This document shows, piece after piece, positions 1 to 62,857 of a DNA stretch of 62,857 nucleotides (positions within the stretch are counted from its first letter, which is position 1; each line of letters begins with the position of its first letter). The translations under genes were made by a program, and so were the position numbers. This DNA is from a virus. The notes under the pieces are model-generated. The model ran no database searches and was not told the origin of the DNA. It was given only the letters and a program-made list of their open reading frames with translations. The stretch lies in IMG/VR virus record IMGVR_UViG_3300024308_000007, positions 1-62,857 of that record. One strand, written 5' to 3'.

Positions 1-237
1 GCTGTCCATGGCGCCGTGTTCAAGATGCAGGCGATGACGATGGCCGAAGGAACGCATACACTGGCCAGTGCGGTGCAGTACGGCACCACCAAGGCGATCG
101 GCACCAAAGAGTATCCGCTGACCCTGGCCACACTGAACAATTTCATGATGGATGTGTCGAAGAACCCCGTCACGAACGCCAGGTGGACGCCGCAGGAAAT
201 CGCCAATGCCGGATTCGGTTTCAGCCTGATTAAATAG
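1..237 (+). CDS. 3' part of lectin-like tail protein paralogue 4 (continues from 61822)
   Basis: These are the last 78 codons of the gene that starts at 61822; the contig was opened inside it. Bases 1-127 repeat 62731-62857 in the same reading frame, so the joined product is 381 residues (909 + 237 nt). The ATG at 16 is internal and should not be used as a start. This end of the protein follows the lectin-like region and carries no motif I recognise. The next paralogue starts 10 bases after the stop. Confidence 0.9.
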   Translation, partial: AVHGAVFKMQAMTMAEGTHTLASAVQYGTTKAIGTKEYPLTLATLNNFMMDVSKNPVTNARWTPQEIANAGFGFSLIK

Positions 238-246
238 GGGATTACG

Positions 247-1371
247 ATGGCCATCATCGTGGCAGAAAACTTCAACTTCCTGGACACCGCATTCGCCGAT
301 GTTAAGGCGTCTTTGCTGGCGCGCGGGTACGTCTTCACCACCGATATGTCTATCTGGAACTCCGGTACAATCCGGACGCAGGTGGAAAACGGGGTGACTC
401 GCCCGTACTTGGTCACATCCAGCGACTACTATGCCAATAGCGGAAACACGTTTAACGCGTTCGGCCTGCCGCTGACCAATAACACGAACCCGTTCTACCT
501 GTCGTTCCGGCTGAAACTTAACGCCCCGTCGGCAAGCAACATGGTCGAATTTGGTATAGATACGCAGGGCAGCGCGGCTCTTGGTGCCAACCGTTTATTA
601 CGCGTCTTCAACACCGGCGGTCAGTTGCAGATTTTCCCTGGTTCCGGAACATCGGCTTCTGTCGGCGGAAAATACATCGTGATGCCTTATAACCAGTGGG
701 TCATGATTGAGGTGTTCCGTGCGGCGGACGGCAAGGTGAAAGTGTGGGTGGACGATATGCTGCTACTTGGCGCGTCTAACTTCGTTAACACGGCGCCGGT
801 GGCCGCTAACCCACGCGTCTACCTTGGGCCATTCCGTAACGGGAATTTCATTCAGGGTCGGTATGAATGGTTGATCTCCGACCTGGTGCTGGTAGATGCC
901 GCACTGCCGGGGCAACAAAACCGCGTCGGATCTACCGGCCGCGTGGAATCCGTACCCTACACCGCCGACGTCACCGCCGAGTGGGCGCCCCCTGCCGGTG
1001 TTACCGACCCACATAACACGCTGATGACGTCATGGAAGTCGGTGCCAGACACCACGAAGATCCTGACCGGTACCGTTGCTGGCCAGCGCGAGAAATATCA
1101 GGTGGGGGCGGTGCCGAAGTCCCGCGCGGATAACGACGTCGTCCTGGCCGTCGGGATAGAGCGCCGCGCTAATAACGCCGGTGGTGCCGCGCACACATTC
1201 GCATCGGAAATCGACCTGGGCGCTGGCAACGTTGAGGTGGACAGTGTTACGCTGGCCGCCGGAGCCGGATACCAATACATCCCGAAATTCATGGATAAAA
1301 AGCCCGACGGCTCTAACTGGACAATGGCAGACGTCGCTGCCATGAAGTCCGGTTTCGTCGTTAAATCATAA
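247..1371 (+). CDS. Lectin-like (LamG/concanavalin fold) tail protein, paralogue 5
   Basis: 374 residues, fifth and last member of a tandem series (58850, 59795, 60778, 61822, 247). It begins with a short acidic, aromatic N-terminus. A region of about 190 residues follows in which alternating beta-strands resemble a concanavalin/LamG jelly roll (IEVFRAADGKVKVWVDD is the typical penultimate strand pair; similar strings occur in the paralogues). After that comes a C-terminal domain with the TAEWAPP-type motif shared by the set (NEWAPS, KEWSPA, TQWTIV). A role as tail-fibre or virion decoration protein is inferred from position after the tail-tip gene and from the fold impression. No enzyme motif is seen. 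The gene is preceded by a purine-rich ribosome-binding site (AGGGGAT). Confidence 0.75.
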   Translation: MAIIVAENFNFLDTAFADVKASLLARGYVFTTDMSIWNSGTIRTQVENGVTRPYLVTSSDYYANSGNTFNAFGLPLTNNTNPFYLSFRLKLNAPSASNMVEFGIDTQGSAALGANRLLRVFNTGGQLQIFPGSGTSASVGGKYIVMPYNQWVMIEVFRAADGKVKVWVDDMLLLGASNFVNTAPVAANPRVYLGPFRNGNFIQGRYEWLISDLVLVDAALPGQQNRVGSTGRVESVPYTADVTAEWAPPAGVTDPHNTLMTSWKSVPDTTKILTGTVAGQREKYQVGAVPKSRADNDVVLAVGIERRANNAGGAAHTFASEIDLGAGNVEVDSVTLAAGAGYQYIPKFMDKKPDGSNWTMADVAAMKSGFVVKS

Positions 1372-1380
1372 GGACTTTCC

Positions 1381-3501
1381 ATGGCCGAAGAACTTTACAT
1401 GGGGACATACCGCCTGACCGCCGTTACTGCGCGGTCGATGGCGGTAGATGTCGCGGGCGCGGTACCAACATCCCGCATCGCCATGATCTACGCGGATAGT
1501 CCCAAACTACAGATGGCCACCAGCCGGTTGCTCGCGGTTACGGCGAACACCCGCAGTCCGGACATCCTCGGTGCGGTACCTGCCGCCCGCATGGCCATGA
1601 TCTATTCCGACCCGCCGAATTTCCAGATGGCCAATTACAGGGTGTCGGTGGTCACGGCGAACACCCGCAGTCCGGACATCCTCGGCCTCGCTACGGCGGG
1701 GCGCGTCGCTTTCGTTATTTCCCCGCCAGCGGGATACGCGGCCGCCGGACGCATCGCTTTTATCATCAACCAGCAGGAAACCGGACCGGCCGCATACGTG
1801 CCGCAGTTCTTCATGAAGGTGCAGCAGAAGGAAGCCTGGCCAACGGTGGACGACACGGTTTCCACGACGCGCGCGCTGCAGGTGTTCCAGAAAGTCGTCC
1901 AGAAAGAGGACGTCACGATGCCGTGGTCGCAGACCCGCGTCGTCTCCGAATCGCTGAAAGTCCTGCAGCAGCTTGCCTATGCGTTCGACCAGTCGAACAC
2001 CCGCGTCATGTCCGAAGCCATGCAGGTTCTCCAGTCCGACCTTCACCAGCACATTCCGGTTTCCATGGACTACGTGCTGTCGGAAGCCATGCAGGTCGTC
2101 CAGCAGACCCCGATGCAGATCTGGCAATCGCCACATTACGCGCTGTCACTGGCGCAGTGGGAGCTATACAAAACGCCGATGGGATTCCTGCCGCGCTCGA
2201 CTACCACGGCATACCACACGTCGCTGAAAGTGCTGCAGGGGACGGAAGAAGGGTATCTGCCATGGTCGACAACAACCGTTGGTCAGGTGGCCGTGAAGAC
2301 CCTGTTCGACTATGTGTCGCCGATGCCGGATCAGGGTACCAACGAGGTCTACCAGGAAACGCTGCTGGCGCTGCAGCACACCGACGGCGAAGTCGGCATC
2401 GTTGGTCCGGAAGAGGCGCGCCAGTTGGCCATGCAGGCACTACAGAGTGCGCCGGCCCCGCTGCCGCAGTCGGACACCCGCGCGCTGTCGCTGGCGGAAT
2501 TCGTGCTGCAGGAAGAACACTACGACCCGCCGGAAAGCATTGGCAAGACCAGCGGGCTACAGACGGTCATGAAAGTGGCCATCGAATCTACTGATTTCAT
2601 CAATCCGGAAATCATGCAGTCGCAGACGCCAGTTCGCCAGGTTGTCGTGAAAGCGCTGCAGGAATCCGAGCCGATGGAAATGTGGGTGTCTCCGGCCATT
2701 GTGCCGCAGGCGCACATCGAATGGCTGCAGGGCGCGGACTACCCGTCCCCTGGCGACATGGTACCGCCCGACAAAGCGGCACTGGTGACGCAGTTGGGTA
2801 TCCGCACCCTGCAACACGCCGACTTCGATAAACCACAATCCAATACGCGCGCGCTGCAGATGGTCCAGATGACATCGCAGTACCTGTTCTACACGCCAGC
2901 GTCTGACCTCGCCGAGAAGGGGATCTTTATCGGACAAATGATGGAGGCGGTAGCGCGGGAAGTGTCGTATCCTGATCCTGCAGAGCCGATTTCACCGGTT
3001 TATGCAGATCAGATAGCCGTGATTGCCGCTTATACCGACGACAAGTTCCCGGACCCGACAAAAGAAGCCAAACCAGGCGAAGCATTCCTGGTCGTAGAAA
3101 CCATCGCGTCCGGCGTGGAATACCCTGATCCTAGCGTTAGCCAGGTGTGGGCGGAAGTAACGCAGACAATCGTGCAAAAATCGTCCAGCGATACTTTCCC
3201 TGACCCGTCGGTTCCGGTATCATCCGTCGCCCTAACGCAAATTTCGATTCAGGCTTCCACCAATGCGGATTATCCAGATCCGGCGAACATGGTGTCTCCT
3301 GCCGAAGTGAGCCAGGCAATTAGTCAGGTGTCTCACAAATCAACGTTCCCGAATCCAGCTAATCCGGCGTCCACAATAACTGTCGATCAGACGTTACAGA
3401 TGGTGGCCATACCGGATGTGACTCTGTACGGGGTACCAGATTATGCGATTAAACACCGTCCAATTATCACAATCAGCATCGTGTACATTCAAACGTCTTG
3501 A
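1381..3501 (+). CDS. Large repeat-containing virion protein, probable tail fibre component
   Basis: 706 residues, almost entirely repeats. Residues about 1-125 hold three units of about 40 residues (TARSMAVDVAGAVP..RIAMIY, then two with TANTRSPDILG). Residues about 140-520 hold more than a dozen units of 24-28 residues built around TRxxSEAMxVLQ (for example RVMSEAMQVLQ, YVLSEAMQVVQ, RALQMVQ). The last part has units carrying (Y/F)PDP about every 30 residues. The protein ends ITISIVYIQTS. I do not recognise a family. The regular spacing of a hydrophobic VLQ core with polar turns suggests a fibrous or solenoid fold. It is the last gene of the tail region and is followed by lysis genes without a terminator. 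Confidence 0.75.
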   Translation: MAEELYMGTYRLTAVTARSMAVDVAGAVPTSRIAMIYADSPKLQMATSRLLAVTANTRSPDILGAVPAARMAMIYSDPPNFQMANYRVSVVTANTRSPDILGLATAGRVAFVISPPAGYAAAGRIAFIINQQETGPAAYVPQFFMKVQQKEAWPTVDDTVSTTRALQVFQKVVQKEDVTMPWSQTRVVSESLKVLQQLAYAFDQSNTRVMSEAMQVLQSDLHQHIPVSMDYVLSEAMQVVQQTPMQIWQSPHYALSLAQWELYKTPMGFLPRSTTTAYHTSLKVLQGTEEGYLPWSTTTVGQVAVKTLFDYVSPMPDQGTNEVYQETLLALQHTDGEVGIVGPEEARQLAMQALQSAPAPLPQSDTRALSLAEFVLQEEHYDPPESIGKTSGLQTVMKVAIESTDFINPEIMQSQTPVRQVVVKALQESEPMEMWVSPAIVPQAHIEWLQGADYPSPGDMVPPDKAALVTQLGIRTLQHADFDKPQSNTRALQMVQMTSQYLFYTPASDLAEKGIFIGQMMEAVAREVSYPDPAEPISPVYADQIAVIAAYTDDKFPDPTKEAKPGEAFLVVETIASGVEYPDPSVSQVWAEVTQTIVQKSSSDTFPDPSVPVSSVALTQISIQASTNADYPDPANMVSPAEVSQAISQVSHKSTFPNPANPASTITVDQTLQMVAIPDVTLYGVPDYAIKHRPIITISIVYIQTS
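1540..1685 (+). repeat. Perfect 32-bp direct repeat inside the repeat-protein gene
   Basis: Bases 1540-1571 and 1654-1685 are identical (both contain GAACACCCGCAGTCCGG) and encode the second and third copies of the N-terminal TANTRSPDILG unit. Identity at DNA level, while other units have diverged, indicates a recent duplication or gene conversion. Confidence 0.85.
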
Positions 3502-3547
3502 GGTATCCTTGAGGCGCGGATTACGCACTGCTACAGGGGGGTTATTT

Positions 3548-3826
3548 GTGAGCGACATTCCAGCGGGGGGTGCGCGCGAAAAAGTTAACTGGATTTCGTT
3601 GATCGGCGTCATGGTCACGATCCTCAGTTTAGGCGCGGCGGGGCTGCAGTACATCGGTACCGTCAACGCCAAAGCAGACTTCGCGCTTGCGCAGATCTCG
3701 GAAATGAAAACGCAACAGCGACAGTCGTCAGCCGATACCAGAGATGACCTCAAAAGTATCAACGCCAAACTGGATAACCTTATCCTGACTGTCGGCCGAA
3801 ATGGGACCACTAACGGGAAATACTAA
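3548..3826 (+). CDS. Small single-TM protein of the lysis cassette, candidate holin
   Basis: 92 residues from the GTG at 3548, chosen because a strong Shine-Dalgarno (CAGGGGGG) lies 7 bases upstream; the upstream ATG at 3443 would overlap the previous gene. Residues about 13-33 (WISLIGVMVTILSLGAAGLQY) form one membrane segment, followed by a charged helical tail rich in K, Q and D. The gene sits directly before the endolysin. Position and topology fit a holin/pinholin or an accessory membrane protein, but a single-TM holin with a long cytoplasmic tail is not a family I can name, so the function is inferred from context only. Confidence 0.6.
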   Translation: MSDIPAGGAREKVNWISLIGVMVTILSLGAAGLQYIGTVNAKADFALAQISEMKTQQRQSSADTRDDLKSINAKLDNLILTVGRNGTTNGKY

Positions 3827-3828
3827 CA

Positions 3829-4527
3829 ATGGCCAAACAACAGCCACGCGGGATTCGTAACAACAATCCCGGCAACATTGAATGGGGATCGCCGTGGCAG
3901 GGCTTAGTACCTGCCTCACAAAAAACCGACCCGCGCTTCGCTCAGTTCGTTGACCCCGTCAGCGGTATCAGGGCGATCGCGGTGACGTTGATCACGTACT
4001 ACGACAAGCGCAAGGCTAACGACGGCAGCAAGATTGACTCGGTACGCGAGGTGATCGAGCGCTGGGCGCCAGCCACGGAAAACAACGTGACCGCTTACGC
4101 CAAGCAGGTCGCCGCGTTGCTGAAAGTCGACCCGAACTCGGAAACCCTGAACATGCACGACTACGATACCCTTCGTGGTCTGGTGGAAGGGATTATTCGC
4201 CACGAGAACGGGCCTGGTCCTCTGACCAACGGTAACACCTGGTACAAGGACGATGTCATCCAGGAAGCGCTGCGCCGCGCCGGTGTAGTGCCTACCGAGA
4301 AGAAAGTCGTCACCACTACCACCGTGGCCGCAACCGCGACCGCCGGTGTGGGTATCGACCAACTGGCGGGCGTTATCCCGCAGGTCACCTCGGCAATCAG
4401 TAACAGCCGCGATGACCTGACGTCCGGCGAATGGATGCGCATCGCTATCGGCGTCGTCATGGTGGGGGCGGCCATCGCGCTGGCGTACTCCCACTGGCGC
4501 CGTCAGAAGCTGGCCACGGCGGCGTAA
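3829..4527 (+). CDS. Endolysin-like peptidoglycan-degrading protein with C-terminal membrane anchor
   Basis: 232 residues. The N-terminus PRGIRNNNPGNIEW followed by PRFAQFVDPVSGIRA is the signature of the 'structural protein P5'/lytic glycosidase-like phage proteins that cut peptidoglycan. Conserved acidic and aromatic positions continue to about residue 145. A Thr/Val/Ala-rich linker follows, then a clear transmembrane segment at about residues 203-222 (IAIGVVMVGAAIALAYSH) with a positive tail (HWRRQK). Most soluble endolysins lack a C-terminal anchor, so release may depend on membrane depolarisation rather than passage through a large holin hole. It overlaps the i-spanin start by one base (TAATG). 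Confidence 0.75.
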   Translation: MAKQQPRGIRNNNPGNIEWGSPWQGLVPASQKTDPRFAQFVDPVSGIRAIAVTLITYYDKRKANDGSKIDSVREVIERWAPATENNVTAYAKQVAALLKVDPNSETLNMHDYDTLRGLVEGIIRHENGPGPLTNGNTWYKDDVIQEALRRAGVVPTEKKVVTTTTVAATATAGVGIDQLAGVIPQVTSAISNSRDDLTSGEWMRIAIGVVMVGAAIALAYSHWRRQKLATAA

Positions 4528-4769
4528 TGGCCATCTGGCAACGGATTAAAGGGTGGCTCATTGTGGCCGCCCTTTTCGTTGGTGGTCTGTTCACTGCGTT
4601 CTATCGGGGCCGGCGCGACGGCAAAGAGGAACAGAAACAGGAGCAGATGGTCAACGACTTCCAGGTTCACGTTGAAGCGGAGAAGAAGATCAATGAAGCG
4701 CGCCAGGATGTTAACTCTATGTCTGATGACGATCTCAATAAGCGTACTGACGACTGGATGCGGGACTAA
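4527..4769 (+). CDS. i-spanin (Rz-like inner-membrane subunit)
   Basis: 80 residues from the ATG at 4527, which overlaps the endolysin stop (TAATG). An N-terminal membrane segment (IKGWLIVAALFVGGLFTAFY) is followed by a charged, helical periplasmic region (RDGKEEQKQEQMVNDFQ). This is the class II inner-membrane spanin layout. The o-spanin gene lies largely inside it in the +1 frame, the classic Rz/Rz1 arrangement. The pair would fuse inner and outer membranes in the last step of Gram-negative lysis. Confidence 0.85.
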   Translation: MAIWQRIKGWLIVAALFVGGLFTAFYRGRRDGKEEQKQEQMVNDFQVHVEAEKKINEARQDVNSMSDDDLNKRTDDWMRD

Positions 4770-4929
4770 GCCGACGCTGGCACCCGCGTTTTGTTCGGTG
4801 GCCACGCCGTTCTACCCAAGCCGGAAAGACGTGCTGACGGACGGGACAAAGCGGCAAATCGTCACCCACAATGAAATCGGTGTCCGGCTATGCGGCTGGC
4901 AACCACCGAATAAAAAGAACCCCGCGTAG
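4693..4929 (+). CDS. o-spanin (Rz1-like outer-membrane lipoprotein)
   Basis: 78 residues from the ATG at 4693 (an ATG at 4708 is an alternative). A short hydrophobic signal ends in the lipobox LTTGC, with the lipidated Cys encoded at 4759. The mature part is about 55 residues (TKPTLAPAFCS...) with an extra Cys pair. The start lies inside the i-spanin gene in another frame, and the gene runs 160 bases past it. The terminator hairpin overlaps its last codons. Confidence 0.85.
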   Translation: MKRARMLTLCLMTISISVLTTGCGTKPTLAPAFCSVATPFYPSRKDVLTDGTKRQIVTHNEIGVRLCGWQPPNKKNPA

Positions 4930-4945
4930 TGCGGGGTTTTCATTT
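4914..4945. terminator. Bidirectional terminator between convergent units
   Basis: The stem CCCCGC (4920-4925) / GCGGGG (4931-4936) is followed by TTTT on the plus strand. On the minus strand the same stem is followed by a T-run from the AAAAAGAA at 4912-4919. It separates the late/lysis unit (plus) from the long minus operon, whose last gene stops at 4944. Confidence 0.8.
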
Positions 4946-5519
4946 AGAGGGGCTTACCGAATCCCTTGGCCACCGAACGATCGGGGTCGTCTTCGGCGAG
5001 ATCCCATACCGTCTGTTCGCGCGCTTTCGCAAACTCGTCCATGGCCAGACTGTCCCCGAACGCTTTAACCGCGAACTGTTCCACCATCCGGATGGCCTCT
5101 TCCTTCCCTGACAGGTGGTCGGGGTCATCCATCTGATAGAGATACGCGGCATACGCGCCCAATGCTTTGCCGGTCATCAACCATGCACCGTCGGGGTCGG
5201 TGGCGTCGTACAGGCTCTTCTCTGCCGGTTCGAACTCCACGTCGCGGATTTGCGATTGCCCCGGACCGGTGATCCCGCGCACCTTCACCAGTTCTTTCAC
5301 CAGGCGCGCATGTTCTTCCAGTTGGCGATGGACAGGGATGGTGTTGTCGAACACCGCCGTCATCGTTCTCCCGTCCGCCAGGTAGACGTCGAAATGCGCG
5401 CTGTCTTTGTCCGTCGCTGGCCAGAATACTCCGACCGCCCTGACGTCCTGTAAGTCCAGCAGCAGGCCGCCCATGGCGTTTCCGCGCAGGCCGTTCGTGT
5501 TGATGTAGTGCATGGACAT
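4944..5519 (-). CDS. Hypothetical phage protein (191 aa), last gene of minus operon
   Basis: The N-terminal half reads like a small beta-rich domain (LLLDLQDVRAVGVFWPATDK, then DVYLADGRTMTAVFDN). The C-terminal half is helical and acidic, with no catalytic motif I recognise. The start codon overlaps the stop of the upstream gene at 5519, indicating translational coupling. Function unknown. Confidence 0.7.
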   Translation of the reverse strand: MSMHYINTNGLRGNAMGGLLLDLQDVRAVGVFWPATDKDSAHFDVYLADGRTMTAVFDNTIPVHRQLEEHARLVKELVKVRGITGPGQSQIRDVEFEPAEKSLYDATDPDGAWLMTGKALGAYAAYLYQMDDPDHLSGKEEAIRMVEQFAVKAFGDSLAMDEFAKAREQTVWDLAEDDPDRSVAKGFGKPL

Positions 5520-6571
5520 TAGATGTCCTCCTCAAAGCTGTCAGGACGGGAATTGCGCTCGGCTTCCAGTTCCAGGTGCATCACTGCAGCGCACGAATAA
5601 ACGATGGCGCCAAGGATCTCTTTGACGTCCTGGCCATACGGCAGGCCGGTACACTCTTCCAGCTTTTTGGATGCCTGGCCGAGCAGGAAGCCGGTACCGA
5701 ATTTATCCGCCAGTTGCATCAACGGCTGCTTGGCGAACGGCTTGTTGTTGGCGTGGCGCTCTTTCCCTTTACCGCGCGCTGCCTGGTCATACGCCAGAGC
5801 CAGGACGTGGAAGAGGTCGTCGTATCCCGGCACCGTGCGTATCCAGTGCAGCTTACCTTCGAACAGTTCGTCTTTCAGGCGGCTAATGAACTGGTCGGGG
5901 ACGTTCCGGCCATGGGTCTGCGTATAGAATCCGGTGTTCGGCTTTTTCGTGCCTGCCCGCGGCATCTCCGGAACCGGCGGCGGGGCTTCGTCCCATGGCA
6001 GCGGCGGCAGGCTGTTACGGAACAGCAACGGGGTGATCTCCCATCCGCGCGCTTTGATGAACATGAGGAAGTTCGACGCGTCCGCCATGTGGCCTTTCAG
6101 GATGTTCTTGAACGCCAGTTCTAATGCGTCTTTCACTCTAAAGGATTCATCATCCCATCGCATGAAGTCGAGATCCCCGCCGCGCTTCTCGCCCTGCAGC
6201 AGACCGCCGAACATCAAGTCGATGTGGACTTTGAACACTTCCTGCAGGTGGACAGGTATGCCGCTCAGGTCGATTTCGAACACGTTCGGGTTAGGCTTGG
6301 GTACCGGAGCAGGAGGGAAGTATCCACACAATGCCAGTTGTTCTTTCAACTTATTGTGGAAACGGCTTTCCGGCTTGCCGAGGACGTATTTTACCTCTGC
6401 GGCGAACTGTTCCGGAGTCGGATTCGAATTTGGGCGGCAATCTGACACACGTTCTGGCGCGACCTTTTCGAACCCTGTTTTTTGCAGAACTTTTATCAGT
6501 TCGTTCAGTTCACGGTCGCCGCCGTTACGGGCCAGCACGTCTTCCACCCAACGTACATTTCTCATGCTCAT
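5519..6571 (-). CDS. Hypothetical phage protein (350 aa) with acidic C-terminus
   Basis: Mostly helical, with a proline-rich linker (PLPWDEAPPPVPEMPRAG, about residues 188-205) between two domains. The central helix HMADASNFLMFIKARG faintly recalls the His/Asp helices of all-alpha nucleotide pyrophosphohydrolases, but the paired EExxE/ExxD motif is absent, so I do not assign that family. It ends RPDSFEEDI, one of the acidic C-terminal tails shared by many proteins here. Confidence 0.65.
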   Translation of the reverse strand: MSMRNVRWVEDVLARNGGDRELNELIKVLQKTGFEKVAPERVSDCRPNSNPTPEQFAAEVKYVLGKPESRFHNKLKEQLALCGYFPPAPVPKPNPNVFEIDLSGIPVHLQEVFKVHIDLMFGGLLQGEKRGGDLDFMRWDDESFRVKDALELAFKNILKGHMADASNFLMFIKARGWEITPLLFRNSLPPLPWDEAPPPVPEMPRAGTKKPNTGFYTQTHGRNVPDQFISRLKDELFEGKLHWIRTVPGYDDLFHVLALAYDQAARGKGKERHANNKPFAKQPLMQLADKFGTGFLLGQASKKLEECTGLPYGQDVKEILGAIVYSCAAVMHLELEAERNSRPDSFEEDI

Positions 6572-6573
6572 GA

Positions 6574-7443
6574 TTAACCTTCCAGTGCGTAGTTTTCGTC
6601 GCCCGCTTCGTCAGCGGAGATGGTGTTTGTGGCGGCCGTCAGTGTGTGGCCATGGAGTTCGCAGAACATTTTAAAGTCAACTTCTGCGGCGTCTTTCTCT
6701 TCCTGAGTTTTCGCGTTGATATAGTTCACGTAGAGGTGCATAGCCTGGTTGCAGTCTTCGACGCTGCTGAAATGCAACTTGGCAGGGTCGAACGCATACA
6801 GGTTTCCTGTTTCATCGTTGAACATGAAGTACGGGAACACCTCGTCGTGAACCTGGTACTGCCAGATTCCATCGCCGACCGGCTCCCACATCTGCCAGTC
6901 CTGATTGCGCTTCACCTCGGCGCGCTGCTGCTGGTTGGTCGACAACTGCAGGATGACGCGGAGGGTGCGGCCGCCGATCATGCGCGACACCTTCTTCTGG
7001 TGCTTATTGCGGGCGCGGTGCAGGTGTTCGGCTTCCTCTTTCACCCCATCCATTGTGCGGCCGCCCACGCGGCGTTTGTACTCCATGGCGCGCTGGTTGG
7101 TGAACTCGCGCATGATGTTATTGCTATGCACCTGGTAGTTGAAGATCAGGTCGCCGATTACTGTGGCGCCGCGGTTAGACGGGGCCGGCAGCACACGTCT
7201 TTTCGGCATTTCTTTCACGTACCCGCCGGTGCGGAAGTGCATGTTCTTCTGGCGCTTCTTCGCGTCGACCTTCTCGTTCCAGTCGTCTCGGTCAGCGGCG
7301 GCCATTAATTCCTGGCGAGCGTCTTCGCGGGACTTCTTGCCGTATGGCGCTGCCAGTGCCGGAGATTTACCGATAGAACGGCCGCCGGACAGTCCTAACA
7401 TAGTTGCCATGACAGCCATGGATTTCATGCCTAACGTTCTCAT
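6574..7443 (-). CDS. Hypothetical phage protein (289 aa)
   Basis: First gene after the promoter at 7479-7508, with a good ribosome-binding site (AAGGA, 8 bases before the ATG). The N-terminus (MKSMAVMATMLGLSGG) is mildly hydrophobic but is not a convincing signal peptide. The middle is strongly basic (residues about 45-165, many K/R and Q), which suggests nucleic acid contact, and the C-terminal third is acidic. No known domain recognised. Confidence 0.65.
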   Translation of the reverse strand: MRTLGMKSMAVMATMLGLSGGRSIGKSPALAAPYGKKSREDARQELMAAADRDDWNEKVDAKKRQKNMHFRTGGYVKEMPKRRVLPAPSNRGATVIGDLIFNYQVHSNNIMREFTNQRAMEYKRRVGGRTMDGVKEEAEHLHRARNKHQKKVSRMIGGRTLRVILQLSTNQQQRAEVKRNQDWQMWEPVGDGIWQYQVHDEVFPYFMFNDETGNLYAFDPAKLHFSSVEDCNQAMHLYVNYINAKTQEEKDAAEVDFKMFCELHGHTLTAATNTISADEAGDENYALEG

Positions 7444-7478
7444 TTGTTCGTCCTTAGTGACGTGTTGAAGTTAATGAC

Positions 7479-7508
7479 AAAATACACCACCGTTGATTCG
7501 CATGTCAA
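7479..7508 (-). promoter_or_regulatory. Sigma70-type promoter, TTGACATGC class
   Basis: On the minus strand TTGACA (7503-7508) and TATTTT (7479-7484) are 18 bp apart. The spacer contains CGGTGGTGT immediately before the -10. The same words in the same positions recur at 10396-10425. It drives the gene at 7443 and those downstream of it. Confidence 0.75.
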
Positions 7509-7521
7509 CGAGTTTTCAGGA

Positions 7522-7549
7522 AATAAAAAATCCGGCTCGAAAGCCGGAT
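7522..7549 (-). terminator. Rho-independent terminator after the Dam-type methylase gene
   Basis: Read on the minus strand, TCCGGCT-TTCG-AGCCGGA (7531-7548) is followed by TTTTTTATTT. It separates the transcript ending with the methylase (stop at 7574) from the promoter for 7443. Confidence 0.85.
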
Positions 7550-7573
7550 CTCTTATCCCATCCCTGGAGGCTA

Positions 7574-8260
7574 CTACAACGAAAATGACTGGATATGTCG
7601 CTGCCGGAACTCTGCCAGTTCTTCCGCTCGCTGCCGACCGAATGCCAGAAGTTCTTTCCGGTGAATGTACACTGGTTCCTTGTCGCGGGGCAAGTGCTTA
7701 TTGAACACCAGCACGGCGCAGCCAAAGAACGCTGACTGCCGCGGTACCCGCTCTTTCGCGTTAAACCAGACCGGACGTTCGAACGCGACGCGCCCCTTGA
7801 TGAAGATGGTGCGATCCGGTTCGGTGTCCGGCCACCACGTCTCGCTGGTAGCGGCTTTAATCAGGAATGCGAAACGGCCGCCGCGCTCCCGTTCTTCCAG
7901 CGCCTTGTTGATAATCGGCGCCATACCGGTAATAGTCTCGCCCTCGTCCGACTGGATGATCGAATAAGGTGGATTAGCAAAGGCATAATCAGGCTCCCCG
8001 TTGGTTATCTCCTGCAGGCGGCCGGTCCAGTCCTGCAGCAGAGCGTTGTCCTCTGCAGTAAAGTATTCCGGACACTTGGAGTTTTGGCCATCGGTAAACA
8101 GGTCCAGCACGAACTTAGGCTGGCGGCGCTTCTCCGGCGGCAGCAGGATTTCGATGCCGTGGAAAAGCGCGTCACCGGTACGCCACTGGTCGCCCACCTC
8201 TTTCAGTTCGTGGTAGCGCTGATCCTTTACCGCTTCCAGTCGGCGCACATAGCTGTTCAT
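7574..8260 (-). CDS. DNA N6-adenine methyltransferase, phage Dam family
   Basis: 228 residues. DLFTDGQNSKCPEYFTAEDN near residue 52 and FANPPYS near residue 94 match the phage N6-adenine methyltransferase (Dam, PF05869-like) pattern. NPPY is the catalytic motif IV that flips and methylates adenine, and the cofactor is S-adenosylmethionine. A likely role is protection of phage DNA from host restriction. The recognition site cannot be read from sequence. It is encoded in the same operon as a C5 cytosine methylase (14415-15440). The start overlaps the stop of the upstream gene (ATGA-type overlap). Confidence 0.85.
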   Translation of the reverse strand: MNSYVRRLEAVKDQRYHELKEVGDQWRTGDALFHGIEILLPPEKRRQPKFVLDLFTDGQNSKCPEYFTAEDNALLQDWTGRLQEITNGEPDYAFANPPYSIIQSDEGETITGMAPIINKALEERERGGRFAFLIKAATSETWWPDTEPDRTIFIKGRVAFERPVWFNAKERVPRQSAFFGCAVLVFNKHLPRDKEPVYIHRKELLAFGRQRAEELAEFRQRHIQSFSL

Positions 8261-8511
8261 GCGGGCGCCCCCAGTCTCAGGTTACGACAAACGGCTTCCA
8301 GCAGCGCCCATTGTTCGGTCTGCTGGGTGCCGTCGGCGAACTGGATGGTCACGCGGCACGGACGCGCGGCCATGGACGCCAGGACTTTCACCGACTCGTT
8401 CCCCTCGGCGAAAATGTAGACCGCGCCGGTGCTGGCCACTGTCTGCGTTTTCAGCCCGTTGCGGTCGGCCATGCGCTGTACGCGCTCAGTGAATTCGTCT
8501 TTCCGGCTCAA
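8257..8511 (-). CDS. Hypothetical small protein (84 aa)
   Basis: Overlaps the methylase start by 4 bases and the upstream gene's stop by 4 bases, so it is translationally coupled on both sides. It looks like a compact alpha/beta domain (VYIFAEGNESVKVLASM, then VTIQFADGTQQTEQWALL). No family recognised. Confidence 0.65.
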   Translation of the reverse strand: MSRKDEFTERVQRMADRNGLKTQTVASTGAVYIFAEGNESVKVLASMAARPCRVTIQFADGTQQTEQWALLEAVCRNLRLGAPA

Positions 8512-8798
8512 AACGTTTCCCCCTTATGCAGCAGGTCGGCGTCACGCAGGCGGACGAAGTATTCCTGCGCTTTCATGGCGGCCACGTCGGAGCGCTGCTG
8601 CAGGTCTTTGGCGCGGCTGTCCAGGCGAACGTTGGCATCCTGCAGACCTTCAATCTGTTCGTACAGCAGGTCGAACAGGACGGCCATTGGTTGACCGGCG
8701 GCCATTAAGCCGGACACCTCTTCCGGCGTGAATTCGGTGCGGTCACTGATCTGCTGGATAACCAGTGCGCGTTTCGTGTCTTTAGCGGATGAAGTCAT
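8508..8798 (-). CDS. Hypothetical small helical protein (96 aa)
   Basis: Strongly helical with a possible coiled coil (LLYEQIEGLQDANVRLDSRA). Overlaps both neighbours by 4 bases. Function unknown. Confidence 0.65.
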   Translation of the reverse strand: MTSSAKDTKRALVIQQISDRTEFTPEEVSGLMAAGQPMAVLFDLLYEQIEGLQDANVRLDSRAKDLQQRSDVAAMKAQEYFVRLRDADLLHKGETF

Positions 8799-8992
8799 AA
8801 CTGTTTTATCCCTTCCAGATAGTTCTTAATGATGCCTACATACCATTTGCGCATGATGTAGGACGCGTTTCGGAATCCTCGCCATGCACCCGCGATGATC
8901 TGCATGGCGAAGACGCCAGGCGCGGCCACTGTCGCCACGGCGAGGTTGACGGTGGCAAGGACGAGGGCGAGACACAGCAAGAGCGGTTTCAT
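8795..8992 (-). CDS. Small membrane or exported protein (65 aa)
   Basis: The ATG at 8992 was chosen because it overlaps the upstream stop (TAATG); the longer frame would run deep into that gene. The N-terminus MKPLLLCLALVLATVNLAVA is a signal peptide or TM segment, followed by a second moderately hydrophobic stretch (APGVFAMQIIAGAW) and a basic tail. Possibly an inner-membrane protein acting on the host. Function unknown. Confidence 0.6.
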   Translation of the reverse strand: MKPLLLCLALVLATVNLAVATVAAPGVFAMQIIAGAWRGFRNASYIMRKWYVGIIKNYLEGIKQL

Positions 8993-9186
8993 TAATCCCA
9001 CTTCCTGTATCTGCCTTTGGTCGGGCGGTGAATCCCCTTCCCTAACGACCGCTCGCGTTTTCCGACTTCGGCCTCGGATACGCATTCAGGGACGTCTGCG
9101 TCATCGACGTCCCAACTTTTTCCACACCCAGGACAAACGAACTGATCTGTCGTCCGGTACTTACTGCGATGATTGTGATTTGTCAT
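8992..9186 (-). CDS. Small zinc-binding-like protein (64 aa)
   Basis: Contains CPGCGKSW (residues 18-25), one half of a zinc ribbon, and a further Cys near residue 35. The rest is basic. The gene overlaps the DUF4406 gene upstream (stop at 9161) by 26 bases. Probably a small nucleic-acid or protein adaptor; function unknown. Confidence 0.6.
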   Translation of the reverse strand: MTNHNHRSKYRTTDQFVCPGCGKSWDVDDADVPECVSEAEVGKRERSLGKGIHRPTKGRYRKWD

Positions 9187-9736
9187 CTATGGGACTCCCG
9201 AAAATATGCAGAGTGCGTCCGACGCCATAGCCGGACGGATCTTGCTTGATGGTGTTCACCACGTCCGTCACCTGCTTCTGGAACTTCTCGTCTTTCAGAT
9301 AGTGCAGGAACGCCGGAACGTCTTCGAATACCGGTATGCCGCAGCGATTCGCTTCGTACACCTCGTTGCGGGTGCCGATGGACTTTTGCGCAGCGTCCGG
9401 CCGCGTCAGGATAACATAACTGCAGTCCCACATCTGGCGCAGGGTGCCGCGCAGCCAGTAATCCGCGTCGATACCGGAGATTCCCGGCGTGTAGTCGAAC
9501 AGGGCGGTGTTCATGTGAGGGATGACAGGGAACGGCGCTTCCCGCCCCATCTTCTCCAGAATGCTCCGGCTCTCCGGCGCGTCGTCGTAGCCGTGGCCAC
9601 CGATGACCTCCACGATCGGCTTTTGGTGCAGCGCTCGCAGCAGAGCGATGGCGGTCTGTCGGGCCAGTCGGATGTTCTCTTCCACGCCCGCCTGGTCAGC
9701 AGCGCGGTACGGGCCGGCAATATAAACGAGTTTCAT
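9161..9736 (-). CDS. DUF4406 / nucleoside 2-deoxyribosyltransferase-like protein
   Basis: 191 residues from the ATG at 9736, which overlaps the previous stop (ATGA). KLVYIAGPYRA at the N-terminus, then NIRLARQTAIALL, FPVIPHM, YWLRGTLRQMWDCSYV, SIGTRNEVYEA and GIPVFEDV follow the order seen in DUF4406 and nucleoside 2-deoxyribosyltransferase proteins. That family cleaves or transfers nucleobases between deoxyribosides. Here it could serve nucleotide salvage, together with the MazG protein at 16533-16958. The catalytic Glu would be in GTRNEVYEA. Confidence 0.75.
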   Translation of the reverse strand: MKLVYIAGPYRAADQAGVEENIRLARQTAIALLRALHQKPIVEVIGGHGYDDAPESRSILEKMGREAPFPVIPHMNTALFDYTPGISGIDADYWLRGTLRQMWDCSYVILTRPDAAQKSIGTRNEVYEANRCGIPVFEDVPAFLHYLKDEKFQKQVTDVVNTIKQDPSGYGVGRTLHIFGSPIDDKSQSSQ

Positions 9737-10365
9737 AAACTGAGGTTCTCCATCTGGTCTTCGGTGGCGCGCATACTGATCGCGGCCGCGGGTGAGTAGG
9801 TAACGAAAATGTCGGTCAGCAGCGCGCCGAAGGTCGGGACTTTCGGGCAGTAGCGGGACGTGTACTGGTCGATGATGACCGGATGGCCGTGCCATTTACT
9901 GTACTGGCGTCCAAACTGAGCATCGCAGAGAATCGGGCGCGATGGTGCCATCCAGATACGGCCTCTGTACTCTTCGTGCATCATGCCGCCTTTCATCATA
10001 ATTCGCATCAACGTTGCCCGCGCCATTCCGAGGTCGCCCCGCATCTTTTCGGTACCGGCGGCGACACCGGTGCGCATGGCAAACCGGCCAAAGAAAGAAC
10101 CACAAACGAGGTGGCCGTAGATGGCCAGGCCGTCGAAGTCTTTCGGGCGAACGGGGTTGAACTCTTTCGCCGCGATGGCGAACAGGGGGTCGACTTCTTC
10201 GGCGATCTCGTCATGCAGGTCGACGGGCTTGCCGGTGGCGCTGACGAAGTAGGGGAACGAGCCGTCGTGGATAATCAGGCCGACGTCACCGCCGTAGTCG
10301 GGCGTCGCGGAGGATGGCCATGTCACTTTGGCTGGCCGGTAAGGGGCGATACTCGGTAATTTCAT
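9733..10365 (-). CDS. Hypothetical phage protein (210 aa)
   Basis: First gene after the promoter at 10396-10425, with GGAG 10 bases before the ATG. It contains FPYFVSATGKPVDLHDEI and SRPILCDAQFGRQYSKW and several Gly-Met-rich stretches (MMKGGMMHEEY). No recognised domain. Coupled to the DUF4406 gene by a 4-base overlap. Confidence 0.65.
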   Translation of the reverse strand: MKLPSIAPYRPAKVTWPSSATPDYGGDVGLIIHDGSFPYFVSATGKPVDLHDEIAEEVDPLFAIAAKEFNPVRPKDFDGLAIYGHLVCGSFFGRFAMRTGVAAGTEKMRGDLGMARATLMRIMMKGGMMHEEYRGRIWMAPSRPILCDAQFGRQYSKWHGHPVIIDQYTSRYCPKVPTFGALLTDIFVTYSPAAAISMRATEDQMENLSL

Positions 10366-10395
10366 TGTGGTGGCTCCGTTTGTAATTACGATTAC

Positions 10396-10425
10396 AAATT
10401 ACACCACCGTTCGATTGCATGTCAA
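10396..10425 (-). promoter_or_regulatory. Sigma70-type promoter, TTGACATGC class
   Basis: Minus-strand TTGACA (10420-10425) and TAATTT (10396-10401) with 18 bp between. The first nine bases TTGACATGC and the CGGTGGTGTA before the -10 are shared with 7479-7508, although the flanking genes are unrelated. Drives the gene at 10365. Confidence 0.75.
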
Positions 10426-10435
10426 CACGTTTTAC

Positions 10436-10464
10436 AGATAAAAATATGCCCCGACTTACGGGGC
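10436..10464 (-). terminator. Terminator upstream of the 10.4-kb promoter
   Basis: The minus-strand stem GCCCCG (10459-10464) / CGGGGC (10448-10453) is followed by ATATTTTTATC. It ends the transcript of the 143-residue gene that stops at 10475, just before the next promoter. The same terminator-then-promoter layout occurs at 7479-7549. Confidence 0.8.
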
Positions 10465-10474
10465 AAAATGCTTC

Positions 10475-10906
10475 CTATCCACCAATGTCTGTCATCGTTT
10501 GTATCGCTAACACTAACTCTCGCCTGGTATTCATATTAATAGTTATTAACGATTCAAATGTCAAATCATCCTTTGTCCTATAGTAATTTTCGCCGTGCGT
10601 GTTCTCACCGCCGTAGGCGTCCTTCAACCGGTTGAACTCTTCCAGCCGGAGGACGATACAGCCGTGGTGGCGCGGCTGCATTTTCAGGACTTCCGTCAGC
10701 GGGTCGCAGAAGACAATGAACTGGTCGGGCTTATGGAACAGCACGACGGCTTCGAACTCCTTGTCCCACCAGATTTCCGTCTTTTCGTCCGGCTTGTGGA
10801 CGGTTTCAATGATCACGCCGGTGCGCCAGTTCCGCCAGTGCTTATACACCGCGCTGCGGGATGACGCGGCTGGTACGTGGAACCGGTCAGAGCTTATCGT
10901 CTTCAT
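10475..10906 (-). CDS. Hypothetical phage protein (143 aa)
   Basis: A basic, aromatic N-terminus (YKHWRNWRTGVIIETVHK) leads into a beta-rich middle (AVVLFHKPDQFIVFCD). No family recognised. Its start lies 20 bases inside the previous gene. Confidence 0.6.
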   Translation of the reverse strand: MKTISSDRFHVPAASSRSAVYKHWRNWRTGVIIETVHKPDEKTEIWWDKEFEAVVLFHKPDQFIVFCDPLTEVLKMQPRHHGCIVLRLEEFNRLKDAYGGENTHGENYYRTKDDLTFESLITINMNTRRELVLAIQTMTDIGG

Positions 10907-11120
10907 CGTCGTTTTTCTCCCGCCAGACGCGGACGCCCGCCTGCCCCTGGTATATCTCGTCGTTCTCTACGCGGTGGATGGAAATCTTCACGCCCGCCCG
11001 CCGCGCTACCTGCCGCAAAAAGTACACGTCCTTCGGCTGCTTGCCCTCCACGAAGAAGGAATGGCCGACCTCCATGTCGGCGAGCATTTTGCGGTAATTG
11101 TCGTATTTAGCTTTTGCCAT
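10887..11120 (-). CDS. Hypothetical small protein (77 aa) with acidic tail
   Basis: Pattern MLADMEVGHSFFVEGKQP...FLRQVARRAGVKISIHRVE resembles small phage DNA-binding-like folds in which a short beta hairpin is followed by a helix, but no named family fits. It ends EKNDDEDDKL, one of the shared acidic C-terminal tails. The start has GGGGCGG upstream. Confidence 0.65.
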   Translation of the reverse strand: MAKAKYDNYRKMLADMEVGHSFFVEGKQPKDVYFLRQVARRAGVKISIHRVENDEIYQGQAGVRVWREKNDDEDDKL

Positions 11121-11129
11121 AACCGCCCC

Positions 11130-12335
11130 TTAAAGCTGATCGTCCTCGTCGATTTCCTCTTCCCCGACGATTTCCTCTTCGCCCACCTTGCCGGTACCGT
11201 CACCCTCTTCGCGCTGGTGGTCAGGCGAGTAGTGCGCCGACAGGTCTTCCAGGCAGGCAATCATGTCGCCCAGGACGTCCGTCAGCAGGTACATATAGGC
11301 GTGGAAGTCCAGCGCCGCGCTATCGTCTTCCACGCTACCGCGCTCGGCGACCAGCACGTCGGAGATTTTCACGCCGGAGAACACGCCCTTCGCGTTGAGC
11401 TTGAACGTGGTGTAGCCCATCGGGTTGTCGATCGGGGACTTCTGCCAGAAGCGCATGGACATGTTGTCCACTTCGTAGTCCTGGTCCAGCGCCTCTTTCA
11501 CCAGCGGGTCGTGGTCACCGTCGCTGTCGCGCAGGATCTGGTCCTTAAACGAGTACGCCGAGCCGCCGGACATCTTGTCGACCAGCTTGGCCGAGGTGTA
11601 CGGCACAAACGTCGACCACGGCTTGTCGCTGTCATCGTTTTTCAGGATGCGCGTCAGCAGCCATTTCACCGGCAGGGTCAGGTCGTTCTCAAACGGGTAG
11701 ATGGGGAACGAGCCGAACGCGCGGCGGAACAGCGCGGCGTTGCAGTCCTCAACGACCTTGTGGCTGCTGATGAAGTAGAACACGTCGTAGATCGCGGGGT
11801 CGTTCACCGAGCGCTGGAACAGGACGGGGATGTGGCGGGTACGCACCAGCGCTTTCGCCAGCAGGCGCGCGGCCACCACATCTTTGATTTCCGCCCACTG
11901 CTTACGGTTCAGCGGTTCGCCCTGACGCTTGGCCAGCTTGTCGCCCTCTTTCTGGACTTCCGCGCGCAGCGTGTCTCCTGGCAGGATGCGTTCGCGGCGC
12001 TCCAGGATAGCGAAGATCTGGCCGTTGTCGAGCGCATGGAACACGGTGTCAGCGGGGTCGAAGTCGCTGTCGTCTTCCCATTCGATTTCGATGAACGGCA
12101 GGGCGTCCATGATGCGGGCAAAGCCGTATTTCAGCCATGCGGACGAGGCGGGGTCTTCGGCATACAGTGTGCCGCCGGACTCGGATGCCTCTTTCACCTG
12201 CAGGTTCATCGCGCGGGCGACCTCTTCTGCAGAGTGGCCCGACCAAAGGTGTTTCAGGGGGTACGCGTCGCCCACCATGGATTTTTCCAGGCGCATGACG
12301 TTAAACCCTTTGAGCTTGTTAGCGTAGGTAGCCAT
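11130..12335 (-). CDS. RdgC-like recombination-associated protein
   Basis: 401 residues. The segment LNRKQWAEIKDVVAARLLAK...VRTRHIPVLF followed by YDVFYFISSHKVVEDCNAALFRRAFGSFPIYP follows the RdgC pattern (a 'K-E/L-K' helix, a conserved short strand, then 'lre.lGslPv.p'). RdgC is a ring-shaped dsDNA-binding protein that limits RecA activity; phage versions are common. The very acidic tail (EEEIVGEEEIDEDDQL) is not typical of bacterial RdgC and matches tails on the phage replication proteins. The fit is by eye and moderate. Confidence 0.6.
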   Translation of the reverse strand: MATYANKLKGFNVMRLEKSMVGDAYPLKHLWSGHSAEEVARAMNLQVKEASESGGTLYAEDPASSAWLKYGFARIMDALPFIEIEWEDDSDFDPADTVFHALDNGQIFAILERRERILPGDTLRAEVQKEGDKLAKRQGEPLNRKQWAEIKDVVAARLLAKALVRTRHIPVLFQRSVNDPAIYDVFYFISSHKVVEDCNAALFRRAFGSFPIYPFENDLTLPVKWLLTRILKNDDSDKPWSTFVPYTSAKLVDKMSGGSAYSFKDQILRDSDGDHDPLVKEALDQDYEVDNMSMRFWQKSPIDNPMGYTTFKLNAKGVFSGVKISDVLVAERGSVEDDSAALDFHAYMYLLTDVLGDMIACLEDLSAHYSPDHQREEGDGTGKVGEEEIVGEEEIDEDDQL

Positions 12336-12336
12336 T

Positions 12337-12693
12337 TTATCTTCCTTCGTGGCGCGCCAGGATTCCTTCGATGTCCGTGTGGCGGATGTCGTGGGTGATG
12401 CGGCGCAGGTTGTCGATAGCGGACGACAGGTCGCCCAGTTGTCGGAACAGGTATTCGGAGATGATTTCCTGGCGGCTCGGCGACAGGTTGGTGTCGTTGA
12501 TCACTTCAACGGCCGTTTCGATGGTATGGCGCATCTCCTTTTCAAGCGCGAATACCGCGTTTTCCGCGGCTTTCGGTGTGTCTTTTACGCCCAGCAGCAT
12601 CACGCGGCAGATGTCGAATATCCGGCGCGTATCTTCAATGCTGTCGAACTCCGGCTGTTCAGGGGCCGGCACCATGCGGGCGAGGTCAGACAT
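12337..12693 (-). CDS. Hypothetical helical protein (118 aa)
   Basis: Almost fully helical (TRRIFDICRVMLLGVKDTP, then YLFRQLGDLSSAIDNLRRI). One base separates its stop from the RdgC-like gene, suggesting joint expression. Function unknown. Confidence 0.65.
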   Translation of the reverse strand: MSDLARMVPAPEQPEFDSIEDTRRIFDICRVMLLGVKDTPKAAENAVFALEKEMRHTIETAVEVINDTNLSPSRQEIISEYLFRQLGDLSSAIDNLRRITHDIRHTDIEGILARHEGR

Positions 12694-13105
12694 TCTTTTT
12701 GTCCTTCAACGGCGCCACGTTGTAGCTGGTGGTGTGCGCGTCGATTTGAGTGACGGTGATGGCCTGCGCTCCGAACTTCGTGGTGTCCGTTATTTCGCGG
12801 CTGTCGATGGCCAGCGTCTTGCGGCCGCACTTCCACATCACGAAAGCGATCAGGCTGACCTGCATCTGGTCGAACTGTTCTTTCAGGTTGTTTTCCATTT
12901 GTTCCTGAGCCGCTTCCAGCAATTTCAGTTCGCCGTGGGCGGCCGCGTTGGTCGCTTTCAGTTTTTTGATAGCCGGTACTAGTTTTTCCAGGCAGTCAGG
13001 GAACGGCGTGATGTCTCCGCCTCCGGTAAGAATGCCTAATTCCAAAAATGCTTCGGTTAGTACATGCGTCATTTCGCCTAACGCTTGGTGGTTAATTTCA
13101 GACAT
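12686..13105 (-). CDS. Hypothetical protein (139 aa)
   Basis: An N-terminal helical domain, a coiled-coil-like centre (GELKLLEAAQEQMENNLKEQ) and a C-terminal beta segment. Overlaps its neighbours on both sides by a few bases. Function unknown. Confidence 0.65.
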   Translation of the reverse strand: MSEINHQALGEMTHVLTEAFLELGILTGGGDITPFPDCLEKLVPAIKKLKATNAAAHGELKLLEAAQEQMENNLKEQFDQMQVSLIAFVMWKCGRKTLAIDSREITDTTKFGAQAITVTQIDAHTTSYNVAPLKDKKNV

Positions 13106-13428
13106 TATTTGAGCCTCTTAATAATGGCCATTGCGTAAATATGGCCGTTGGCAGTGATGGTGTGGGAAGTCTCGATCGAGAACTCCGCTTCGGCCATGCC
13201 GTTGCGGTTCTTAGCGCCTTTGACACTGGAGTACGCGCCGTCGGACAGTCCCTTCTTAATTGAGGACAAGGAGGACAGGAAGTCCTTATCGACGGCTACG
13301 ATTTTGCTGCAGCATTCCCCGATTTCCAGCGCGGCGATCTGGCTGGTCAGGGATGCGGGCTGTTTACGGGAGCCTTTGGAGACGCCGTCATCCGGCATCT
13401 GCATGGCAATGGAAAGCTGGTCGGTCAT
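13105..13428 (-). CDS. Hypothetical small protein (107 aa)
   Basis: The start ATG at 13428 was chosen because AAGGATC lies 8 bases upstream and a promoter lies just before it; the longer frame would cover that promoter. Ser/Lys-rich, with a C-terminal beta stretch (FSIETSHTITANGHIYAMAI). No family recognised. Confidence 0.65.
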   Translation of the reverse strand: MTDQLSIAMQMPDDGVSKGSRKQPASLTSQIAALEIGECCSKIVAVDKDFLSSLSSIKKGLSDGAYSSVKGAKNRNGMAEAEFSIETSHTITANGHIYAMAIIKRLK

Positions 13429-13444
13429 GATAAGATCCTTTTGG

Positions 13445-13489
13445 CTGTTTGACAGAAAGATAATTACATGCGTTCTTCCTGTCAAACAG
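13445..13489 (-). promoter_or_regulatory. Promoter embedded in an 11-bp perfect inverted repeat
   Basis: The arms CTGTTTGACAG (13445-13455) and CTGTCAAACAG (13479-13489) are perfect complements 23 bp apart. On the minus strand TTGACA (13480-13485) and TATCTT (13457-13462) are 17 bp apart, so one arm covers the -35 and the other lies just beyond the -10. This looks like an operator controlling the genes from 13428 onward. Confidence 0.7.
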
Positions 13490-13502
13490 TTTTTCAAATG
13501 GA

Positions 13503-13775
13503 CTAAAGTTCTTCGTTCTCTGTCCACTCAACATCCCAACCGTCTTCGTATGCCTGTTTGTAGCGCTCCCAGGAAACGCGCTCTACCAGCGGGTCGCGGG
13601 CGTGGAGTTGTTCGAACTGCGCCCACGACGTCAGGATGCCGCCGCAATCGCATTCGTGATAGAGCCAGTAGCCGTAGAATGGCTGAATCCCGCAACCACA
13701 CCAGGACAGGTCTGCGTCGCCGTAGAACCAGCCGGTGCCGTCGCAGGTGCGGCAGGTTTCTTCGTTCTCTTCCAC
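13503..13775 (-). CDS. Small zinc-ribbon-like protein (90 aa)
   Basis: Starts with GTG at 13775 immediately after the upstream TGA (TGAGTG), so it is coupled. Residues 8-30 hold CRTCDGTGWFYGD...CGCGI, a DnaJ-type zinc-ribbon pattern, and CDCGG follows near residue 42. The rest is acidic and aromatic. Probably a small zinc-binding adaptor; function unknown. Confidence 0.65.
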   Translation of the reverse strand: MEENEETCRTCDGTGWFYGDADLSWCGCGIQPFYGYWLYHECDCGGILTSWAQFEQLHARDPLVERVSWERYKQAYEDGWDVEWTENEEL

Positions 13776-13940
13776 TCACCACCTCCGATTGCTGTATTGT
13801 TGCGGGACAGTGCGCACCCGCCATTCACTCCCTTCCGCTGCGTTCCGTTTGACCTTCTCGGTCATGTATTGCCATCCGTAGCAACCGCACGGCGCCGGCC
13901 CGTAGTGGTAGAACTTAGGACGCTTCGGTTTTCTGGCCAT
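13776..13940 (-). CDS. Small basic protein (54 aa) coupled to zinc-ribbon gene
   Basis: The ATG at 13940 follows GGAG 13 bases upstream, and the frame ends at the TGA directly preceding the GTG of the next gene. The product is MARKPKRPKFYHYGPAP..., very basic and aromatic, with a CGC motif (residues 18-20). It fills what would otherwise be a coding gap in a tightly packed operon. Function unknown. Confidence 0.6.
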   Translation of the reverse strand: MARKPKRPKFYHYGPAPCGCYGWQYMTEKVKRNAAEGSEWRVRTVPQQYSNRRW

Positions 13941-14166
13941 AGGGTTTCTCCACGTACAGTTTCACCGCGTACTGCCGCACCTTCCTGGCGATGTGGAGGT
14001 GGCGGCGGCGCAGTCTGTTCAGGTACCGGCGCGTCGGGTGTTCCTGCGGGATCTCCCAGCGGTCGGCGTGTCCCAGGGCATCGTCAATCTCGTTGGCCAG
14101 CTTTTCGTGCGCTACGATGATGGCCGCCAGACGGGCAACGCGCTGGCCTTTCTGATAAAAGTTCAT
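13915..14166 (-). CDS. Hypothetical small basic protein (83 aa)
   Basis: Helical, with an Arg-rich centre (YLNRLRRRHLHIARKVRQYA). Starts within the ATGA overlap with the previous small gene. Function unknown. Confidence 0.6.
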   Translation of the reverse strand: MNFYQKGQRVARLAAIIVAHEKLANEIDDALGHADRWEIPQEHPTRRYLNRLRRRHLHIARKVRQYAVKLYVEKPYGQKTEAS

Positions 14167-14333
14167 ATCAGGTCTTCCTCAAATGCCGCCGCCGATCCTA
14201 GCAATTCATCTATGACAGGCCAGCGCCACGTACTTACTTCGGTGGCTTCGGGGTGCTGGACGGAAATGTCGGCAAGAATTTGCGCCGCTTCGCGTAACAA
14301 TTCGACCGTTTGTTGCAGTTCTTTTTGGTTCAT
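14163..14333 (-). CDS. Small protein (56 aa) with acidic C-terminal tail
   Basis: The ATG at 14333 overlaps the TGA/TAA of the reading frame that overprints dcm (stop 14330-14332, ATGA-type). The product begins MNQKELQQTVELLREAAQIL, a helix, and ends AAFEEDLI, one of the shared acidic tails. It ends in a 4-base overlap with the next gene. Function unknown. Confidence 0.65.
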   Translation of the reverse strand: MNQKELQQTVELLREAAQILADISVQHPEATEVSTWRWPVIDELLGSAAAFEEDLI

Positions 14334-15331
14334 AGCAGATCATCCTCATTAATTCCGGCCAGCTTGGCCATTGCGGGGCCAATACTACCCGTACCCCAGT
14401 CCAGGACTTCATCGTCAAAGTCGGCTGTCTCCGATGGCGAGGATAAACGCGCGGATGAACTCGGCAGCGAGCGCGGGGATGATGGCGTTCCCGTAGCCTT
14501 TAAGTCGGATGTTCTTGTTAGCGCGAGCCAGGCGTAATATTTCGGACTTTCCCTGTCCCACGATTTCGGAAAACCCATTAACCAGCGGGGCAAGGCCGGG
14601 TTCAATTGGCCGCCACTTACCATCCCCGCCGCATACCCAGTCAACAACTCCCCAAGGCATGTAATGCGCAGCATGGTCGTCCTGAATCCCTGTTCCGCCG
14701 CGAAGTCGATGCGATCCCACGTCCTGTCCTTCCCGTCTTTCCGGATGACGGTCGGCCCCGATCCCTTCACGTCCGATGCCGTTGGCGTCGGCCAGGCTGC
14801 GTAATACATCGTGAGTTGCTCGCCAAGGTTCCCAGGGCTGAGTGACGTCCGGCCACTCTTCAACCTGGCCGCCTGCCGTCTGGCCAAACTGTCCGACGAG
14901 CGTTCCCCAATTTTCGACATCACTGTCGGGGACATCCAGCCGGTGAGCGCCGAACATGATTCGTTCCCTGCGGTGCGGCGCGCCGATGATACCGCCTGGC
15001 AGTACGGCCGATCCCACGGCGTAACCCGCCATTTCCAGTTGATCGTATAAATCGTCGAGCCAATGTTTTTTGATAGCGTTCTCAACCTGTTCGCCAAAGA
15101 TAACTGGAGGGCGACACTCTTTGACGAGTCGGCACCAGGTTGGCGCGAGGTGGCGATCGTCGCTGCGACCTTTTTGTTTTCCGGCCGGACTGAAAGGCTG
15201 GCAGGGAGGACTTCCGGTCCATACGCGAAAGTCATCGGGGAAACCGGCCATTCGTAAGGCGAGCGGCCATCCGCCAATTCCGGCAAAAAAGTGACAGGCG
15301 TTAAAGCCGCGAAGATCGGATGGTTGGACAT
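14330..15331 (-). CDS. Overprinted gene in the alternate frame of dcm (333 aa)
   Basis: This frame lies almost wholly over the cytosine methylase gene but is independently supported. (1) The ATG at 15331 has a strong Shine-Dalgarno GAAGGAG (15340-15346) 8 bases upstream. (2) Its stop overlaps the ATG of the downstream 56-aa gene in the 4-base pattern used throughout this operon, whereas dcm stops 81 bases earlier. (3) The product contains AAWPTPTASDVKGSG and LNPALPRWLMGFPKSW, strings I recall from hypothetical proteins encoded alongside phage C5 methylases. (4) It ends GINEDDLL, the shared acidic tail. The function is unknown; dedicated partners of methylases are one option. Confidence 0.7.
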   Translation of the reverse strand: MSNHPIFAALTPVTFLPELADGRSPYEWPVSPMTFAYGPEVLPASLSVRPENKKVAATIATSRQPGADSSKSVALQLSLANRLRTLSKNIGSTIYTINWKWRVTPWDRPYCQAVSSARRTAGNESCSALTGWMSPTVMSKIGERSSDSLARRQAARLKSGRTSLSPGNLGEQLTMYYAAWPTPTASDVKGSGPTVIRKDGKDRTWDRIDFAAEQGFRTTMLRITCLGELLTGYAAGMVSGGQLNPALPRWLMGFPKSWDRESPKYYAWLALTRTSDLKATGTPSSPRSLPSSSARLSSPSETADFDDEVLDWGTGSIGPAMAKLAGINEDDLL

Positions 15332-15440
15332 CGACAATACTCCTTCGGTCGACCACGCCGTCTGGCAGGTCACCGGATAAAATTAAGTTCTCCAGCCAGT
15401 CGGCCGCGTTGTTATCGAATTCGTTGTAGTAGACCGCCAT
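14415..15440 (-). CDS. dcm: C5 cytosine-specific DNA methyltransferase
   Basis: 341 residues from the ATG at 15440, which overlaps the upstream stop. Motif I FFAGIGGWPL (51-60), motif IV SPPCQPFS with catalytic Cys80, motif VI GEQVEN, motif VIII HRRERI and motif X GYGNAIIPALAAEF are all present. It is therefore probably active, transferring a methyl group from SAM to cytosine C5. The target-recognition region lies between about 180 and 300 and gives no site by eye. With the Dam-type enzyme at 7574 it would give broad protection from restriction. Almost the whole gene is also read in another frame (14330-15331). Confidence 0.9.
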   Translation of the reverse strand: MAVYYNEFDNNAADWLENLILSGDLPDGVVDRRSIVDVQPSDLRGFNACHFFAGIGGWPLALRMAGFPDDFRVWTGSPPCQPFSPAGKQKGRSDDRHLAPTWCRLVKECRPPVIFGEQVENAIKKHWLDDLYDQLEMAGYAVGSAVLPGGIIGAPHRRERIMFGAHRLDVPDSDVENWGTLVGQFGQTAGGQVEEWPDVTQPWEPWRATHDVLRSLADANGIGREGIGADRHPERREGQDVGSHRLRGGTGIQDDHAAHYMPWGVVDWVCGGDGKWRPIEPGLAPLVNGFSEIVGQGKSEILRLARANKNIRLKGYGNAIIPALAAEFIRAFILAIGDSRL

Positions 15441-15856
15441 TACGGATTCCTCGGCGGCCGTTTGATACCGCAAAACCGGCAAAACTCGCCCTCTTCGATG
15501 CCCGGTCCCCCGCTTGCTGAGAAGAACCATTCATGGTTGCAGGACTTCGGGAATTCGTGGCCGCGGCAGCGCATCCAGTTGATAGACAGTTCGGGCGTTG
15601 CCTCCTTCTTCCGTTCGAACGGCGGGAATCCGCAAGACAGGCGAAGGGCGGCCGATGCGTCAGCGTCTTCCCACTCCACCTCTGTCGTGAACATGCGATT
15701 CGGGTCAGTCAGTTCGTGCGGGTAACGATACTTCGTCACCTCGTAAATGATGGCCACCTGCAGGATCTGGCGGCCGGTAAACCATTGCGAGCGGAAGCGG
15801 ATGTCTCCGGTCATCCCGACACGCTTGCGGTGCGTCCGTAGTGTTGGCTGGTGCAT
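15440..15856 (-). CDS. Hypothetical protein with C-terminal zinc-ribbon-like motif (138 aa)
   Basis: The N-terminal half is a beta-rich domain (FRSQWFTGRQILQVAIIYEV). The C-terminal part has WMRCRGHEFPKSCNHEWF then EFCRFCGIKRP, i.e. two pairs of Cys/His suited to zinc binding. Its stop overlaps the dcm start. Function unknown. Confidence 0.65.
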   Translation of the reverse strand: MHQPTLRTHRKRVGMTGDIRFRSQWFTGRQILQVAIIYEVTKYRYPHELTDPNRMFTTEVEWEDADASAALRLSCGFPPFERKKEATPELSINWMRCRGHEFPKSCNHEWFFSASGGPGIEEGEFCRFCGIKRPPRNP

Positions 15857-15857
15857 A

Positions 15858-16127
15858 TCAATGCTCCGTCATGAAGTAGACAAACGTGATAACGAACAAA
15901 AATATCACGGTAATGAAGATCAGCGCCAGGTGCGGCAGCGGGTCGTCAAAGTGCGGGTCCAGTTCTCGCTTGAACAATTCGTAATTCTTTTCGCCGTGCT
16001 GGCGACCGTCTTCCCAGGTGTCCGCGAGATCGGTACCCAGGAAAGGGTTGTGTTCGCGCCTTACCCCAATCTCACCGGCAAGGCGCCCTTCCTGGAATAC
16101 TTCGGAACGACGTTCAGGTGTGTGCAT
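15858..16127 (-). CDS. RMF-like (ribosome modulation factor-type) domain with C-terminal TM
   Basis: 89 residues. The segment FQEGRLAGEIGV..EHNPF...DTWEDGRQHGE fits the G-R-xA-xxG-xxxxNPy-xxxxxxW-xxG pattern of ribosome modulation factor and its phage relatives. It is followed by a single C-terminal membrane helix (ALIFITVIFLFVITFVYFM), not present in RMF itself. If the match is right, this would be a membrane-tethered RMF-like protein. It is the first gene after the promoter at 16158-16187. Confidence 0.55.
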   Translation of the reverse strand: MHTPERRSEVFQEGRLAGEIGVRREHNPFLGTDLADTWEDGRQHGEKNYELFKRELDPHFDDPLPHLALIFITVIFLFVITFVYFMTEH

Positions 16128-16157
16128 GGTCTTCCCCTTAGTTGGTATCTAAGATGA

Positions 16158-16187
16158 AAACTAGCACACACCTGTCATGAAGGTCAA
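16158..16187 (-). promoter_or_regulatory. Sigma70-type promoter, TTGACCTT class
   Basis: Minus-strand TTGACC (16182-16187) and TAGTTT (16158-16163), 18 bp apart, with GGTGTGTG just before the -10. The TTGACCTTC start matches promoters at 20361-20390, 20905-20933 and 23599-23627. Confidence 0.65.
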
Positions 16188-16201
16188 TCGTTTTTGTCGC
16201 G

Positions 16202-16540
16202 TCAGACTACAATTTCTGTCTTTTTGTGCGCCAGCGCAGGATCGTGCGTCCACTGGTCGCGCGGGGCGATGTTGATGGCGAATACCTCCAGATCCTTATC
16301 GCCGAAATGCGGGTGGCAGATGGTCTTTCGGGCGATGCCGGTGAACGGCATTTCGATGCGGCGCTTCTTATCCGTTTTGCTCGGATACCCCCAGGTGATC
16401 ACCACCCTGTCGAACTCTTTGCCCTCCAGGCGCCGCGTCCAGTATTGGTTGGCTTCGCGGTACTCTTCGGTCTTCTCGCCTGACAGCATGGCGTCGAAGT
16501 ATTGTTGTTCGACCGCTACCTGCAGCACACGTTCAGTCAT
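16202..16540 (-). CDS. ASCH-domain protein
   Basis: 112 residues. YFDAMLSGEKTEEYREANQYW near the N-terminus, followed by a beta-rich body (FDRVVITWGY, MPFTGIARKTIC, VFAINIAP), matches the ASCH fold (the GxKxxE(Y/W)R signature is GEKTEEYR). ASCH proteins bind RNA or cleave acetylated nucleosides in some members. It may act on host RNA or on nucleosides. The start lies 8 bases before the MazG-like stop (16533), in another frame. Confidence 0.75.
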   Translation of the reverse strand: MTERVLQVAVEQQYFDAMLSGEKTEEYREANQYWTRRLEGKEFDRVVITWGYPSKTDKKRRIEMPFTGIARKTICHPHFGDKDLEVFAINIAPRDQWTHDPALAHKKTEIVV

Positions 16541-16958
16541 GGCTATCCCCTTTCAGGTATGGCGGAACGAAGCCGATGACGCCGTCGCCCTCTTTCAGCA
16601 GACGAATGGTCATGGCCAGCAGGTCGACGATTTCGTCTTCCACGCGCGCCCAGTCGCCGCGGTTCTCGGTGTAGTGGATCACCTCTTTACCCACTTCGCC
16701 CGCCTCTTCGTGGAATTTATTCAGCACGTAGTTGGGCTGCGGGAATTTGATGGCCGCCTTTATCGCGCGCTCTTTCGCCTTGGCCAGCAGGCTCGCAAAA
16801 AGCGCCATGCCTGGGTCTGCGTCAATCGGAGATGGAAGGTTGGCCAGGATCACCATGATTTCTTCTCTCGCTACACGCACCCCTAAAATGCTGGTGTCTG
16901 CAGACGCCGCGCGAAGTGCGGTTACTACCTCTTCAATGGTCAGTGGTTCTTTATTCAC
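16533..16958 (-). CDS. MazG-like nucleotide pyrophosphohydrolase
   Basis: 141 residues from the GTG at 16958, chosen because GAGGAA lies 7 bases upstream and the codon overlaps the previous gene's TAA. An in-frame ATG at 16991 is the alternative. NKFHEEAGEVGKE (EExxE) and RVEDEIVDLLAM (ExxxD) are the metal-binding helices of the all-alpha NTP pyrophosphatase (MazG/dUTPase) fold. It would hydrolyse NTPs or (p)ppGpp-related nucleotides; phage MazGs are thought to reshape the host nucleotide pool. Confidence 0.8.
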   Translation of the reverse strand: MNKEPLTIEEVVTALRAASADTSILGVRVAREEIMVILANLPSPIDADPGMALFASLLAKAKERAIKAAIKFPQPNYVLNKFHEEAGEVGKEVIHYTENRGDWARVEDEIVDLLAMTIRLLKEGDGVIGFVPPYLKGDSHD

Positions 16959-17142
16959 GGTTCTGTTCCTCTTTCTCGGCGGCAGTGGCAATCGCGTCCA
17001 GTCGCTGATTCATTAGCGCGGACCGTTCGGCGAACTCCGCATCGGTTGGCGCCGGTACCGGCACAAAGCGGACGCCTGCGCGGGCCAGCATATTGGCCGC
17101 CTGCAGGCACTTCCGTAGATCAACGGGCGAGGCTCGTTGCAT
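16951..17142 (-). CDS. Hypothetical small protein (63 aa)
   Basis: Helical, with a hydrophobic centre (MLARAGVRFVPVPAP). Overlaps the MazG-like start and the preceding gene. Function unknown. Confidence 0.6.
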   Translation of the reverse strand: MQRASPVDLRKCLQAANMLARAGVRFVPVPAPTDAEFAERSALMNQRLDAIATAAEKEEQNRE

Positions 17143-17377
17143 GGAACTTCTCCCAAATCGGTTTACGTCTGGCGTCCGCCTGTCTGGCGCCTTTCATTCT
17201 CTGCTTACCGGGACGGCAGGCAGGCGGGATGTGGTTATCAAACAGGTCGTAAGTCCCGTTCCGGATAGCACGGTTAATCTGGCGCTTCTGGTTGCGCGTC
17301 AGCGGAACGTATGACCGGATGGTCACACCACCTTCCAGTGGCGTTATCCAGATGTGTCGCAGTTCATCGATCGGCAT
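17120..17377 (-). CDS. Hypothetical small basic protein (85 aa)
   Basis: RNQKRQINRAIRNGTYDLFD in the middle and a strongly basic end (RPGKQRMKGARQADARRK) suggest nucleic acid or ribosome contact. No family recognised. Confidence 0.6.
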   Translation of the reverse strand: MPIDELRHIWITPLEGGVTIRSYVPLTRNQKRQINRAIRNGTYDLFDNHIPPACRPGKQRMKGARQADARRKPIWEKFHATSLAR

Positions 17378-17750
17378 TGTCTTCCCCTTTGACGATCAGG
17401 TAGTAGAAGTCCGGATACCGGAAGTCGTGTCCTTCGCGGTTCCAGTTCGGGTTGTCCAGGACGAAGTCGACGCGCCACTTTTTCCCGCGGTCGCCGGTCT
17501 GCGCATCGGTGTATACGCCGGTGACCTTCTTGATCGCACCGCCCACACGCCCGACAATCAGGTCGCCAGGTTTCAGGTCGCGGACACGGCGCATGGTCAG
17601 TCGGACTTTCACCGGCGTAGAGAACTCGGCGTAATTCAGCGCTGCCGTGTATAACGCCTGTGCGTCATACTCCGTGATGCAGTCGTACCCGAAGATGCGG
17701 CGCATGGCCGCAACCTGGAACGAGTTAATTTTCTCGTTGATTAGCGCCAT
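17364..17750 (-). CDS. Hypothetical protein (128 aa)
   Basis: The centre RDLKPGDLIVGRVGGAIKKVTGVY looks like a small beta-barrel, and the C-terminal half is aromatic (WRVDFVLDNPNWNREGH). Coupled to its neighbours. Function unknown. Confidence 0.6.
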   Translation of the reverse strand: MALINEKINSFQVAAMRRIFGYDCITEYDAQALYTAALNYAEFSTPVKVRLTMRRVRDLKPGDLIVGRVGGAIKKVTGVYTDAQTGDRGKKWRVDFVLDNPNWNREGHDFRYPDFYYLIVKGEDNADR

Positions 17751-17751
17751 A

Positions 17752-18915
17752 TCACACGTCCGCGTTCTTGTGTTCGATGGACTTGCCGCAATATTTGCAC
17801 TGCATCTCTCCGTTCATGCCGTCCGGCGCATACTCACACGACTGACCGGTGGCCACGCACTCGTCCGGCACCCCATCCCACTTATCGACCGGCCTGCTGC
17901 CGGTACTCAGCGACTTATTGACCTGCTGGCTGTCGAGGTCGTTGCCGGTGAAGTGTTTGCGCAGCGCTTCCGACAGCGTGTCGCCGAACTCCGAGCGAGT
18001 CTGGCCTACACGAACCGTCCACGTCTCCGTGGCGTCGTCCTGGAAGATAGTCACGACGTCGTTGCTGCCGTCCTCTACGTGGCCAAGGAGGTTCTCGATG
18101 GCCGCCTGTTCGTTCAGACGCCGGACACGCTCAGGATCGCCCACCTGCGCCTGCAGCGCCGCCAGTTGTTCTTCCAGCAGGCGGATGTGCTCGGCAATCA
18201 GGTTGGCATGGCCACGCGACAACGATATGTGCGAGCAATCCCGCGCCCGCGCCTCGTCCAGTTGTGCATAGAACGCGCCGACAGGCCCATGGCCATGCGG
18301 GATGGTCGTCGGGGCGGGCAGCGTGAAGTGATCCACCAGCGCTTCGACAAGGACACACGCTTCATCGCGGTCAATGTATGTTTCGATTTTCGTCACAAGA
18401 CCGCGCTGCAGAATGAGCGAGGTATCTTTTTGATAGAGATCGGTCAGCATCACGCAGCCGCCGAAACCGTCTTTCTCCGGCAAACGCAGGGTCGTCTGGT
18501 GCGGCTTGCTGACCGATTCGGAGGACTCGCCCATTCCGATCGGCATCGGGGCGCCTTCACCGATTGCATAAGAGAACGCGTCGAGACGATTCCCGTAGAC
18601 ACGCTTCGCCTCTTCGATCACCGAATAAAACTCACGGACTTCCAACCGGGCGCCTTCGAACCAGGCAGGGAAGAACTGTTCGGTCAGCGGATGGACGGCA
18701 TTGACCAGTGCCAGTACCACTTTTGCCCCCTGGTGGTTGTGCTCAATCATCTGGTGCAACTGGCGCATGTGCTTTTTGTTGCCGGAAGTGACGGCCATGG
18801 AATACTGGTCGCAGTCCAGCACGACGTCCGCGTTAAAAAAGTACGCCAGCGCATCGCGGTTCTTGGTTTTTCCGCAGGCCTGGGGGCCGACGACGACGAT
18901 AAGTTTATTGATCAT
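17752..18915 (-). CDS. P-loop NTPase with C-terminal zinc-ribbon motif
   Basis: 387 residues from the ATG at 18915; a GTG at 18927 overlapping the previous stop is the alternative. Residues 3-20 hold KLIVVVGPQACGKTKN, a Walker A motif in a kinase-like position, and VVLDCDQY follows at about residue 33. A Leu-rich helix (LIAEHIRLLEEQLAALQAQV) lies in the middle, and the end carries CEYAPDGMNGEMQCKYCGKS, a Cys pair. It could be a phage kinase or packaging-unrelated ATPase; I cannot name the substrate. Confidence 0.7.
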   Translation of the reverse strand: MINKLIVVVGPQACGKTKNRDALAYFFNADVVLDCDQYSMAVTSGNKKHMRQLHQMIEHNHQGAKVVLALVNAVHPLTEQFFPAWFEGARLEVREFYSVIEEAKRVYGNRLDAFSYAIGEGAPMPIGMGESSESVSKPHQTTLRLPEKDGFGGCVMLTDLYQKDTSLILQRGLVTKIETYIDRDEACVLVEALVDHFTLPAPTTIPHGHGPVGAFYAQLDEARARDCSHISLSRGHANLIAEHIRLLEEQLAALQAQVGDPERVRRLNEQAAIENLLGHVEDGSNDVVTIFQDDATETWTVRVGQTRSEFGDTLSEALRKHFTGNDLDSQQVNKSLSTGSRPVDKWDGVPDECVATGQSCEYAPDGMNGEMQCKYCGKSIEHKNADV

Positions 18916-18923
18916 GTTTGCTC

Positions 18924-19109
18924 TCACTCAGTTTTGTTTACAAGGGTTTCGACGAAATCACGCAGACGCTTTTTTGCTGACCGGGCGCCATTCGCTACTG
19001 CTTCCCGTTCTTCGGCGTCCATGAGTGTTCCGGACCAACTGGCTTTAATCTCTGCCGCTACCAGTTTTTGTATCAGGGAATTCAGCCTTACTTTTTGTTT
19101 CCCGTTCAT
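18924..19109 (-). CDS. Small basic helical protein (61 aa)
   Basis: Lys-rich helices (MNGKQKVRLNSLIQKL). The start lies 65 bases inside the previous frame and has only a weak ribosome-binding site, so the start is uncertain; the stop overlaps the GTG alternative start of the P-loop gene. Function unknown. Confidence 0.45.
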   Translation of the reverse strand: MNGKQKVRLNSLIQKLVAAEIKASWSGTLMDAEEREAVANGARSAKKRLRDFVETLVNKTE

Positions 19110-19260
19110 TGTGTGCCGCCCATTCAGTTAGTGGTGGATAGTTATTACCGGCGTACCGGTCAATCAGGTGAACCGCTTCGCGCTGGTACTTTGGCTCGGC
19201 GGAAAACAGCAGTACCGCCGATACAACGACCGCGCCGAATACTGCTGTCATCGGCTTCAT
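19045..19260 (-). CDS. Small exported or membrane protein (71 aa)
   Basis: The N-terminus AVFGAVVVSAVLLFSAEP is a membrane segment or signal peptide, with a soluble polar remainder. It starts directly at the stop of the DnaQ-like gene (TAATG). Function unknown. Confidence 0.55.
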   Translation of the reverse strand: MKPMTAVFGAVVVSAVLLFSAEPKYQREAVHLIDRYAGNNYPPLTEWAAHNERETKSKAEFPDTKTGSGRD

Positions 19261-20018
19261 TACTCTGTTTCGCCCTCGTCCAAGTTGATCTGGTTCAGCG
19301 GAGACATGTCATCCAGGTCGTGCCAGCTACCGTCGGGCCGGCGCGTCACGTTGCGCAGGTCAGGATCGGCGAGGTCGATAGAGCGGATGACCGCGAACAG
19401 CTTGCGAGCCTGGTTGCAGCAGTCGTCGATGCCGACATGCAGCGTACCTTCGTTGGCCACGCCCTCTTTCACCGCGTAGTAGGTCGACAGGAACGAGCGC
19501 GCGCAACGCACCCCCCAAAATGGCCAGTTCATCTTCGTGACCGGCAGCATGTTGCGCCAGGCATTTTCAAGCCAGTTCTGATCCTGCATCGGTCCGCACG
19601 ACCACAACTCCACACGGTCGTTATGCAGGCCGTACAGGTTACACATGTCGCGCACCCAGTCGTTGAAGCCGCGCAACACACCTTCCAGTGAAACCGCTTC
19701 CTGCTGCCCGTATACCTGGTCCATGCGGGCGGCTTCGCACTGGCGGAACCACCACATGATCGTCTGCGGGTCGATATGGCCGCCGAAATTGCGCGCGTAA
19801 TCGAATGCCGAGTCGATTTGCACGTACATGTTGAAGCGGTTCAAAAGGGACTCCTGGGCCGATTTCGCATCGAAGTCCATTACAACCGCACTCAGGGAAA
19901 TGAATGCGGCGTTGGGCGCGGTCGACAGGCTTTCCTTATCGATCATGATGCGCAGGCGAGCCAGCTTTTGCGGGGCGAAAGACGGGCGGCTTCGTTCAAT
20001 CAAAGTCAGTTGTGACAT
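19260..20018 (-). CDS. DnaQ-like 3'-5' exoribonuclease (Rv2179c-like) family protein
   Basis: 252 residues. LRIMIDKESLSTAPNAAFISLSAVVMDF supplies the D-x-E motif (D, E of IDKES) and the 'tapnAaIlsigAv' strand. HIDPQTIMWWFRQCEAAR is the family's 'Ti.WW..Q...aR' helix, VELWSCGPMQDQNWLENA gives motif II, and VGIDDCCNQARKL gives the motif III 'lDDa..qa'. This is the DnaQ-fold exoribonuclease pattern. It likely trims or degrades host or phage RNA. The canonical Asp-Glu is preserved in form (DKE), so activity is plausible. Confidence 0.8.
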   Translation of the reverse strand: MSQLTLIERSRPSFAPQKLARLRIMIDKESLSTAPNAAFISLSAVVMDFDAKSAQESLLNRFNMYVQIDSAFDYARNFGGHIDPQTIMWWFRQCEAARMDQVYGQQEAVSLEGVLRGFNDWVRDMCNLYGLHNDRVELWSCGPMQDQNWLENAWRNMLPVTKMNWPFWGVRCARSFLSTYYAVKEGVANEGTLHVGIDDCCNQARKLFAVIRSIDLADPDLRNVTRRPDGSWHDLDDMSPLNQINLDEGETE

Positions 20019-20028
20019 GGTGGTTTCC

Positions 20029-20331
20029 TTATGCGATACGGATGATTTCTAGGGTGCACACAAACGCGTCTTTATCCCATTTACGTGAACTACTGATCGT
20101 GTACTTCTGGCCGGTCTTCTTACGGGCGTCTGTGACAGAACGACTGTGGCGGCTGCGCAATGCTTGGCTCATTCTAAGCGCGGCATCAATGGCGGACTCC
20201 CCGTTCTCCGGTACCGCTCGTTCTTCCAGGGAAATCACCCCGTTCACCGGCATACGTGCCAGTTGGCTACGAAGGCCGTTGCCTTCTGGCTTCTTAACTG
20301 CTGTTGTGTCTACTGTGATTTTCTTCGGCAT
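20029..20331 (-). CDS. Hypothetical small basic protein (100 aa), first gene of minus operon
   Basis: Basic, with an Ala-rich centre (SAIDAALRMSQALRSRHSRS). The ribosome-binding site AGGAG lies 9 bases before the ATG. It is transcribed first from the promoter at 20361-20390, so it is a likely immediate-early product. Function unknown. Confidence 0.6.
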   Translation of the reverse strand: MPKKITVDTTAVKKPEGNGLRSQLARMPVNGVISLEERAVPENGESAIDAALRMSQALRSRHSRSVTDARKKTGQKYTISSSRKWDKDAFVCTLEIIRIA

Positions 20332-20360
20332 TTTGTTGCTCCTGTTTGCTGGTGGAGTGA

Positions 20361-20390
20361 ACTATAAACAACACTCGCTGCGAAGGTCAA
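20361..20390 (-). promoter_or_regulatory. Promoter for the long minus operon, TTGACCTT class
   Basis: Minus-strand TTGACC (20385-20390) and TATAGT (20361-20366), 18 bp apart. Begins TTGACCTTCGCAGCGA, nearly the same as the plus-strand promoter at 20905. It drives genes from 20331 leftwards. The leader contains CCACCAGCAAACA, resembling the plus-strand leaders. Confidence 0.75.
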
Positions 20391-20416
20391 CAATAATTCA
20401 CGATTATTTTCTAATC

Positions 20417-20600
20417 GCTAAAAACCACTGGCCAGAATTGCTCCGCTCACGGGGTTGTTGAAGTGATAGGGAGAATTGGTCCGATCGCGCGAGAAAAATT
20501 TCTCCGCTCATGGGGATCTTGAAGTGATAGGGCGCGGGGGAATTGCTAAAAACCGCTGGCCAAAATTGATCCGCTCATGAGGGTTTTGAAGTGACTAAGG
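20417..20600. repeat. Three long direct repeats in the divergent control region
   Basis: Copies at 20417-20471 and 20545-20600 are about 55 bp each; 20502-20532 is a partial copy. Shared blocks are GCTAAAAACC-CTGGCCA-AATTG, CCGCTCA, and TTGAAGTGA. All lie between the divergent promoters in a 656-bp stretch (20332-20987) with no convincing gene. Possible regulatory or replication-related iterons. Confidence 0.75.
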
Positions 20601-20865
20601 AAGTTCGCTGGCTTTTCAGCTACCGGAGAAAAAATCAGCCCGATACGGTTGCTCACGTTTGACGATTTTTAAGTGAAATTTTTGTAAGTCGTTGATTTTC
20701 GGGGACTATTTCGATTTTTTCGGAGCGGGATCGGCTGGAAGCCGCGCCACGCCTGGCCTGGCGGGCTGTCGGGGTGCCACTGGCGGTGATCGCCTGGCGT
20801 TTTCGTTGTCCTTTCAGATACCGCGAAACCAGGCGGGGCGCGGGTTTATGGTTGTTTCGTTGGTG

Positions 20866-20895
20866 TTGACCGTCCGCAAAGTTGAAAAATATTTT
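20866..20895 (+). promoter_or_regulatory. Upstream tandem promoter of the rightward early unit
   Basis: TTGACC (20866-20871) and TATTTT (20890-20895) with an 18-bp spacer, located 39 bp upstream of a second promoter. Confidence 0.55.
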
Positions 20896-20904
20896 AATAA
20901 GGTG

Positions 20905-20933
20905 TTGACCTTCGCGGCGGAGGTCATTAATAA
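20905..20933 (+). promoter_or_regulatory. Early rightward promoter with embedded TGACCT/AGGTCA palindrome
   Basis: TTGACC (20905-20910) and TAATAA (20928-20933) with a 17-bp spacer. TGACCT (20906) and AGGTCA (20921) form an inverted repeat that covers the -35 and the spacer. A leader with CACCACCAAACAA precedes the first gene at 20988. The same layout recurs at 23599. Confidence 0.8.
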
Positions 20934-20987
20934 TTAGGCCGCACCACCAAACAACGACACGAAACAACAGATAAACGAGGTAACACG

Positions 20988-21245
20988 ATGGAAAGGATTT
21001 ACAACACGCTGAAAGGGCAACCGCTGCAACATTGGTTGACTATCGCGATCATCCGTGACGAAACCGGATCGGCAACCGTTGAAACGCGCTCAACTATCCA
21101 CGTAGTAAAAGCGCGGCCTCTTTCTCAATCCTGGGGCGCGTCGTTCTCTGATTCTGACATCCTGAACGACAACGATTTATTAAAGGTTGTTTATCAGCGT
21201 TTCGGACGTGAGATTTTCACCGCCGATTATACCCGCAATTTTTAA
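20988..21245 (+). CDS. Hypothetical early protein (85 aa)
   Basis: First gene of the rightward early unit, with CGAGG 10 bases upstream of the ATG. An alpha/beta-looking small protein (HWLTIAIIRDETGSATVETR, then LLKVVYQRFGREIFTADY). No family recognised. Position suggests an immediate-early host-takeover protein. Confidence 0.65.
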   Translation: MERIYNTLKGQPLQHWLTIAIIRDETGSATVETRSTIHVVKARPLSQSWGASFSDSDILNDNDLLKVVYQRFGREIFTADYTRNF

Positions 21246-21262
21246 TTAAAGGGGACCAGAAA

Positions 21263-21808
21263 ATGCAGTCAATCACCACCACGTACACTTTCACGAACGG
21301 CGGACAAGGCCGGATCTTGGTTGAATCATGGCACGGTAAAAAACGCTATAACGCGGATGACGCTTTGAACAGTGAGCAGAATCACCGCCGCGCTGTTCAA
21401 TTGTACATTGACGAAATGAACGAACGCCGCCGCGCTAATCGTCCTGGGGAAAACGTCCCGCCTTTCGAGATCGTCACGTCCGCGCCGCTATCGGGGGAAG
21501 GATGGGCGTTTATGGTCGATTATGCACCGGAGATCGCGCCGTGTCATATGTCTATAACAGTGCGTTTCATGCCTGGAACGAACACCCGCCCCGCTTATAT
21601 GAAAGTTCATTCGTGGTTATTCCCGAAAGGGACGACGGTTAATTATTCACGCGCCACGCAACCAGGGGACGTACAAGGCGCGGCGTTTTATGCGGCGCGG
21701 ATCATGCTGGATATGATCAACGATGAAGTAAAAGACGCCGGAATATCCTATTCCATCCGGGACTATATCCAGACATATAACGGGGATCGCGTTTTCTCTT
21801 TAATCTGA
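21263..21808 (+). CDS. Hypothetical early protein (181 aa)
   Basis: Ribosome-binding site AGGGGA 9 bases before the ATG. N-terminal beta stretch (TTYTFTNGGQGRILVESW), a basic helix (LYIDEMNERRRANR), then a beta-rich C-terminal half (CHMSITVRFMPG). No domain recognised. Confidence 0.65.
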   Translation: MQSITTTYTFTNGGQGRILVESWHGKKRYNADDALNSEQNHRRAVQLYIDEMNERRRANRPGENVPPFEIVTSAPLSGEGWAFMVDYAPEIAPCHMSITVRFMPGTNTRPAYMKVHSWLFPKGTTVNYSRATQPGDVQGAAFYAARIMLDMINDEVKDAGISYSIRDYIQTYNGDRVFSLI

Positions 21809-21866
21809 TTTGTTTTATTGCACGACGATAGCCGAAATATACCGACGACATAACGAGGGGTTTACC

Positions 21867-22502
21867 ATGCGTACTATTAACATCGAACTTTTTAAATTCG
21901 CTGAACTGGACGACGCCGCCAAAAAAGCCGCATTAGAAAACGTCCGCGCCGTTTATCTGGATTCATCGGATTTTTGTTTTTCCGAATATCTCGCCAGTTT
22001 AACCGCTTTCGCCGATGACATCGGGATCGCCGTCCGGGGCTATTCTTTCGGCCTGGAAGGCGGCAACGTCGATCTAGATTTAGATGATTTGTCCGCCGAA
22101 TATAAAAGCGGCGCCCGCCTTTACGCGTGGATCGTGAATAACGTTAAAGGGCTGCAACCCGGCCCGCGCGTTTACCGTGTTGAGCGCGACACCGTGCGCC
22201 ATGGTTTCAAACAACGTGAAAGAATCGTTAAACGTGTTAGCCGTATCTATTCGGGGGATGACTGCTGCAATTATACCGGCGTTTTCTGTGACGAATCTTT
22301 ATTAACGCCTTTCCGCGAATTCCTGAAAGCGCCAACGGATGAAACCTGTTTAGGCGACCTGGTGCGCGCGGCTGTCGATTCCTTTTGCGCTGATATACTG
22401 GCAGAACTGGAACACCAGGAAAGCGACGAATATGCGCAAGAATGGATCGAGAATAAAGGCGATGAAATCGAATTCACCGCAAACGGAAAAATTTACGGAT
22501 AA
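21867..22502 (+). CDS. 'Antitoxin of TA stability system'-like phage protein
   Basis: 211 residues from the ATG at 21867, which follows GAGGGG; the ATG at 21810 has no such site. The start INIELFKFAELDDAAKKAALENVR follows the 'y.F.ELse.AKe.Al...' pattern of a widespread phage/plasmid family often annotated as an antitoxin stability protein. The name reflects databases, and the real role is unknown. No toxin partner is visible next to it. Confidence 0.55.
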   Translation: MRTINIELFKFAELDDAAKKAALENVRAVYLDSSDFCFSEYLASLTAFADDIGIAVRGYSFGLEGGNVDLDLDDLSAEYKSGARLYAWIVNNVKGLQPGPRVYRVERDTVRHGFKQRERIVKRVSRIYSGDDCCNYTGVFCDESLLTPFREFLKAPTDETCLGDLVRAAVDSFCADILAELEHQESDEYAQEWIENKGDEIEFTANGKIYG

Positions 22503-22512
22503 GGGGATCATC

Positions 22513-22803
22513 ATGACTATTAAAATTTTAACGGCTGAATCTATCGCCGTGATCTCTTTTTGGGAATTGAACGACGCGCAACAGGCTGAACAGTTGGAAA
22601 CTTTCGGCAGTGACGCGGAAGACGGCAATTATTTTATTTATGCCGATCAGGTTTACGCAATGGCGGATTGTATGCGCGAAGAATCGCACACGGAAGCGGG
22701 CGCGGCGGGCTGGAATGGGTCATTTAGTGAAACGGCGTTTTCCCGTCTCCTGGTGCGCCTGGTGGATGATAACGAGGCTGTTTTACTGGGGCGCGAATCA
22801 TGA
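22513..22803 (+). CDS. Hypothetical acidic early protein (96 aa)
   Basis: The ATG at 22513 follows AAGGGGATC. The segment ISFWELNDAQQAEQLETFG echoes the ELxDxAKxxAL start of the previous protein, so it may be a shortened relative. Overlaps the next start (ATGA). Confidence 0.6.
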   Translation: MTIKILTAESIAVISFWELNDAQQAEQLETFGSDAEDGNYFIYADQVYAMADCMREESHTEAGAAGWNGSFSETAFSRLLVRLVDDNEAVLLGRES

Positions 22804-22991
22804 TTAAAGAAAATGATATTGTCCACGAAAACGGGAAATATTGGGTTATGCGAAACCGTAAAGATCGCTGTTATTCGGTTATGGTTTCCGGCGCAACTCA
22901 TTCTGTTAGCGATAGCCATTATTCCATGGACGACGACGGGCTATCCATTGCCGTCGCCCGTTGTGATTATCTTGCGAGGCCGAAAAAATGA
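22800..22991 (+). CDS. Hypothetical small early protein (63 aa)
   Basis: Begins in an ATGA overlap and ends in another. A beta-rich small domain (DIVHENGKYWVMRNRKDRCY). Function unknown. Confidence 0.6.
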   Translation: MIKENDIVHENGKYWVMRNRKDRCYSVMVSGATHSVSDSHYSMDDDGLSIAVARCDYLARPKK

Positions 22992-23188
22992 TCCTTTTAT
23001 TCATCCTGGCCGGATATGCCTTTATCGGCTTTTACGTGGGGCGTGATTTGCTGGCGGTGCATCGCCGTTGCCGTGTCGAATTCCGGCAATGTTTCGGCAA
23101 GCGGAAAATATATTTACGTGAACGTAAGACCGGACGTCTGATCGGCTGTTCAAACAATCCATTTACTTTAATTTTGCAGGTTGCCTAA
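22988..23188 (+). CDS. Small membrane protein (66 aa)
   Basis: N-terminal TM helix (MILLFILAGYAFIGFYVG) followed by a very basic cytoplasmic tail (RRCRVEFRQCFGKRKIYLRE). ATGA overlap with the previous gene. One of three consecutive small membrane proteins (22988, 23190, 23369). Function unknown; inner-membrane interference is one option. Confidence 0.6.
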   Translation: MILLFILAGYAFIGFYVGRDLLAVHRRCRVEFRQCFGKRKIYLRERKTGRLIGCSNNPFTLILQVA

Positions 23189-23189
23189 T

Positions 23190-23366
23190 ATGCCTTATAT
23201 CCGCGCCCTGGTCGCGCTAATCGTTGTCTTATTCGCGTTTGCCGTGATCTATAACTTGCCTTATCCGTATCTTTCGCCGCGCTGGTTTTTCACGGCGGCG
23301 GGCGTCGCTTTCATCGCGGCGGCCTTTGTGGGCTTTATTCTTCCCGATAACAAAAAAGGCGGCTGA
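23190..23366 (+). CDS. Small two-TM membrane protein (58 aa)
   Basis: From the ATG at 23190 (an in-frame TTG lies at 23181). Two membrane segments (ALVALIVVLFAFAVIYNL and FFTAAGVAFIAAAFVGFIL) with a short loop and a basic tail. A hairpin membrane protein of unknown role. Confidence 0.6.
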   Translation: MPYIRALVALIVVLFAFAVIYNLPYPYLSPRWFFTAAGVAFIAAAFVGFILPDNKKGG

Positions 23367-23368
23367 TC

Positions 23369-23500
23369 ATGATTAACCTCAAAGATACGGCGGAAGTGGT
23401 GATCCCGGTCCTGGTCCTGGCGGGGCTTCTCCTGGCGGTGTCGCTGGACTTTAAGCGCCGTTTACGCGCCGCTGGTAAAAAGTTTAAAAACAGACGCTGA
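23369..23500 (+). CDS. Small single-TM protein (43 aa)
   Basis: The ATG at 23369 follows GGCGGCTGATC, and the frame ends at TGA 23498-23500, just before the terminator. The sequence is a short acidic start, a TM segment (VVIPVLVLAGLLLAVSL), then a very basic tail (KRRLRAAGKKFKNRR). It completes the run of three small membrane proteins. Confidence 0.55.
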   Translation: MINLKDTAEVVIPVLVLAGLLLAVSLDFKRRLRAAGKKFKNRR

Positions 23501-23533
23501 TCACAAAATTCGCATAACGCGAAAAATAGTTTA

Positions 23534-23574
23534 AGGCCGCGATCCCTTGTGCTGTAAGGGGTTGCGGCCTTTGT
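23534..23574 (+). terminator. Terminator between the two early rightward cassettes
   Basis: A 15-bp stem with two G-U pairs (23534-23548 with 23556-23570) and a 7-base loop, followed by TTTG. The U-tract is short. It sits right before the second promoter. Confidence 0.7.
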
Positions 23575-23598
23575 TCGTCTGGCTTCCGTGAAATAGTG

Positions 23599-23627
23599 TT
23601 GACCTTTGCCGCGAAGGTCACTATATT
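23599..23627 (+). promoter_or_regulatory. Second early rightward promoter with TGACCTT/AAGGTCA palindrome
   Basis: TTGACC (23599-23604), 17-bp spacer, TATATT (23622-23627). TGACCTT and AAGGTCA form a 7-bp inverted repeat separated by 7 bases over the -35 and spacer. The leader repeats the GCACCACCAAACA...CGAAAC...ACGAGG layout seen before 20988. Confidence 0.85.
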
Positions 23628-23681
23628 GGCATTGCACCACCAAACAAAAACATCGAAACGCACCAACGAGGATAAACAATC

Positions 23682-23981
23682 ATGAGTAAATCAGCACTGA
23701 AAGCCCTGGCAAACGCGGACGACAACGAAAGCGCGGCAATCTGCAACCTTTGCGCAAGCCTGATCGTTAATGACGACGCTACCGGATTCGATTATTCGGA
23801 CGACGGCGAAAAACGCGAAAAGAACGCGCGGATCGGGATCGCGTCGTGGCGGGCTGAATGGTTGACGTTAGCCGTTGATCTGGATAATGCAGAAAACGGC
23901 GTCTCTTTCGGTTGTGAATGTTGCGGCGCGCGTGTTCACGGCTGGCGCGGTCGCGTAGTTTTCGCCAACTTTCGTAATTAA
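23682..23981 (+). CDS. Hypothetical zinc-binding early protein (99 aa)
   Basis: First gene behind the second early promoter; CGAGGAT precedes the ATG. Contains CNLC (residues 20-23) and CECCGARVHGW near residue 76, two Cys pairs that could bind zinc. Function unknown. Confidence 0.65.
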   Translation: MSKSALKALANADDNESAAICNLCASLIVNDDATGFDYSDDGEKREKNARIGIASWRAEWLTLAVDLDNAENGVSFGCECCGARVHGWRGRVVFANFRN

Positions 23982-23991
23982 GGGGTAAATC

Positions 23992-24231
23992 ATGATCGGT
24001 ATCTGTGAACGTAGAACGGTTATTCAGGCTTGCGCGGAATTCAGCAGAACACGCCGCCACCTGGCCGGATGGAAAACCCGCGACGGGTTGACGTTCGACC
24101 GTGATGGATACCGGATTGAATTCACGGACTGGCGCTGGACACTGTATAAAAACGCTCTTTCGTCCCGTCATGCTGTTTATGTTTCGTCTTACTTAATCGC
24201 CGTGGTGGACGCGGCAAAGGAAATTAAATAA
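23992..24231 (+). CDS. Hypothetical small early protein (79 aa)
   Basis: Follows AAGGGGT. An alpha/beta-like sequence with basic N-terminus (FSRTRRHLAGWKTRDG). The stop overlaps the next ATG. Function unknown. Confidence 0.6.
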   Translation: MIGICERRTVIQACAEFSRTRRHLAGWKTRDGLTFDRDGYRIEFTDWRWTLYKNALSSRHAVYVSSYLIAVVDAAKEIK

Positions 24232-24314
24232 TGAGTATCGGCCTGATTTTATCCGTGTGTATGCCGCTGATATCCGGCGGTGACGATGCGAAATGGATAT
24301 GGGGTGCGGCATGA
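24231..24314 (+). CDS. Tiny early ORF (27 aa)
   Basis: The ATG at 24231 overlaps the preceding stop (TAATG) and its TGA overlaps the next ATG (ATGA), so it bridges two coupled genes. The product is a short hydrophobic peptide (IGLILSVCMPLISGG). It may serve only translational coupling. Confidence 0.4.
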   Translation: MSIGLILSVCMPLISGGDDAKWIWGAA

Positions 24315-24595
24315 GAGATCACGAATACCGCGTATTAATCCGCATTATCCGCGCTCGTTCCCTGGTGGTTGGGGACACAATAGCGACGCTTGATCGCGTC
24401 GAACTAAAACAGGGCGGACGCTGTGAGATGGTGGATCGCTGGTTTACCTGGAAAATTGAATCAATCGACACTTTCGGATCGGCGGTAGTCCTGCATTTAT
24501 CGCGCCGCCTTGCTGAACTCAAAAAGCATAAATTAATGGTCACGCCGCCGGATTCATATCAAAAGCGCGTGATCGGATGGATTAAGGAGAACTAA
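24311..24595 (+). CDS. Hypothetical early protein (94 aa)
   Basis: The ATG at 24311 was chosen from the ATGA overlap. Basic, with a beta-barrel-like layout (RARSLVVGDTIATLDRVEL, then WFTWKIESIDTFGSAVVLHL). Function unknown. Confidence 0.6.
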   Translation: MRDHEYRVLIRIIRARSLVVGDTIATLDRVELKQGGRCEMVDRWFTWKIESIDTFGSAVVLHLSRRLAELKKHKLMVTPPDSYQKRVIGWIKEN

Positions 24596-25054
24596 ATGAT
24601 CACGCTGAACCGCAACCGTACCAAACCGACGATTAACGACGTATTAAACGAATTAGACGCTTTCGAGGCCGAAACCATGACAACCGCAAAACCTTTTACC
24701 GTATTCATTCACGATAAAGACACCAGCGCAGCCGATCCTTTCCAGGAAACCTATAAAAGCGCCTTGATCAGCACGGCGCACCTGACCCCCGCCACGCTGG
24801 GCGTCCTGAACCGTATCACGGCCAGCAGGGATCTACCTTTCTGGATTTACGCCACGGAATACGGCTGGATCGTGTGGTTCGAGGCAGTGGACGCGATCGG
24901 CCTGATTGAAGAGGAGCACCCCGCCGCCTACTGGATAGCGCAGCAGGCCGATCTGCTGGCGATAAAAGCTGCCCTGTTTAAACACGGGTATCAGGCCGCG
25001 CACCTGGACAAGGACGGGCCGATCATTGACGGCCTGGAAGAGTACGATCATTAA
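24596..25054 (+). CDS. DUF5983-like phage/plasmid protein
   Basis: 152 residues. The centre ISTAHLTPATLGVLNRI...FWIYATEYGWIVWFEA resembles the 'iStaHlpp.t...L......yGwfvwv' pattern of DUF5983 proteins, found on phages and plasmids, role unknown. It is the last gene of the early unit, 36 bases before a terminator. The match is by eye. Confidence 0.55.
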   Translation: MITLNRNRTKPTINDVLNELDAFEAETMTTAKPFTVFIHDKDTSAADPFQETYKSALISTAHLTPATLGVLNRITASRDLPFWIYATEYGWIVWFEAVDAIGLIEEEHPAAYWIAQQADLLAIKAALFKHGYQAAHLDKDGPIIDGLEEYDH

Positions 25055-25089
25055 TCTGTAAATCATCCTCGTTAATCTGGCTTTATGGT

Positions 25090-25118
25090 TGCCCGTCTAT
25101 CATGGACGGGCTTTTTTA
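25090..25118 (+). terminator. Strong terminator of the early rightward unit
   Basis: Stem GCCCGTC (25091-25097) / GACGGGC (25105-25111) followed by TTTTTT. The ORF that begins at 25085 runs through this hairpin and is not considered a gene. Confidence 0.9.
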
Positions 25119-25539
25119 TTTGTGTTGTCTGCCTGGTTGCCGCCGCCTTTCTGAATACCGCGAATAACATCATTGATCCGCGTACTGGTCCCGCCTGTTT
25201 TTGCTCTTTTCTGACTCTCAGAGATCACCCCCTACGGAATACCCCACACACCACGATCACCCCCTTATATGGGGGCATATCCGCATACCGTGTATAACGT
25301 GTATATCAGGATACTGATTCTGGCCCCTGTATGGGGTCTACATTCAACGATCTATCATGAGGTAGTGCATAGGTAGCGGGTCGCCTGGCGGACGCGTCTC
25401 AGCGCGATTGAGGACGAATGACGCACCAGGGGCGAAAAGGTACTTCCCCCACCCCGTTTTCAGCCCGCGGGGGCGCAGAGCCGCGGTTTGCGAAATTGTG
25501 CGGGATCTGCCATGGCTCCACTGCGGCCAACCATGGAAA

Positions 25540-25836
25540 TTCTGGCACTTCTGGAACAATTATTTCTGGTACGGATTCTGGTACAGTTTCTGGTACAATA
25601 GAATTTCTTTATATAATAGATACTTAGAAGTCAGTTGTACCAGAAGTACCAGAAGTACCAGAAGTTTCTAAGGTTCCATTAATACTCCACTGTCTAAAAC
25701 TAAACGATCCTCACATATAAAACGTAATACATATATAACGCGTAACTGAACCTTTCTGGTACACTCGGTACAAAGCCTTTTTCCCGTTGCAGATCATGTA
25801 CTTAACCCTGTACCGGAAGTTTTCGAGTTCTGGTAC
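25540..25836. other. Opposed TTCTGGTAC arrays around an AT-rich core: candidate replication origin
   Basis: Forward copies of TTCTGGTAC start at 25564, 25576 and 25588 (12-bp period), preceded by near copies TTCTGGCAC (25540) and TTCTGGAAC (25549). Reverse copies GTACCAGAA start at 25637, 25646 and 25655 (9-bp period). Two more forward copies are at 25754 and 25828. Between the opposed arrays, 25597-25636 is AT-rich. The whole convergent gap 25055-25968 has no convincing gene. The layout is that of an iteron origin or a replication/segregation protein-binding site. It lies just downstream of the primase-helicase gene. Confidence 0.65.
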
Positions 25837-25968
25837 TTAGACGAAAAATGCAGTGGAAAGCCCCCGAAATTTTGCAGAAAAACGCGAATTTTCACGCCTA
25901 CGAAAACGAAAAATCCCCGGATTTCTCCAGGGATTCGATTTCAAAAATTGGCCAATTTCAGAAATTCG

Positions 25969-28599
25969 TTAAAGGAAGTCGTCTTCGTCGAATTCGTCTT
26001 CCTCCTGTACATTCGCTTCATTGTGTCGGTCGAGCCACGCGCGAATTTCGTCTGCATCTGGCGAACCATCCGGGCGTTCGAAATGCTTCGGTTGTGGTGA
26101 ATAACAGCGTCCCAGTTTTCCGTCCATGCGGACTTTGCCGGAGTGCGTGGAGGCTACGCGGTAGAAACCGGCGGCTTCCATTTTCCTGGAAATAGAACGC
26201 GAATTCGGCGCTTTGAAATTGTCTATTTCGCGCTCCATGTACTCCATCAAAGACGGCATGAAGATGATGTCGCGGCAGACGTTCCGTGTTCGGTTTTCGC
26301 TGACGCAGGTGATCACCGAATCCGTGAAGTCATCCTTCGACAGCGCCATCATTCTTTCGCGCGCCATGGTGTCCATAGGAGCGTGGCCACCCGACGGGTT
26401 AAAGTCTTTGCGGAACTGGTATTCGCTGAACCATTTACGCAGCGCGCCAGCAGACTGGCGGAATGCGCGGTCGAACCGCTTGAAGAAATTCGGCTCGGTT
26501 TTCAGGAACGGCATAAGGTCGCGCTTTTTGTCCTGGAACTGGCTGGCCACCACCAGATAGCGGCGGTCGTTGTCGTCAATTGGCAGCGCTGCAGGGTCGT
26601 TTGTCACCATGATGTAACTGGCGGTGTTGCGGACTTTCAGGCTGTCTTCACGCATACGGCGCACCGAAATAACGGGGTTGGTGATGAACGGCTTGATGTT
26701 GTTCAGCACGTCATAACCATGGCCTACCACGGACACCTCTTCCACGAACTTAACGATGTCCGATTCCGCCCACTTGGTGAAATTGCTCTGCAGGTCGGAG
26801 TTACTTACTTCGCCCACGTTCGCGTCCCCCAGGATGCAGCGGAACATTTCGCGGATGATCGTCTTGCCGGAGCCGGGGCAACCGTGGATGATCAGCGCGT
26901 AGTTGATGCGTTTTCCTGGGTTTTTCACTATCCAGGCGAAATACTCCATCACGTATTCCCGTTCTTTCGGGTCGGGGAACTGAACGAGGAAGAAGTCTTT
27001 CATGATCTGGATGTTTTTCAGGTCGCGCTGCGTGTATTCCTCCGGCATATCGACCATCGTGTCCGGATGGAATGTGTTCAGGAAGATGCGGCCGTTATCT
27101 GCGGAATACGCCAGGTTGTCCGATTCGAAGAAGCGGAAGAACTCAGGCCGGCCCGCACATTCGCGTACTGGTTTCCACTCGCTGTTCGGCGTTTCGCCGT
27201 GCGCCAGCGGGTTATACATCACCCCGTCGACCACCGGCACCTGATAGATGTCCATGGCCAGCTTGGCAGGCGTGGTGTCAGGGTCTTCGTCCACCATGTA
27301 TCGGCGCATGGCAAGATCGAATGCCTGAACGCTACTGGAAGAACCGTTGCGGATGTTCACGAAAAGACCGGTCTGGCGGTTGAAACACCACTGCATCAAC
27401 CACCCTGGCAGGTCGTCCGGGTCGATACGGTATGACAGGTTTTTCTTGATCTCCGCCGGAGACAGCTTACGGCCTACCAGTTCGTTGTATTTGTCGCAGG
27501 CGACTTTCACAACGTCCATGCGCGCCATGCCGAACATCTTCACTTTGCGGAAGTGGCTGGCCGCCTCCATCCATTCGTCGCGGTTGGTGGCGCCGGAGAA
27601 TTTCGGGATCAGGGTTTCTACGGCTTCCGCGCGCTGGCGGTCTTCGATTTCGTTCGCTTCCTGCAGCAGCGAGCGGAAGGAGATCAGGCGCTTTTTATCG
27701 TGCTTGAAACCCTCGTCCCACTTCTTGTCGAAAGCGTCCTGATCGAAGTTGTTGGCCTGCGCCGACCATTTCAGCGCGATGTCGTATGCGCGATCCTGGT
27801 CTTCAACGCCGGTCTGCAATGCTGCGATGACACGAATCCACTGCTGGTAATCTTCCGAGCCTGGCAGCAGCATTACTTTGCGCTCCAGTTCGTCGTAGTC
27901 ACCATCGTACTGGCTGTATGCGTCGGCGGCGCGGTTCACCCAGTCGTCTTCTTCGTACTCTTCGTCGTCGTCATCCCATCCCAGGGTCTGCCCGCGCACG
28001 GCCATGGTGTGATTCCACCCGCGCTTGGCGCATTCGCGGTCGAATTCGGCGATGATGTCGAACGCTTGTGCTTCGGTCAGTTCCGGCAGTTCGTCGTAAT
28101 CCACTGTCGTCGGGTCGCCGTTGGCCACCCATTTATACGGCTTGTTCGTATCAGGGTGGATACCGAAAGCGATGAATTGCTGGCCATCCCCAAGGATCTG
28201 AACTTCGTGTTTCGGAGTATTTTTGTCTTTCGGGTCGCCGTCATGCCAGACCGATTTCATTGTCGGGAAGCGGGCGCCAGAAAGGCGGAACAGCAGCAGG
28301 CGTTTCGGGTCCAGGCCTACGCGAGTCGGCGCGCTGCCATAGACCAGTTCGACATAGTCCGACATGTGCGTGACGAGGTCTTCGTCGCGGATGTCGAGGT
28401 CGACGGCCGGATTTTTGGCGGTAAGGATGCCGGCCCCGCAGTCACCGTGTTGCAGAACCCAGTTTTCCCAGTTTCCTTCGAAATCATTCGTCGTCCAGTT
28501 CTTGAACAACGGCGCTTTCGATTTCCGCCGGATCGGCGTAAAGATGTAGCCATTGACGGCCAGGTCTTCGCCGACTTGATTTAGCGAAGTTTTGGCCAT
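25969..28599 (-). CDS. Prim-Pol / SF3 helicase (bifunctional primase-helicase)
   Basis: 876 residues from the ATG at 28599, which overlaps the upstream TAA (TAATG). N-terminal primase-polymerase domain (residues about 15-200): CGAGILTAKNPAVDLDIRD supplies the D-x-D, and HEVQILGDGQQFIAFG the following motif. A PriCT-2-like segment (DYQQWIRVIAALQTG..DRAYDIALKWS) lies near residue 250. The C-terminal D5/DUF5906-type SF3 helicase has Walker A GCPGSGKT (about residue 570), FVEEVSVVG, and MVTNDPAALPIDDNDRRY as sensor/box VII. It would prime and unwind phage DNA. It ends EEDEFDEDDFL, the shared acidic tail. Confidence 0.85.
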   Translation of the reverse strand: MAKTSLNQVGEDLAVNGYIFTPIRRKSKAPLFKNWTTNDFEGNWENWVLQHGDCGAGILTAKNPAVDLDIRDEDLVTHMSDYVELVYGSAPTRVGLDPKRLLLFRLSGARFPTMKSVWHDGDPKDKNTPKHEVQILGDGQQFIAFGIHPDTNKPYKWVANGDPTTVDYDELPELTEAQAFDIIAEFDRECAKRGWNHTMAVRGQTLGWDDDDEEYEEDDWVNRAADAYSQYDGDYDELERKVMLLPGSEDYQQWIRVIAALQTGVEDQDRAYDIALKWSAQANNFDQDAFDKKWDEGFKHDKKRLISFRSLLQEANEIEDRQRAEAVETLIPKFSGATNRDEWMEAASHFRKVKMFGMARMDVVKVACDKYNELVGRKLSPAEIKKNLSYRIDPDDLPGWLMQWCFNRQTGLFVNIRNGSSSSVQAFDLAMRRYMVDEDPDTTPAKLAMDIYQVPVVDGVMYNPLAHGETPNSEWKPVRECAGRPEFFRFFESDNLAYSADNGRIFLNTFHPDTMVDMPEEYTQRDLKNIQIMKDFFLVQFPDPKEREYVMEYFAWIVKNPGKRINYALIIHGCPGSGKTIIREMFRCILGDANVGEVSNSDLQSNFTKWAESDIVKFVEEVSVVGHGYDVLNNIKPFITNPVISVRRMREDSLKVRNTASYIMVTNDPAALPIDDNDRRYLVVASQFQDKKRDLMPFLKTEPNFFKRFDRAFRQSAGALRKWFSEYQFRKDFNPSGGHAPMDTMARERMMALSKDDFTDSVITCVSENRTRNVCRDIIFMPSLMEYMEREIDNFKAPNSRSISRKMEAAGFYRVASTHSGKVRMDGKLGRCYSPQPKHFERPDGSPDADEIRAWLDRHNEANVQEEDEFDEDDFL

Positions 28600-28883
28600 T
28601 AGATCAGACTCCCGTTCCGGACACACTCGACTGGATTAACCAGCCATTCCCACCGGATGAACTCTCGGCCTAAACCGGCTTCAACCATCATTGCCGCGCG
28701 CGTCGTGAAACGACCCTCGCGCATGAAACGGGAAAGTACGTCGGGACGGAAGTCGCAGATCTCCGCGATTTCTCTTACCAGGACACGATTTTTAGAAAGC
28801 AGGCCAGCGCGGGCAACCACGAAACGAACGATCTGTTCGGCATCTTCGCGGTCTACGCAGGCAGGAAGTTCAGGTAATGACAT
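28599..28883 (-). CDS. Small HTH (Cro/YdaS-like) DNA-binding protein
   Basis: 94 residues from the ATG at 28883 with GAGG upstream; longer frames would cover the promoter. Residues about 34-75 (LVREIAEICDFRPDVLSRFM then EGRFTTRAAMMVEAGLG) resemble a helix-turn-helix followed by a C-terminal helix, as in small Cro/YdaS-type repressors. It lies next to a divergent control region with palindromes and is co-transcribed with the primase-helicase. An autoregulator or initiator role is inferred. Confidence 0.55.
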   Translation of the reverse strand: MSLPELPACVDREDAEQIVRFVVARAGLLSKNRVLVREIAEICDFRPDVLSRFMREGRFTTRAAMMVEAGLGREFIRWEWLVNPVECVRNGSLI

Positions 28884-28918
28884 AAATACGTCCTCATTGC
28901 TCGTTTGTGATCCCCGCG

Positions 28919-28947
28919 ATAATGGCGCATTCAGCGGATAAAGGCAA
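28919..28947 (-). promoter_or_regulatory. Promoter for HTH and primase-helicase genes
   Basis: Minus-strand TTGCCT (28942-28947) and CATTAT (28919-28924), 17 bp apart, 35 bp before the HTH gene. Confidence 0.6.
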
Positions 28948-28970
28948 GTTTTGTTCCGCTTGTCCCAAAT

Positions 28971-29026
28971 GTACCAGAAGTTTTGACAATAATTGCCGCC
29001 GGTACCGCCAGCATTCGCCGGTACCG
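28971..29026. promoter_or_regulatory. Operator-like motifs in the divergent replication control region
   Basis: GTACCAGAA at 28971-28979 is the same word as in the 25.5-25.8 kb arrays. The palindromic word CCGGTACCG occurs at 28999-29007 and 29018-29026, 19 bp apart. They lie between the two divergent promoters, a fitting place for a repressor or initiator. Confidence 0.55.
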
Positions 29027-29060
29027 AAGACAAATTTTGAAAATAATTCGAAAAAAGGTG

Positions 29061-29089
29061 TTGACGGATTTTTCGAGGGGGCGTATCTT
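29061..29089 (+). promoter_or_regulatory. Promoter of the replication operon
   Basis: TTGACG (29061-29066), 17-bp spacer, TATCTT (29084-29089), 64 bp before the first gene. Confidence 0.75.
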
Positions 29090-29153
29090 TCAATCACCGG
29101 CAGCAAACAGCAACCGGATAAACCGAAAATTAACCGCTAAGAAGGAATACCGA

Positions 29154-29555
29154 ATGTCTCTCGAACAAGTAATCGCTGAAAACAACTCCCTGCTGCGTGA
29201 ACTGATTGACCTGCAGAAAGCAGGCGTCTCTTCCGCTAAAACCTCCGCTGCGGACACCACTAGCGAAACCAAAACCGAAACCAAGTCCGCTAAGGGCGCG
29301 GCGAAGGGCGGCAAAACCACCACCAAAGCGAAAGCCGAAGTAGTCGATCCGGATACGCTGAAAGCGAAGCTGGTTGAGTACAAAAACCTGACCGACCTGA
29401 AAGCGGCCAAGGCGCTGACCAAAGAACTCGGTTACGACGCGATCGCTGACGTGCCGGAAGAGAAGTCGAAAGAAGTGTTCGACGCTATCGAAGCGGCAAT
29501 CCTGGCGCTGGACAACGGCAATGAAGCCGACACGGATGCCGAAGAAGACCTGTGA
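29154..29555 (+). CDS. Hypothetical replication-operon protein (133 aa), Lys/Ala-rich
   Basis: The ATG at 29154 follows AAGGAATACCG. A helical start (EQVIAENNSLLRELIDLQKA), then a long low-complexity S/T/K/A-rich linker (residues about 28-60), then a compact helical domain (DLKAAKALTKELGYDAIADV), and an acidic tail ending EEDL. A charged adaptor near DNA is plausible; no family recognised. Confidence 0.65.
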   Translation: MSLEQVIAENNSLLRELIDLQKAGVSSAKTSAADTTSETKTETKSAKGAAKGGKTTTKAKAEVVDPDTLKAKLVEYKNLTDLKAAKALTKELGYDAIADVPEEKSKEVFDAIEAAILALDNGNEADTDAEEDL

Positions 29556-30858
29556 TTTAAGTCTGCAGGCCATCTACGAACGATTTGCGGAGGGCGACCA
29601 TTCGATATTCTCGCCCTCCGCATCGTCCAGGTGGATGAATTGTCCCGGTTCGTTGATACCCAATTTATTGGCACCTGACGACACCGGGATTTTTGCTGCC
29701 GAAGGTACGGTGGCGCACGAACTGGCCGAACAATGGCTGACCACTGGCAAAAAACCGAAACACCGGTTGGGCGAGTGGGTCTGGATAGAGAACGGCACCG
29801 ACTGGTTCGAAATCCAGATAACGCGCGGGATGTTCATCTACGTCGAAGAGTACGTCGACATCTGCATGATGACCCCTGGCGAAAAGTTCATAGAAAGCCG
29901 CGTAGACTTTTCGATGTTAACGCCGGTGCCTGGCCAGAAAGGGACACTGGATTTTTGTGCAATCGACGACGACACCCTTTACATCCGCGACCTGAAATAT
30001 GGGAAAGGGGTGAAAGTAGACGCCGTCAAAAACTCGCAGTTGCTGATCTATGCGTATGCGAAGTACATGGAAATCCGTGACTTCTACTACATCAAGCGGA
30101 TCGTAATCTGCATCGTGCAGCCTCGCCTCGACCATGTCGAAGAGTGGGAATGCACACCCGAAGAACTGATGGGCTTCGGTGAACTGGTTAAGCGCAAGGC
30201 AGCGGAAGCGTGGAACCTCAACGCCCCGCTGGTGGCCGGTGTGAAACAGTGTGGTTTCTGCCGAATCCGCCAGACCTGCCCCGCTCGGTTGGCCATGGCA
30301 AGACAGGTGCTTGAACTGCGATTCCCCGAAGACGGGCAATTCCCCATCACGGAAAAGCAGGTTAAAATCCTGAAAGAAGACCTGGACGAGGATTTGTTTT
30401 TCCTCAACTTCCAGCCGCCTATGTCACTGAACAACGCGCAGTTAGCCAGCGTCCTGAAATACCGGACGACAATAGAAAACTGGTTCAAGTCATTGCAGAC
30501 TGAACTGACACGCAGGGCGATGGCGGGCGAAACTATCCCAGGCTACAAACTCGTCGAAGGGCGGTCGTTCCGTAGCTTTGAGGATAAAGAGAAAGCCGAA
30601 AAAGCGCTGCTGGAAGCGGGGCTGACCGAAGAGGACATCTGGAAGGTAGATATAATATCTCCGGCTGTCGCAGAGGAAGCGCTGATGGCAACAGGATTGA
30701 AGCGGAAAGAACTTCCCGCGGTACTCGATCCGATAGTAAAATCGACGAAGGGTGCTGCGACACTGGCGCCACTGACCGATAAACGGCCCGAAATTGGTTC
30801 CGACGTTAGGTCGGCCATGAACGACGAAGACGACGATTACTTTCCGTCACAACGATAA
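29521..30858 (+). CDS. DUF2800 / RecB-Cas4-like PD-(D/E)XK nuclease
   Basis: 445 residues; start overlaps the previous gene by 35 bases. FSPSASSRWMNCPGS with GTVAHELAEQWL opens the fold. GTLDFCAID, YIRDLKYGKG (D-x-K) and NSQLLIYAYAKY supply the PD-(D/E)XK catalytic and Q motifs, and CGFCRIRQTCPA is a Cys cluster like that of Cas4/AddB-type Fe-S nucleases. It probably processes DNA ends in recombination-dependent replication, with the SSB next to it. The end is acidic (MNDEDDDYFPSQR). Confidence 0.8.
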   Translation: MKPTRMPKKTCDLSLQAIYERFAEGDHSIFSPSASSRWMNCPGSLIPNLLAPDDTGIFAAEGTVAHELAEQWLTTGKKPKHRLGEWVWIENGTDWFEIQITRGMFIYVEEYVDICMMTPGEKFIESRVDFSMLTPVPGQKGTLDFCAIDDDTLYIRDLKYGKGVKVDAVKNSQLLIYAYAKYMEIRDFYYIKRIVICIVQPRLDHVEEWECTPEELMGFGELVKRKAAEAWNLNAPLVAGVKQCGFCRIRQTCPARLAMARQVLELRFPEDGQFPITEKQVKILKEDLDEDLFFLNFQPPMSLNNAQLASVLKYRTTIENWFKSLQTELTRRAMAGETIPGYKLVEGRSFRSFEDKEKAEKALLEAGLTEEDIWKVDIISPAVAEEALMATGLKRKELPAVLDPIVKSTKGAATLAPLTDKRPEIGSDVRSAMNDEDDDYFPSQR

Positions 30859-30873
30859 TACCGGAGATAAAAA

Positions 30874-31548
30874 ATGGCACGTCAATTAACCGTACTGAAA
30901 AAGTTCCCGAAAGAAGGTATCACTTTCTACAAAGAAGGTTATATCAAGATTTTGGACACCAAACTGTCCTACCCGCATTTCGACAAACCGCAGAAATTCA
31001 CCCGCGACGACGGCACAGAAGTCGAGAAGTACGGTTGTGAAGGTCTGATCGAGTCCACCCGCTTCCAGGAGTCCAAAAAGTTCATGGTCGACATGATTAA
31101 AAAGATCATGGAAGACAAGGACTGCAAATGCTCCAAAGACAAGTGGTTCGTTGTCGAAGGTGATCCGGACATGCGCCCTGAACTGGACGGCATGTACCAG
31201 ATTAAGGCCAGCGAATCCCGTAAGCCGGAATTCCTGTCCGTGGACGGTGACGAAATCGACTCTGTGAAAGAACTGCGCGAGCTTTTCTATCCAGGTTGCC
31301 GCGTTGACCTCATGATTCGCCCATGGGGTCAGAACTACCGCGATGCGAAAAGCGGCACCACGGCAAAACGCGTGAACGCCGGTCTGGTGACCGTGAAGTT
31401 CCGCCGCGACGATACCCGCCTCGGTGAAGAACCTATCGACACCAACGGCGCGTGGGACGATGATGAAGACGACGAATATTTCGAGAAGTCGGCTCCATCG
31501 AAAGGCTCCCGTCAGTCCAGCAACGACGATGACGACGACGCTTTATAA
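30874..31548 (+). CDS. ssb: Single-stranded DNA-binding protein (Enc34 SSB-like)
   Basis: 224 residues. The order and length match the DUF2815/Enc34-type SSB found next to DUF2800 nucleases and Pol in related phages. N-terminal OB-like strands (GITFYKEGYIKILDTKLSYP) follow, with conserved aromatic and basic residues. The C-terminal end is Ser-rich and acidic (SSNDDDDDAL), as in SSBs whose acidic tail binds partner proteins. It would coat ssDNA during replication. Confidence 0.8.
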   Translation: MARQLTVLKKFPKEGITFYKEGYIKILDTKLSYPHFDKPQKFTRDDGTEVEKYGCEGLIESTRFQESKKFMVDMIKKIMEDKDCKCSKDKWFVVEGDPDMRPELDGMYQIKASESRKPEFLSVDGDEIDSVKELRELFYPGCRVDLMIRPWGQNYRDAKSGTTAKRVNAGLVTVKFRRDDTRLGEEPIDTNGAWDDDEDDEYFEKSAPSKGSRQSSNDDDDDAL

Positions 31549-31563
31549 TCGACCCACCAGTAA

Positions 31564-31589
31564 AGCCGTCCTTCGGGGCGGCTTTTTTA
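31564..31589 (+). terminator. Internal terminator or attenuator between SSB and polymerase
   Basis: Stem GCCGTCC (31565-31571), TTCG loop, GGGCGGC (31576-31582), then TTTTTT. It would cut transcription after SSB, giving more SSB than polymerase. Confidence 0.85.
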
Positions 31590-31602
31590 TCGGAGATGGC
31601 CA

Positions 31603-33807
31603 ATGATTGTCGGCGAAATGACCCTGGAGATAGCGAAGAAACTCGCTGTCCTCTCCGCCAAAAGGCAGGACTACCACAACTGCATGGGCTTGCCGTCCGA
31701 CGTGTACCTCGACTACGAAACGCGCTCGGAAGAAGACCTGAAAAAGTACGGACAAGACCGGTACGCCAACCACCCTAGTACGCACCCGCTAATGGTAACG
31801 TGGTGCGAAATCCGGCCGGACGGCAACCACTGGTTTCACTGGAACGTCGAAATGGGGGAATTCCCACGTCGCTTAATTGCGATTTTTTGCGATCCTAAAG
31901 TCCTGAAACACGCATTCAACGCGCAGTTCGAACGCACCATCACGAAGTTCGCCATGGGCCTGGGGGACAACGTCGGGTACAAAGACTGGCGCTGTACGAT
32001 GGTTCACGCGTACATGATGGGATTCGGCGGTACGCTGGCGCAGATTGGCGCGGCCGTCGGCCTGAAAGAACAGGCCAAACTGGAAATCGGCAAAGACCTG
32101 ATTAAGTTCTTCTCCATTCCGGTGCCGGAGCGCCAGCGCAAAACCGTGGGCGGCATGTTCCGCGACCCCGCCAACTATCCCGAAGAGTGGTTCGCGTACT
32201 GCGTCTACAACATCATGGACGTGGCGGCCGAGATGGCCATCGCCGCGCGCATCGATCAGCCGGATAAGTACCCGATTCCGCCGTCAGAATGGGCGACCTA
32301 CGCCATCGACCAGGAAATCAACGACCGCGGGGTGCCGATCGACCTGCGCATGGCCGAAAACGCCATTATCCTGAAAGACCGCCGGAAGGAAGAACTGGTG
32401 GCCGAACTGCGCCAGATCACCGGACTGGCCAACCCGAACTCCACGGCGCAATTGCTGCCATGGCTGAAAAAGCGCGGATACCCGTTCCCTGACTGTAAAG
32501 CGGCATCCGTTAAGACGGCGCTCAACCGCTTCTCCCACAAGATGACGGAAGATTGCATCGTCGTCCTGAAAAAGCGTAAGTGGGCGGCGTCCACCAGCCA
32601 CGGAAAATACACGACAATTGCCAACGCCTCCCGAGCTGGACGTTTTCGCTATGCGTTCCAGATGGCGGGCGCGCAGCGCACACAACGTTGGGCCGGTCGT
32701 AAGGTGCAGGCGCAGAACCTCCCGCGCACACCTAAGTGTCTGGAGCCGAAAGACGGCGACATCCGGAAGCTGAACATCACCACCGAGATCATCCGAAAAG
32801 GCCGGTACGACGAACTGTCGCTGTGGATGAAAGAGCCAATGGAAGCCATCGTCGGCTGCATCCGCTCCACCTTCCGCGCCGAGGAAGACCACGAATTCCG
32901 CGTGTGTGACCTGGCGTCGATTGAATCGGTGGTGATCGGCTGGCTGGCCGACTGTAAGTGGTTCCAGGAAGTGCTGTCGAACGGCCGCGACATCTACAAA
33001 TCGTTCGCTATGCACCTGTACGACAAGGCTTACGACGAGGTGACGAAAGCCGAGCGATCCATGGCCAAACCGGCGACCCTCGGATGCGGCTACCGCCTCG
33101 GCGGCGGCGAAGAAACCGAGACGTTCACCCGTACCGGTCTGTGGGGATACGCGGAGAACATGGGCGTCAACATGACGAAGGAAGAGGCGGCCGAACACGT
33201 TAAGGTGTTCCGTGAACTCTGCCCTGAAATCGTCGACCTGTGGTTCGATCTGGAGCAGGCAGCGTTTAAGTGCCTCAAGACTAAGCAGCCGGTACAGTGC
33301 GGGCGGGTGACCTTCGAATACCGCAAGCCGTTCCTGGCGATTCGCCTGCCGTCTGGCCGCCGCCTGTGGTACTTCGACCCGAAAGTGCTGCCGGTAACTC
33401 GCAAGTTCAAGAATAAATACACTGAGTCGTACACGGTTAACGGGAAGACAGCCACCCGCGAAATCGTGAAGGAAGAGTCGTACACCAAATACCAGTTGTC
33501 GTACATGGGGATGGACCAGAAGACCCGTAAGTGGTCGCGTCAGTACACCCACGGCGGAAAACTGGTGGAAAACATCGTGCAGGCAATCGCCCGCGACGTG
33601 CTGAAAGCTGGCATCATCCGCGCGACCCGCGACGGTTTCCAGATCGTCATGCACATCCACGATGAAATCGTATGTCACGAAAAACGTGACGACACCTATC
33701 ACACGCTGTCCCGCCTGCAGGAACACATGACGGCACCGCTGTCGTGGGCGCCCGGTATGCACCTTGGCGGCGCCGGATGGACGGGGCCATTCTATATGAA
33801 GGACTAA
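31603..33807 (+). CDS. Family A DNA polymerase with 3'-5' exonuclease domain
   Basis: 734 residues. An N-terminal DnaQ-type exonuclease begins VYLDYETRSEED (D37, E39); FNAQFERTI and the late aspartate motif (IMDVAAEM) follow. The polymerase part has motif A in CDLASIESVV, motif B region in MAKPATLGCGYRLGG, and motif C MHIHDEIV (HDE at about 686-688), with VENIVQAIARDVL before it. It is the replicative polymerase of the phage. Unlike many family A phage polymerases it is preceded by a terminator. Confidence 0.9.
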   Translation: MIVGEMTLEIAKKLAVLSAKRQDYHNCMGLPSDVYLDYETRSEEDLKKYGQDRYANHPSTHPLMVTWCEIRPDGNHWFHWNVEMGEFPRRLIAIFCDPKVLKHAFNAQFERTITKFAMGLGDNVGYKDWRCTMVHAYMMGFGGTLAQIGAAVGLKEQAKLEIGKDLIKFFSIPVPERQRKTVGGMFRDPANYPEEWFAYCVYNIMDVAAEMAIAARIDQPDKYPIPPSEWATYAIDQEINDRGVPIDLRMAENAIILKDRRKEELVAELRQITGLANPNSTAQLLPWLKKRGYPFPDCKAASVKTALNRFSHKMTEDCIVVLKKRKWAASTSHGKYTTIANASRAGRFRYAFQMAGAQRTQRWAGRKVQAQNLPRTPKCLEPKDGDIRKLNITTEIIRKGRYDELSLWMKEPMEAIVGCIRSTFRAEEDHEFRVCDLASIESVVIGWLADCKWFQEVLSNGRDIYKSFAMHLYDKAYDEVTKAERSMAKPATLGCGYRLGGGEETETFTRTGLWGYAENMGVNMTKEEAAEHVKVFRELCPEIVDLWFDLEQAAFKCLKTKQPVQCGRVTFEYRKPFLAIRLPSGRRLWYFDPKVLPVTRKFKNKYTESYTVNGKTATREIVKEESYTKYQLSYMGMDQKTRKWSRQYTHGGKLVENIVQAIARDVLKAGIIRATRDGFQIVMHIHDEIVCHEKRDDTYHTLSRLQEHMTAPLSWAPGMHLGGAGWTGPFYMKD

Positions 33808-33811
33808 CGAT

Positions 33812-34126
33812 ATGCCGAGAAAAGACCCATTTGCGGTGGCCAGCGCCATCCGCGAGTCGAAAGTCGAAAAGGGGATATGCGAGTTCGCCGAGTATTACGG
33901 CTGGATGCAGTTTAAGGTCGTCAGTCCGGCGTTCAACGGGATGCCAGACCGCGGCTTTGTCAGGAAGACCGGCGACAAAAGCGAGTTCATCCTGGCCGAG
34001 ATTAAGCAACTCGGCAAAAAGCCTACGACGCTGCAGGCCATCCGCGCGCGGGAACTGGCCAAACACGGGGTAGAGGTTCACTGGTTCGACAGCGTGGAGG
34101 CGGCCAAAGATGTATTTCGACGCTAA
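33812..34126 (+). CDS. VRR-NUC domain nuclease
   Basis: 104 residues. ESKVEKGICEFAEYYGW, FNGMPDRGFVRK and FILAEIKQLGKKPTTLQ form the VRR-NUC pattern (E, then GMPDR, then E-x-K). This is the small Holliday-junction or flap-type nuclease common in phages with SNF2-like helicases. It overlaps the helicase start by 17 bases. Confidence 0.85.
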   Translation: MPRKDPFAVASAIRESKVEKGICEFAEYYGWMQFKVVSPAFNGMPDRGFVRKTGDKSEFILAEIKQLGKKPTTLQAIRARELAKHGVEVHWFDSVEAAKDVFRR

Positions 34127-35639
34127 AGCCCGTATCGCCGCTGCTGAACTCAGCGACGCGAACCACCACGACTACCAGAAGGAGGCCATCGACTTCGCCA
34201 TGCGGGTGCCGAAGTGCGCCCTGTGGATGGACTTAGGCCTTGGTAAATCCGGCGTGTCCGGCAAAGTGGTGTCCGAAACGCTGGCCAACCTGGAAATCAA
34301 CCGCTGGCTGATTATCGCCCCGCTGCGCGTATCCCGCGTGACGTGGCCAGAAACGTTCAGCGAGTGGCGCTACCTGGCGGGCATCCAGTACACCGTGCTG
34401 TCGGACGAGCCGGAAACGTCGAAGGAAACCAAGGCGCAGGCCGTCATCCGCCGCTCGCGCACCAGCCGCACGTCTGTCGACATGGTCAACATGGAGATGG
34501 TGCCGACGCTGGTCGACTTCTGGCGGCGCGACTGGCCATACGACGGCGTGATTATCGACGAATCCAGTAAGTTCAAAGACCACAAGTCGCAGCGCTTCAA
34601 AAAGCTGGCGCTGGTCTTCAACTACATCAAACGCATGATCCAGTTGACGGCCACACCGGCATCCGAAGGGTACGAAAGCCTGTTCGCGCAGATCGCCCTG
34701 CTGGACGGCGGCGAACGCCTTGGCAAAGTCATCACCCACTACCGGAACGACTATTTCCAGCAGGACTACTACACCCGCAAATGGAAAATCATCGAGCGGT
34801 TGAAGCCGGAGGTCGACGCGAAGATCGCCGACATCACGCTGGTGATGAAAGCCGAAGAGTACCTTCCGGACCACAAAGAACCGCACTTCGTCGAACACAA
34901 ACTGGAAATGTCGCAGAAGTTCCGTGACATGTACGCGTCCATGGAGAAAGACAGCGTCCTGGAACTGGGCGACGTCGAAATCGTGGCGGACAACGCGGCG
35001 GCCGTGTGGGGCAAACTGCTGCAAATGGCCAGCGGCATGGTGTATGAGACGTGGAAGGAGCCACACCCGAAAATCGAAGGGCGGATGGTGCTGAAACGCC
35101 GGCCCCACCTTCTCCACGACGAAAAGCTGGACGAACTGGAAGAACTGCTGGACCAGCTCGACGGGAAACCGCTGCTGCTGGCCTACCACTGGGAAGAATC
35201 GCTGGAACGCCTGAAAAAGCGCTTCCCCTGGGCTACCATTCTGGACAAGGAAGGGAAGTACAAAAAGGCGTGGGACGCCGGTAAGATCAAGATGCTTATC
35301 GCGCACCCGCAGTCGGCAGCGCACGGCCTGAACCTGCAGAAGCCGACGAACCAGATGTGCTTCTTCGACATCCACCCGTCGCTGGAAAACTTTCTGCAGT
35401 TCATTGGCCGTTTGAACCGCCAGGGGCAGAAAGAAAAAGTCTTCGTTCACCTAATGCTTTCCAAAGGCACGTATGATCTGCGAACATGGGAGGCATTGAA
35501 ACAGAAACAAGACGGCGAACAGGCACTGCTTAATCGCATCCGGTACTTGCAGCGCAAGATGCGCGAGGCAATCCGGAAAGAGCAGGAGTCGACCGCGAGG
35601 GGCGCCATGGCCATGGCCGACGAAGACGACCTGCTGTAA
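34110..35639 (+). CDS. SNF2-like superfamily 2 helicase/ATPase
   Basis: 509 residues. DYQKEAIDFA (Q-type motif), Walker A DLGLGKSG (41-48), DESS motif II (about 150), LTATPASEGYE motif III, and FIGRLNRQGQKEKV motif VI. SNF2-type helicase in the replication operon, probably a branch-migration or replisome-remodelling motor together with the VRR-NUC protein. It ends MADEDDLL, the shared acidic tail. Confidence 0.9.
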   Translation: MYFDAKARIAAAELSDANHHDYQKEAIDFAMRVPKCALWMDLGLGKSGVSGKVVSETLANLEINRWLIIAPLRVSRVTWPETFSEWRYLAGIQYTVLSDEPETSKETKAQAVIRRSRTSRTSVDMVNMEMVPTLVDFWRRDWPYDGVIIDESSKFKDHKSQRFKKLALVFNYIKRMIQLTATPASEGYESLFAQIALLDGGERLGKVITHYRNDYFQQDYYTRKWKIIERLKPEVDAKIADITLVMKAEEYLPDHKEPHFVEHKLEMSQKFRDMYASMEKDSVLELGDVEIVADNAAAVWGKLLQMASGMVYETWKEPHPKIEGRMVLKRRPHLLHDEKLDELEELLDQLDGKPLLLAYHWEESLERLKKRFPWATILDKEGKYKKAWDAGKIKMLIAHPQSAAHGLNLQKPTNQMCFFDIHPSLENFLQFIGRLNRQGQKEKVFVHLMLSKGTYDLRTWEALKQKQDGEQALLNRIRYLQRKMREAIRKEQESTARGAMAMADEDDLL

Positions 35640-35656
35640 TCGCCCATTGCCAAGAC

Positions 35657-35695
35657 AAAGACGTTCGCCGTAAATTATCGGCAACGTCTTTTTTC
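35657..35695 (+). terminator. Terminator between replication and packaging units
   Basis: A 9-bp outer stem AAAGACGTT (35657-35665) / AACGTCTTT (35683-35691) with an inner GCCG/CGGC stem and one bulged C, followed by TTTTCATTTT. The late genes follow. A weak TTGCCA/TAAATT pair (35647/35671) overlaps it and could be a late promoter, but the match is poor. Confidence 0.8.
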
Positions 35696-35710
35696 ATTTT
35701 AAGGACTCCC

Positions 35711-36286
35711 ATGGCAAACAAAGACCTCAAAGAGATCAAGAACGCCGGCCCCGACGAGAAAACGAGGTCGATGATTCATGAGGGGTGTTCAATATCCCAA
35801 CTGGCTGACATCTTCGACCGTGATCGCCGCACGGTGACGAAGTACATTCACGATGCGGGGGTGAAACCTTGTGCGACAAGAAACGGAAATCCCATCTACA
35901 AACTGCGAGACGTCGCTGGCTATCTCTGCGACATCGATCCGGACTTCATCGACCAGCGCATCCGCAACCTGAACCCACAGGATCTTCCGCCGCTGCTGTC
36001 GAAGGAATACTGGAACGGAAAGCGAGCGCGACTGACGTATCTGCGTGAAGAGGGCGACCTGTGGGAGACGTCGCAGATTCAGATGCTGCTGGGCGTGTGG
36101 GTGAAGAACTTCGTCACCGGCGTCCGCCAGGTTCAGGACACCATCGACCGCCGCGAAATCCTGACGGAGACGCAGCGAGAAGCGCTGGTACAGGAGATGG
36201 ACAGCCTGATCAACATGACCCGCGAAACACTGGCCAACGCCATTCAGCGCGCGAAGGATACGGCAGATGAAGACGACCTACTCTAA
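35711..36286 (+). CDS. Terminase small subunit (Nu1-like)
   Basis: 191 residues. The N-terminal winged HTH (ISQLADIFDRDRRTVTKYIH, about residues 28-47) is in the place of lambda Nu1's DNA-binding domain, and a helical C-terminal half would bind the large subunit. It ends TADEDDLL, the shared acidic tail. It recognises packaging DNA and overlaps the large subunit start by 20 bases. Confidence 0.85.
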   Translation: MANKDLKEIKNAGPDEKTRSMIHEGCSISQLADIFDRDRRTVTKYIHDAGVKPCATRNGNPIYKLRDVAGYLCDIDPDFIDQRIRNLNPQDLPPLLSKEYWNGKRARLTYLREEGDLWETSQIQMLLGVWVKNFVTGVRQVQDTIDRREILTETQREALVQEMDSLINMTRETLANAIQRAKDTADEDDLL

Positions 36287-38345
36287 GGCGTTCGATACGG
36301 TCTATGACGTCTTTCTGGCGGCGGTAGACACCATCCGCGCGCCGGAGCGTATTTCCGTTTCGCAGGCGGCCATGAAATACCGGTACGTGTATCAGCCAGG
36401 TGCATACATCGGTCCGTGGAAGAACTCGGAAACGCCGTACATGGTCGAGCCGATGGACATGTTCACCAGCAGGACGAAGATTGCCATGGCGCTGATGATG
36501 TCGGCGCAGACGGGTAAAACGGACTCCATGATCCTGAACACCACCCTGTACACGACCATCGTCGACCCGATGGACATGATCATCTACAACCCGACGCACA
36601 ACCTGGCGCGCGACTTCTCCATTCGTCGTATCGACCGTCTGATGCTGCATTCGAAGAAAGTCGGCGAACAGCTTTTGAAGGGGCGCGACTCGGACAACGT
36701 GTTCGACAAACACTTCAAAAACGGCACCATCCTGTCGCTGTCGCATCCGGCGCCAGGGGAACTGGCCGGTCGTCCAATCGGCCGAGTTTTGATGACCGAT
36801 TACGACCGCTTCCCGATGGACGTGGGCGGCGAAGGTTCGCCGTTCGACCTCGGCTCAAAGCGTACAACCACCTTCGGTTCCATGGCCATGTGCGTGGCGG
36901 AATCGTCGCCGTCAATGCCGATCATCGACCCGAAGTGGATTGCCCGCAGCCCACACGAAGCGCCGCCGTGCGACGGCATCGCCAACCTGTATAACCGCGG
37001 CGACCGGCGTCTGTGGTTTTGGCCATGCCCGCACTGCGAGGAATATTTCGAAGGTCGCTTCGAACTGCTGACGTGGGACAAGACCAAGCCGACCAACCTG
37101 GAAAAAGCGCGCACCGTTCAGATGATCTGTCCGGAGTGCGGCAGTCTGATCGACTACAAAGAGCGCCGCGAGATGCAGCAGTGGGGCATATGGGTGCCGG
37201 AAGGTATGCGCATCGAAAAAGGCAAACTGGTCGGGGATGTGCCGGACAACCTGATCGCCTCCTACTGGCTGAAAGGCGTGGCCGCAGCGTTCGTGACGTG
37301 GGAAAAGCTGGTGTTCTACTACCTGAACGCCGAGGACGAGTACCAGCGCACGATGTCGGAAGAGGCGTTGAAGAAATTCTGGAATACGGACATGGGGATG
37401 CCGTATCTGCCGAAGTCGATGCGATCGGTCCGGTCGCCGGACAGCATTAAGGCCATGGCCATCTCGCTGCCGGTCAAAACGGTACCGAGCGACGTCCGGT
37501 TCCTTGTGGCCACCGTCGACGTCCAGAAGACAAAATTCGTGGTGCAGGTGTGGGGAATCCGCCCTGGCCAGCCGTTTGATCAGGTGCTGATTGACCGCTT
37601 CGACATCGTGAAAAACCCGATGCGCGTGGACGCCAACGACGAGCCGGAGCCGCTGGACCCTGCTGGCTACCTGGAGGACTGGCACACGCTGACGCGTCAG
37701 GTCATCCGCGCTAAGTATCCACTGGAAGGTGGCGTCGGCGTCATGGGCGTTAAACTGACCCTCTGTGACTCCGGCGGCCGCGCGGGCGTGACAGCCAACG
37801 CGTATAATTACTACCGCCAGTTGAATTCGCCGGACTACCAACTGGGGGCGCGCTTCCTGCTGATTAAAGGGCGCAACACCCCGAACACGCCGCGCGTCGC
37901 GCTGACGTATCCGGACTCCACCCGCAAAGACCGCTACGCCAACGCGCGCGGGGAAATTCCGGTGCTGCTGATCAACACCAACCTGATTAAAGACATGTTC
38001 GACGGGCGCCTCGGCGTGATGACACCAGGCAAAGGCATGGTCGTTCATCCGGACTGGCTGTCCGACGATTACTACCGCGAACTTTGCGTGGAGGTGCGAA
38101 CCCCGAAAGGGTGGGAGAACCCGAACAGCGAACGAAACGAGGCATGGGACTTAGGGTGCTACTGCATCGCCGGTTGCGTCTCGCCGTACATTGGCATCGA
38201 ACATATCCAATGGGACCGGCCGCCGCTGTGGGCGGAAGAGTGGGACAAAAACATCATGGTGGAACTCACAACGGAGAAAGGCGAGATTGTTCGCGCGCCC
38301 GCTTCCCGCTATGATTTCGCTAAATTCGGTTCGGAAATGGCTTAG
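36267..38345 (+). CDS. Terminase large subunit (GpA family)
   Basis: 692 residues. Walker A-like SAQTGKTDS at about 79-87, Walker B MTDYDRFPMDV near 175, zinc-type CPHCEEYF...CPECGSLIDY (about 250-295), and a C-terminal nuclease domain starting with VATVDVQKTKF (about 413). The pattern matches the lambda GpA-type terminase (PF05876). It would cut concatemers and drive packaging. Confidence 0.92.
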   Translation: MKTTYSKAFDTVYDVFLAAVDTIRAPERISVSQAAMKYRYVYQPGAYIGPWKNSETPYMVEPMDMFTSRTKIAMALMMSAQTGKTDSMILNTTLYTTIVDPMDMIIYNPTHNLARDFSIRRIDRLMLHSKKVGEQLLKGRDSDNVFDKHFKNGTILSLSHPAPGELAGRPIGRVLMTDYDRFPMDVGGEGSPFDLGSKRTTTFGSMAMCVAESSPSMPIIDPKWIARSPHEAPPCDGIANLYNRGDRRLWFWPCPHCEEYFEGRFELLTWDKTKPTNLEKARTVQMICPECGSLIDYKERREMQQWGIWVPEGMRIEKGKLVGDVPDNLIASYWLKGVAAAFVTWEKLVFYYLNAEDEYQRTMSEEALKKFWNTDMGMPYLPKSMRSVRSPDSIKAMAISLPVKTVPSDVRFLVATVDVQKTKFVVQVWGIRPGQPFDQVLIDRFDIVKNPMRVDANDEPEPLDPAGYLEDWHTLTRQVIRAKYPLEGGVGVMGVKLTLCDSGGRAGVTANAYNYYRQLNSPDYQLGARFLLIKGRNTPNTPRVALTYPDSTRKDRYANARGEIPVLLINTNLIKDMFDGRLGVMTPGKGMVVHPDWLSDDYYRELCVEVRTPKGWENPNSERNEAWDLGCYCIAGCVSPYIGIEHIQWDRPPLWAEEWDKNIMVELTTEKGEIVRAPASRYDFAKFGSEMA

Positions 38346-38353
38346 GGGGCAAT

Positions 38354-38611
38354 ATGTTTGATTGTGCGGGACTCACCTGCGAAGAACTGCAGGACATGTT
38401 AGCGGAAGCGCGCAAGGCGTATTCGCAACTCGTCTTAGGGGGCGCGGTACGCGTCGTGGTGGACCAGAACGGCGAGCGTGTGGAATTCACCGCAGCTAAC
38501 CGCCAGTCGCTGAGCCAGTACATCCAGACACTTCTGTCCTACATGCGCGAGAACGGCTGCATCTGTACGCCGGCCCCGCAGCAACAGAAAGCGTTCCGCT
38601 TCATCTTCTAA
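38354..38611 (+). CDS. Head-tail connector (gpW-like)
   Basis: 85 residues. CEELQDMLAEARKAYSQLVLGGAVRVVVDQ then VEFTAANRQSLSQYIQTL is the gpW fold (helix, beta hairpin, helix), and the gene is in W's usual place between terminase and portal. It joins head and tail. Confidence 0.8.
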   Translation: MFDCAGLTCEELQDMLAEARKAYSQLVLGGAVRVVVDQNGERVEFTAANRQSLSQYIQTLLSYMRENGCICTPAPQQQKAFRFIF

Positions 38612-38621
38612 GGGGAAGAAT

Positions 38622-40271
38622 GTGAAAAAATTATCTCTCGCCGAGTCGAACGCGATGGTGCCGATGGCGCTGGGCGGCGGTGGCCTGGAGGGTGCCAAAA
38701 TCATGTCGCGTGAAATGGCGCGCTGGCAACCCTACGGCGGATCGCCGGACACGCTGATTAACGGCGCTAAGAAAATCACGGACGACCGCAGCCGCGACGC
38801 CATGATGAACGACGGCTACCTGTCAGGGGTGCTTCACTCCACCCGCGACAGTATCGTCGGTTCCAGCTACATGCTTATCGCGCAGCCAAACATCGACGTG
38901 CTGAAAACCATCGACCCCCGTTTCGACGACGTGTGGGAAGAAGAGTTCTCCATGGCCGTCGAAGGGCGATTCAACCTGATTGCCGAGTCCCGCGCCAACT
39001 TCCTGGACGCCACCCGCCGCGATAACCTTACCGGCCTGGTGCGCCTCGGTCTGGCGTCTCACGTCTATTCCGGCGAGATCCTTTTCTCGTCTGAATGGAT
39101 TCGTGAAAACGACCGGCCGTTCAATACCGCCGTGCAGCTAATCGCCCCCGACCGCCTCTGCAACCCGGATAACGGGCCGGATCAGCTACGCCTGCGCGCC
39201 GGTGTCGAACTGAATATGTGGGAGCGACCGATCGCATACCACATCCGCAACGGCTATATGGGCGACCCGTACAGCACGGTGCCGCAGGTGTCATGGCAGC
39301 GCGTAGAAGCAGAGAAGCCGTGGGGCAGGAAGATGATCGTCCACATCTGCGAACGTGACCTGCCTGGCCAGACTCGCGGTCTGTCGGAAATGGTGGCGGC
39401 GCTGAAACAGATGCGCATGACCCGCCGCTTCCAGGACATCACGCTGCAGAACGCCGTCATTAAGGCGAGCTACGCGGCCACCATGGAATCCGAACTGCCG
39501 ATGGAAATGCTGGCTGGCGCCATGGGCGGTAATTCGATCGGCATGGAAGAGTACCTGGGAACCTTCATGTCGCGCCTGCAGGAGTACATGGGCGGGGCGA
39601 ACAACCTGACGATCGACGGCGCCAGCATTCCGGTGCTGTTCCCGAACACGAAACTGAACATGCAGCAACTGGGGACACCAGGCGGTGTCGGTACCGAGTT
39701 CGAAATCTCCCTGATTCGCCACATCGCGGCGTCGCTCGGCTATTCGTATGAAGAGTTCGCCCGCGACTTCTCGAAGACGAACTACTCGTCTGCCCGCGCT
39801 GCGATGAACCTGACGCACAAGCGTATGCAGGCGAAGAAGAAGACCATCGCAGACCGTCAGGCGTCGGAGATTTACGACCTGTGGTTCGAAGAGGACTGGA
39901 ACGCTGGCAACCTGCCGATGCCGGTGGGAATGAAGACGTCGATCCTGTATGCTCCGCTCGTTAAGCAGGCGCTGACCGGTTGCCTTTGGATTGGTGCCGG
40001 ACGTGGCCAGATTGACGAGGTCAAAGAGACGCAGGCGGCTATTATGCGTATCGGCGCTGGCCTGTCGACCTACGACAAAGAGGCGGCGAACCTCGGCATG
40101 TACTTCAAAGATGTCGTGCGCGCCCGCCAGAAAGAAGAGAAGATGATTAAAGCCGCCGGTCTGACGTTCACCAACGATGCGACGAAGCCGAACACCAACG
40201 ACCGTCAGCAGACAATGACCGACAACAACGATACCCAGGACCGGGAGGAAAATGCAGATGCCGCAAGTTAA
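38622..40271 (+). CDS. Portal protein (lambda gpB family)
   Basis: 549 residues starting at GTG 38622, with AGGGGAAG 5 bases upstream. It has the family's order: an N-terminal clip region, RDAMMNDGYLSGVLHSTRDS, SEWIRENDRPFNTAVQLIAPDRL, and HICERDLPGQTRGLS. The C-terminal part is basic then acidic. It forms the dodecameric packaging and ejection channel and overlaps the protease start. Confidence 0.92.
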   Translation: MKKLSLAESNAMVPMALGGGGLEGAKIMSREMARWQPYGGSPDTLINGAKKITDDRSRDAMMNDGYLSGVLHSTRDSIVGSSYMLIAQPNIDVLKTIDPRFDDVWEEEFSMAVEGRFNLIAESRANFLDATRRDNLTGLVRLGLASHVYSGEILFSSEWIRENDRPFNTAVQLIAPDRLCNPDNGPDQLRLRAGVELNMWERPIAYHIRNGYMGDPYSTVPQVSWQRVEAEKPWGRKMIVHICERDLPGQTRGLSEMVAALKQMRMTRRFQDITLQNAVIKASYAATMESELPMEMLAGAMGGNSIGMEEYLGTFMSRLQEYMGGANNLTIDGASIPVLFPNTKLNMQQLGTPGGVGTEFEISLIRHIAASLGYSYEEFARDFSKTNYSSARAAMNLTHKRMQAKKKTIADRQASEIYDLWFEEDWNAGNLPMPVGMKTSILYAPLVKQALTGCLWIGAGRGQIDEVKETQAAIMRIGAGLSTYDKEAANLGMYFKDVVRARQKEEKMIKAAGLTFTNDATKPNTNDRQQTMTDNNDTQDREENADAAS

Positions 40272-41601
40272 CACTACCGTGGCTCAGGCCGTGGCCAGAC
40301 GCCTCAGTCTGCAGCCGCTGCTGACCACACCAGAAGCCGCCATTGATGCTGACATGGCGCGCTTCCTGGCCATGTCTCCGGAAGAACGCGCCGAAGAAGA
40401 ATCGCTGTACGCAACGTGGAAGTGCGAAGTCGTCGCGTCGTTCGGGATGCAACCGAGCGCGAACGATAAGCCGTATGCCTATGCCAACGGCGTGGCGGTG
40501 ATCCCGATTCACGGTATGCTGATTAACCGCTTCGGCGGGTCATGGGGGTGGGTAACCGGCTACCAGTACATCTCCCGCATGACCATGGCCGCAGATGCCG
40601 ATCCTGATGTTCAGCTTATTGTGTACGACGTGAATTCCGGCGGCGGCGAAGTTTCCGGCTGCGCAGAAGCGGGCGCGATCATCGCGGCTACTGAAACGCC
40701 AACAATGGCCGTAATCGACTCGCGCTGCTACTCTGCTGCGTACTGGCTGTCGTCTCAGGTTGACCGTTTAGTGTCGACGCCGAGTGGCGGGGCCGGCTCA
40801 GTCGGTGCGATGACGATGCACATCGACGTGTCCGAGATGATGGAATCCATCGGGATGAAAGTCACCCTGATGTATGCCGGTAAACACAAGGTCGATGGCA
40901 ACCCGTATGAAAAACTCGGTGCCGAGGTCAAAGAAAAGACCGAAGCACGTCTGGAAGAGATTCGACAGGATTTCGCTGAAACCGTTGCAGAAGGTCGCGG
41001 TATCACCTTAGAATCTGTCCTGGCTACCGAGGCGGATTGCTACACGGCCGAACAAGCGGTAGATTTAAAACTGATTGATGCGATTAGCGATCCATCGGCC
41101 GCGATTCTCACCGCGATGACGCGCCTGGCAGATGGCGAAGACCCCTTCGACGAAACTGATGACGAGGAAGACGATATGTCTACTGCAGCAAAGACCACTA
41201 CCAACCAACCGAAAGCCGAAGTCGAGCAGCCGCAGGTTGACGAAAAACAGATTGAAGCGAATTCCCGCGCGCGCATGAAAGCCATCAACACCCATGCGAA
41301 CGCTACCGCTCAGGCTGACCTGGCGTCCTTCCTAGCGTATGACACGGAACTGTCCGCTGACATGTGCTGCGCTATTCTGGATAAAGTGAAAGCCGCTCCG
41401 GCGCCGACCGAGCAGCCGAAAGCTGAAACTGATCCGGAGAAAAACGGCACCAAGGCCGAAAACGACGGTGAAAACACTTTCGCCAAGGCCATGGACGAAA
41501 CCGCGAATCCTAACCTCAAGCCGAACCAGACGGAAAACAAAGCCGAAGGTGACCGGCTTGACAACATTCTGTCGCTGATCCCGGACGACATGAAAAACTA
41601 A
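40252..41601 (+). CDS. S49/SppA-like head maturation protease fused to scaffold
   Basis: 449 residues. The protease core has VIPIHGMLINR, GGGEVSGCAEAG, GAGSVGAMTMHID with the catalytic Ser at about 183, and AGKHKVDG with the Lys at about 211-213 (Ser/Lys dyad). An acidic linker (FDETDDEEDD) leads to the scaffold domain (from about residue 309), which also has its own start at 41176. This is lambda gpC-like. Confidence 0.9.
   Translation: MQMPQVNTTVAQAVARRLSLQPLLTTPEAAIDADMARFLAMSPEERAEEESLYATWKCEVVASFGMQPSANDKPYAYANGVAVIPIHGMLINRFGGSWGWVTGYQYISRMTMAADADPDVQLIVYDVNSGGGEVSGCAEAGAIIAATETPTMAVIDSRCYSAAYWLSSQVDRLVSTPSGGAGSVGAMTMHIDVSEMMESIGMKVTLMYAGKHKVDGNPYEKLGAEVKEKTEARLEEIRQDFAETVAEGRGITLESVLATEADCYTAEQAVDLKLIDAISDPSAAILTAMTRLADGEDPFDETDDEEDDMSTAAKTTTNQPKAEVEQPQVDEKQIEANSRARMKAINTHANATAQADLASFLAYDTELSADMCCAILDKVKAAPAPTEQPKAETDPEKNGTKAENDGENTFAKAMDETANPNLKPNQTENKAEGDRLDNILSLIPDDMKN
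41176..41601 (+). CDS. Nested scaffold protein (lambda Nu3-like) in the protease gene
   Basis: 141 residues from an in-frame ATG at 41176 with GAGGAAG 5 bases upstream. Lys/Glu/Ala-rich and helical (PKAEVEQPQVDEKQIEANSR), as expected for an assembly scaffold. Lambda makes Nu3 from an internal start in C in the same way. Confidence 0.75.
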   Translation: MSTAAKTTTNQPKAEVEQPQVDEKQIEANSRARMKAINTHANATAQADLASFLAYDTELSADMCCAILDKVKAAPAPTEQPKAETDPEKNGTKAENDGENTFAKAMDETANPNLKPNQTENKAEGDRLDNILSLIPDDMKN

Positions 41602-41630
41602 CCCATCGGTCAAACTGACGGAGATTAAAA

Positions 41631-42038
41631 ATGGCACAAGCAATTTACGAACCGGATGATCTGGCCGGTAACTCAAACTGGGACGGCGTCAAACCACAAC
41701 AACTGTGGGCGGGCGAATACCCGAAACACACCTCCAGCGGTAAAGCGGGCGGCGCGTCTTCCGTGACTTACGCGAAATATGAAGTGGTCGCGTATGATGC
41801 AGCAACCGACACGTACATCAAGTACGACCCGACGGCTGCAGCAGGCGAAGCAGCAGCGACGCCGGTCGGCTTTACCTGTCAGCCTACCGTTGGCGGCGGC
41901 AGCATTCAGGTTTATGATTCTGGTGCGCCTAACCACGAAGCGCTGGTGTGGCCAGCCAGCATTGACACCCTGGCCAAACGTAAAGCGGCTTTCGCTTACG
42001 CAGGATCTAACATTTTCGTGGCGCGTCTGTTAGGCTAA
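41631..42038 (+). CDS. Head decoration protein (lambda gpD-like)
   Basis: 135 residues. KHTSSGKAGGASSVTYAKYEVVAYDAATD and FAYAGSNIFVARLLG fit the gpD-type (HDPD) decoration fold, and the gene precedes the capsid gene as in lambda. It stabilises the expanded capsid. Confidence 0.85.
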   Translation: MAQAIYEPDDLAGNSNWDGVKPQQLWAGEYPKHTSSGKAGGASSVTYAKYEVVAYDAATDTYIKYDPTAAAGEAAATPVGFTCQPTVGGGSIQVYDSGAPNHEALVWPASIDTLAKRKAAFAYAGSNIFVARLLG

Positions 42039-42055
42039 CGCCATCATAAACATGG

Positions 42056-42089
42056 ACGCCCGATAATCGGGCGTTTACCGATTATCGGG
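42056..42089 (+). promoter_or_regulatory. Two mutually exclusive hairpins between decoration and capsid genes
   Basis: ACGCCCGA (42056-42063) pairs with TCGGGCGT (42067-42074) over a 3-base loop and is followed by TT. Alternatively CCCGATAATCGG (42059-42070) pairs with CCGATTATCGGG (42078-42089) around a 7-base loop. The two folds share bases and exclude each other. Either could slow transcription or protect the capsid mRNA 5' end. Confidence 0.7.
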
Positions 42090-42106
42090 TAAGAGGGGAA
42101 TTCAGA

Positions 42107-43177
42107 ATGTCCGATCAAGTCGTCAACCCTTGGGATACGCAGACCGCGGGCGGCGTTATTCGTAAAATCAAAGTCCCGTTCTCATTGTTCCTGGGCTTCT
42201 ATGGCCGTTCGATCTATTTCGAAACGGACAAGATTTTCTTCGAACGCGTGAACACCAACTACCGCCGCGTTGCGCCGTTCGTCGCTCCGAACGTGCAAGG
42301 CTGGATCAACCGTCGTGAAGGTTACACTGCCGATTCCCTGGCTCCTGCGTACATCAAGGAGAAAGACGAAGTCGACATCAATGCCCCGCTGATGCGTCTG
42401 CCTGGCGAAACGATGGTGTCCGGCAGCTACACCAACCAGCAGCGTCACGACATCATCGTGGCCGATCTGGCGGCGCAGCAGAAGCAACGCATCTACAACC
42501 GTTTCGAATGGATGGCCTGCCAGGCGGCGAAGAACGCGGAAGTCACCATCTCCGGTGAGAAGTATCCGGCGCGTACCGTGACCTTCCCGCGTAACCATGG
42601 CCTGACTATGGTATCCAACTGGACGGCAACCGGCGCTGACCCGATGGGCGACATTAGCGCGCTGCGTCGTATCGCCAACACCGAATCCGGCGCCCGCATT
42701 GTGGACGTCTACTTCGGCCGCGACGCGTACCAGGCGTACTTCAATGCGCACAAAGAACTGCTGGTCGGCCAGAACGGCCTGATGGACCGTAACATGGGCG
42801 GCTCGGAAACGCAGATCACCCGTCTGCTGGACCAGTTCGAAGGTCTGGAATACGTGGGTCGCGTGTCCGGCCTGAACGGCGCTGGCGAAATCCGCATCTG
42901 GATTTACGAAGCGACCTACCTGGACGCAGAAACCAACGCGCAGGAATACTTCCTGGAGCCGACCGAAGTCTTCGGTATCGCGCCGAGCGTCTTTGCCGGT
43001 GTGCGTTGCTTCGGTGCAATCAAGGATGGCCGCGCTGGCTGGAAAGCGATGGAAATCTTCTCTAAAAACTGGGTGTCTCAGGAAGACCCGTGGGAAGAGT
43101 TCTTCATGTCGCAGTCCGCTCCGCTGATGGTTCCTGGCGATGCGAACGCAACCTTCTTGATTAAGACTGGCGCCTGA
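42107..43177 (+). CDS. Major capsid protein (lambda gpE family)
   Basis: 356 residues, about the usual length for gpE-type capsids. It has the order of the family: an N-terminal arm, VPFSLFLGFYGRSIYFETDKIFFE, CQAAKNAEVTISGEKYPARTVTFPRN, and GIAPSVFAGVRCFGAI near the end. The HK97-like fold is inferred. Strong ribosome-binding site (AAGAGGGGAA). Confidence 0.92.
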   Translation: MSDQVVNPWDTQTAGGVIRKIKVPFSLFLGFYGRSIYFETDKIFFERVNTNYRRVAPFVAPNVQGWINRREGYTADSLAPAYIKEKDEVDINAPLMRLPGETMVSGSYTNQQRHDIIVADLAAQQKQRIYNRFEWMACQAAKNAEVTISGEKYPARTVTFPRNHGLTMVSNWTATGADPMGDISALRRIANTESGARIVDVYFGRDAYQAYFNAHKELLVGQNGLMDRNMGGSETQITRLLDQFEGLEYVGRVSGLNGAGEIRIWIYEATYLDAETNAQEYFLEPTEVFGIAPSVFAGVRCFGAIKDGRAGWKAMEIFSKNWVSQEDPWEEFFMSQSAPLMVPGDANATFLIKTGA

Positions 43178-43215
43178 TCATAATATGGGGTCTGCCAGAC
43201 CTTAACGACTAAACT

Positions 43216-43242
43216 AAAAGGGCGGCCGATGTGCCGCCTTTT
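43216..43242 (+). terminator. Terminator after the capsid gene
   Basis: Stem GGCGGC (43221-43226) / GCCGCC (43233-43238) with an AAAAG/TTTT extension. The late transcript must read through, so it probably adjusts the ratio of capsid to downstream joining proteins. Confidence 0.75.
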
Positions 43243-43263
43243 CATTCACTTGAGGACACTACT

Positions 43264-43644
43264 ATGCCGCAACGTATCACGAACATCTCAGTTACCGTTT
43301 ACCGTGATGGTAAAGTTCAGCGCCTGCAGCCGAACACCAAGTTCGACTTTACTGCAGACGAAGTCGACCAGATTAACCGCGCTCACAACGGCGCGCTGCG
43401 CAAAGTTAACAGCGAAGCGGACGACATTCTGGATCTGACCAAGGCCGACGTATCCAAGCAGAAAGCGTCTGCCGGGGCGAACGGTGGCGACCACACCAAC
43501 GACAGCAATCCGAAGAAAGAGACTGCTGACACCACCAACAAGACGCTGACCGCCGCGCAGAAGAAAGCGCAGGACGCGAAAGCAGAGAAAGCCAAACTGG
43601 CCGACGAGCAGAAATCCTCTGACGGCGAAGAAGGCGATCTGTAA
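43264..43644 (+). CDS. Small head protein in the FI position (126 aa)
   Basis: The ATG at 43264 follows GAGGACACTACT. A small N-terminal beta domain (ITNISVTVYRDGKVQRLQPN, FTADEVDQINRAHNG), then a long Lys/Asp/Ala linker (KKETADTTNKTLTAAQKKAQ) and an acidic end (EEGDL). It is in the place of lambda FI, which helps terminase dock to the head, but I see no sequence match to FI. Confidence 0.6.
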   Translation: MPQRITNISVTVYRDGKVQRLQPNTKFDFTADEVDQINRAHNGALRKVNSEADDILDLTKADVSKQKASAGANGGDHTNDSNPKKETADTTNKTLTAAQKKAQDAKAEKAKLADEQKSSDGEEGDL

Positions 43645-43994
43645 TGGCCAAGGGCTTCGACTGGCAATCGGTCAAAGCCCGCACCCGCCGAGTGGTGCAT
43701 AACACATTCGGCGGGGACGCGAAGTACATGGATTCCACGCAGCCGGAGATAGCGTTAACTGTCCGGTGGCACAATAAAATCCAAGTAGGCGGCGACCTGG
43801 AAAGCGGCGGGTACGCTGAAACTATCGAAGGTATCGAACGCGTTATTTTCGACAGGGAAGAACTCATGGCCAAGGGCGTCACCCTGCGCAATAACGGCAC
43901 GGTGATTATGGCAGACGGTACCGTCCTTACGCTCGGCACCCAGGAACCAATCGTTGGTCCTATCGAAGTAATCTGGCAGGTAGCGCGGGGGTAA
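43644..43994 (+). CDS. Head-tail stopper (lambda FII-like)
   Basis: 116 residues, the length of FII. The body (RVIFDREELMAKGVTLRNNG then VLTLGTQEPIVGPIEVIWQV) resembles the FII beta-barrel, and the gene lies between the capsid and the Z-like gene as in lambda. The match is by eye and by position. It would bind the connector to the tail. Confidence 0.6.
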   Translation: MAKGFDWQSVKARTRRVVHNTFGGDAKYMDSTQPEIALTVRWHNKIQVGGDLESGGYAETIEGIERVIFDREELMAKGVTLRNNGTVIMADGTVLTLGTQEPIVGPIEVIWQVARG

Positions 43995-43995
43995 C

Positions 43996-44616
43996 ATGCA
44001 ACCGATCATCGACGTCGCCGCGCTGGACAGCCTGCGAGACTACTTCAACCGATTCCCTGACCTCTCCAAAGTAGCCATGCGCATTGCCATTAACGACACC
44101 GTGAAAGGCAAAGGCATGGCGCTTATCCGTAACCAGATGACCGACCAGATAAACTTCAACAGAAGCTATCTGACCGGCGACCGCCTCGGCGTCGCAAAGC
44201 TGGCCACCAACGAAAACCCCGAAGCCATCATTCGCGCCCGCGACCGTGCCACCAGCCTGGCGCGTTTTGCCACCAGCACGACAGTCGGCAAAAAGGCGGA
44301 ATCAGGGGTGACAGTCCGCGTGAAGAAGGGGAAGACCACTTTCATCAAACGCGGCTGGCTGGTGAGGCTGAATAAGGGCGCGTCTAAGTCCGAAGACCAC
44401 TACAACCTCGGACTGGCCGTTCGCCTCGGCCCTGGCGAAAAACTGAGTAACAAAAAATCCACCCACCAGTCATGGCTGGTGAAAGGTTCCGTCGCGCTGC
44501 TGTATGGCCCCTCCGTCGCTCAGGTGTTCAACGACACCCGCAACGAGGTGATCCAGCCAATCGGCGGCCTGGTCGAAGCGGAATTCCTGAGACAACTTTC
44601 GAGGCTAATTGAATGA
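43996..44616 (+). CDS. Minor tail protein Z-like
   Basis: 206 residues, close to the 192 of lambda gpZ. IDVAALDSLRDYFNRFPDLSK with a C-terminal VGEV-type end (FLRQLSRLIE), and basic middle segments (RVKKGKTTFIKRGWLVRL), fit the prophage tail Z family (PF06763). It overlaps the next gene start by 4 bases. Confidence 0.75.
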   Translation: MQPIIDVAALDSLRDYFNRFPDLSKVAMRIAINDTVKGKGMALIRNQMTDQINFNRSYLTGDRLGVAKLATNENPEAIIRARDRATSLARFATSTTVGKKAESGVTVRVKKGKTTFIKRGWLVRLNKGASKSEDHYNLGLAVRLGPGEKLSNKKSTHQSWLVKGSVALLYGPSVAQVFNDTRNEVIQPIGGLVEAEFLRQLSRLIE

Positions 44617-45119
44617 GCGCTCTGATTAAATTGCAAATCCAGCAAAAATTAACGACAATCCTCAACGAAATCACCGTGGCGAACGGCTTTAACACCGACA
44701 ACAAGGGAACGTGGCGGGGCCGGTCGCAGTTCGGGCAGGAAACAGACATTCCCTTCCTGGCTTTGCTGGAGTCCCCGCGATCCGATATTTCGGACTGGGC
44801 GACAGAAGACAACACGGTGAGCAAGGATGCCTGGACGCTGCTGGTGCAGGGCTTCGTATCCGCCAACGGTCAGGAACACCCGACCGATGCCGCGTACATC
44901 TTCCTGCATGATGTCGAAACGCAGCTTGGCAAAATTACCGCGACGCGCTCTAATGGCATGGGTGGCGGGCAGTATCCCGAATACTTCATGCTGAACGGGA
45001 TGATCACCAAGCTGGAACTGGAACCGGCGGTCGTGCGCCCTGGCGGGGATGATGTTTCGCCGATGGCGTATTTTTATCAGCCGGTCCGGCTTACACTAGT
45101 TCGTGACCTTAAATGTTGA
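44613..45119 (+). CDS. Tail terminator (lambda gpU-like)
   Basis: 168 residues in the U position between Z and the major tail gene. It has the mixed alpha/beta look of tail terminators (LTTILNEITVANGF, AYIFLHDVETQLGKI, YFYQPVRLTLVRD). Family assignment rests mainly on gene order. Confidence 0.65.
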   Translation: MSALIKLQIQQKLTTILNEITVANGFNTDNKGTWRGRSQFGQETDIPFLALLESPRSDISDWATEDNTVSKDAWTLLVQGFVSANGQEHPTDAAYIFLHDVETQLGKITATRSNGMGGGQYPEYFMLNGMITKLELEPAVVRPGGDDVSPMAYFYQPVRLTLVRDLKC

Positions 45120-45142
45120 TCAACAAATAAAGGGGGGTCGAA

Positions 45143-46333
45143 ATGGCCACTACTTGCGTTAATGAGAAAAACAACCTTGTGTTAGGCCGTGGTCGACTCT
45201 TCTTCGACCGTCAGGATAGCAAAGGGAACCCAACTGGCGAGCGCTATCTCGGCAACACGCCGGAACTGAACGCCACGCAGGACGTAACCACGCTGGACCA
45301 CTTCTCGTCCGATTACGGCGTGAAGGAGATGGACGATCAGATGACGCTGCAGAACACCCGTTCCGGCAGCTTTATCACCGACAACATCTCGATCGAGAAC
45401 GTGGCCGCGTTCTTCGGTGGCCAGCAGCAGACCATCGTCAACACGCAGCAGACCGACGTGAAAGAAGTGCTGAACGCGAACAACCCGATTACGCGCGGCC
45501 GTTTCTATCAGCTTGGTCAGACGGTCGACGACCCGCAGGGCCTGGGTAACATCGACGCTGCGAACTTCGAACTGTATTACGCATCGGCTAACGCCTCCAT
45601 CGTGATCGGCTCCGGCGACCTGTCATCCGTTTCCGGCCTGACTCTGCTGCCTCCGGCGAACTACGAACTGGAAGCGGATACCGGCCGCGTGTACATCGAA
45701 CCCGATGCGCCTGACCTGGTAGCCTCGTCTAAGATTTACGCGCAGTACAACCGTAAAGCCGGTTCGACTGACATGTTCATCACCGCCGACGATTCCGTTC
45801 GCGGCGCGCTGCGCTTCATTTCGGACAACCCGAAAGGTCTGCAGATGAACTACTACTGGCCGGAAGTCAACCTGACGCCGAACGGTGACTACGCGCTGAA
45901 AGGCGACGACTGGCAGCAGCTTTCGTTCAACTTCGGTGTGCTGAAAAAAGACTGCAATACGCCGTCTCAGATCACCTACCGTCCGACGCCGGATCAGGGT
46001 AACGCAGGCACCGGCGCTACCGTGTCCACGCTGACGCTGAACCCGACTTCTATCGCCGGTGACAACACTGCGACGTCGACGGTTTCCGTGACCGTGCTGG
46101 ATGCCAATGGCCAGCCTGCCGCTAACCAGCAGGTATCGCTGTCCCGCGGCGCTCTGCCTGCCGGTGTTAGCTCGCTGACCCTGGCGCAGACCACCGTGAC
46201 CACCAACGCGTCTGGCGTGGCCTCCACCACCGCCAAGGCGGAGGCGACCGGCGCCGGTACCGTGCAGATCACCGCCACCGTTGTTTCCAGCGGCGCGACG
46301 AAGACCGCGAACCTGTCGGTCACCGCACCGTAA
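45143..46333 (+). CDS. Major tail tube protein with C-terminal Ig-like domain
   Basis: 396 residues. Tail tube part to about residue 290 (LFFDRQDSKGNPTGERYLGN, TLDHFSSDYGVKEMDDQMTL). The C-terminal 100 residues are a Big-1-type Ig domain (STLTLNPTSIAGDNTATSTV, VTVLDANGQPAANQQVSLS, VTTNASGVASTTAKA). Ig domains on tail tubes decorate the tail surface. Strong ribosome-binding site (AAAGGGGGG). Confidence 0.85.
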   Translation: MATTCVNEKNNLVLGRGRLFFDRQDSKGNPTGERYLGNTPELNATQDVTTLDHFSSDYGVKEMDDQMTLQNTRSGSFITDNISIENVAAFFGGQQQTIVNTQQTDVKEVLNANNPITRGRFYQLGQTVDDPQGLGNIDAANFELYYASANASIVIGSGDLSSVSGLTLLPPANYELEADTGRVYIEPDAPDLVASSKIYAQYNRKAGSTDMFITADDSVRGALRFISDNPKGLQMNYYWPEVNLTPNGDYALKGDDWQQLSFNFGVLKKDCNTPSQITYRPTPDQGNAGTGATVSTLTLNPTSIAGDNTATSTVSVTVLDANGQPAANQQVSLSRGALPAGVSSLTLAQTTVTTNASGVASTTAKAEATGAGTVQITATVVSSGATKTANLSVTAP

Positions 46334-46352
46334 GACGAAAAGCAAAATATTC

Positions 46353-46383
46353 AAAGGCCGGACTAACCCCCGGCCTTTTTTAT
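46353..46383 (+). terminator. Terminator after the tail tube gene
   Basis: Stem AAAGGCCGG (46353-46361) / CCGGCCTTT (46370-46378) with an 8-base loop, followed by TTTTTATTT. It would lower expression of the chaperone and tape-measure genes relative to the tail tube. Confidence 0.85.
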
Positions 46384-46423
46384 TTGCTAGATTAGCGGTG
46401 TCAATTACCTGGAGACTACAACA

Positions 46424-46906
46424 ATGCCAATTCGTGCTTATCAAGTACCTCGCCGCGAAATTACCGACGCCGAAGGGGAAGTGCTGGCCGACGTCCGCGG
46501 CCTCGCGTTTTACGACCTGAACCTTCTGGTCAGCCTGCATTTTGACAGCCTGGATAAACTGCTGTCCGTGTGGGAACACTATCAGGACGTTTCGAAGCGA
46601 AAAGATCCTGGCGCCATGATGACCGACGCGGACTTCGCGGCTTTCCTGGCCGACATCTGCGCCAGCGCTCCGGCAATCATGGCTGACGTCATCGCCCTTG
46701 CTGCCGACGAGGTCGACGAAAACGGTATGCCGTCGACGGCCGCACTGGCAAGCATTCGCCGCTGGCCGATGCACGCTCAATGCCGCGCCCTTGGCCACAT
46801 CTATGGACTGTCGGTTGCCGACTTCGGCGGGCCGGTAAAGCTGATCGGAGCGCTGATTCAGCAGGTGAGGCAAGCGGCTCCGGCGATGGGGATGATTCAG
46901 GCGTAA
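46424..46906 (+). CDS. Tail assembly chaperone (gpG-like), zero frame
   Basis: 160 residues. The short acidic, helical protein lies between tail tube and tape measure, the standard place of the gpG chaperone. It ends QAAPAMGMIQA. A four-G run (46888-46891) near its end lets ribosomes shift back one base to make the longer gpGT form. Confidence 0.8.
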   Translation: MPIRAYQVPRREITDAEGEVLADVRGLAFYDLNLLVSLHFDSLDKLLSVWEHYQDVSKRKDPGAMMTDADFAAFLADICASAPAIMADVIALAADEVDENGMPSTAALASIRRWPMHAQCRALGHIYGLSVADFGGPVKLIGALIQQVRQAAPAMGMIQA

Positions 46907-47169
46907 CGCCGGACGAGCGCCACGAAGCGGAGATCTGGTTTTCGAACCTTCGGGCGCACGTCACATACCTGCAAATGAACAATATCCCCGACCCTGACAG
47001 ATTGCCGATCGGCAAGTTACTCAATACCTCCGAACTCGTTCGGCAGATGAATAACCGCAGACTGGCCAGTGAAGGGATCGTGCTGCAAGCCGCTGCGTCG
47101 AGTATCATGACTAAAGAGGGCGGCAAATTTTTCCAGAAGGTTATTAAGGGGCTTATGAGCAATGGCTGA
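46891..47169 (+). CDS. gpT-like -1 frame extension (made as 248-aa gpGT fusion)
   Basis: The -1 frame continues as DDSGVTPDERHEAEIWFSNL after the Gly codon at 46889-46891, giving about 156 + 92 residues. It has no good start of its own; an in-frame ATG at 46780 is poorly placed. The gene stops inside the tape measure start (47162). The gpGT form bridges chaperone and tape measure in lambda. Confidence 0.75.
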   Translation, partial: DDSGVTPDERHEAEIWFSNLRAHVTYLQMNNIPDPDRLPIGKLLNTSELVRQMNNRRLASEGIVLQAAASSIMTKEGGKFFQKVIKGLMSNG

Positions 47170-50100
47170 TAAAGACATCACGCTACGAATCCGCGCCAAG
47201 GATACGTCGAAGCAAACATTCGATCAGTTAACCAGAACCATGGAACGTCTGTCCAAGGCGATGGAAGAACAACGCGACGCGGCGAAGAAAGGCGACGCTT
47301 CGGTGCGTGATCTCGAAAACAGCTATTCAGACCTTGAGAAAGTGGCCAAGGCGATGCTGCGACAGGTCGCCGACGTCAAAGCCTATGAGAACCAGGCCCG
47401 CGCACTGGATGAAGCCCGCAAACGTGCGATTGAAGCCGCGCGCGCGCAGACGGCATATGCGGCCAAGCTGGCGCAACAGGACAAGGTTCTCAAGAAGGAA
47501 GAGAAGGAACTCGCCCGCCTGACGTCCGCCCGCGAGCGCGAAGAACGTGCCGTGCAGAAGCAGACCGACACCCTGACGAAACTGGGTCAGCGCCTTGCTG
47601 GCTACGGCATCGCGGCCAACCAGACGACGCAGGCTACCAAGCGCATCGAAACGGCCATGAACACCCTGAACGGGGAACTGGCCAAGCAGGACGCGGCTAT
47701 CGAAAACAACGCGCTTCACATGAAGCAGTTGAAAGCCGCTCAGGATGCGGCAGCGGCGCAGGCACTGGCCGAAAGTCTGCGTCGTCAGCAGGAAGCGCTG
47801 CGCCAACTGGCGGCCGAGCAGCGGGCAGCGGCAAACGGCTGGAACAGTACCGCGGCATCTATGCGCGCCATGGGTACCGCGGCTGTCTCGCTGGCGCAGC
47901 AAATCCGGAACATCACCGACCCGACCCGCAACGGCGCGAAGACCCTCGACGGTCTGAATCAGGCCGTGGACAGGGTGCGGGCGAGCTTGGCCAACACGAA
48001 GAAACCAATCTCCGACTTCGCCGGTAAAATCCGCGAGTTGAAGAACGCCCGCGAAACGGTAACCGCGCTGGCGCAGATGGTCGACCAGTTCAGGACGCAG
48101 ACGCAGGAACTGGCGCGTCTCCGCACGGCGTACACTGCAGCGCGCGCTGACGTCATCCGGCTTACTCAGGCGCTGACGCAGACCGGTGCGGACACGACGG
48201 CCATTAGCCAGAAACTTCGTCAGGCGCAGCAGACTCTGGCGCAACTGTCCGGCGAGTTCAAACGCACGTCGCAGTCTGCCCGCGAGATCCAGCAGCAGTT
48301 ACGCGCTGCCGGTATTGACACGCGCAACCTGACCGAAGCCGAACAGCGCCTTATCGCGGCCGCCCGTAACACCACCACCGCGCAGAACCAGTTGACCGAA
48401 GCATACCGCCGTAACGGCGCTGCAGCGGACGATGCCGGTAAGCGCACCAAGGGTAACTACGACCAGCAGAAAACCGCGCTGTCGTGGGCGCAGCGCCTCC
48501 GTGGCGAACTCCTGTCACTGGCCGCTGCCTACGGCGGGGTGTTCGGTGCCATCAACCTGGCGAACTCGGCGGTGGACGCCGCGATTACCCGTCAGCAGAC
48601 GATGTCGGCGATTGCCGTGGTGGTCGGTAAAGACCAGAAAGCGCAGGCGCAAGAGTGGGAGTACGTGAATCAGGTGGCCGACTACTTCGGCTCCAACCTG
48701 GAAAGCATGGCCAAGTCCTACGGCAAGTTCTCGGCGGCAGCGAAGGGCAGCGGCCTCGGCCAGAAAGAGTCGAAAGAGCTGTTCGAAAACGTCACCTCGA
48801 TCGGTACCGCCTACGGCAAGACCGCCGACCAGATGAACCTGGTGTTCCTCGCCATTGAACAGATGCTGTCGAAGGGGAATATCTCGGCGGAAGAATTTAA
48901 GCAGCAGTTCGGTGAACAGATCCCAGGCGCGTTTGCCGCCGGTGCCAAGGCGCTCGGTCTGACCGAACAGGAATTCCGCAAATACATGGAAAGCGCGTCC
49001 CTCGGTTCGGATGCGGTCATCTCCATCATGCGCGACCTGGCGAAAGAAACCACGGACGCGACGGAGCAGATGCGTACCGGTATCGTGGCGCAGCGAAACG
49101 CGCTGGATAACGCGAAGTTCCGCTTCAACCTGGCGCTGGCCGACTCCGGTTTCCTGGAGGCGTATCGCAAGCTGATTACCTCGCTGACGCAGCTACTGGA
49201 AAGCAACGAAGGGAAGCAACTGGCCGAAGACCTCGGCGCGGCGTTTTCCAGCGTGGCCAGCGCGGCGCAGTTCCTTGTCGAGAACCTTGATCTGGTGAAG
49301 TGGGCTATCGCCAATATCGCGTTCGTCAAAGGGGCGCAGATGGCGTTCTCGTTCGGCCAGTCGCTGAAAGAGATCGCAGACATCGCCACCAGCACGAACA
49401 CGGCCATGCGAAAAATCCAAGCGTTCCTGCTGATCTTCGCCCGCGGCCTCGGCACGGCGACGGTGGCCACGCGCGGCCTGTCTATCGCCATGAAACTGCT
49501 GGCGCGCTCAATCCCTATCCTCGGCGCTATCCTGATTGCGCTGGACATCGGGAAGGTGCTTTACGACCAGTCGGAAACCGTGCGGAACATCGTTGACGGC
49601 ATGATTAAGTACGTCGTGGTGTCGTTCAACTACATCAAAGGCGTCATCTCCGGCAACTACAAAGAGTTCGACCAGCTTAAACGCGAATACGAAGAAAAGA
49701 ACTCGCCTATTCCGTCTAACGTGAAAGCGCAGGCGGACCAGCTTAAAAAGGACATGGATGCGGTATCCGGCTTCCGACGTTCGCAGACGGAAACCGCGTT
49801 TGACCGTGCGGCCGCGGACGAGAAGAACTTCAACAAGAAACTGGACACCCTGCGCGATAACCTGGCGAAGCAGTCTATCAGCCAGCAGAAACGAGTGGCC
49901 AAAGACGACCTGAACACCCGTATCGCACTGGTGCGCCAGACCTACGCCGCGCAGTTGAAAGAGGCGGAGAAGTACGGCGGGGAGACGCTTAAACGCACCA
50001 AGGCGCTAATCGAACAGGCGGTGGCCAACGAGCGCGAGGCGTACAAAGCCGACCACATGAGAAGCGGGGATGGTGGTGCCAATAAGCGCGCCAACCTCGT

Positions 50101-51289
50101 TCAGTCGACGATGACGGATCTGGAGCAGGCAGAAAGCCGTGGCCAGAAGAAAGCCGTCTATGGCGACCCGACGTCCAGCTATGGCGAGCGAGAGGCAGCA
50201 GCGGTTAAAGCGGCCAACGACCAGTACAAGGATCTGGAAAACCGCATTAAGAAAATCGCGGAATTCGATAAGACCGGCGCCGATGCCATGCAGAAGCGCC
50301 TGGACATCCTGAAACAGACCACCACGGAAGCGGTGAAGCAGCAGACGGCCGCGCAGGAACTGACGCGCCTGCAGGGCAAGATCGATTCGAACAGCAAAGC
50401 GCGTAAGGATCAGGAAGCGCTGATCAACGCGCAGGCGGATGCCGGACTTATCACGGAATCCGAGCAGGTCAAAAGGCTGAACGACCTGTATGACGAGTCC
50501 AAGGTCAAGATCCTGGAGAACATCAAGGCGTTGCGAAATTTCGCTATTGAGAAGCAAGCGGCAATGGACCCCGAAGCCTTCGACGCGCTGATGGTTAACC
50601 TGGATACCATGCAGGTGAAGATCGAGAACTCGCAGCGCGCGGTGGAGAAGTTTTACACCCAACTGGTCAGCGGCCTGCTTAACGGACTGGACGTAGCGTT
50701 CGATTCCGTCGTGGACAACCTGACAGAAGTGTACCAGGGAACAAAAAACTGGCAGGAAGCAGTGGTGGCGCTAGGCGTAACAATGGCGCAGTTCTTCGCG
50801 GACCTGATGAAAGATCTGGCCATGGCCATCCTGAAAACGATGATCCTGAAAGCGCTGCAGACATTTTCCGGAGAAGGCGGCGTCATGGGGTCTATCGGAG
50901 ACGCCGCCGGTTCCTTACTGGGCGGCCAGAACCACACTGGCGGTATTGCTGGTGGCGGCGGTGGCCATAAACGTGCGCTGCCTGCCGGTGCATTCGCCGC
51001 GGCGCCACGCTACCACACTGGCGGTATTGCGGGCAGCGCGCCTAACTCCGGCCTGCGCCCGAACGAGGTGCCGAGCGTCCTGGAGAAAGGGGAAGAGGTG
51101 TTGACACGCGACGACCCTCGCCACATCCTGAACGGCGGCGGCAATAATGGGCCGAGCAGTATCCGCCTGATTGCCGTTGACGACCAGCGCGCCGCTACCG
51201 CCGAGGCGCTGAAAACGCCGGAAGGGCAGCAGGCGATGATTGTGGCCATGCGCCAGCAACTGCCGACGATTAAGAAGATGGTGAAATAA
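47162..51289 (+). CDS. Tape measure protein
   Basis: 1375 residues. The N-terminal 480 residues are long coiled coils (KLAQQDKVLKKEEKELARL, RLTQALTQTGADTTAI). The conserved tape-measure region has YGKTADQMNLVFLAIEQML, FKQQFGEQIPGAFAAGA. A membrane-prone stretch (about 735-805) and a Gly-rich C-terminus with repeated HTGGIAG and a 'VPSVLEKGEEVLTRDD' end follow. It sets tail length; by the usual about 0.15 nm per residue rule this would be about 200 nm. Confidence 0.92.
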   Translation: MADKDITLRIRAKDTSKQTFDQLTRTMERLSKAMEEQRDAAKKGDASVRDLENSYSDLEKVAKAMLRQVADVKAYENQARALDEARKRAIEAARAQTAYAAKLAQQDKVLKKEEKELARLTSAREREERAVQKQTDTLTKLGQRLAGYGIAANQTTQATKRIETAMNTLNGELAKQDAAIENNALHMKQLKAAQDAAAAQALAESLRRQQEALRQLAAEQRAAANGWNSTAASMRAMGTAAVSLAQQIRNITDPTRNGAKTLDGLNQAVDRVRASLANTKKPISDFAGKIRELKNARETVTALAQMVDQFRTQTQELARLRTAYTAARADVIRLTQALTQTGADTTAISQKLRQAQQTLAQLSGEFKRTSQSAREIQQQLRAAGIDTRNLTEAEQRLIAAARNTTTAQNQLTEAYRRNGAAADDAGKRTKGNYDQQKTALSWAQRLRGELLSLAAAYGGVFGAINLANSAVDAAITRQQTMSAIAVVVGKDQKAQAQEWEYVNQVADYFGSNLESMAKSYGKFSAAAKGSGLGQKESKELFENVTSIGTAYGKTADQMNLVFLAIEQMLSKGNISAEEFKQQFGEQIPGAFAAGAKALGLTEQEFRKYMESASLGSDAVISIMRDLAKETTDATEQMRTGIVAQRNALDNAKFRFNLALADSGFLEAYRKLITSLTQLLESNEGKQLAEDLGAAFSSVASAAQFLVENLDLVKWAIANIAFVKGAQMAFSFGQSLKEIADIATSTNTAMRKIQAFLLIFARGLGTATVATRGLSIAMKLLARSIPILGAILIALDIGKVLYDQSETVRNIVDGMIKYVVVSFNYIKGVISGNYKEFDQLKREYEEKNSPIPSNVKAQADQLKKDMDAVSGFRRSQTETAFDRAAADEKNFNKKLDTLRDNLAKQSISQQKRVAKDDLNTRIALVRQTYAAQLKEAEKYGGETLKRTKALIEQAVANEREAYKADHMRSGDGGANKRANLVQSTMTDLEQAESRGQKKAVYGDPTSSYGEREAAAVKAANDQYKDLENRIKKIAEFDKTGADAMQKRLDILKQTTTEAVKQQTAAQELTRLQGKIDSNSKARKDQEALINAQADAGLITESEQVKRLNDLYDESKVKILENIKALRNFAIEKQAAMDPEAFDALMVNLDTMQVKIENSQRAVEKFYTQLVSGLLNGLDVAFDSVVDNLTEVYQGTKNWQEAVVALGVTMAQFFADLMKDLAMAILKTMILKALQTFSGEGGVMGSIGDAAGSLLGGQNHTGGIAGGGGGHKRALPAGAFAAAPRYHTGGIAGSAPNSGLRPNEVPSVLEKGEEVLTRDDPRHILNGGGNNGPSSIRLIAVDDQRAATAEALKTPEGQQAMIVAMRQQLPTIKKMVK

Positions 51290-52995
51290 TGGCTGACGGA
51301 ATTGTTAAGGGGACGCGCGACGCGAACAGTGTCGTGAAGACGATGTCTCAGACGATGAACAATGCCTGGCTGCTGTACGTCCAGGACGAGTTCGGTAAGG
51401 CGGCGGCGAACACGCTGTACCGCCTGTCGAAGTGGACATATTTTCAGGGCGGCGTGTACACGGTGCAGATGGCCGGAGACGACAAGGTCGAGATGTTCGT
51501 CGACTCGTCGAAGGTCGGGGAATCGACCTACCCGAACGTGGCCACCTACGAATACGTGACCATCGATCAGGGGTGGCACCGCGTCGACGTCTCATACACC
51601 AACGTCCCCGCGAACACCCCGTCTTACGCCGGATGGGCTTTCTACCGCGATGGCAACGTCGTGGCGGAAATCATCTCGGAGCCGGGAGACACGAAAGGTA
51701 ACGATTCGGAATGGCCGGACATCGGCGCGCAACCGGCGGGGAATGGTAGCAACATTCTCGGCCTGCCGGTATTCCTGCCGGAACCGAACTGGGGCGACGG
51801 CATCACCGAATCGTGGGCGTGGCTGACGACGATCAACACGTCGGAAACAGGTGCCGAGCAGCGCCGCAAAATCCGTCGTTTCCCGCGCCGGTACGTGGAA
51901 GCGCAGTTCCGCGGATTGAAGGGTAAGCGCCGCGCGATTGACATGGCCATCACCGGCCTCGGCCGCGACCAGTGTCTGGTCCCGTTGTGGTTCGACAGCC
52001 AGTTCATCAAGTGGAACCTGACCGAGAAGGAAACCGTCATCCACGGCGACTTCGAACACCGCAACTATTACGCGGGGTGCGTGGCCATTCTGCGCAACCT
52101 GGACAGGGACAAGATTTTCGATTACGAACTGGTGCCGGTGCTGGAGGTGCATAACGACCGCATTGTGCTGGCCACCGGCCTGAAAAAAGACTGGTCGAAC
52201 TTTCGCCTGTTCCCCTGCCGCGTGTCCGTTATCGACGATGCCGTGCAGGCGCAGAACTACACGAACGCCGCGGCGGACTTTCAGGTGCGCTTCCGCATCG
52301 TCACGGCTGAGACGTTTATCCAGCCGTCCTGGTCATACGACGGCACCGTGTGGCCGCGTAACCCGCGCGACAACCTGCCGCTGATCAACAAGCGCCCGAA
52401 CTGGCGGGAGGACATCACTCACTCGTTCGACCGCGTCGTCTACTGGACGGACAACGAAACCGGCATCCCGTTTGTCATGGACGCTGGAAACCAGGAGACG
52501 CAGGACTGGTCGCTGCCGTGGCTCATGAAGGGCAAGAAGCAGAAGTTCACCTTCCTGCAGATGCTGTTCGCCATGGAAGGGCAGACGCAGCCGTTCTACG
52601 CCCCGAACTGGACGGAAGACTTCACCATCGTGAAAGACATCAATCCGGCCGACGGGTACATCGCGGTGGAGCAGACCGGATATTCGTATTATTCGGCGCT
52701 GATTCAGGAAATCCGGCGCGGTCTGTACATCGAAAAGCGTGATGGAACGATCATCACTGGCCGCATCGTGAGTACGCGCGCCGAGAATGGCATCGAATAT
52801 CTCTACCTCGACCAGACTATCGGGGCTATCGCCAAAGAAGACATTAGGGTGATATGCTTCATGCCATACTGCCGGTTAGGCTCGGACTCCGTGGAAATTA
52901 CGCACCACGCAGACCTGACCGGACCGGCGGAATGTGTGCTGGCGCTGCACGGATTCATCGAACGAAGAGACGGAGCGCCAGCCATTTTCCCATAA
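51289..52995 (+). CDS. Distal tail / minor tail protein with N-terminal PA14-like region
   Basis: 568 residues. The N-terminal 110 residues (TYFQGGVYTVQMAGDDKVEM, WHRVDVSYTNVPANTPSYAG) look like a PA14-type carbohydrate-binding or decorating domain. The rest has a distal-tail look with FLEPNWGDG-type and RRYVEAQFRGLKG-type segments. It follows the tape measure directly (TAATG). Confidence 0.7.
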   Translation: MADGIVKGTRDANSVVKTMSQTMNNAWLLYVQDEFGKAAANTLYRLSKWTYFQGGVYTVQMAGDDKVEMFVDSSKVGESTYPNVATYEYVTIDQGWHRVDVSYTNVPANTPSYAGWAFYRDGNVVAEIISEPGDTKGNDSEWPDIGAQPAGNGSNILGLPVFLPEPNWGDGITESWAWLTTINTSETGAEQRRKIRRFPRRYVEAQFRGLKGKRRAIDMAITGLGRDQCLVPLWFDSQFIKWNLTEKETVIHGDFEHRNYYAGCVAILRNLDRDKIFDYELVPVLEVHNDRIVLATGLKKDWSNFRLFPCRVSVIDDAVQAQNYTNAAADFQVRFRIVTAETFIQPSWSYDGTVWPRNPRDNLPLINKRPNWREDITHSFDRVVYWTDNETGIPFVMDAGNQETQDWSLPWLMKGKKQKFTFLQMLFAMEGQTQPFYAPNWTEDFTIVKDINPADGYIAVEQTGYSYYSALIQEIRRGLYIEKRDGTIITGRIVSTRAENGIEYLYLDQTIGAIAKEDIRVICFMPYCRLGSDSVEITHHADLTGPAECVLALHGFIERRDGAPAIFP

Positions 52996-53006
52996 GGAGA
53001 TAGGCT

Positions 53007-53831
53007 ATGGCGTACAACGAGTACGAGGCGTCGACGTTTAGTGGGCGCCCCGTTCACCTTTATGAATTCACCATTGACACGAAAGCGTGGTATGTGACCT
53101 CCGCGGATAGCGATATTTCCGCTGGCGGCCGCCTGTATAAAACGCTCGGTATCAGCGACGACGGTGTCAACCAGACCGGCGAGGCGCAGACCGACACCTT
53201 CACGCTACGGGTGCCAATCACGTTTGATCTGGTGTCCCTCTACGTCAACACCCCGCCCATCAACGACGTCATGGTTAAGCGGGCGCGCATCCACGAAAAC
53301 GATAATGAACTGGCGTACAACTACGTCGGCTTCATCATTAACGTGAACTTCACCACTCCCGGCGTCGCGGAAATAACCTGCCAGACCCTTGGACCAACCA
53401 TGCAGCGCAACGGGCTTCGCCTGACGTGGCAGCGCGGGTGTCCATACGTTCTCTACGATCCGGCCACCTGCAAAGTCGACAAGAACGCTCACCGGCTGAC
53501 GACCTACGTGACCAATGCGCAGGGCGGCGCCGTCACCGTGGCAGCGGACGTCGCGGCTTTCGGCGACAACTACTTCACGGCCGGATTCGTTGAGTGGGTA
53601 GACCGCCGGACAGGTGGCCCGAACCGTCGCGGCATCAAATCGCAGATTGGTAACACCATCACGCTGTTAGGCCGAAGCGATGGCATTGCCAACGGCGATC
53701 CGATATTCATTTACCCAGGCTGTCAGCGCGTCGCGCAGGTGTGCAGCAGCAAGTTTAACAACATGGCCAACTATGGCGGGGAACCGCACATTCCTGGCAA
53801 GTCGCCGTTCTCCGGCGATCCGGTATTTTAA
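53007..53831 (+). CDS. Minor tail protein, phage_BR0599 / DUF2163 family
   Basis: 274 residues. The end FIYPGCQRVAQVCSSKFNNM followed by YGGEPHIPGKSPF is the BR0599 (PF09356) signature; the N-terminal half is the DUF2163 beta domain (LYEFTIDTKAWYVTSAD). Part of the tail-tip complex, in the place of lambda L. Confidence 0.85.
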   Translation: MAYNEYEASTFSGRPVHLYEFTIDTKAWYVTSADSDISAGGRLYKTLGISDDGVNQTGEAQTDTFTLRVPITFDLVSLYVNTPPINDVMVKRARIHENDNELAYNYVGFIINVNFTTPGVAEITCQTLGPTMQRNGLRLTWQRGCPYVLYDPATCKVDKNAHRLTTYVTNAQGGAVTVAADVAAFGDNYFTAGFVEWVDRRTGGPNRRGIKSQIGNTITLLGRSDGIANGDPIFIYPGCQRVAQVCSSKFNNMANYGGEPHIPGKSPFSGDPVF

Positions 53832-53840
53832 GGGGGCTTT

Positions 53841-54083
53841 ATGGAACCGATGACATGGGCGATGCTGATTATGATGGTGGCCAGTATGGTGCTGTCTATC
53901 GTGCTGGCGCCCAAGGCCAAGCAGCCGCAGCCGGGCACCTATGACGACATGAACATTCCGCAGATTGACGAGGGGACGCCGCAGTCGGTCATCTTCGGCG
54001 AAGTGTGGATCTCGGACTGGTTCGTGTTGGCCACCGGCAATTTCCGCACGAAGAAAGTTAAAGCGAAAAACGCGAAGAAATAA
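53841..54083 (+). CDS. Small tail-tip protein with N-terminal TM (80 aa)
   Basis: N-terminal TM segment (WAMLIMMVASMVLSIVLAP) followed by IPQIDEGTPQSVIFGEVWIS, a string seen at the start of tail-tip (gpI/J-associated) proteins. Function inferred from position between the tip proteins. Confidence 0.65.
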   Translation: MEPMTWAMLIMMVASMVLSIVLAPKAKQPQPGTYDDMNIPQIDEGTPQSVIFGEVWISDWFVLATGNFRTKKVKAKNAKK

Positions 54084-54094
54084 GGGGGAACATT

Positions 54095-54310
54095 ATGATC
54101 ATCACTGTCGAACACATCCGCGCTGCCCGCCTCTGTGGCCGTGGCCTGGTGAACCGCATGAAACGCGTCGGGATGACTGACCAAGAGATCATGTACGCTC
54201 TGCAGAACGGGATGCCAGAAGAACAAGTCCGTTCCTACGGCGACGCGCAGATGAATGCCGTCATTGAACTGGCGCACCGAATGGAAGCGGAGAAGAAAGC
54301 CAATGGGTAA
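54095..54310 (+). CDS. Hypothetical small protein (71 aa) before the central fibre
   Basis: AAGGGGG precedes the ATG. Helical and charged (VNRMKRVGMTDQEIMYAL). Overlaps the next start. Function unknown. Confidence 0.6.
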   Translation: MIITVEHIRAARLCGRGLVNRMKRVGMTDQEIMYALQNGMPEEQVRSYGDAQMNAVIELAHRMEAEKKANG

Positions 54311-57300
54311 GGCCAAGAACGTAACAGTCGGCTTTAAATACCTGATGTCGCTGCAGATGGGTATGTGCCGCGGGCCGGTAGACGCGCTGCTGGAAATCCG
54401 CGTGGGCGACCGAACGGCGTGGACGGGCGAAATGACGTCCAACACGAAGTTCGGCATCCACAAGGAAAACCTGTTCGGCGGCACCAAGGCAGAAGGGGGC
54501 ATCGACGGGGCTGCTGAATTCTACCTTGGCGGCGCCAGCCAGACCGTCTCGTCGAAGGTGAAGTCCATTCTGCCCGGTCTGTCGCCGGAGTTCAGGGGGA
54601 TCGTGACTCTGTTCTTCGACGGCATGGTATGCGCGATGAACCCGTACCCGAAACCGTGGGCGTTCAAACTGCGCCGACTGTTTCAGGGGTGGGACGGCGG
54701 CGCATGGTATCCGGACAAACTCCGCATCGACCAGACCACCACATACACCGATGACGAGGGCAAATCGCGCACTGGTACCATCCAGTCGATGAACGGCGTC
54801 CACATCCTGTACGAAGCCTGTACGAACCGCGTGTGGGGTCGCGGCATCCCGCGTTCGGCGATGTACGAGGCACAATGGAAGTACGCGGCTGACCTCGCCT
54901 ACGAAGAGGGCATGGGGCTTTGCCTGGCATGGAAACGTACCGACAACCTGGATTCCTTCGCGCAGATGATTCTGGATCACCTCGGCGCCACAATGTTCGT
55001 CGACAAACAGACTGGCCTGCTGACGATTAAACTGATCCGCGACGATTACGTGTTCGAACAGTTGCCGGTGTTCACGAACGATTCCGGCCTGCTGGAAGTC
55101 GAAGAGTGTTCGGTGGCCGCCGGTACCAGCCTGATTAACGAAATCGTGGTCGGCTTCCACTCGCCGTTGTCCAATGAGGACGGTAAGGTGCGCGCCCACA
55201 ACCTCGCCGGTATCCAGACGGCAGGGTCAATCGTGTCCAGCAGTGTGGACTACATGGGCGCGCCGACGGCCGAACTGGCGCAGCGACTGGCAGACCGCGA
55301 CCTGAATGCGCAGGCGCTGCCACTACGCGGCTTTAAGATCAAGGTCGACCACCGCGGCTGGAAGATTCAGCCAGGCACGGTCTTCCGTATTCAAGACCCG
55401 AAACGTGGCGGGATCGACATCGCCATCCGCGCTGGCGCCGTGGAGGAATTGCCGATTACCGACGGCTACCTGCATATCGCCGCAGTGGAAGACGTGTTCG
55501 CTATGCCGGTAAATGGCACGGCCGCCGTACAGCCGCCGCTGACCAATCCGCCGGATCGCCTGCCTGCCATTGCCCGCCGCCGTCAGTACGAAATCCCGTA
55601 TGCGCTCCTGAACCGCCTGTTCCCGCCTGGCGAGTTCAACGCCATCCAACCGCAATGGGGCTACTACGGCATGGCCGCAGAGAAGCCGACAGACTTGTCT
55701 ATGGGCTACGACCTCGCAATGCGCGCCGGTGGTGAGCCGTCATTCGAAATCCGCGGCCAGGGCGGTTTCGTGCCGCTGGGCGAACTAATGGAAAACATCT
55801 CCTACCTGACGACGCAGGTGAAGCTGAATAAGCTGAAAGACGAGGACGAAATGGCCGTCGGCGAGTGCATCTATCTCGGCGAAGAGATCATGCGCGTGGA
55901 CGCAATTGCCGAGTACGGATCGGAAGTCTGGCTGACGGTAGCGCGCGGCGTGTACGACACCGTGCCGGCCCCGCAAGCCGCTGGCCAACTGGCATGGTTC
56001 TTTGAAGACGAAGTCGGTTCGGATTCCGTGGCCTACGTCGGCGGCGAGAAGGTCGACGGGAAGGTGCTGCCGTACACTATGGCTGGCCGCTATCCGGAAG
56101 ACCAGGCGCCGATCGATACCGTGAACATGAACTTCCGCTTCTACCGCCCCTATCCGCCGGGGTACGTGTGGCTGAACAATCAGTGGCGCTGGTTCACCAA
56201 AACGTCGCTGAATAAGAACGCTCCGGTGCTGAACATCTCCTGGACACACCGCGACCGCGTGGCGCAGGAAGACACCCGCATCGATCACGAAATCGGGAAC
56301 ATTGGTCCGGAGCCAGGCACCACGTATGTCCTGCGATTCTTCAACGATAAAAACGTGCTGGTGCGGCAGGAAACCGGTATTACCGGCACCAGCTACCAGT
56401 ACCTTTGGTCGCAGGCGATGTCCGACCTTGGCGTGACCGAGCAGGACGACGGCCGCGTGTTCGACATGACCATTACCCTGTTCAGCCGCCGCAACAATTA
56501 CGAATCCTGGCAGGGCTACACCATGCGCATCCAGGTAGAGGACATTGCGACATACCTGCAGATGGCACAACTGGCGCAGCAGACCTCGCTGGTGGTTGAC
56601 GATACCAACGGTGGCGAGGATGACACGACGCCGACGCAGGGCTTGATGATGGCCAGTATGGCGCAGCAGACTGGCACCGAAGTGGATGACCGCGACGGCA
56701 GCGACGTTCCGGCGGACGGCCTGGCAATGGCCTCCCTTGGCCAAGCCGCGAGCCAGATGACGCTGATGCCGGTCACCATGGACGCAACCATCTTCGAAGC
56801 GCCGTATCTGGAGCTGTACCGCCTGAATCTCAGCCTGTCCAATTCCCGTCCGATGGGCGTGGTTGCCCGCACCTCTGACCGCCTGACTGACGGTTACGAA
56901 ATGTGGTCGACTAAGCTGGACGTGACCAAGGACGCCAAAGGCAATCCGATTTACACGCCTGTCGACTGGCAGTCTTCCGGCTCCGGCGCGTTCACTCCGT
57001 GGGCGGTGACCACTACGAAACTGGACTACCTGGATACGCAGGTTTCCTTCGGTGCGACCTCCGAGCAAGACGGGGTGCCGCTGGACGGCATCGCTGTGGG
57101 CGACCTCGCGCTGATCGATAAAGAGATTGTCCGCGTCGACTCTATCGGCAACGGCTTCCTGGTTCTCGGTCGCGGCGTGGCGGACACGGTACCGGCGGTT
57201 CACAATCCCAACACCCCGATCTGGTTCTTCCAGAAGAAAAACGCGATGTCCGGCTATGTCTACGGCGGCCAGGAATGGGTGGGCGTGAAGATGAAACCGG

Positions 57301-58103
57301 AAACCCACACTGTCCCATACCCGCTCGATCAGGTGCCGCAGACGAACATCCAGATGAACGTGCGACCGGTCCGGCCGTATGCCCCTGGCGACGTCTTCAT
57401 CGACAACCATCGCTGGTGGGTGCCGACCAAGGCGTACACGCTGGATTCTCAGGGCATCTACACCGCGCGCGACGTCAACCTGTCGTGGAAACACCGCGAC
57501 CGTCTGTCGCAGGCCGGTGACGCTGTCGACCACATGGCCGGTAACATCGGGCCGGAACCGGGCGTCAAATACCGCGTGTGGGTCGGGTATGTTCGGCCGA
57601 ACAGCAAAGGCGGCGCGTCCAAAACCACTCTGCGTCAGTACGACGTCGACGGTACCGGCTTCACATACACCGCGGCCATGGCTGTGGCGGATGGCGCGAA
57701 AGCGGGGCCGGTGTTCGATGCCTGTGGTGAAGTGACTATCATGATGACGCTGTTCGCGGTGAACCCAAGTGGTTTAGAATCATGGCAGGGATACTCGTTC
57801 TATCTGTCTGTACCGACAAATGCGTGTCCTCCGGGCAAACAGCCAGGCGGCGGCAACCAACCTCCTACGGGTGGCGGTGGTGGCTCCGGCGGCGGTAACC
57901 CTGGCGACCCAAGCGGTCCGGACGAGCCAGACCCGACTGACCCGACGACGCCTGACCCGACCGATCCAGTTGACCCTAACTGGCCACCGGAAGAACCGCC
58001 AGTCATCGTCGACCCGCCGGAGCCGCCAGACCCTGACTTCGAAGGTTCCTGGTCCTACGATTGGGATCATGGTTGGGCGAACACACTGCCGAAAACGATT
58101 TAA
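54303..58103 (+). CDS. Central tail fibre / tail-tip protein (gpJ-like)
   Basis: 1266 residues from the ATG at 54303, which overlaps the previous stop; an upstream ATG at 54255 would overlap more. N-terminal gpJ-type tail-tip domains (LLEIRVGDRTAWTGEM, PYPKPWAFKLRRLFQGWDGG). Residues about 514-700 and 926-1105 are an internal duplication. The C-terminus is a Pro/Gly/Asp-rich stalk (DEPDPTDPTTPDPTDPVDP) before an aromatic tip (WSYDWDHGW). It binds the host and triggers DNA ejection. Confidence 0.88.
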   Translation: MGKAKNVTVGFKYLMSLQMGMCRGPVDALLEIRVGDRTAWTGEMTSNTKFGIHKENLFGGTKAEGGIDGAAEFYLGGASQTVSSKVKSILPGLSPEFRGIVTLFFDGMVCAMNPYPKPWAFKLRRLFQGWDGGAWYPDKLRIDQTTTYTDDEGKSRTGTIQSMNGVHILYEACTNRVWGRGIPRSAMYEAQWKYAADLAYEEGMGLCLAWKRTDNLDSFAQMILDHLGATMFVDKQTGLLTIKLIRDDYVFEQLPVFTNDSGLLEVEECSVAAGTSLINEIVVGFHSPLSNEDGKVRAHNLAGIQTAGSIVSSSVDYMGAPTAELAQRLADRDLNAQALPLRGFKIKVDHRGWKIQPGTVFRIQDPKRGGIDIAIRAGAVEELPITDGYLHIAAVEDVFAMPVNGTAAVQPPLTNPPDRLPAIARRRQYEIPYALLNRLFPPGEFNAIQPQWGYYGMAAEKPTDLSMGYDLAMRAGGEPSFEIRGQGGFVPLGELMENISYLTTQVKLNKLKDEDEMAVGECIYLGEEIMRVDAIAEYGSEVWLTVARGVYDTVPAPQAAGQLAWFFEDEVGSDSVAYVGGEKVDGKVLPYTMAGRYPEDQAPIDTVNMNFRFYRPYPPGYVWLNNQWRWFTKTSLNKNAPVLNISWTHRDRVAQEDTRIDHEIGNIGPEPGTTYVLRFFNDKNVLVRQETGITGTSYQYLWSQAMSDLGVTEQDDGRVFDMTITLFSRRNNYESWQGYTMRIQVEDIATYLQMAQLAQQTSLVVDDTNGGEDDTTPTQGLMMASMAQQTGTEVDDRDGSDVPADGLAMASLGQAASQMTLMPVTMDATIFEAPYLELYRLNLSLSNSRPMGVVARTSDRLTDGYEMWSTKLDVTKDAKGNPIYTPVDWQSSGSGAFTPWAVTTTKLDYLDTQVSFGATSEQDGVPLDGIAVGDLALIDKEIVRVDSIGNGFLVLGRGVADTVPAVHNPNTPIWFFQKKNAMSGYVYGGQEWVGVKMKPETHTVPYPLDQVPQTNIQMNVRPVRPYAPGDVFIDNHRWWVPTKAYTLDSQGIYTARDVNLSWKHRDRLSQAGDAVDHMAGNIGPEPGVKYRVWVGYVRPNSKGGASKTTLRQYDVDGTGFTYTAAMAVADGAKAGPVFDACGEVTIMMTLFAVNPSGLESWQGYSFYLSVPTNACPPGKQPGGGNQPPTGGGGGSGGGNPGDPSGPDEPDPTDPTTPDPTDPVDPNWPPEEPPVIVDPPEPPDPDFEGSWSYDWDHGWANTLPKTI

Positions 58104-58114
58104 GGAGATACAGA

Positions 58115-58840
58115 ATGCCAGCAATTACCGCACCCCGTTATGGGGTGCTGTACGGATGGGCTGCAGGGGAGGACTTTTGGGGCGGTCCGATGAACGACAA
58201 CCTGCAGCTTTTGGATGCGCTTCTCTTCCCCTACATCCTGAACATGAACTTCGGGTCGCCGCCTCAGAACGTGGAGGATGGTGACCAGTACATCGTCTCG
58301 ACGCCGTCTTCCGGCGACTGGGCGAACCAGGACGGCAAACTGGCCTACCGCATCAATGGCCAGTGGATCTTCTTTGAGCCGACGCGAGGGGTGCGCGCCC
58401 GACTGGTCAACATCAATTCGTGGATCTGGTTCGATGGGGTGCAGTGGGTCGACGAGACTACCGGACAGGCGCCCGGTACCGACCCTGGCGTTCTCCCGCT
58501 TTACTATGACATCGGCGGCACGGTGCCGTATGCCGTCGACAAGGACGAATGGATCATGTGGTTGCCGCTGGTGCAGGCGGTATCCCTGCCAAAGAACGCG
58601 GTGGGAAGTTCGTTCCGTCTGGTGGCCGGTGTGTCGGGGTACGTGGAACTGGCTGTTTATCGCAATGCCACGAAGGTCGGACGAATCACGATCCCTTCCG
58701 GCGCGACAGTTGGCCAGTTCGACATTCCGAGTCCGGTATCGTTCGGCGCGGGCGACATCTTCGGTATTCAGGCTTCCGCTGATATTATCGAAGGATTCAA
58801 AAACTTCGGTTGGGCGTTTCGCCTGAACATTGTGACATGA
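58115..58840 (+). CDS. DUF2793-like tail protein (241 aa)
   Basis: The ATG at 58115 follows AAGGAGATACAGA. VLYGWAAGEDFWGGPMNDNL, PPQNVEDGDQYIVSTPSSGD and WANQDGKLAYRINGQWIFFEP follow the DUF2793 order. The C-terminal part is beta-rich (SVSGYVELAV-type). Usually a tail fibre or tip accessory protein. Upstream of the lectin-like paralogues. Confidence 0.75.
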   Translation: MPAITAPRYGVLYGWAAGEDFWGGPMNDNLQLLDALLFPYILNMNFGSPPQNVEDGDQYIVSTPSSGDWANQDGKLAYRINGQWIFFEPTRGVRARLVNINSWIWFDGVQWVDETTGQAPGTDPGVLPLYYDIGGTVPYAVDKDEWIMWLPLVQAVSLPKNAVGSSFRLVAGVSGYVELAVYRNATKVGRITIPSGATVGQFDIPSPVSFGAGDIFGIQASADIIEGFKNFGWAFRLNIVT

Positions 58841-58849
58841 GGTGCATCA

Positions 58850-59791
58850 ATGCCATTCATTGACGGATTCGAACAATTCGATAAAGCAGAAAATCCGGCG
58901 GCCGAGATGCGTCTGGCCAACTACACCATTTTGGGGAACGTGGTGACCGGTACCGGACGCAAGACTGGACGTTCGCTCGTCTGCAGTGGCAGTTCAGTAT
59001 CCCGCGCGTGGCCGTGGACAGGCGACCGCTTTTCCGTGGGCTTCGCGTTTAAGTTCGACAAGCGCGGCGCCCTGATCCAGTTCAACAACGGGGTGACGCT
59101 GGCGCTGGATTCTTCTACCGGCCGCCCGTACTTCGTCGGTGGCGCAGTCGGCAACGCCGGCCCCGTAAAGAACCGCTGGTATTACTGCGAGGTCGAACTT
59201 CGCCGCAACGCGCGCCAGATGATTGTCTGGTTCAACGGCCGTCAGGATTTCGTCGGCACCATGCCGGAAGAACTGGCAACGGCTAACGTCGTTACCTGCC
59301 GTCTTAATCCGTGGAACGCGGTGGCCGATGACAACGGGTCGACGAAGAACTATGACGACTTCTACATGAACAACGGGGCGCGCATTCAGCCGATGCAGAT
59401 TGTCACCCGTTTCCCGAACAAGGACAACCAGCCTAACGAGTGGGCGCCGTCCACCAGTCCGACGGCGGCACACTGGGCGATGGTTGGCCCGTTGCCGACT
59501 GACAAACTCGACCGGTACCTGATCGCCAACGTGACCGGAGCCGAGGAATCGTTTAAGTCCTCGCAGGGATTACCAGATGGTTATAACGTTCTTGCGCTCG
59601 GTCTGGTATCGTTAGTCCGTAAAACCACCGTGGATAACCTGACGCTGACGATGAAATTCGGCGGCCGAAACATCCCGAACACCGACATCCCGATGGACTG
59701 GGCTTACCGGTATTCAGATGTGCCGGTGCAGGGGGATACCGCAGATTCCATCGTCGACGAAGCGTTCGGCGCAGTGCTTAACAGGAGCTAA
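58850..59791 (+). CDS. Lectin-like tail protein, paralogue 1
   Basis: 313 residues. It starts MPFIDGFEQFD, like the next two genes (MDGFEQF, IDGFDHY). A jelly-roll-like half follows (FKFDKRGALIQFNNGVTLAL, WYYCEVELRRNARQMIVWFN), then the shared C-terminal domain (NEWAPS, LIANVTGAEESFKSSQGLPDG). See the finding on the tandem series. Role as a decoration or receptor-contact protein is inferred. Confidence 0.75.
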   Translation: MPFIDGFEQFDKAENPAAEMRLANYTILGNVVTGTGRKTGRSLVCSGSSVSRAWPWTGDRFSVGFAFKFDKRGALIQFNNGVTLALDSSTGRPYFVGGAVGNAGPVKNRWYYCEVELRRNARQMIVWFNGRQDFVGTMPEELATANVVTCRLNPWNAVADDNGSTKNYDDFYMNNGARIQPMQIVTRFPNKDNQPNEWAPSTSPTAAHWAMVGPLPTDKLDRYLIANVTGAEESFKSSQGLPDGYNVLALGLVSLVRKTTVDNLTLTMKFGGRNIPNTDIPMDWAYRYSDVPVQGDTADSIVDEAFGAVLNRS

Positions 59792-59794
59792 ACC

Positions 59795-60763
59795 ATGCTG
59801 ATCCATATGGACGGTTTCGAACAGTTTTCCAATATGACGAACACGCAGGTGGCCAAAGAGTTGCCTGCAGCCGGTTACACGGTGTCGGGTACCGTGGCCA
59901 TTAACAACGGCCGCACCAGCGACACGAAGGCGGTAGTTCTCGGCACATCCAATTCCGCGGGCAGTATCAAGCGCTCTTTCCTGTCCACGGCGCCGCTGAC
60001 GGTTATCGGTTTCGCCTACATGGCCGAGACAGCGCGCGAGGACATCGTGTCTATCGCCAACGGCTTCAAACTGGAATGGCCGGATAAGATTCAGATCAAC
60101 GGTGCGAAGGGGACAGTCGTGCCGGTGCTGGGCGTCTGGTATTACTATGAACTGGTGATCGATAAAGAGCAGAACCAGATTCAGGTGTACATCAACAACG
60201 TGCGGGATTTATCGGTACCGCTGCCTGCCGCGATGACAGGCCTGACCACGTTCGATTGCACCTGGGAGGCACCGGCCAAAAGCGTGAAGCGCCTGGACGA
60301 CCTGTTCGTGCTGAACAACGGTTCCGGCGGCGCGCCGGTTAATCGCGTTGGCCCGCAAGCCATTACTATGCGTCTGCCGACCAGCGACTTCGTGAAAGAG
60401 TGGAGTCCGGCTACAGGCGACGACCACTTCGCCATGGTCGACAACCTGCCGCCGTCGGAAACCGAGTTCATCAAGTCTTCCGTCAGCGGGGCGCAGGATC
60501 TGTTCAAAGCGGGGGCGACTGTCGGTACCGGCGACATCACGGCCGTCGGCGTCGTCGTGCGCGCGCGGAAGAATGACATCGACGCTCGCCAGATGGGCGT
60601 TGCGATCGGTCCGAAGGGGTCGACGCAGAAAGAAAACCTGATTACGAACCTCGACGTCGAACCGAAATACTTTTACTCGTTTTTCCCGACCGCGCCTGGT
60701 AATGTGGCGTGGGATAACACTAACCTGCAGGACACCCCGTTCGGTGTCATCGTCAGACCGTAA
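59795..60763 (+). CDS. Lectin-like tail protein, paralogue 2
   Basis: 322 residues, starting MLIHMDGFEQF. The jelly-roll half contains WYYYELVIDKEQNQIQVYIN, and the C-terminal half has KEWSPA, FIKSSVSGAQDLFK and ITAVGVVVRARKNDIDARQM. The two halves align by eye with paralogues 1 and 3. Only 3 bases from the previous stop. Confidence 0.75.
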   Translation: MLIHMDGFEQFSNMTNTQVAKELPAAGYTVSGTVAINNGRTSDTKAVVLGTSNSAGSIKRSFLSTAPLTVIGFAYMAETAREDIVSIANGFKLEWPDKIQINGAKGTVVPVLGVWYYYELVIDKEQNQIQVYINNVRDLSVPLPAAMTGLTTFDCTWEAPAKSVKRLDDLFVLNNGSGGAPVNRVGPQAITMRLPTSDFVKEWSPATGDDHFAMVDNLPPSETEFIKSSVSGAQDLFKAGATVGTGDITAVGVVVRARKNDIDARQMGVAIGPKGSTQKENLITNLDVEPKYFYSFFPTAPGNVAWDNTNLQDTPFGVIVRP

Positions 60764-60777
60764 CAGGAGACAGACAA

Positions 60778-61812
60778 ATGTTAATGTGGATTGATGGTTT
60801 CGACCACTACACCGCCGTTGGCCAGAGCGGCGCCGTAGTCCAGAGATACCTGGAAGCGGCGAACTACACCGTGCGTAACGCTGCTGCCAACACCTTCGCC
60901 GTGGTGGATGGTCGCATCGCCGGACAGCGCGCCCTGCAGTTCTCGGTACCGGCCAACACGACCACCGTGCCGTCGCTGTCGTGGGGCTACACTCCGGCCG
61001 TCGGCGCGACGAAGATCGTGTTCGGCTTTGCCATTAAGGCGACCGGCGCCCGTATGCGCGTCTGCCGTATTGAAGGGGGTGTTCTCGACCTCGACTGGGA
61101 TGCCTCAACCGGTAAGCTGAAAATCGGCTCTACGCTCGGCGCCGCGGTGCTGATCCTGAATGCCTGGTACTTCATTGAAGTCGTGCTGGACACGACGGCC
61201 AACACCATCACGGTTTACGCCAACGACGAACTGCAGTTGACCGTTCCGATGACCACCGCACCGTCCAATCCGGTGACGATTACGTGGGGGCAGACGGCCA
61301 CGCAGACTTCCGCCGGTGTTCAGGTTATCGACGACCTGTATGTGCTGGACAATGCTTCCGGCACCCGTATCGACCGCCTTGGTCCGTGTTCCGTGAACAC
61401 CCGCTTCCCGACCGCGGACATCACGACGCAGTGGACGATTGTTCCGAACGGCGCGAACCCTGCCCCGACTAACCACTACGACGTGGCGGCGCAGCTTTCT
61501 CCGCTGGAAACGAACAAGCCGTACCTGCAGTCCAACGTGAATGGCAACACCGACGAGTTCCGTTCGAATGCCGTGCTGCCGAACAGCAACACGATCTACG
61601 GCGTTGGCCTGGTGGCGCTGGCGCGTAAAGGTGACCTGGATGATCGTAAACTGGGTCTGAAACTGACCGTGTCCGGCACCAGCGACGAGAAGCAACTGGC
61701 GTTGATCGAGTCGAACAAGTATCTGCAGACTACCTACGAAACCCCTCCAGGGGGCGGGACGTGGTCGCAGAACGCCGTTGAGTCGGCAACCTTCGGCATC
61801 GTGACGCGTTAA
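60778..61812 (+). CDS. Lectin-like tail protein, paralogue 3
   Basis: 344 residues, starting MLMWIDGFDHYTAVGQ. The jelly-roll half has WYFIEVVLDTTANTITVYAN and IDDLYVLDNASG, and the C-terminal half has QSNVNGNTDEFRSN and IYGVGLVALARKGDLDDRKL, equivalent to the same place in paralogues 1 and 2. Confidence 0.75.
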   Translation: MLMWIDGFDHYTAVGQSGAVVQRYLEAANYTVRNAAANTFAVVDGRIAGQRALQFSVPANTTTVPSLSWGYTPAVGATKIVFGFAIKATGARMRVCRIEGGVLDLDWDASTGKLKIGSTLGAAVLILNAWYFIEVVLDTTANTITVYANDELQLTVPMTTAPSNPVTITWGQTATQTSAGVQVIDDLYVLDNASGTRIDRLGPCSVNTRFPTADITTQWTIVPNGANPAPTNHYDVAAQLSPLETNKPYLQSNVNGNTDEFRSNAVLPNSNTIYGVGLVALARKGDLDDRKLGLKLTVSGTSDEKQLALIESNKYLQTTYETPPGGGTWSQNAVESATFGIVTR

Positions 61813-61821
61813 GGGGGCAAC

Positions 61822-62857
61822 ATGACCGTACTGTTTGCCGAAGGGTTTACCGGAGTTCAGCGCGCAACGTCGGGGCTGAATCTTTCCGCGTTAAACAAGT
61901 TAGGGTACATTTTCAAGGCGTTTAACAACGGGACGTCGGACGTCACGAATGCCGCGGCCTGGACGACCAGCGTGGCCGCCGACCCTGTTTTCGCAGACCG
62001 CAACCGCATGGCGCTGCAGACCACGGACAGCAGATATACGTGGATTGCGCAAGCACGAATGCCGGTCGACACTACCGGTTTCGAAAAATTTGTTATCGGA
62101 TTCACGGCAGAGGCGTTTTCTGCCACGGCGGTGGCCACGACGTTCTTGCAGATTATGCTGACGGGCAATACTCAGGTCACCACGTCGAACGCCCTGCCGA
62201 GTGACCTGATCGTCGGCGTGTCCGTGAACAACGATGGCGTGTCCACCGGCTACGTCTTTCATGATGCGGCGAGCGGGTCACAACCGCTGCCTACGGCGCT
62301 GAAAGCCAAGCTGATGCACATCGAAGCGTTGATCGAGCAGGACGTCGACCGCATCCGTGTTTACGTGGATGGGGTGCTGGTGCAGGACTACACCTACACC
62401 GGAACATTCGCCAAGGCAGACGGCGGATTCGGCATCGCCGCGCGCTTCCCTACCGCGCAGGCAAACGCCTCGTCGGGGGTGTGGTTCTCTAACATCTACA
62501 TGCTCGGCGTGGATGCCACGCATCCGGGAATTCTCGGTCCGGCCACGCGCATCCTGGAAGTGGCACCGCAGACGGATAAGGACGTAGAGTGGAAACACCC
62601 CGACGCCTACGCCAGCAACGCCGCCGTGCTGCAGCAATATTTCGATGCGGCTAATCCGGCATACCTGACAACGGGCGGGCCGGCTACCGACCTTTACGGT
62701 GGCCTGGACGCAGTTGGCCAGAACGCCGCTGCTGTCCATGGCGCCGTGTTCAAGATGCAGGCGATGACGATGGCCGAAGGAACGCATACACTGGCCAGTG
62801 CGGTGCAGTACGGCACCACCAAGGCGATCGGCACCAAAGAGTATCCGCTGACCCTGG
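61822..62857 (+). CDS. Lectin-like tail protein, paralogue 4 (5' part; continues at base 1)
   Basis: Starts MTVLFAEGFTGVQ after AAGGGGGCAAC. It has an equivalent jelly-roll half with EALIEQDVDRIRVYVDGVLV and WFSNIYMLGVDATHPG, then DVEWKHPDA in the usual place. The frame runs past the end of the contig and joins 1-237 (stop at 235-237), 381 residues in all. C-terminal region differs from paralogues 1-3. Confidence 0.85.
   Translation, partial: MTVLFAEGFTGVQRATSGLNLSALNKLGYIFKAFNNGTSDVTNAAAWTTSVAADPVFADRNRMALQTTDSRYTWIAQARMPVDTTGFEKFVIGFTAEAFSATAVATTFLQIMLTGNTQVTTSNALPSDLIVGVSVNNDGVSTGYVFHDAASGSQPLPTALKAKLMHIEALIEQDVDRIRVYVDGVLVQDYTYTGTFAKADGGFGIAARFPTAQANASSGVWFSNIYMLGVDATHPGILGPATRILEVAPQTDKDVEWKHPDAYASNAAVLQQYFDAANPAYLTTGGPATDLYGGLDAVGQNAAAVHGAVFKMQAMTMAEGTHTLASAVQYGTTKAIGTKEYPLTL
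62731..62857 (+). repeat. 127-bp duplicate of the contig start (circular assembly overlap)
   Basis: 62731-62857 is identical to 1-127 and in the same reading frame. An exact 127-base overlap is typical of a circular contig closed by a 127-base assembly k-mer. It need not be a physical terminal repeat. Confidence 0.92.

What the first reader, a model, noticed from the sequence alone, without database searches (positions are those of the whole stretch)
5519..36286. A shared acidic C-terminal tail (DEDDLL-like) on many unrelated phage proteins
Seen at the extreme C-termini: primase-helicase DEDDFL, 29154 protein AEEDL, SSB DDDDDAL, SNF2-like helicase DEDDLL, small terminase DEDDLL, dcm-overprint NEDDLL, 56-aa protein FEEDLI, RdgC-like DEDDQL, 77-aa protein DEDDKL, 350-aa protein FEEDI; 43264 ends EEGDL. 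These proteins are otherwise unrelated. Known: bacterial SSB tails (DDDIPF) and the acidic C-termini of T7 gp2.5 and gp4 are interchangeable docking peptides. Inference: a common docking tag binding one hub, perhaps the phage polymerase (which lacks the tail) or a host protein.
Basis: partly seen in the sequence, partly recalled or inferred. Interest (0 to 1): 0.82.

Follow-up and report, generated by a model that had tools for sequence, protein, structure and literature searches.

The report
Phage-wide C-terminal docking tag
About ten unrelated DNA-handling proteins of this phage end in the same short acidic peptide; relatives put their own version of the peptide on the equivalent proteins, and all copies in a genome change together, so they probably dock onto one still-unidentified phage protein.

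Summary
The window is a Casjensviridae phage, close to Erwinia phage pEp_SNUABM_08. Ten called proteins end in an acidic-plus-aliphatic tail where 0.35 are expected. Tails sit on primase-helicase, SSB, SNF2 helicase, small terminase, RdgC-like protein and several small proteins, and are conserved in four close relatives. Across the family the same orthogroups carry tails, but each lineage has its own code: DDEV in Chi relatives, DDEI in two Aeromonas phages, DDEL/DDDL in others, GL or GGL in the Nazgul, Carli and IMG09982 group. Roseophage RDJL3, from outside the family, uses DPLA/DPTA. All tagged proteins of a genome switch together (290 of 372 pairs share the last residue; shuffles give 123±9; 0 of 20,000 reach it), with varied synonymous codons. 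DNA-handling families are tagged in 102 of 138 cases, structural families in 1 of 406. I read this as a C-terminal address read by one co-evolving phage-encoded receptor. A host receptor is unlikely, because the code follows phage lineage rather than host. The polymerase is unlikely to be the required receptor: three phages replaced PolA with PolB and kept the tags. The receptor itself was not identified.

The parts
25969..28599 (-). primase-helicase, tag DEDDFL (codons 25972-25989)
   Evidence: phrog_1156, E 4.9e-107; DEDDAL/DEDDML/DDDDML in four close relatives; DDEDEV in Chi
29154..29555 (+). 133-aa small protein upstream of exonuclease, tag DAEEDL
   Evidence: phrog_7721; tag kept in relatives and in equivalents of other genera
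30874..31548 (+). T7-type SSB (Enc34 family), tag DDDDDAL
   Evidence: PF10991 / phrog_112; tailed in 23 of 24 orthologues, the 24th (Nazgul) ends GGL; tail predicted disordered
34110..35639 (+). SNF2-like helicase, tag DEDDLL
   Evidence: phrog_62, PF00176; tagged in 12 of 24 orthologues; tag exposed and low-confidence in the model
35711..36286 (+). small terminase subunit, tag DEDDLL
   Evidence: phrog_141; tagged in 18 of 21 orthologues
11130..12335 (-). RdgC-like protein, tag DEDDQL
   Evidence: PF04381; tagged in 21 of 21 orthologues
10887..11120 (-). 77-aa protein, tag DEDDKL
   Evidence: phrog_7200; tagged in 11 of 20 orthologues, the others end without the extension
43264..43644 (+). 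DUF7443 protein just after the major capsid gene, tag GEEGDL
   Evidence: PF24227; tagged in 20 of 24, following each genome's code, Nazgul ...SGL
13503..13775 (-). 90-aa protein, tag TENEEL
   Evidence: tagged in 7 of 7 orthologues
14330..15373 (-). ORF overprinted on the dcm methylase gene, tag NEDDLL
   Evidence: CEDDLL/SEDDLL in relatives; overprinted ORF known in other phages as Mte8-like
5519..6571 (-). 350-aa protein ending FEEDI (doubtful member)
   Evidence: poorly conserved end; codons form a GAGGAGG ribosome-binding site for the next gene
14163..14333 (-). 56-aa ORF ending FEEDLI (doubtful member)
   Evidence: not found in relatives; codons overlap a possible ribosome-binding site
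31603..33807 (+). family A DNA polymerase, untagged (ends FYMKD)
   Evidence: phrog_17, PF00476; 0 of 21 orthologues tagged; replaced by PolB in three tagged relatives
29710..30858 (+). DUF2800 exonuclease, untagged here but tagged in 11 of 24 orthologues
   Evidence: PF10926 / phrog_69
36267..38345 (+). large terminase subunit, never tagged
   Evidence: 0 of 25 orthologues tagged; named terminase large subunit in the sister phage

Best explanation
The tails are a C-terminal address shared by the phage's DNA-transaction proteins: priming, SSB, helicase, recombination proteins, methylase-associated ORF, and terminase small subunit. The last residue and its (usually acidic) lead-in are read by a single phage-encoded receptor with a pocket for the terminal side chain. 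Each lineage's receptor and tags co-evolve, so the whole set switches code together. Proteins that join the genome acquire the tag as a short extension. The likely effect is to concentrate these enzymes on SSB-coated phage DNA and hand it from replication to packaging. Shown: the shared tags, their conservation, the concerted switching and the functional bias. Inferred: a single receptor, that it is phage-encoded, and the recruitment role. Candidates still open are the SSB core, the SNF2 helicase, the DUF2800 exonuclease, the primase and the large terminase.
For: Concerted code: 290 of 372 same-genome pairs share the last residue against 122.9±8.7 (0 of 20,000 shuffles); with one member of the V clade, 218 of 272 against 113.5±7.3. 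Tree: an all-I pair (A18P4, BUCT551) is nested among all-L phages, and the Enc34-Chi-Soft-Redjac-SAP012 clade is nearly all V. Varied codons. DNA families 102/138 tagged, structural 1/406. Tag gained as an extension in DUF7609, p77 and exonuclease families. Lineage-private genes also tagged: RusA and ParB-like in Nazgul, ParB-like in IMG09982, TerS in RDJL3. Code follows phage, not host. Polymerase swap without loss of tags.
Against: No receptor was found: columns separating V/I from L lineages are no commoner in candidates than in portal or capsid protein. Some genomes are mixed (Kokobel1, IMG34110, JC01). Sanovirus and Salvovirus carry few tags. No physical interaction has been measured. More than one receptor is not excluded.
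Confidence: 0.68

Rival explanations
1. T7-like scheme: the tags dock on basic patches of the phage DNA polymerase, as the tails of T7 gp2.5 and gp4 do.
For: PolA is universal in most of these phages and never tagged; T7 gp2.5 and gp4 both end in DF here; polymerase docking in T7 is established (general knowledge).
Against: phiAxp2, JS26 and FoX4 carry a PolB (phrog_1252) at this locus and keep primase, SSB, TerS and RdgC tails. Docking of a terminase subunit on a polymerase has no precedent known to me.
Confidence: 0.12
2. The tags mimic a host ligand (such as SSB-Ct) and dock on a host protein, or act as a host protease signal.
For: Bacterial SSB tails are acidic with a hydrophobic end; SAP012 and R16L each also encode one protein ending in the host-type DDDIPF.
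Against: The code follows phage lineage across hosts and differs between two phages of the same host species. The host-type DDDIPF coexists with a different phage code in the same genome.
Confidence: 0.07
3. The tails are independent electrostatic or DNA-mimic tails that limit non-specific DNA binding, without a common receptor.
For: Acidic tails of T7-type SSBs restrain DNA binding; deletion in Enc34 SSB gave dsDNA binding (PMC5686142). Tagged families are mostly DNA-binding.
Against: Does not explain concerted switching of the uncharged last residue among V, I, L, GL and DPLA, nor weakly acidic tags.
Confidence: 0.1
4. The tails are a by-product of nucleotide signals, chiefly ribosome-binding sites of the next gene.
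For: GAGGAGG or GAGGA codons for acidic residues sit just before the next start at the 350-aa, 56-aa and overprinted ORFs.
Against: Primase, SSB, SNF2 and the 133-aa gene have no close downstream start; codons are freely synonymous and broadly match genome usage.
Confidence: 0.03

Closest known systems
T7 gp2.5 and gp4 acidic C-terminal tails
   Same: Acidic tail with a hydrophobic last residue on SSB and primase-helicase of one phage; the SSB is the same structural type.
   Different: Two proteins in T7, about 8-15 here in most genera, including terminase, nucleases and RdgC-like protein; receptor is apparently not the polymerase; code differs by lineage.
Bacterial SSB-Ct (DDDIPF) hub
   Same: Short acidic C-terminal peptide with hydrophobic end mediating protein docking.
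   Different: In bacteria one tailed protein binds many partners; here many tailed proteins share one tail.
Enc34 ORF6 SSB (PMC5686142)
   Same: Orthologue of the window SSB; 16 of 29 C-terminal residues acidic; tails pack on neighbouring molecules in crystals.
   Different: The paper treats only the SSB tail and does not mention the same tail on other phage proteins in the passages read.
PDZ-type C-terminal peptide recognition
   Same: Ligands ending in V, I, L or F read by a pocket for the last side chain.
   Different: A resemblance from general knowledge only; no PDZ domain was searched for systematically.

Membership tests
T7-type acidic-tail docking system | SSB with acidic tail ending in a hydrophobic residue | tested here: met
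   Window SSB ends DDDDDAL; PF10991 / phrog_112
T7-type acidic-tail docking system | Primase-helicase carries the same tail | tested here: met
   DEDDFL; tagged in 17 of 24 orthologues
T7-type acidic-tail docking system | Receptor is the phage DNA polymerase | tested here: inconclusive
   Tags retained where PolA is replaced by PolB argues against it; no binding test possible
T7-type acidic-tail docking system | Thioredoxin-bound T7-type polymerase loops that bind the tails | not tested
   Not examined
Bacterial SSB-Ct hub | Tail on one protein (SSB), many tail-binding partners | tested here: not met
   Tail is on about ten proteins of the genome
Casjensviridae (host phage of the finding) | Shared core of primase, SSB, helicase, terminase and structural genes | tested here: met
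   Same genes as pEp_SNUABM_08 (Gwanakrovirus), 89% in primase; tree

The most novel reading that the evidence does not exclude
These phages run a genome-wide C-terminal address code: a co-evolving phage receptor gathers nearly all DNA-transaction proteins, from replication through recombination to packaging, into one assembly, and any gene that joins the pathway must acquire the lineage's current code. The system is distinct from T7 polymerase docking and from the SSB-Ct hub, and recurs with a different code outside the family (RDJL3 and relatives).
Probability: 0.45. Interest if true: 0.9.

Novelty: new variant of a known kind. Interest (0 to 1): 0.8.

Why it matters
A shared, lineage-coded tag on about ten proteins gives a readable list of which phage proteins belong to one assembly, many of them of unknown function. 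It predicts that terminase and replication proteins meet at a common site, and it offers a clean natural system of co-evolving peptide and receptor. The prediction is testable in phage Chi, a long-studied model, with peptide pulldowns.

Tried and rejected
Column-by-column search for a receptor that separates V/I from L lineages: no candidate beats portal or capsid protein. AlphaFold models of SSB and SNF2 helicase, to see whether the tail docks in cis: tails exposed or disordered. Ribosome-binding-site explanation: fits only the 350-aa, 56-aa and possibly the overprinted ORF. Host receptor and required-polymerase receptor rejected as main readings (see rivals). Literature searches for a shared tail on unrelated phage proteins returned nothing relevant; the library lacks most subscription journals.

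Full report
What the window is. The window is a 62,857-base IMG/VR virus record of a Casjensviridae phage. Its primase is 89% identical to that of Erwinia phage pEp_SNUABM_08 (Gwanakrovirus). I called genes with a simple coding-bias method; the C-termini do not depend on start choice.

Observation. Ten of 71 called proteins end in an aliphatic or aromatic residue with at least three acidic residues in the last six, against 0.35 expected from internal positions. A measure that does not assume acidity, pairs of proteins sharing at least 3 of the last 4 residues, gives 19 pairs against 2.1 on average and 8 at most for internal positions. Over 36 genomes of this group (35 relatives plus RDJL3) the tail rate is 273 of 2451 proteins; in 18 other phages it is 22 of 988. 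The 18 are T7, lambda, N4, Mu and 14 IMG/VR phages with a related polymerase module. Homologous proteins are counted as separate cases in these totals, so the p-values overstate independence.

Conservation. I compared the window with 23 further related genomes and later 12 more. The tail is kept in 23 of 24 SSB orthologues, 21 of 21 RdgC-like, 20 of 24 DUF7443, 18 of 21 TerS, 17 of 24 primases, 12 of 24 SNF2 helicases, 11 of 24 exonucleases and 11 of 20 77-aa proteins. TerL, PolA and VRR-NUC are never tagged. DNA families are tagged in 102 of 138 cases, structural families in 1 of 406.

Concerted codes. The tail differs between lineages but agrees within a genome. Chi, Enc34, Soft, Redjac and SAP012 use DDEV; A18P4 and BUCT551 use DDEI; UF_RH7, MA12 and Smarc1 use DDEL or DDDL; the window's genus uses EDDxL. 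Nazgul, which looks untailed by an acidity test, ends ten proteins in GL, including SSB, exonuclease, primase, helicase and the DUF7443 protein; IMG09982 uses GGL. Roseophage RDJL3, outside the family, ends primase and TerS in DPLA and SSB in DPTA, and the same tags on primase, SSB and two further proteins recur in IMG/VR relatives. Shuffling last residues within each orthogroup gives 122.9±8.7 matching pairs against 290 observed of 372; none of 20,000 shuffles reaches this, and the result holds with one member of the V clade. On a tree of TerL, portal and capsid proteins, the all-I pair is nested among all-L phages and the V phages form one clade. Synonymous codons in the tails broadly follow genome usage and differ between tails, which excludes copying of a DNA segment and argues for selection on the peptide.

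Receptor. Two natural experiments bear on it. First, phiAxp2, JS26 and FoX4 carry a family B polymerase (phrog_1252) where the others have PolA, and their other proteins remain tagged. Second, closely related UF_RH7 (Pseudomonas), Smarc1 (Serratia) and MA12 (Pectobacterium) share a code, while Redjac and Kokobel1, both from Providencia stuartii, do not. Together these make polymerase and host protein unlikely as the required receptor. Lineage-private genes also carry the local code: a RusA-like resolvase and a ParB-like protein in Nazgul, and a ParB-like protein in IMG09982. If RDJL3 uses a homologous system, the receptor lies among the few proteins it shares with Casjensviridae: primase, exonuclease, SSB, polymerase, SNF2 helicase, terminase. 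In Enc34 SSB and three relatives the C-terminal segment packs on neighbouring molecules in crystals, though the last 11 residues of Enc34 are disordered (PMC5686142). A column covariation scan did not single out any protein, and predicted models of SSB and SNF2 helicase leave their own tails free. The receptor remains unidentified.

Weak members. The 350-aa FEEDI end overlaps a GAGGAGG ribosome-binding site and varies in relatives; the 56-aa ORF was not seen in relatives. The overprinted dcm ORF, although its tail codons could also serve as a ribosome-binding site, ends in EDDLL in the window and three relatives; the fourth aligns as SEDALL.

Judgement. Acidic docking tails are known, and T7 shares one between two proteins; that comparison rests on general knowledge and on the T7 termini seen here. 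A tag shared by about ten proteins, spanning replication to packaging and switching code as a set, was not found in the literature I could search.

Noticed in passing
window 14330-15373 (-) over 14415-15530 (-): A long ORF overprinted on the dcm methylase gene is about 90% conserved in the four close relatives and matches an ORF annotated Mte8-like in other phages; the window copy has a longer end than its relatives.
   Followed up: partly
L077 (JS26), L062 (phiAxp2), L079 (FoX4): Family B polymerase replaces family A at the same locus in three phages of this group.
   Followed up: yes
L204 (SAP012, record 54712-55086); L087 (R16L, record 40244-40657): Each encodes one protein ending in the bacterial SSB tail DDDIPF alongside the phage's own code, a possible host-directed docking protein.
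   Followed up: no
Chi, Enc34, Soft, Redjac, Saba, Kokobel1 SSB, exonuclease, SNF2 helicase: A second C-terminal motif, WDD(D/E), recurs in SSB, exonuclease and helicase of several relatives, sometimes without the terminal aliphatic residue.
   Followed up: partly
L276-L284: Relatives of roseophage RDJL3 share DPLA/DPTA ends on primase, SSB and two further proteins.
   Followed up: partly
DUF7443 family, e.g. window 43264-43644: The only structural-block family with the tag lies directly after the capsid gene, the position of lambda FI; one relative appears to carry a HeH-like segment (read by eye).
   Followed up: no

Follow-up and report, generated by a model that had tools for sequence, protein, structure and literature searches.

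Two-chain methylases and the layout of the locus

C5-cytosine DNA methylases made of two polypeptides are already a known kind of enzyme. In M.EcoHK31I, motifs I to VIII and motif X are carried by the large chain and motif IX by the small one, and the predicted recognition domain was assigned to the large chain (PMC3404938). M.AquI likewise consists of two chains forming one C5 methylase, the small chain holding part of the variable region together with motifs IX and X (PMC3404938). That M.EcoHK31I requires two proteins is announced in the title of a 1995 paper by Lee, Kam and Shaw, listed in PMC3404938. Accession X82231 is given for the M.EcoHK31I sequence in PMC6174562.

The DNA analysed here (hereafter the window, i.e. 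the whole viral stretch of 62,857 nucleotides) belongs to a phage close to Erwinia phage pEp_SNUABM_08 (Casjensviridae, Gwanakrovirus). Two long frames, offset by +1, lie on its minus strand, as do all features of the locus given below: a C5-cytosine methylase frame of 341 amino acids (alpha, 14415..15440) and a frame of 333 amino acids (beta, 14330..15331), for which we propose the role of a recognition subunit bearing motif IX. The ATG of beta stands 109 nt inside the methylase gene and its end 85 nt beyond the methylase stop, so that beta is, this 85-nt tail excepted, nested within alpha (15331 to 14330 versus 15440 to 14415). The putative ribosome-binding site of beta, GAAGGAG (15340..15346), is found 8 nt upstream of this ATG, within the alpha Arg-Ser codons of DRRSI, and the beta stop codon (TGA) overlaps the start of the next open reading frame (56 codons) as ATGA (14330..14333). 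The two frames, the GAAGGAG 8 nt before the ATG and the overlap with the next start codon had been pointed out in an earlier note on this DNA, which placed both frames on the same strand without naming it, and each of these was retrieved. In four close relatives, the same ribosome-binding site and ATG are kept, and it is beta, not the methylase, that terminates at the start of the next gene; the junction is of the same type and the next gene varies.

The end of beta, EDDLL, had also been likened to that of other proteins of this phage. A few neighbours do carry acidic tails (DEDDQL, DEDDKL, NEEL), but the likeness is loose, and the sequence past motif IX of beta is not conserved across the family. 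The C-terminal tail of beta in the window (14330-14414) is approximately 23 codons longer than that of the close relatives, with the same EDDLL before the next start.

The small gene of M.EcoHK31I reportedly overlaps, or nests in, the large gene in another frame, and both proteins are said to be needed in vitro. The window shares this nested layout, its small gene lying in the +1 frame and mostly inside the large one, and further resembles M.EcoHK31I (YGGCCR; E. coli HK31) in having motifs I to VIII and X on alpha and motif IX on the second chain. M.AquI (CYCGRG, alpha/beta) is alike in its two chains with motif IX on the small one, and differs in that motif X, which accompanies motif IX on its small chain, is found here on alpha. 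A search for the M.EcoHK31I locus in E. coli genomes yielded prophage copies only, in the regions opened; the Klebsiella aerogenes plasmid LR134256, considered as a possible EaeI locus, proved to hold a fragmented prophage-like copy.

Motifs and predicted structures of the two proteins

Alpha belongs to the C5-cytosine methylases, as it matches PF00145 above the cut-off (E = 8e-21) and phrog_363 with E = 2e-67, and displays the core motifs PPCQPFS, EQV, APHRRER and GNAIIP in the alignment. Motif X (LKGYGNAIIPALAAEFIRAFILA, 14436..14504) is read in the alpha frame as GYGNAIIP, corresponds to a confident helix in the model and lies where the beta frame is free of constraint. In the AlphaFold model of alpha, confidence is high over most of the stretch 1-176 and over residues 321-341, whereas pLDDT is below 50 for nearly all of residues 177-317; within the alpha chain, no folded target-recognition (small) domain was found, this same stretch being one that drifts in the alpha frame. 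Foldseek matches the model to M.HaeIII and M.HhaI. From these matches and the confidence profile, alpha would thus resemble a large domain plus the motif X helix, with a probably unfolded stretch in the place of the small domain.

Beta matches phrog_1008 (E = 9e-22), and its conserved features are repeated W-TP-xxxD modules followed by LNPxxxRWLMGxPxxW. In the window, the translation contains a module of the W-TP type, WMSPTVMSKIG (14906..14938), and a second one, WPTPTASDVKGSG (14756..14794); such modules are repeated in relatives and belong to a single frame in Mycobacterium phage ShiLan gp70. Motif IX of beta, QLNPALPRWLMGFPKSW, is located at 14558..14608. Its pattern, W[LM]MGxPxxW, was detected solely in the +1 frame, where 206 of 224 genes carry it, and resembles motif IX of C5 methylases, the M.HhaI counterpart being LHPRECARVMGYPDSY. 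The strings PTPTASDVKGSG and WLMGFP, which the earlier note had linked to hypothetical proteins encoded with phage C5 methylases, are indeed present in beta, and the second frames of further phage methylase genes hold similar ones.

A search of the PDB with the beta sequence gave nothing useful, and no solved relative. Modelled alone, beta reaches a pLDDT of 57 and a pTM of 0.32, with confidence for residues approximately 69-120 only; this poor model fits a subunit that requires its partner, though it is not evidence for one. Counted by pattern, beta carries between 0 and 5 W-TP-xxxD modules, depending on the gene (e.g. locus L003, 3487-3993), as if recognition modules were gained and lost. 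In Klebsiella phage vB_KpnS_ZX4 (L028, 1574-2923), the beta frame extends over 449 codons into an annotated endonuclease VII gene, which may represent a fusion of beta with a nuclease.

Dual coding and the division of constraint

The second frame is a real case of dual coding. To the window were added 240 further loci. Of these, 80 viral loci were picked by methylase alignment without regard to the second frame, which in turn served to pick the other 160 (80 viral, 80 bacterial). An open +1 frame matching the beta profile was found in all 80 methylase-selected loci, and a methylase in the other frame in all 160 beta-selected loci, among which no stand-alone beta was seen. Methylase conservation might by itself give rise to such co-occurrence. 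Synonymous codons were therefore permuted in 223 methylase genes (20 shuffles each), protein and codon usage being kept. The beta profile scored a median of 303 bits in the real genes versus 99 in the shuffles, the real gene exceeding all of its 20 shuffles in 223/223 cases. Similarly, the median open stretch in the +1 frame was 303 codons versus 152 in the shuffles of these 223 homologues; the +2 control frame displayed no excess (61 versus 76 codons).

It could be argued that methylase conservation and GC-richness are all that keeps the second frame open and similar, which would make it an artefact: approximately 99 of the 303 bits do derive from the methylase protein, and +1 frames are longer in GC-rich genes. 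However, the synonymous shuffles and the empty +2 control frame, the significance obtained for 8/8 genes with 45-52% GC, and codon-position rates that flip in favour of the second frame leave this explanation with a negligible probability. A chance open frame for beta was likewise rejected by the shuffle test and the selection data.

As the beta profile was built from relatives, shared ancestry is not entirely separated from the outcome of the shuffle test; the codon-position selection test makes no use of this profile. In 26 disjoint close pairs, substitutions were classed by their effect in each frame, pairs without a motif anchor contributing nothing. In the methylase-only N-terminus (15332..15440), which is single coding and provides an internal control, the rates of change at methylase-frame positions 1/2/3 are those of ordinary coding (.026/.017/.263). 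The overlap with the catalytic domain (14961..15331) is dominated by alpha (.050/.009/.138). In the recognition region (14625..14960), the rates become.188/.041/.042, the fast position being position 3 of the beta frame, and in the C-terminus they are.056/.024/.125. Within the window's own clade, variable sites at positions 1/2/3 of the same four regions number 4/2/14, 12/6/21, 29/4/9 and 8/3/16, respectively. Over the whole overlap, dN/dS is 0.13 for beta and 0.12 for alpha, i.e. purifying selection acts on both frames, and in the recognition region it is 0.10 for beta versus 0.54 for alpha. Constraint is divided between the two frames, the catalytic domain and motif X falling to alpha, and the ‘target-recognition’ stretch and motif IX to beta.

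These results uphold the earlier note's proposal of a true dual-coding pair by the very check that it had put forward, codon-position substitution in relatives. Neither of the contrary outcomes that it had named for the sequences of relatives, stop codons or neutral change, was observed: the core of the second frame is free from stops bar one unchecked case in approximately 212, and does not drift neutrally. What does not stand is the picture of beta as simply overprinted on a complete methylase, as beta is the conserved frame in the recognition region.

At finer resolution, the beta constraint is weak over the first approximately 50 codons; it is strong in the part that follows, motif IX included, and disappears at motif X. 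All second-frame stops in relatives but one fall within the first approximately 30 codons; the remaining one (L046, codon 288) is the unchecked case and may be an artefact of pattern matching. Since the first approximately 50 codons are weakly constrained and contain stops in some relatives, the essential part of beta begins later, and this weak constraint also implies that the annotated start may not be the sole one. In a minority of genes (e.g. N15, L020), beta must begin further on, as stop codons lie close to its canonical start.

The start signals of beta are held by the methylase motif DERSIxDV. Its Arg-Ser pair is encoded as AGG-AGN in 78 of 204 genes, where the codon use of the individual genes predicts 8.9, and the beta ATG was found in 147 of 170 genes, versus 68 expected. 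To judge from these counts, codon choices that are silent for the methylase are what builds the ribosome-binding site and the start codon of beta.

Relatives, interpretation and annotation

Mycobacterium phage ShiLan gp70 is a methylase in one frame, in which PCQPFS and VGAPHRRER are followed by LLPTPxxxDGxGG modules, RLAPAFSEWMMGWPAGW and GNGVVPQQA. The methylase-frame profile aligns to its catalytic part (E = 3e-19), and the beta profile exactly to its stretch of modules and motif IX (hhalign 84%, E = 8e-6); the latter link appears moderate in strength, as it rests partly on short motifs. The window shares with monolithic phage methylases of this type the catalytic motifs, the PTPxxxD modules and motif IX (WMMGWP in gp70 and its relatives), and differs from them in that they hold everything in one frame with ordinary codon-position rates. 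Indeed, position 3 of the single frame is the fastest in monolithic genes, as expected (.153/.098/.216 in the recognition region and.068/.043/.280 at motif IX, for a control of 7 pairs at widened cut-offs).

Three ARRANGEMENTS were recognized among gp70 and 77 viral relatives: monolithic, split and nested. In split genes, the catalytic frame stops shortly beyond motif VIII, and the modules and motifs IX and X come next in the +1 frame; in nested genes, the catalytic frame continues to its own motif X, and modules and motif IX are in the +1 frame. Typing by motif pattern placed motif IX in the catalytic frame in 18 cases, in +1 in 45 and in +2 in one, with two where it was not found and 12 untyped. 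The split type is illustrated by loci L294, L295 and L298-L323, where the catalytic frame is overlapped at its end by a +1 frame that carries the modules and motifs IX and X and, in the examples read, has a GTG near its start; within L294-L323, the order of motifs looks M.AquI-like. The actinophage-type split loci correspond to M.AquI, and the window to M.EcoHK31I. A second nested family (L324 to about L354, viral metagenome contigs) has a second protein of 246 amino acids over almost the whole of a 255-amino-acid methylase frame (e.g. L344, 1408-2175 and 1421-2161). In both split and nested sets, the codon-position rates of the recognition region also favour the +1 frame. The nested pattern occurs repeatedly, in phages, prophages and plasmids alike, with proteobacteria as most of the hosts. 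In the bacterial family to which Enterobacter wuhouensis belongs, a beta-profile match was detected in 7 of 119 sampled genomes. One methylase frame of phage type bears an algal-virus label (HQ332136.1, Dunaliella viridis virus SI2), a host label which may be wrong.

We estimate at about 0.82 the probability that this single stretch of DNA specifies two polypeptides which together make up one C5-cytosine DNA methylase, alpha being catalytic and beta the specificity subunit. Alpha would supply the AdoMet-binding and catalytic domain (motifs I to VIII) and the motif X helix; beta, presumably translated from a ribosome-binding site of its own within alpha, would supply the target-recognition region with its W-TP-xxxD modules and motif IX. 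The two chains would then associate into one active enzyme, in need of beta, that modifies the phage DNA, most likely protecting it against host restriction. The conservation of both frames, the split of constraint, the start signals, the split of motifs and the one-frame relatives are the supports shown here, and the small chain of M.EcoHK31I with its motif IX (PMC3404938) provides a precedent. Against this reading weigh the poor model of lone beta, the moderate hhalign link, the weakly constrained first approximately 50 codons of beta and the assignment of recognition to the large chain in PMC3404938. On this last point, selection puts recognition on the small chain of the window, the comparison with M.EcoHK31I being with its published description.

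An alternative is that alpha alone is a complete methylase and that beta, whether a regulator or a restriction or anti-restriction partner, is a separate overprinted protein sharing only its DNA. This would agree with the presence of motifs I to VIII and X in alpha, with the conservation of RDGKWRPVEPG in the alpha frame at the expected place of motif IX, and with the want of a solved relative for lone beta. It is nevertheless unlikely, given that the alpha recognition region drifts and is predicted to be unstructured, that motif IX and the modules of beta belong to the methylase frame in monolithic relatives, and that beta was never seen apart from alpha among the 160 beta-selected loci. The ‘possible partner or regulator’ of the earlier note is therefore retained as a partner, most likely one subunit of this enzyme, and not as an added regulator.

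Alternatively, a programmed +1 ribosomal frameshift could fuse the catalytic frame to the second frame in one chain, as the +1 step found in 45 of the 46 split or nested relatives typed by a motif IX outside the catalytic frame might suggest. However, such a fusion would lose motif X, which is conserved in the alpha frame, would make superfluous the beta-frame constraint that sets in at approximately beta codon 50, upstream of motif VIII, and would leave unexplained a conserved beta ribosome-binding site and ATG made of silent alpha choices; we consider it very improbable.

If the two-polypeptide reading is right, the locus is a clear example of extended dual coding on one strand, its two frames dividing the domains of one enzyme, and the transition from a single gene to a nested pair becomes testable. 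Beyond this locus, we see roughly even chances that there is a large and mostly unannotated class of phage C5 methylases with the recognition domain in the +1 frame of the catalytic gene, that monolithic, split and nested forms make up a series in living phages, that recognition lies on the small subunit, contrary to the published M.EcoHK31I assignment, and that the variable W-TP-xxxD modules set or swap specificity while the catalytic subunit stays fixed. Three points seem little recognized: how broadly such enzymes occur in phages, the +1 series, and the placement of recognition on the small chain. In the literature searched, to which most subscription papers do not belong, no description of a nested methylase family in phages was found, and the main text of the GeneTack frame-transition paper does not mention it.

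Automatic annotation usually shows one gene here; consequently, cloning the annotated methylase could give half an enzyme, and a specificity predicted from the methylase frame would rest on drifting sequence. The ‘Mte8-like protein’ of Escherichia phages K1ind1-3 and phrog_1008 represent the same nested-frame protein family as beta, under no other labels than ‘Mte8-like’ or ‘DNA methyltransferase’, and the literature and databases searched contained no description of its function or overlap. Together with the cyanophage label ‘methyltransferase’, these names show that the second frame has been seen and, in the material searched, not explained. Annotation is also inconsistent (L015, 1501-2475; L277, 1852-2406; L271-L273): the beta frame is called methyltransferase in Cronobacter phage JC01 and cyanophage Cy-LDV1, and alpha alone is annotated in the RefSeq E. 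coli prophage regions opened. Elsewhere in the window, an open frame of 588 codons on the plus strand (10632-12398) runs antisense to a minus-strand open reading frame (11130-12335), and is probably a by-product of composition.

Follow-up and report, generated by a model that had tools for sequence, protein, structure and literature searches.

In bacteriophage lambda, control of the Cro/CI type relies on symmetric operators that overlap the early promoters flanking a divergent control region. In mycobacteriophage L5 the sites of a single regulator, the stoperators, are scattered over the genome and vary between related phages. MerR/CueR-type promoters carry a dyad between the -35 and -10 boxes, in a spacer of 19-20 nt, and more generally a protein bound inside this spacer usually blocks RNA polymerase. 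The Casjensviridae phages are described as lytic, and neither a CI-like repressor nor an integrase has been reported for a Chivirus (PMC12671086). For Serratia phage JS26, the published RNA-seq study assigns the right gene cluster to an early phase (5 min) and the left cluster, which is led by a DUF7609 gene, to a middle phase (20 min) (PMC8754663). Chi-like phages are widely sequenced and are used against Salmonella, Klebsiella and Erwinia; a literature search, conducted mostly without subscription papers, yielded neither a promoter or operator map nor a regulon description for Casjensviridae, nor did it yield a transcriptional regulator described for Chi-like phages or a paper that names DUF7609.

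The DNA analysed here, termed the window, is a stretch of 62,857 nucleotides (IMG/VR record IMGVR_UViG_3300024308_000007). DNA comparison identified Erwinia phage pEp_SNUABM_08 (Gwanakrovirus, Casjensviridae) as its closest named relative, with 79.8% identity over 65% of a 4-kb query, and three other genomes from IMG/VR are also Gwanakro-like. Judged by its sequence, the window is a Casjensviridae phage genome close to Gwanakrovirus, and the Gwanakro-type set used below comprises five genomes (the window, pEp_SNUABM_08, here SNUABM08, and IMGa, IMGb and IMGc). Homology to JS26 supports an early assignment for the right cluster of the window (PMC8754663).

A sequence-only reading of this DNA had placed promoters of the form TTGACC-N17 at 20905 and 23599, each with an inverted repeat over the -35 box and the spacer. 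Both promoters were found at those positions, together with a third of opposite orientation:

20905-20934, plus strand: promoter A, with -35 TTGACC at 20905-20910 and -10 either TAATAA at 20928-20933 (N17) or AATAAT at 20929-20934 (N18)
20906-20926, strandless: operator A, a 21-bp dyad TGACCTTCG-CGG-CGGAGGTCA, kept in 5/5 Gwanakro-type genomes
23599-23627, plus strand: promoter B, TTGACC-N17-TATATT
23600-23620, strandless: operator B, a 21-bp dyad TGACCTTTG-CCG-CGAAGGTCA
20361-20390, minus strand: promoter L, with TTGACC at 20390-20385 and -10 TATAGT at 20366-20361, overlooked in the sequence-only reading
20369-20389, strandless: operator L, TGACCTTCG-CAG-CGAGTGTTG, with a good left half and a degenerate right half
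20029-20331, minus strand: candidate regulator gene, a diverged DUF7609 / phrog_6647 member of 100 aa, the first leftward gene, behind promoter L

At all three promoters, 10 of the 12 bases of the sigma-70 boxes are matched, with a spacing of 17-18 nt and a position near a gene start, and the distance from the -35 box to the start codon is 83 nt at both A and B. The best spelling of the dyad common to A and B is the 21-bp TGACCTTCG-NNN-CGAAGGTCA. When the window was scanned for TTGACCTT-N7-AAGGTCA, allowing up to 3 mismatches, six strand-matches were obtained, four of which are the palindromes of A and B, each counted on both strands; 100 dinucleotide shuffles gave a mean of 1.04 and none of them reached six. 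The inverted repeats claimed for A and B therefore stand above the shuffle level. The hexamer TTGACC by itself occurs at chance level in the window (31 seen, 31.2 expected), and a further, upstream copy at 20866 was rejected as a true promoter, since it is not conserved among relatives.

A repeat search recovered L and A as an inverted pair with arms of 33 nt that are 76% complementary. Promoter L is the divergent copy of the element, lying in front of a leftward operon that begins with the candidate regulator gene, and the early regulon is predicted to have no fewer than three sites, namely L, A and B. The same layout, in which L faces the leftward operon, A a rightward operon and B a second rightward block, is present in 5/5 Gwanakro-type genomes including pEp_SNUABM_08, and the dyads at all three promoters are kept in each of them. 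The proposal consequently holds in part: a regulatory cassette does recur, its palindrome resembles an operator, and the suggestion that it places early gene groups under one regulator is supported. The class I sites are three, however, and not two, the third of them driving the divergent leftward operon. Rather than as a duplication, the cassette is more aptly described as a common element that each genome keeps uniform.

The position of the dyad was compared over promoter sites taken upstream of start codons in 13 Casjensviridae genomes. In the eight outside the Gwanakro type (Chi, Enc34, JC01, Saba, PibeRecoleta, MAG26fr, XAP3 and JS26), dyad symmetry at TTGAC-type promoter-proximal sites peaks at position 12, with numbering that starts at the first T of the -35 box, which places the centre in the -35/-10 spacer. 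At this centre the symmetry is 2.9 of 5 pairs over 50 sites, against 1.32 ± 0.14 when shuffled (largest of 2000 nulls, 1.78), and the same centre test gave 2.0 against 1.20 ± 0.16 (largest null, 1.70) for the Gwanakro-type sites. Because all these sites share ancestry, permutation p-values overstate their independence and the result shows a pattern rather than independent origins. Two genera that had no part in defining the register, Kokobelvirus (Kokobel1) and Lavrentievavirus (pPM_01), carry recurring ACC...GGT dyads centred at 11-12, including one before the DUF7609 gene. The conservation check, in which the proposal of a shared operator could have failed, thus did not refute it: a dyad in the same register extends across the family. 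Individual sites vary in quality, which counts against the shut-off circuit favoured below: the right halves of L and of B in IMGb are degenerate, the site at the Saba DUF7609 promoter pairs at 1/6 positions at the exact centre and the early promoter of JS26 matches the dyad pattern poorly. Exact-pattern scans of IMG/VR with the dyad returned mostly unrelated chance matches, and were not used as evidence.

In one IMG/VR genome, 3300011885_000001, operator B reads over all 21 bp as the exact reverse complement of its counterpart in the window, set between nearly identical flanks. An apparently harmless flip of this kind is what would be expected of a putative two-fold symmetric binding site, and flipping of a palindrome during replication could also yield the inverted operator without selection.

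The sequence-only reading had also listed leader elements shared by A and B ahead of unrelated genes. The relevant features are:

20941-20987, plus strand: leader A, GCACCACCAAACAA ... CGAAAC ... ACGAGG, no stable RNA fold predicted
23634-23681, plus strand: leader B, GCACCACCAAACAA ... CGAAAC ... ACGAGG, no stable RNA fold predicted
20988-21245, plus strand: first gene of operon A, DUF7300 / phrog_4445
23682-23981, plus strand: first gene of operon B, 99 aa
23535-23573 (or 23535-23569), plus strand: terminator-like hairpin that closes operon A shortly ahead of promoter B, GGCCGC...GCGGCC followed by a T-rich stretch, kept in five genomes, with a partial match in one scan

All three elements are indeed present behind both promoters, and the two first genes are unrelated. 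The 14-nt core GCACCACCAAACAA has exact matches in the window only at 20941 and 23634, and the leader behind L carries the variant CCACCAGCAAACAGG. Within a genome the A and B leaders are alike (z of 2.2 to 17.8 against shuffles, XAP3 being the weakest), whereas scores between genera are near background (mean 5.45), which indicates that the leader is genus-specific; it is probably separable from the operator. A conserved RNA structure as the common element was rejected, because the window leaders lack a stable fold and the Chi A leader, which folds somewhat better than shuffles, differs from them. No Rfam family was matched in the window.

The first gene behind A has been exchanged among Gwanakro-type genomes (85 aa in the window and IMGc, 151-153 aa in SNUABM08, IMGa and IMGb) and the promoter-leader has been kept, so that these blocks may also serve as recombination joints. 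Taken to its limit, this would make them mainly homologous docking sites for the exchange of early cassettes, with the palindrome a by-product of their likeness. The swapped gene behind a constant promoter-leader and the likeness of the A and B leaders within genomes would both fit; however, recombination alone leaves unexplained why dyad symmetry and a fixed register persist across genera with unlike leaders, and cassette exchange may occur in addition to regulation. We regard docking as the main role as very unlikely.

The register is fixed and the half-sites are not: they are common to the promoters within a genome and differ between genera. ACACG is found in Chi, Enc34, Redjac-type, Yonseivirus and Zhonglingvirus phages, ACACT in JC01, roughly ACCCCG in Saba and CTTCG in Gwanakro-type genomes, and ACTCG lies upstream of JS26 gp15. 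In whole-genome scans, each ACACG-type genome has 3-7 well-matched sites, and CTTCG-type promoter sites occur essentially only in Gwanakro-type genomes. Redjac and Kokobel1 share the host species Providencia stuartii and use different half-sites, an observation that favours a phage-encoded binder over a host factor. A host transcription factor, for instance of the MerR/CueR type with operators that start TTGACCTT, would account for the likeness of TTGACCTT...AAGG to CueR-type promoters; the spacer, however, is 17-18 nt rather than the 19-20 nt of MerR-type promoters, and the difference between Redjac and Kokobel1 would have to arise in one host species. A host factor as the binder is accordingly judged unlikely from these comparisons, to the point of being barely credible.

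The search for a phage-encoded binder centred on DUF7609. Across the family, a DUF7609/phrog_6647 protein is the product of the gene that opens the leftward operon, downstream of L or of the promoter that corresponds to it: 19/20 records contain one, the single miss being a partial genome, as do 6/6 records of another set, some of which are common to both, and in every complete genome tested a DUF7609 gene sits behind a dyad promoter. The product of 20029-20331 scores 17.6 bits against DUF7609 (PF24582), for which the Pfam gathering cut-off is 27 bits, and joins the family via relatives only; its orthologues in two relatives score 28.3 and 27.6 bits, which is above the cut-off. A PDB sequence search with the DUF7609 profile gave no match. 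The window has a second member, and additional sites lie in the left operon:

13105-13428, minus strand: second DUF7609 gene, 107 aa, 73.5 bits, E 1.8e-20, above the gathering cut-off
13457-13485, minus strand: promoter of the second DUF7609 gene, with the right half-site CGCATG in register
10397-10425, minus strand: left-operon internal promoter, class II half-site CATGCA (CATGCG in 3/4 relatives)
7479-7508, minus strand: left-operon internal promoter, class II half-site CATGCG
16155-16187, minus strand: weak match, TTGACCTTCATGACAGGTGTG, that may be a fourth class I site, upstream of the gene at 15858-16127

Two DUF7609 genes and two operator classes occur together in the Gwanakro-type genomes and in JS26, and single-copy genomes have essentially one class. 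Moreover, two left-operon promoters in each of the five Gwanakro-type genomes have CATGCG (CATGCA in 2/10 instances) at positions 5-10, and the exact mirror of CATGCG, CGCATG, occupies positions 14-19 of the promoter in front of the second DUF7609 gene. The half-sites of the JS26 left operon (CATGCG, CATGCA, CAGGCG and CTAGCG) are related to these. From its place behind L and its distribution, the DUF7609 product of 20029-20331 is most likely an autoregulated repressor of the early promoters.

Several results bear on whether another phage protein might be the regulator of this regulon, with DUF7609 a co-controlled, conserved first gene. Pfam scans of DUF7609 members, the window copy included, gave no HTH family and no DNA-binding domain. 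Operator and DUF7609 distances showed no association in a partial Mantel test with RdgC as the control (-0.14, p 0.73), so the two co-vary no more than shared ancestry predicts, and many early proteins have no assigned function. These points speak for another protein. Against it, DUF7609 copy number equals the number of operator classes, and the scanned non-structural genes of the window yielded no known regulator domain, the only HTH matches being weak ones in a terminase-like DUF1441 protein. The other widespread early protein, phrog_3199, was rejected as regulator because it is absent from Enc34 and Saba, where the dyads are still found. The 'DNA binding protein' annotations of MAG26fr_orf005 and XAP3_0069 were also set aside, being unsupported by Pfam. 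Another phage protein as the regulator appears unlikely, and DUF7609 is retained as the candidate.

From the promoters, the dyads and their fixed register, conservation and positions, together with gene presence and copy number, all of them read from the DNA, we infer that a protein binds, which protein this is, that it represses and does not activate, and the timing in the window phage. The reading that we favour, and hold to be somewhat probable, is an autoregulated early shut-off circuit of sigma-70 promoters L, A and B, an operator in each spacer and a phage-encoded binder, most likely the DUF7609 protein of 20029-20331. The three promoters would be usable by host RNA polymerase on phage entry, and would be expected to fire then because their sigma-70 boxes are good. 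A protein bound to the single symmetric operator in the middle of each spacer would block polymerase. As the DUF7609 product made from L builds up, it would repress the promoter of its own gene and silence the right operons A and B, which are early. The second DUF7609 protein would appear to serve the second operator class, in the left operon (Gwanakro-type genomes and JS26).

The JS26 timing fits a circuit in which early promoters are shut off after the left cluster has come on. If one protein simply repressed L, A and B, however, this would not explain why the JS26 left cluster is mid rather than early (PMC8754663). This later onset is the reason for keeping as a rival a regulator that is an activator or a dual switch and acts on the left promoters at another time than on the right ones, for which the early right and mid left clusters of JS26 would speak. 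The promoters, however, already have near-consensus -35 and -10 boxes at 17-18 nt spacing, and a protein on a dyad placed within the spacer would usually block polymerase; an activating or dual role is thus considered distinctly unlikely, and early shut-off by repression remains the preferred reading.

A broader proposal, put forward tentatively, is that DUF7609 may be a family of small repressors, not described before, that bind DNA and lack a recognisable HTH, and whose specificity would have shifted with all operators of a lineage at a fixed register; after duplication, the paralogues would have divided the regulon, one class being early (CTTCG type) and the other belonging to the left operon (CATGCG type). 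For Chi-like phages the result suggests an early switch that can be put to the test, and it would give the DUF7609 family a probable function. The several half-site spellings in one fixed geometry also form a natural series of regulator-operator pairs in which the joint change of a regulator and several operators could be studied.

Among known systems, lambda Cro/CI is similar in that operators L, A and B overlap promoters on both sides, with the candidate gene behind L. It differs in having three operators per promoter, where the window phage has one; the DUF7609 candidate, moreover, has no detectable HTH, and the Casjensviridae sites recur at further left-operon promoters. With the L5 stoperators the sites share a scattered, multi-site regulon whose spelling differs between related phages, whereas those of Casjensviridae are symmetric, confined to promoter spacers, fixed in register and 3-7 in number. 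The MerR/CueR-type promoters likewise have a dyad between the -35 and -10 boxes that begins with the -35 TTGACCTT, but the window spacers are 17-18 nt, the half-site spacing is unlike and no MerR protein was found in the scanned phage genes. Phage JS26 is of the same family and layout, with two DUF7609 genes behind dyad promoters; the accessible part of its published programme reports timing only, and names no operator or regulator (PMC8754663). Symmetric operators that control phage early promoters are of a known kind, and what is new, as far as the literature was searched, is the Casjensviridae regulon, the fixed register with changing half-sites and DUF7609 as the proposed regulator.

The operator at promoter B, the early promoter whose -35 box lies at 23599, occupies window positions 23600-23620 and is the exact reverse complement of its counterpart in IMG/VR 3300011885_000001 (near 1645-1665 of the sequence used here), while the flanks are nearly identical in the two genomes. 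Judged by its sequence, operator B is a palindrome that has been flipped between them.

The interval separating promoter L from promoter A contains three 54-nt direct repeats (window 20413-20594, core TCCGCTCATGGGG..TTGAAGTGA). Repeat arrays occupy the equivalent place in SNUABM08, Chi, JS26 and PibeRecoleta, with sequences unlike that of the window; the array may be an origin of replication or another control region.

The left operon contains two further promoters that resemble each other, TTGACATGCRAWC..ACGGTGGTGTAWTTTGT, at 7508 and 10425 on the minus strand; this second pair is conserved in the five Gwanakro-type genomes. In the window, perfect 10-nt inverted arms, TGTTTGACAG...CTGTCAAACA, stand on either side of the second DUF7609 gene's promoter (13440-13490, minus strand); the inner arms, TTGACAG...CTGTCAAACAG, have the same sequence in all five genomes. 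In JS26 the second DUF7609 protein is gp28, whose annotated TTG start coincides with the -35 box of the gene's promoter (L169:12636-12690); the true start is likely the ATG at 12690.

The DUF1441 protein (35711-36286), which gave weak HTH matches, is probably a small terminase subunit.

Early leaders of Chi and JS26 carrying CCCTTCGGGG

L170:24202-24266, Chi early leader
L170:26837-26900, Chi early leader
L169:6318-6400, JS26 early leader

This hairpin-like sequence is common to the early leaders of both phages, despite their different genera.
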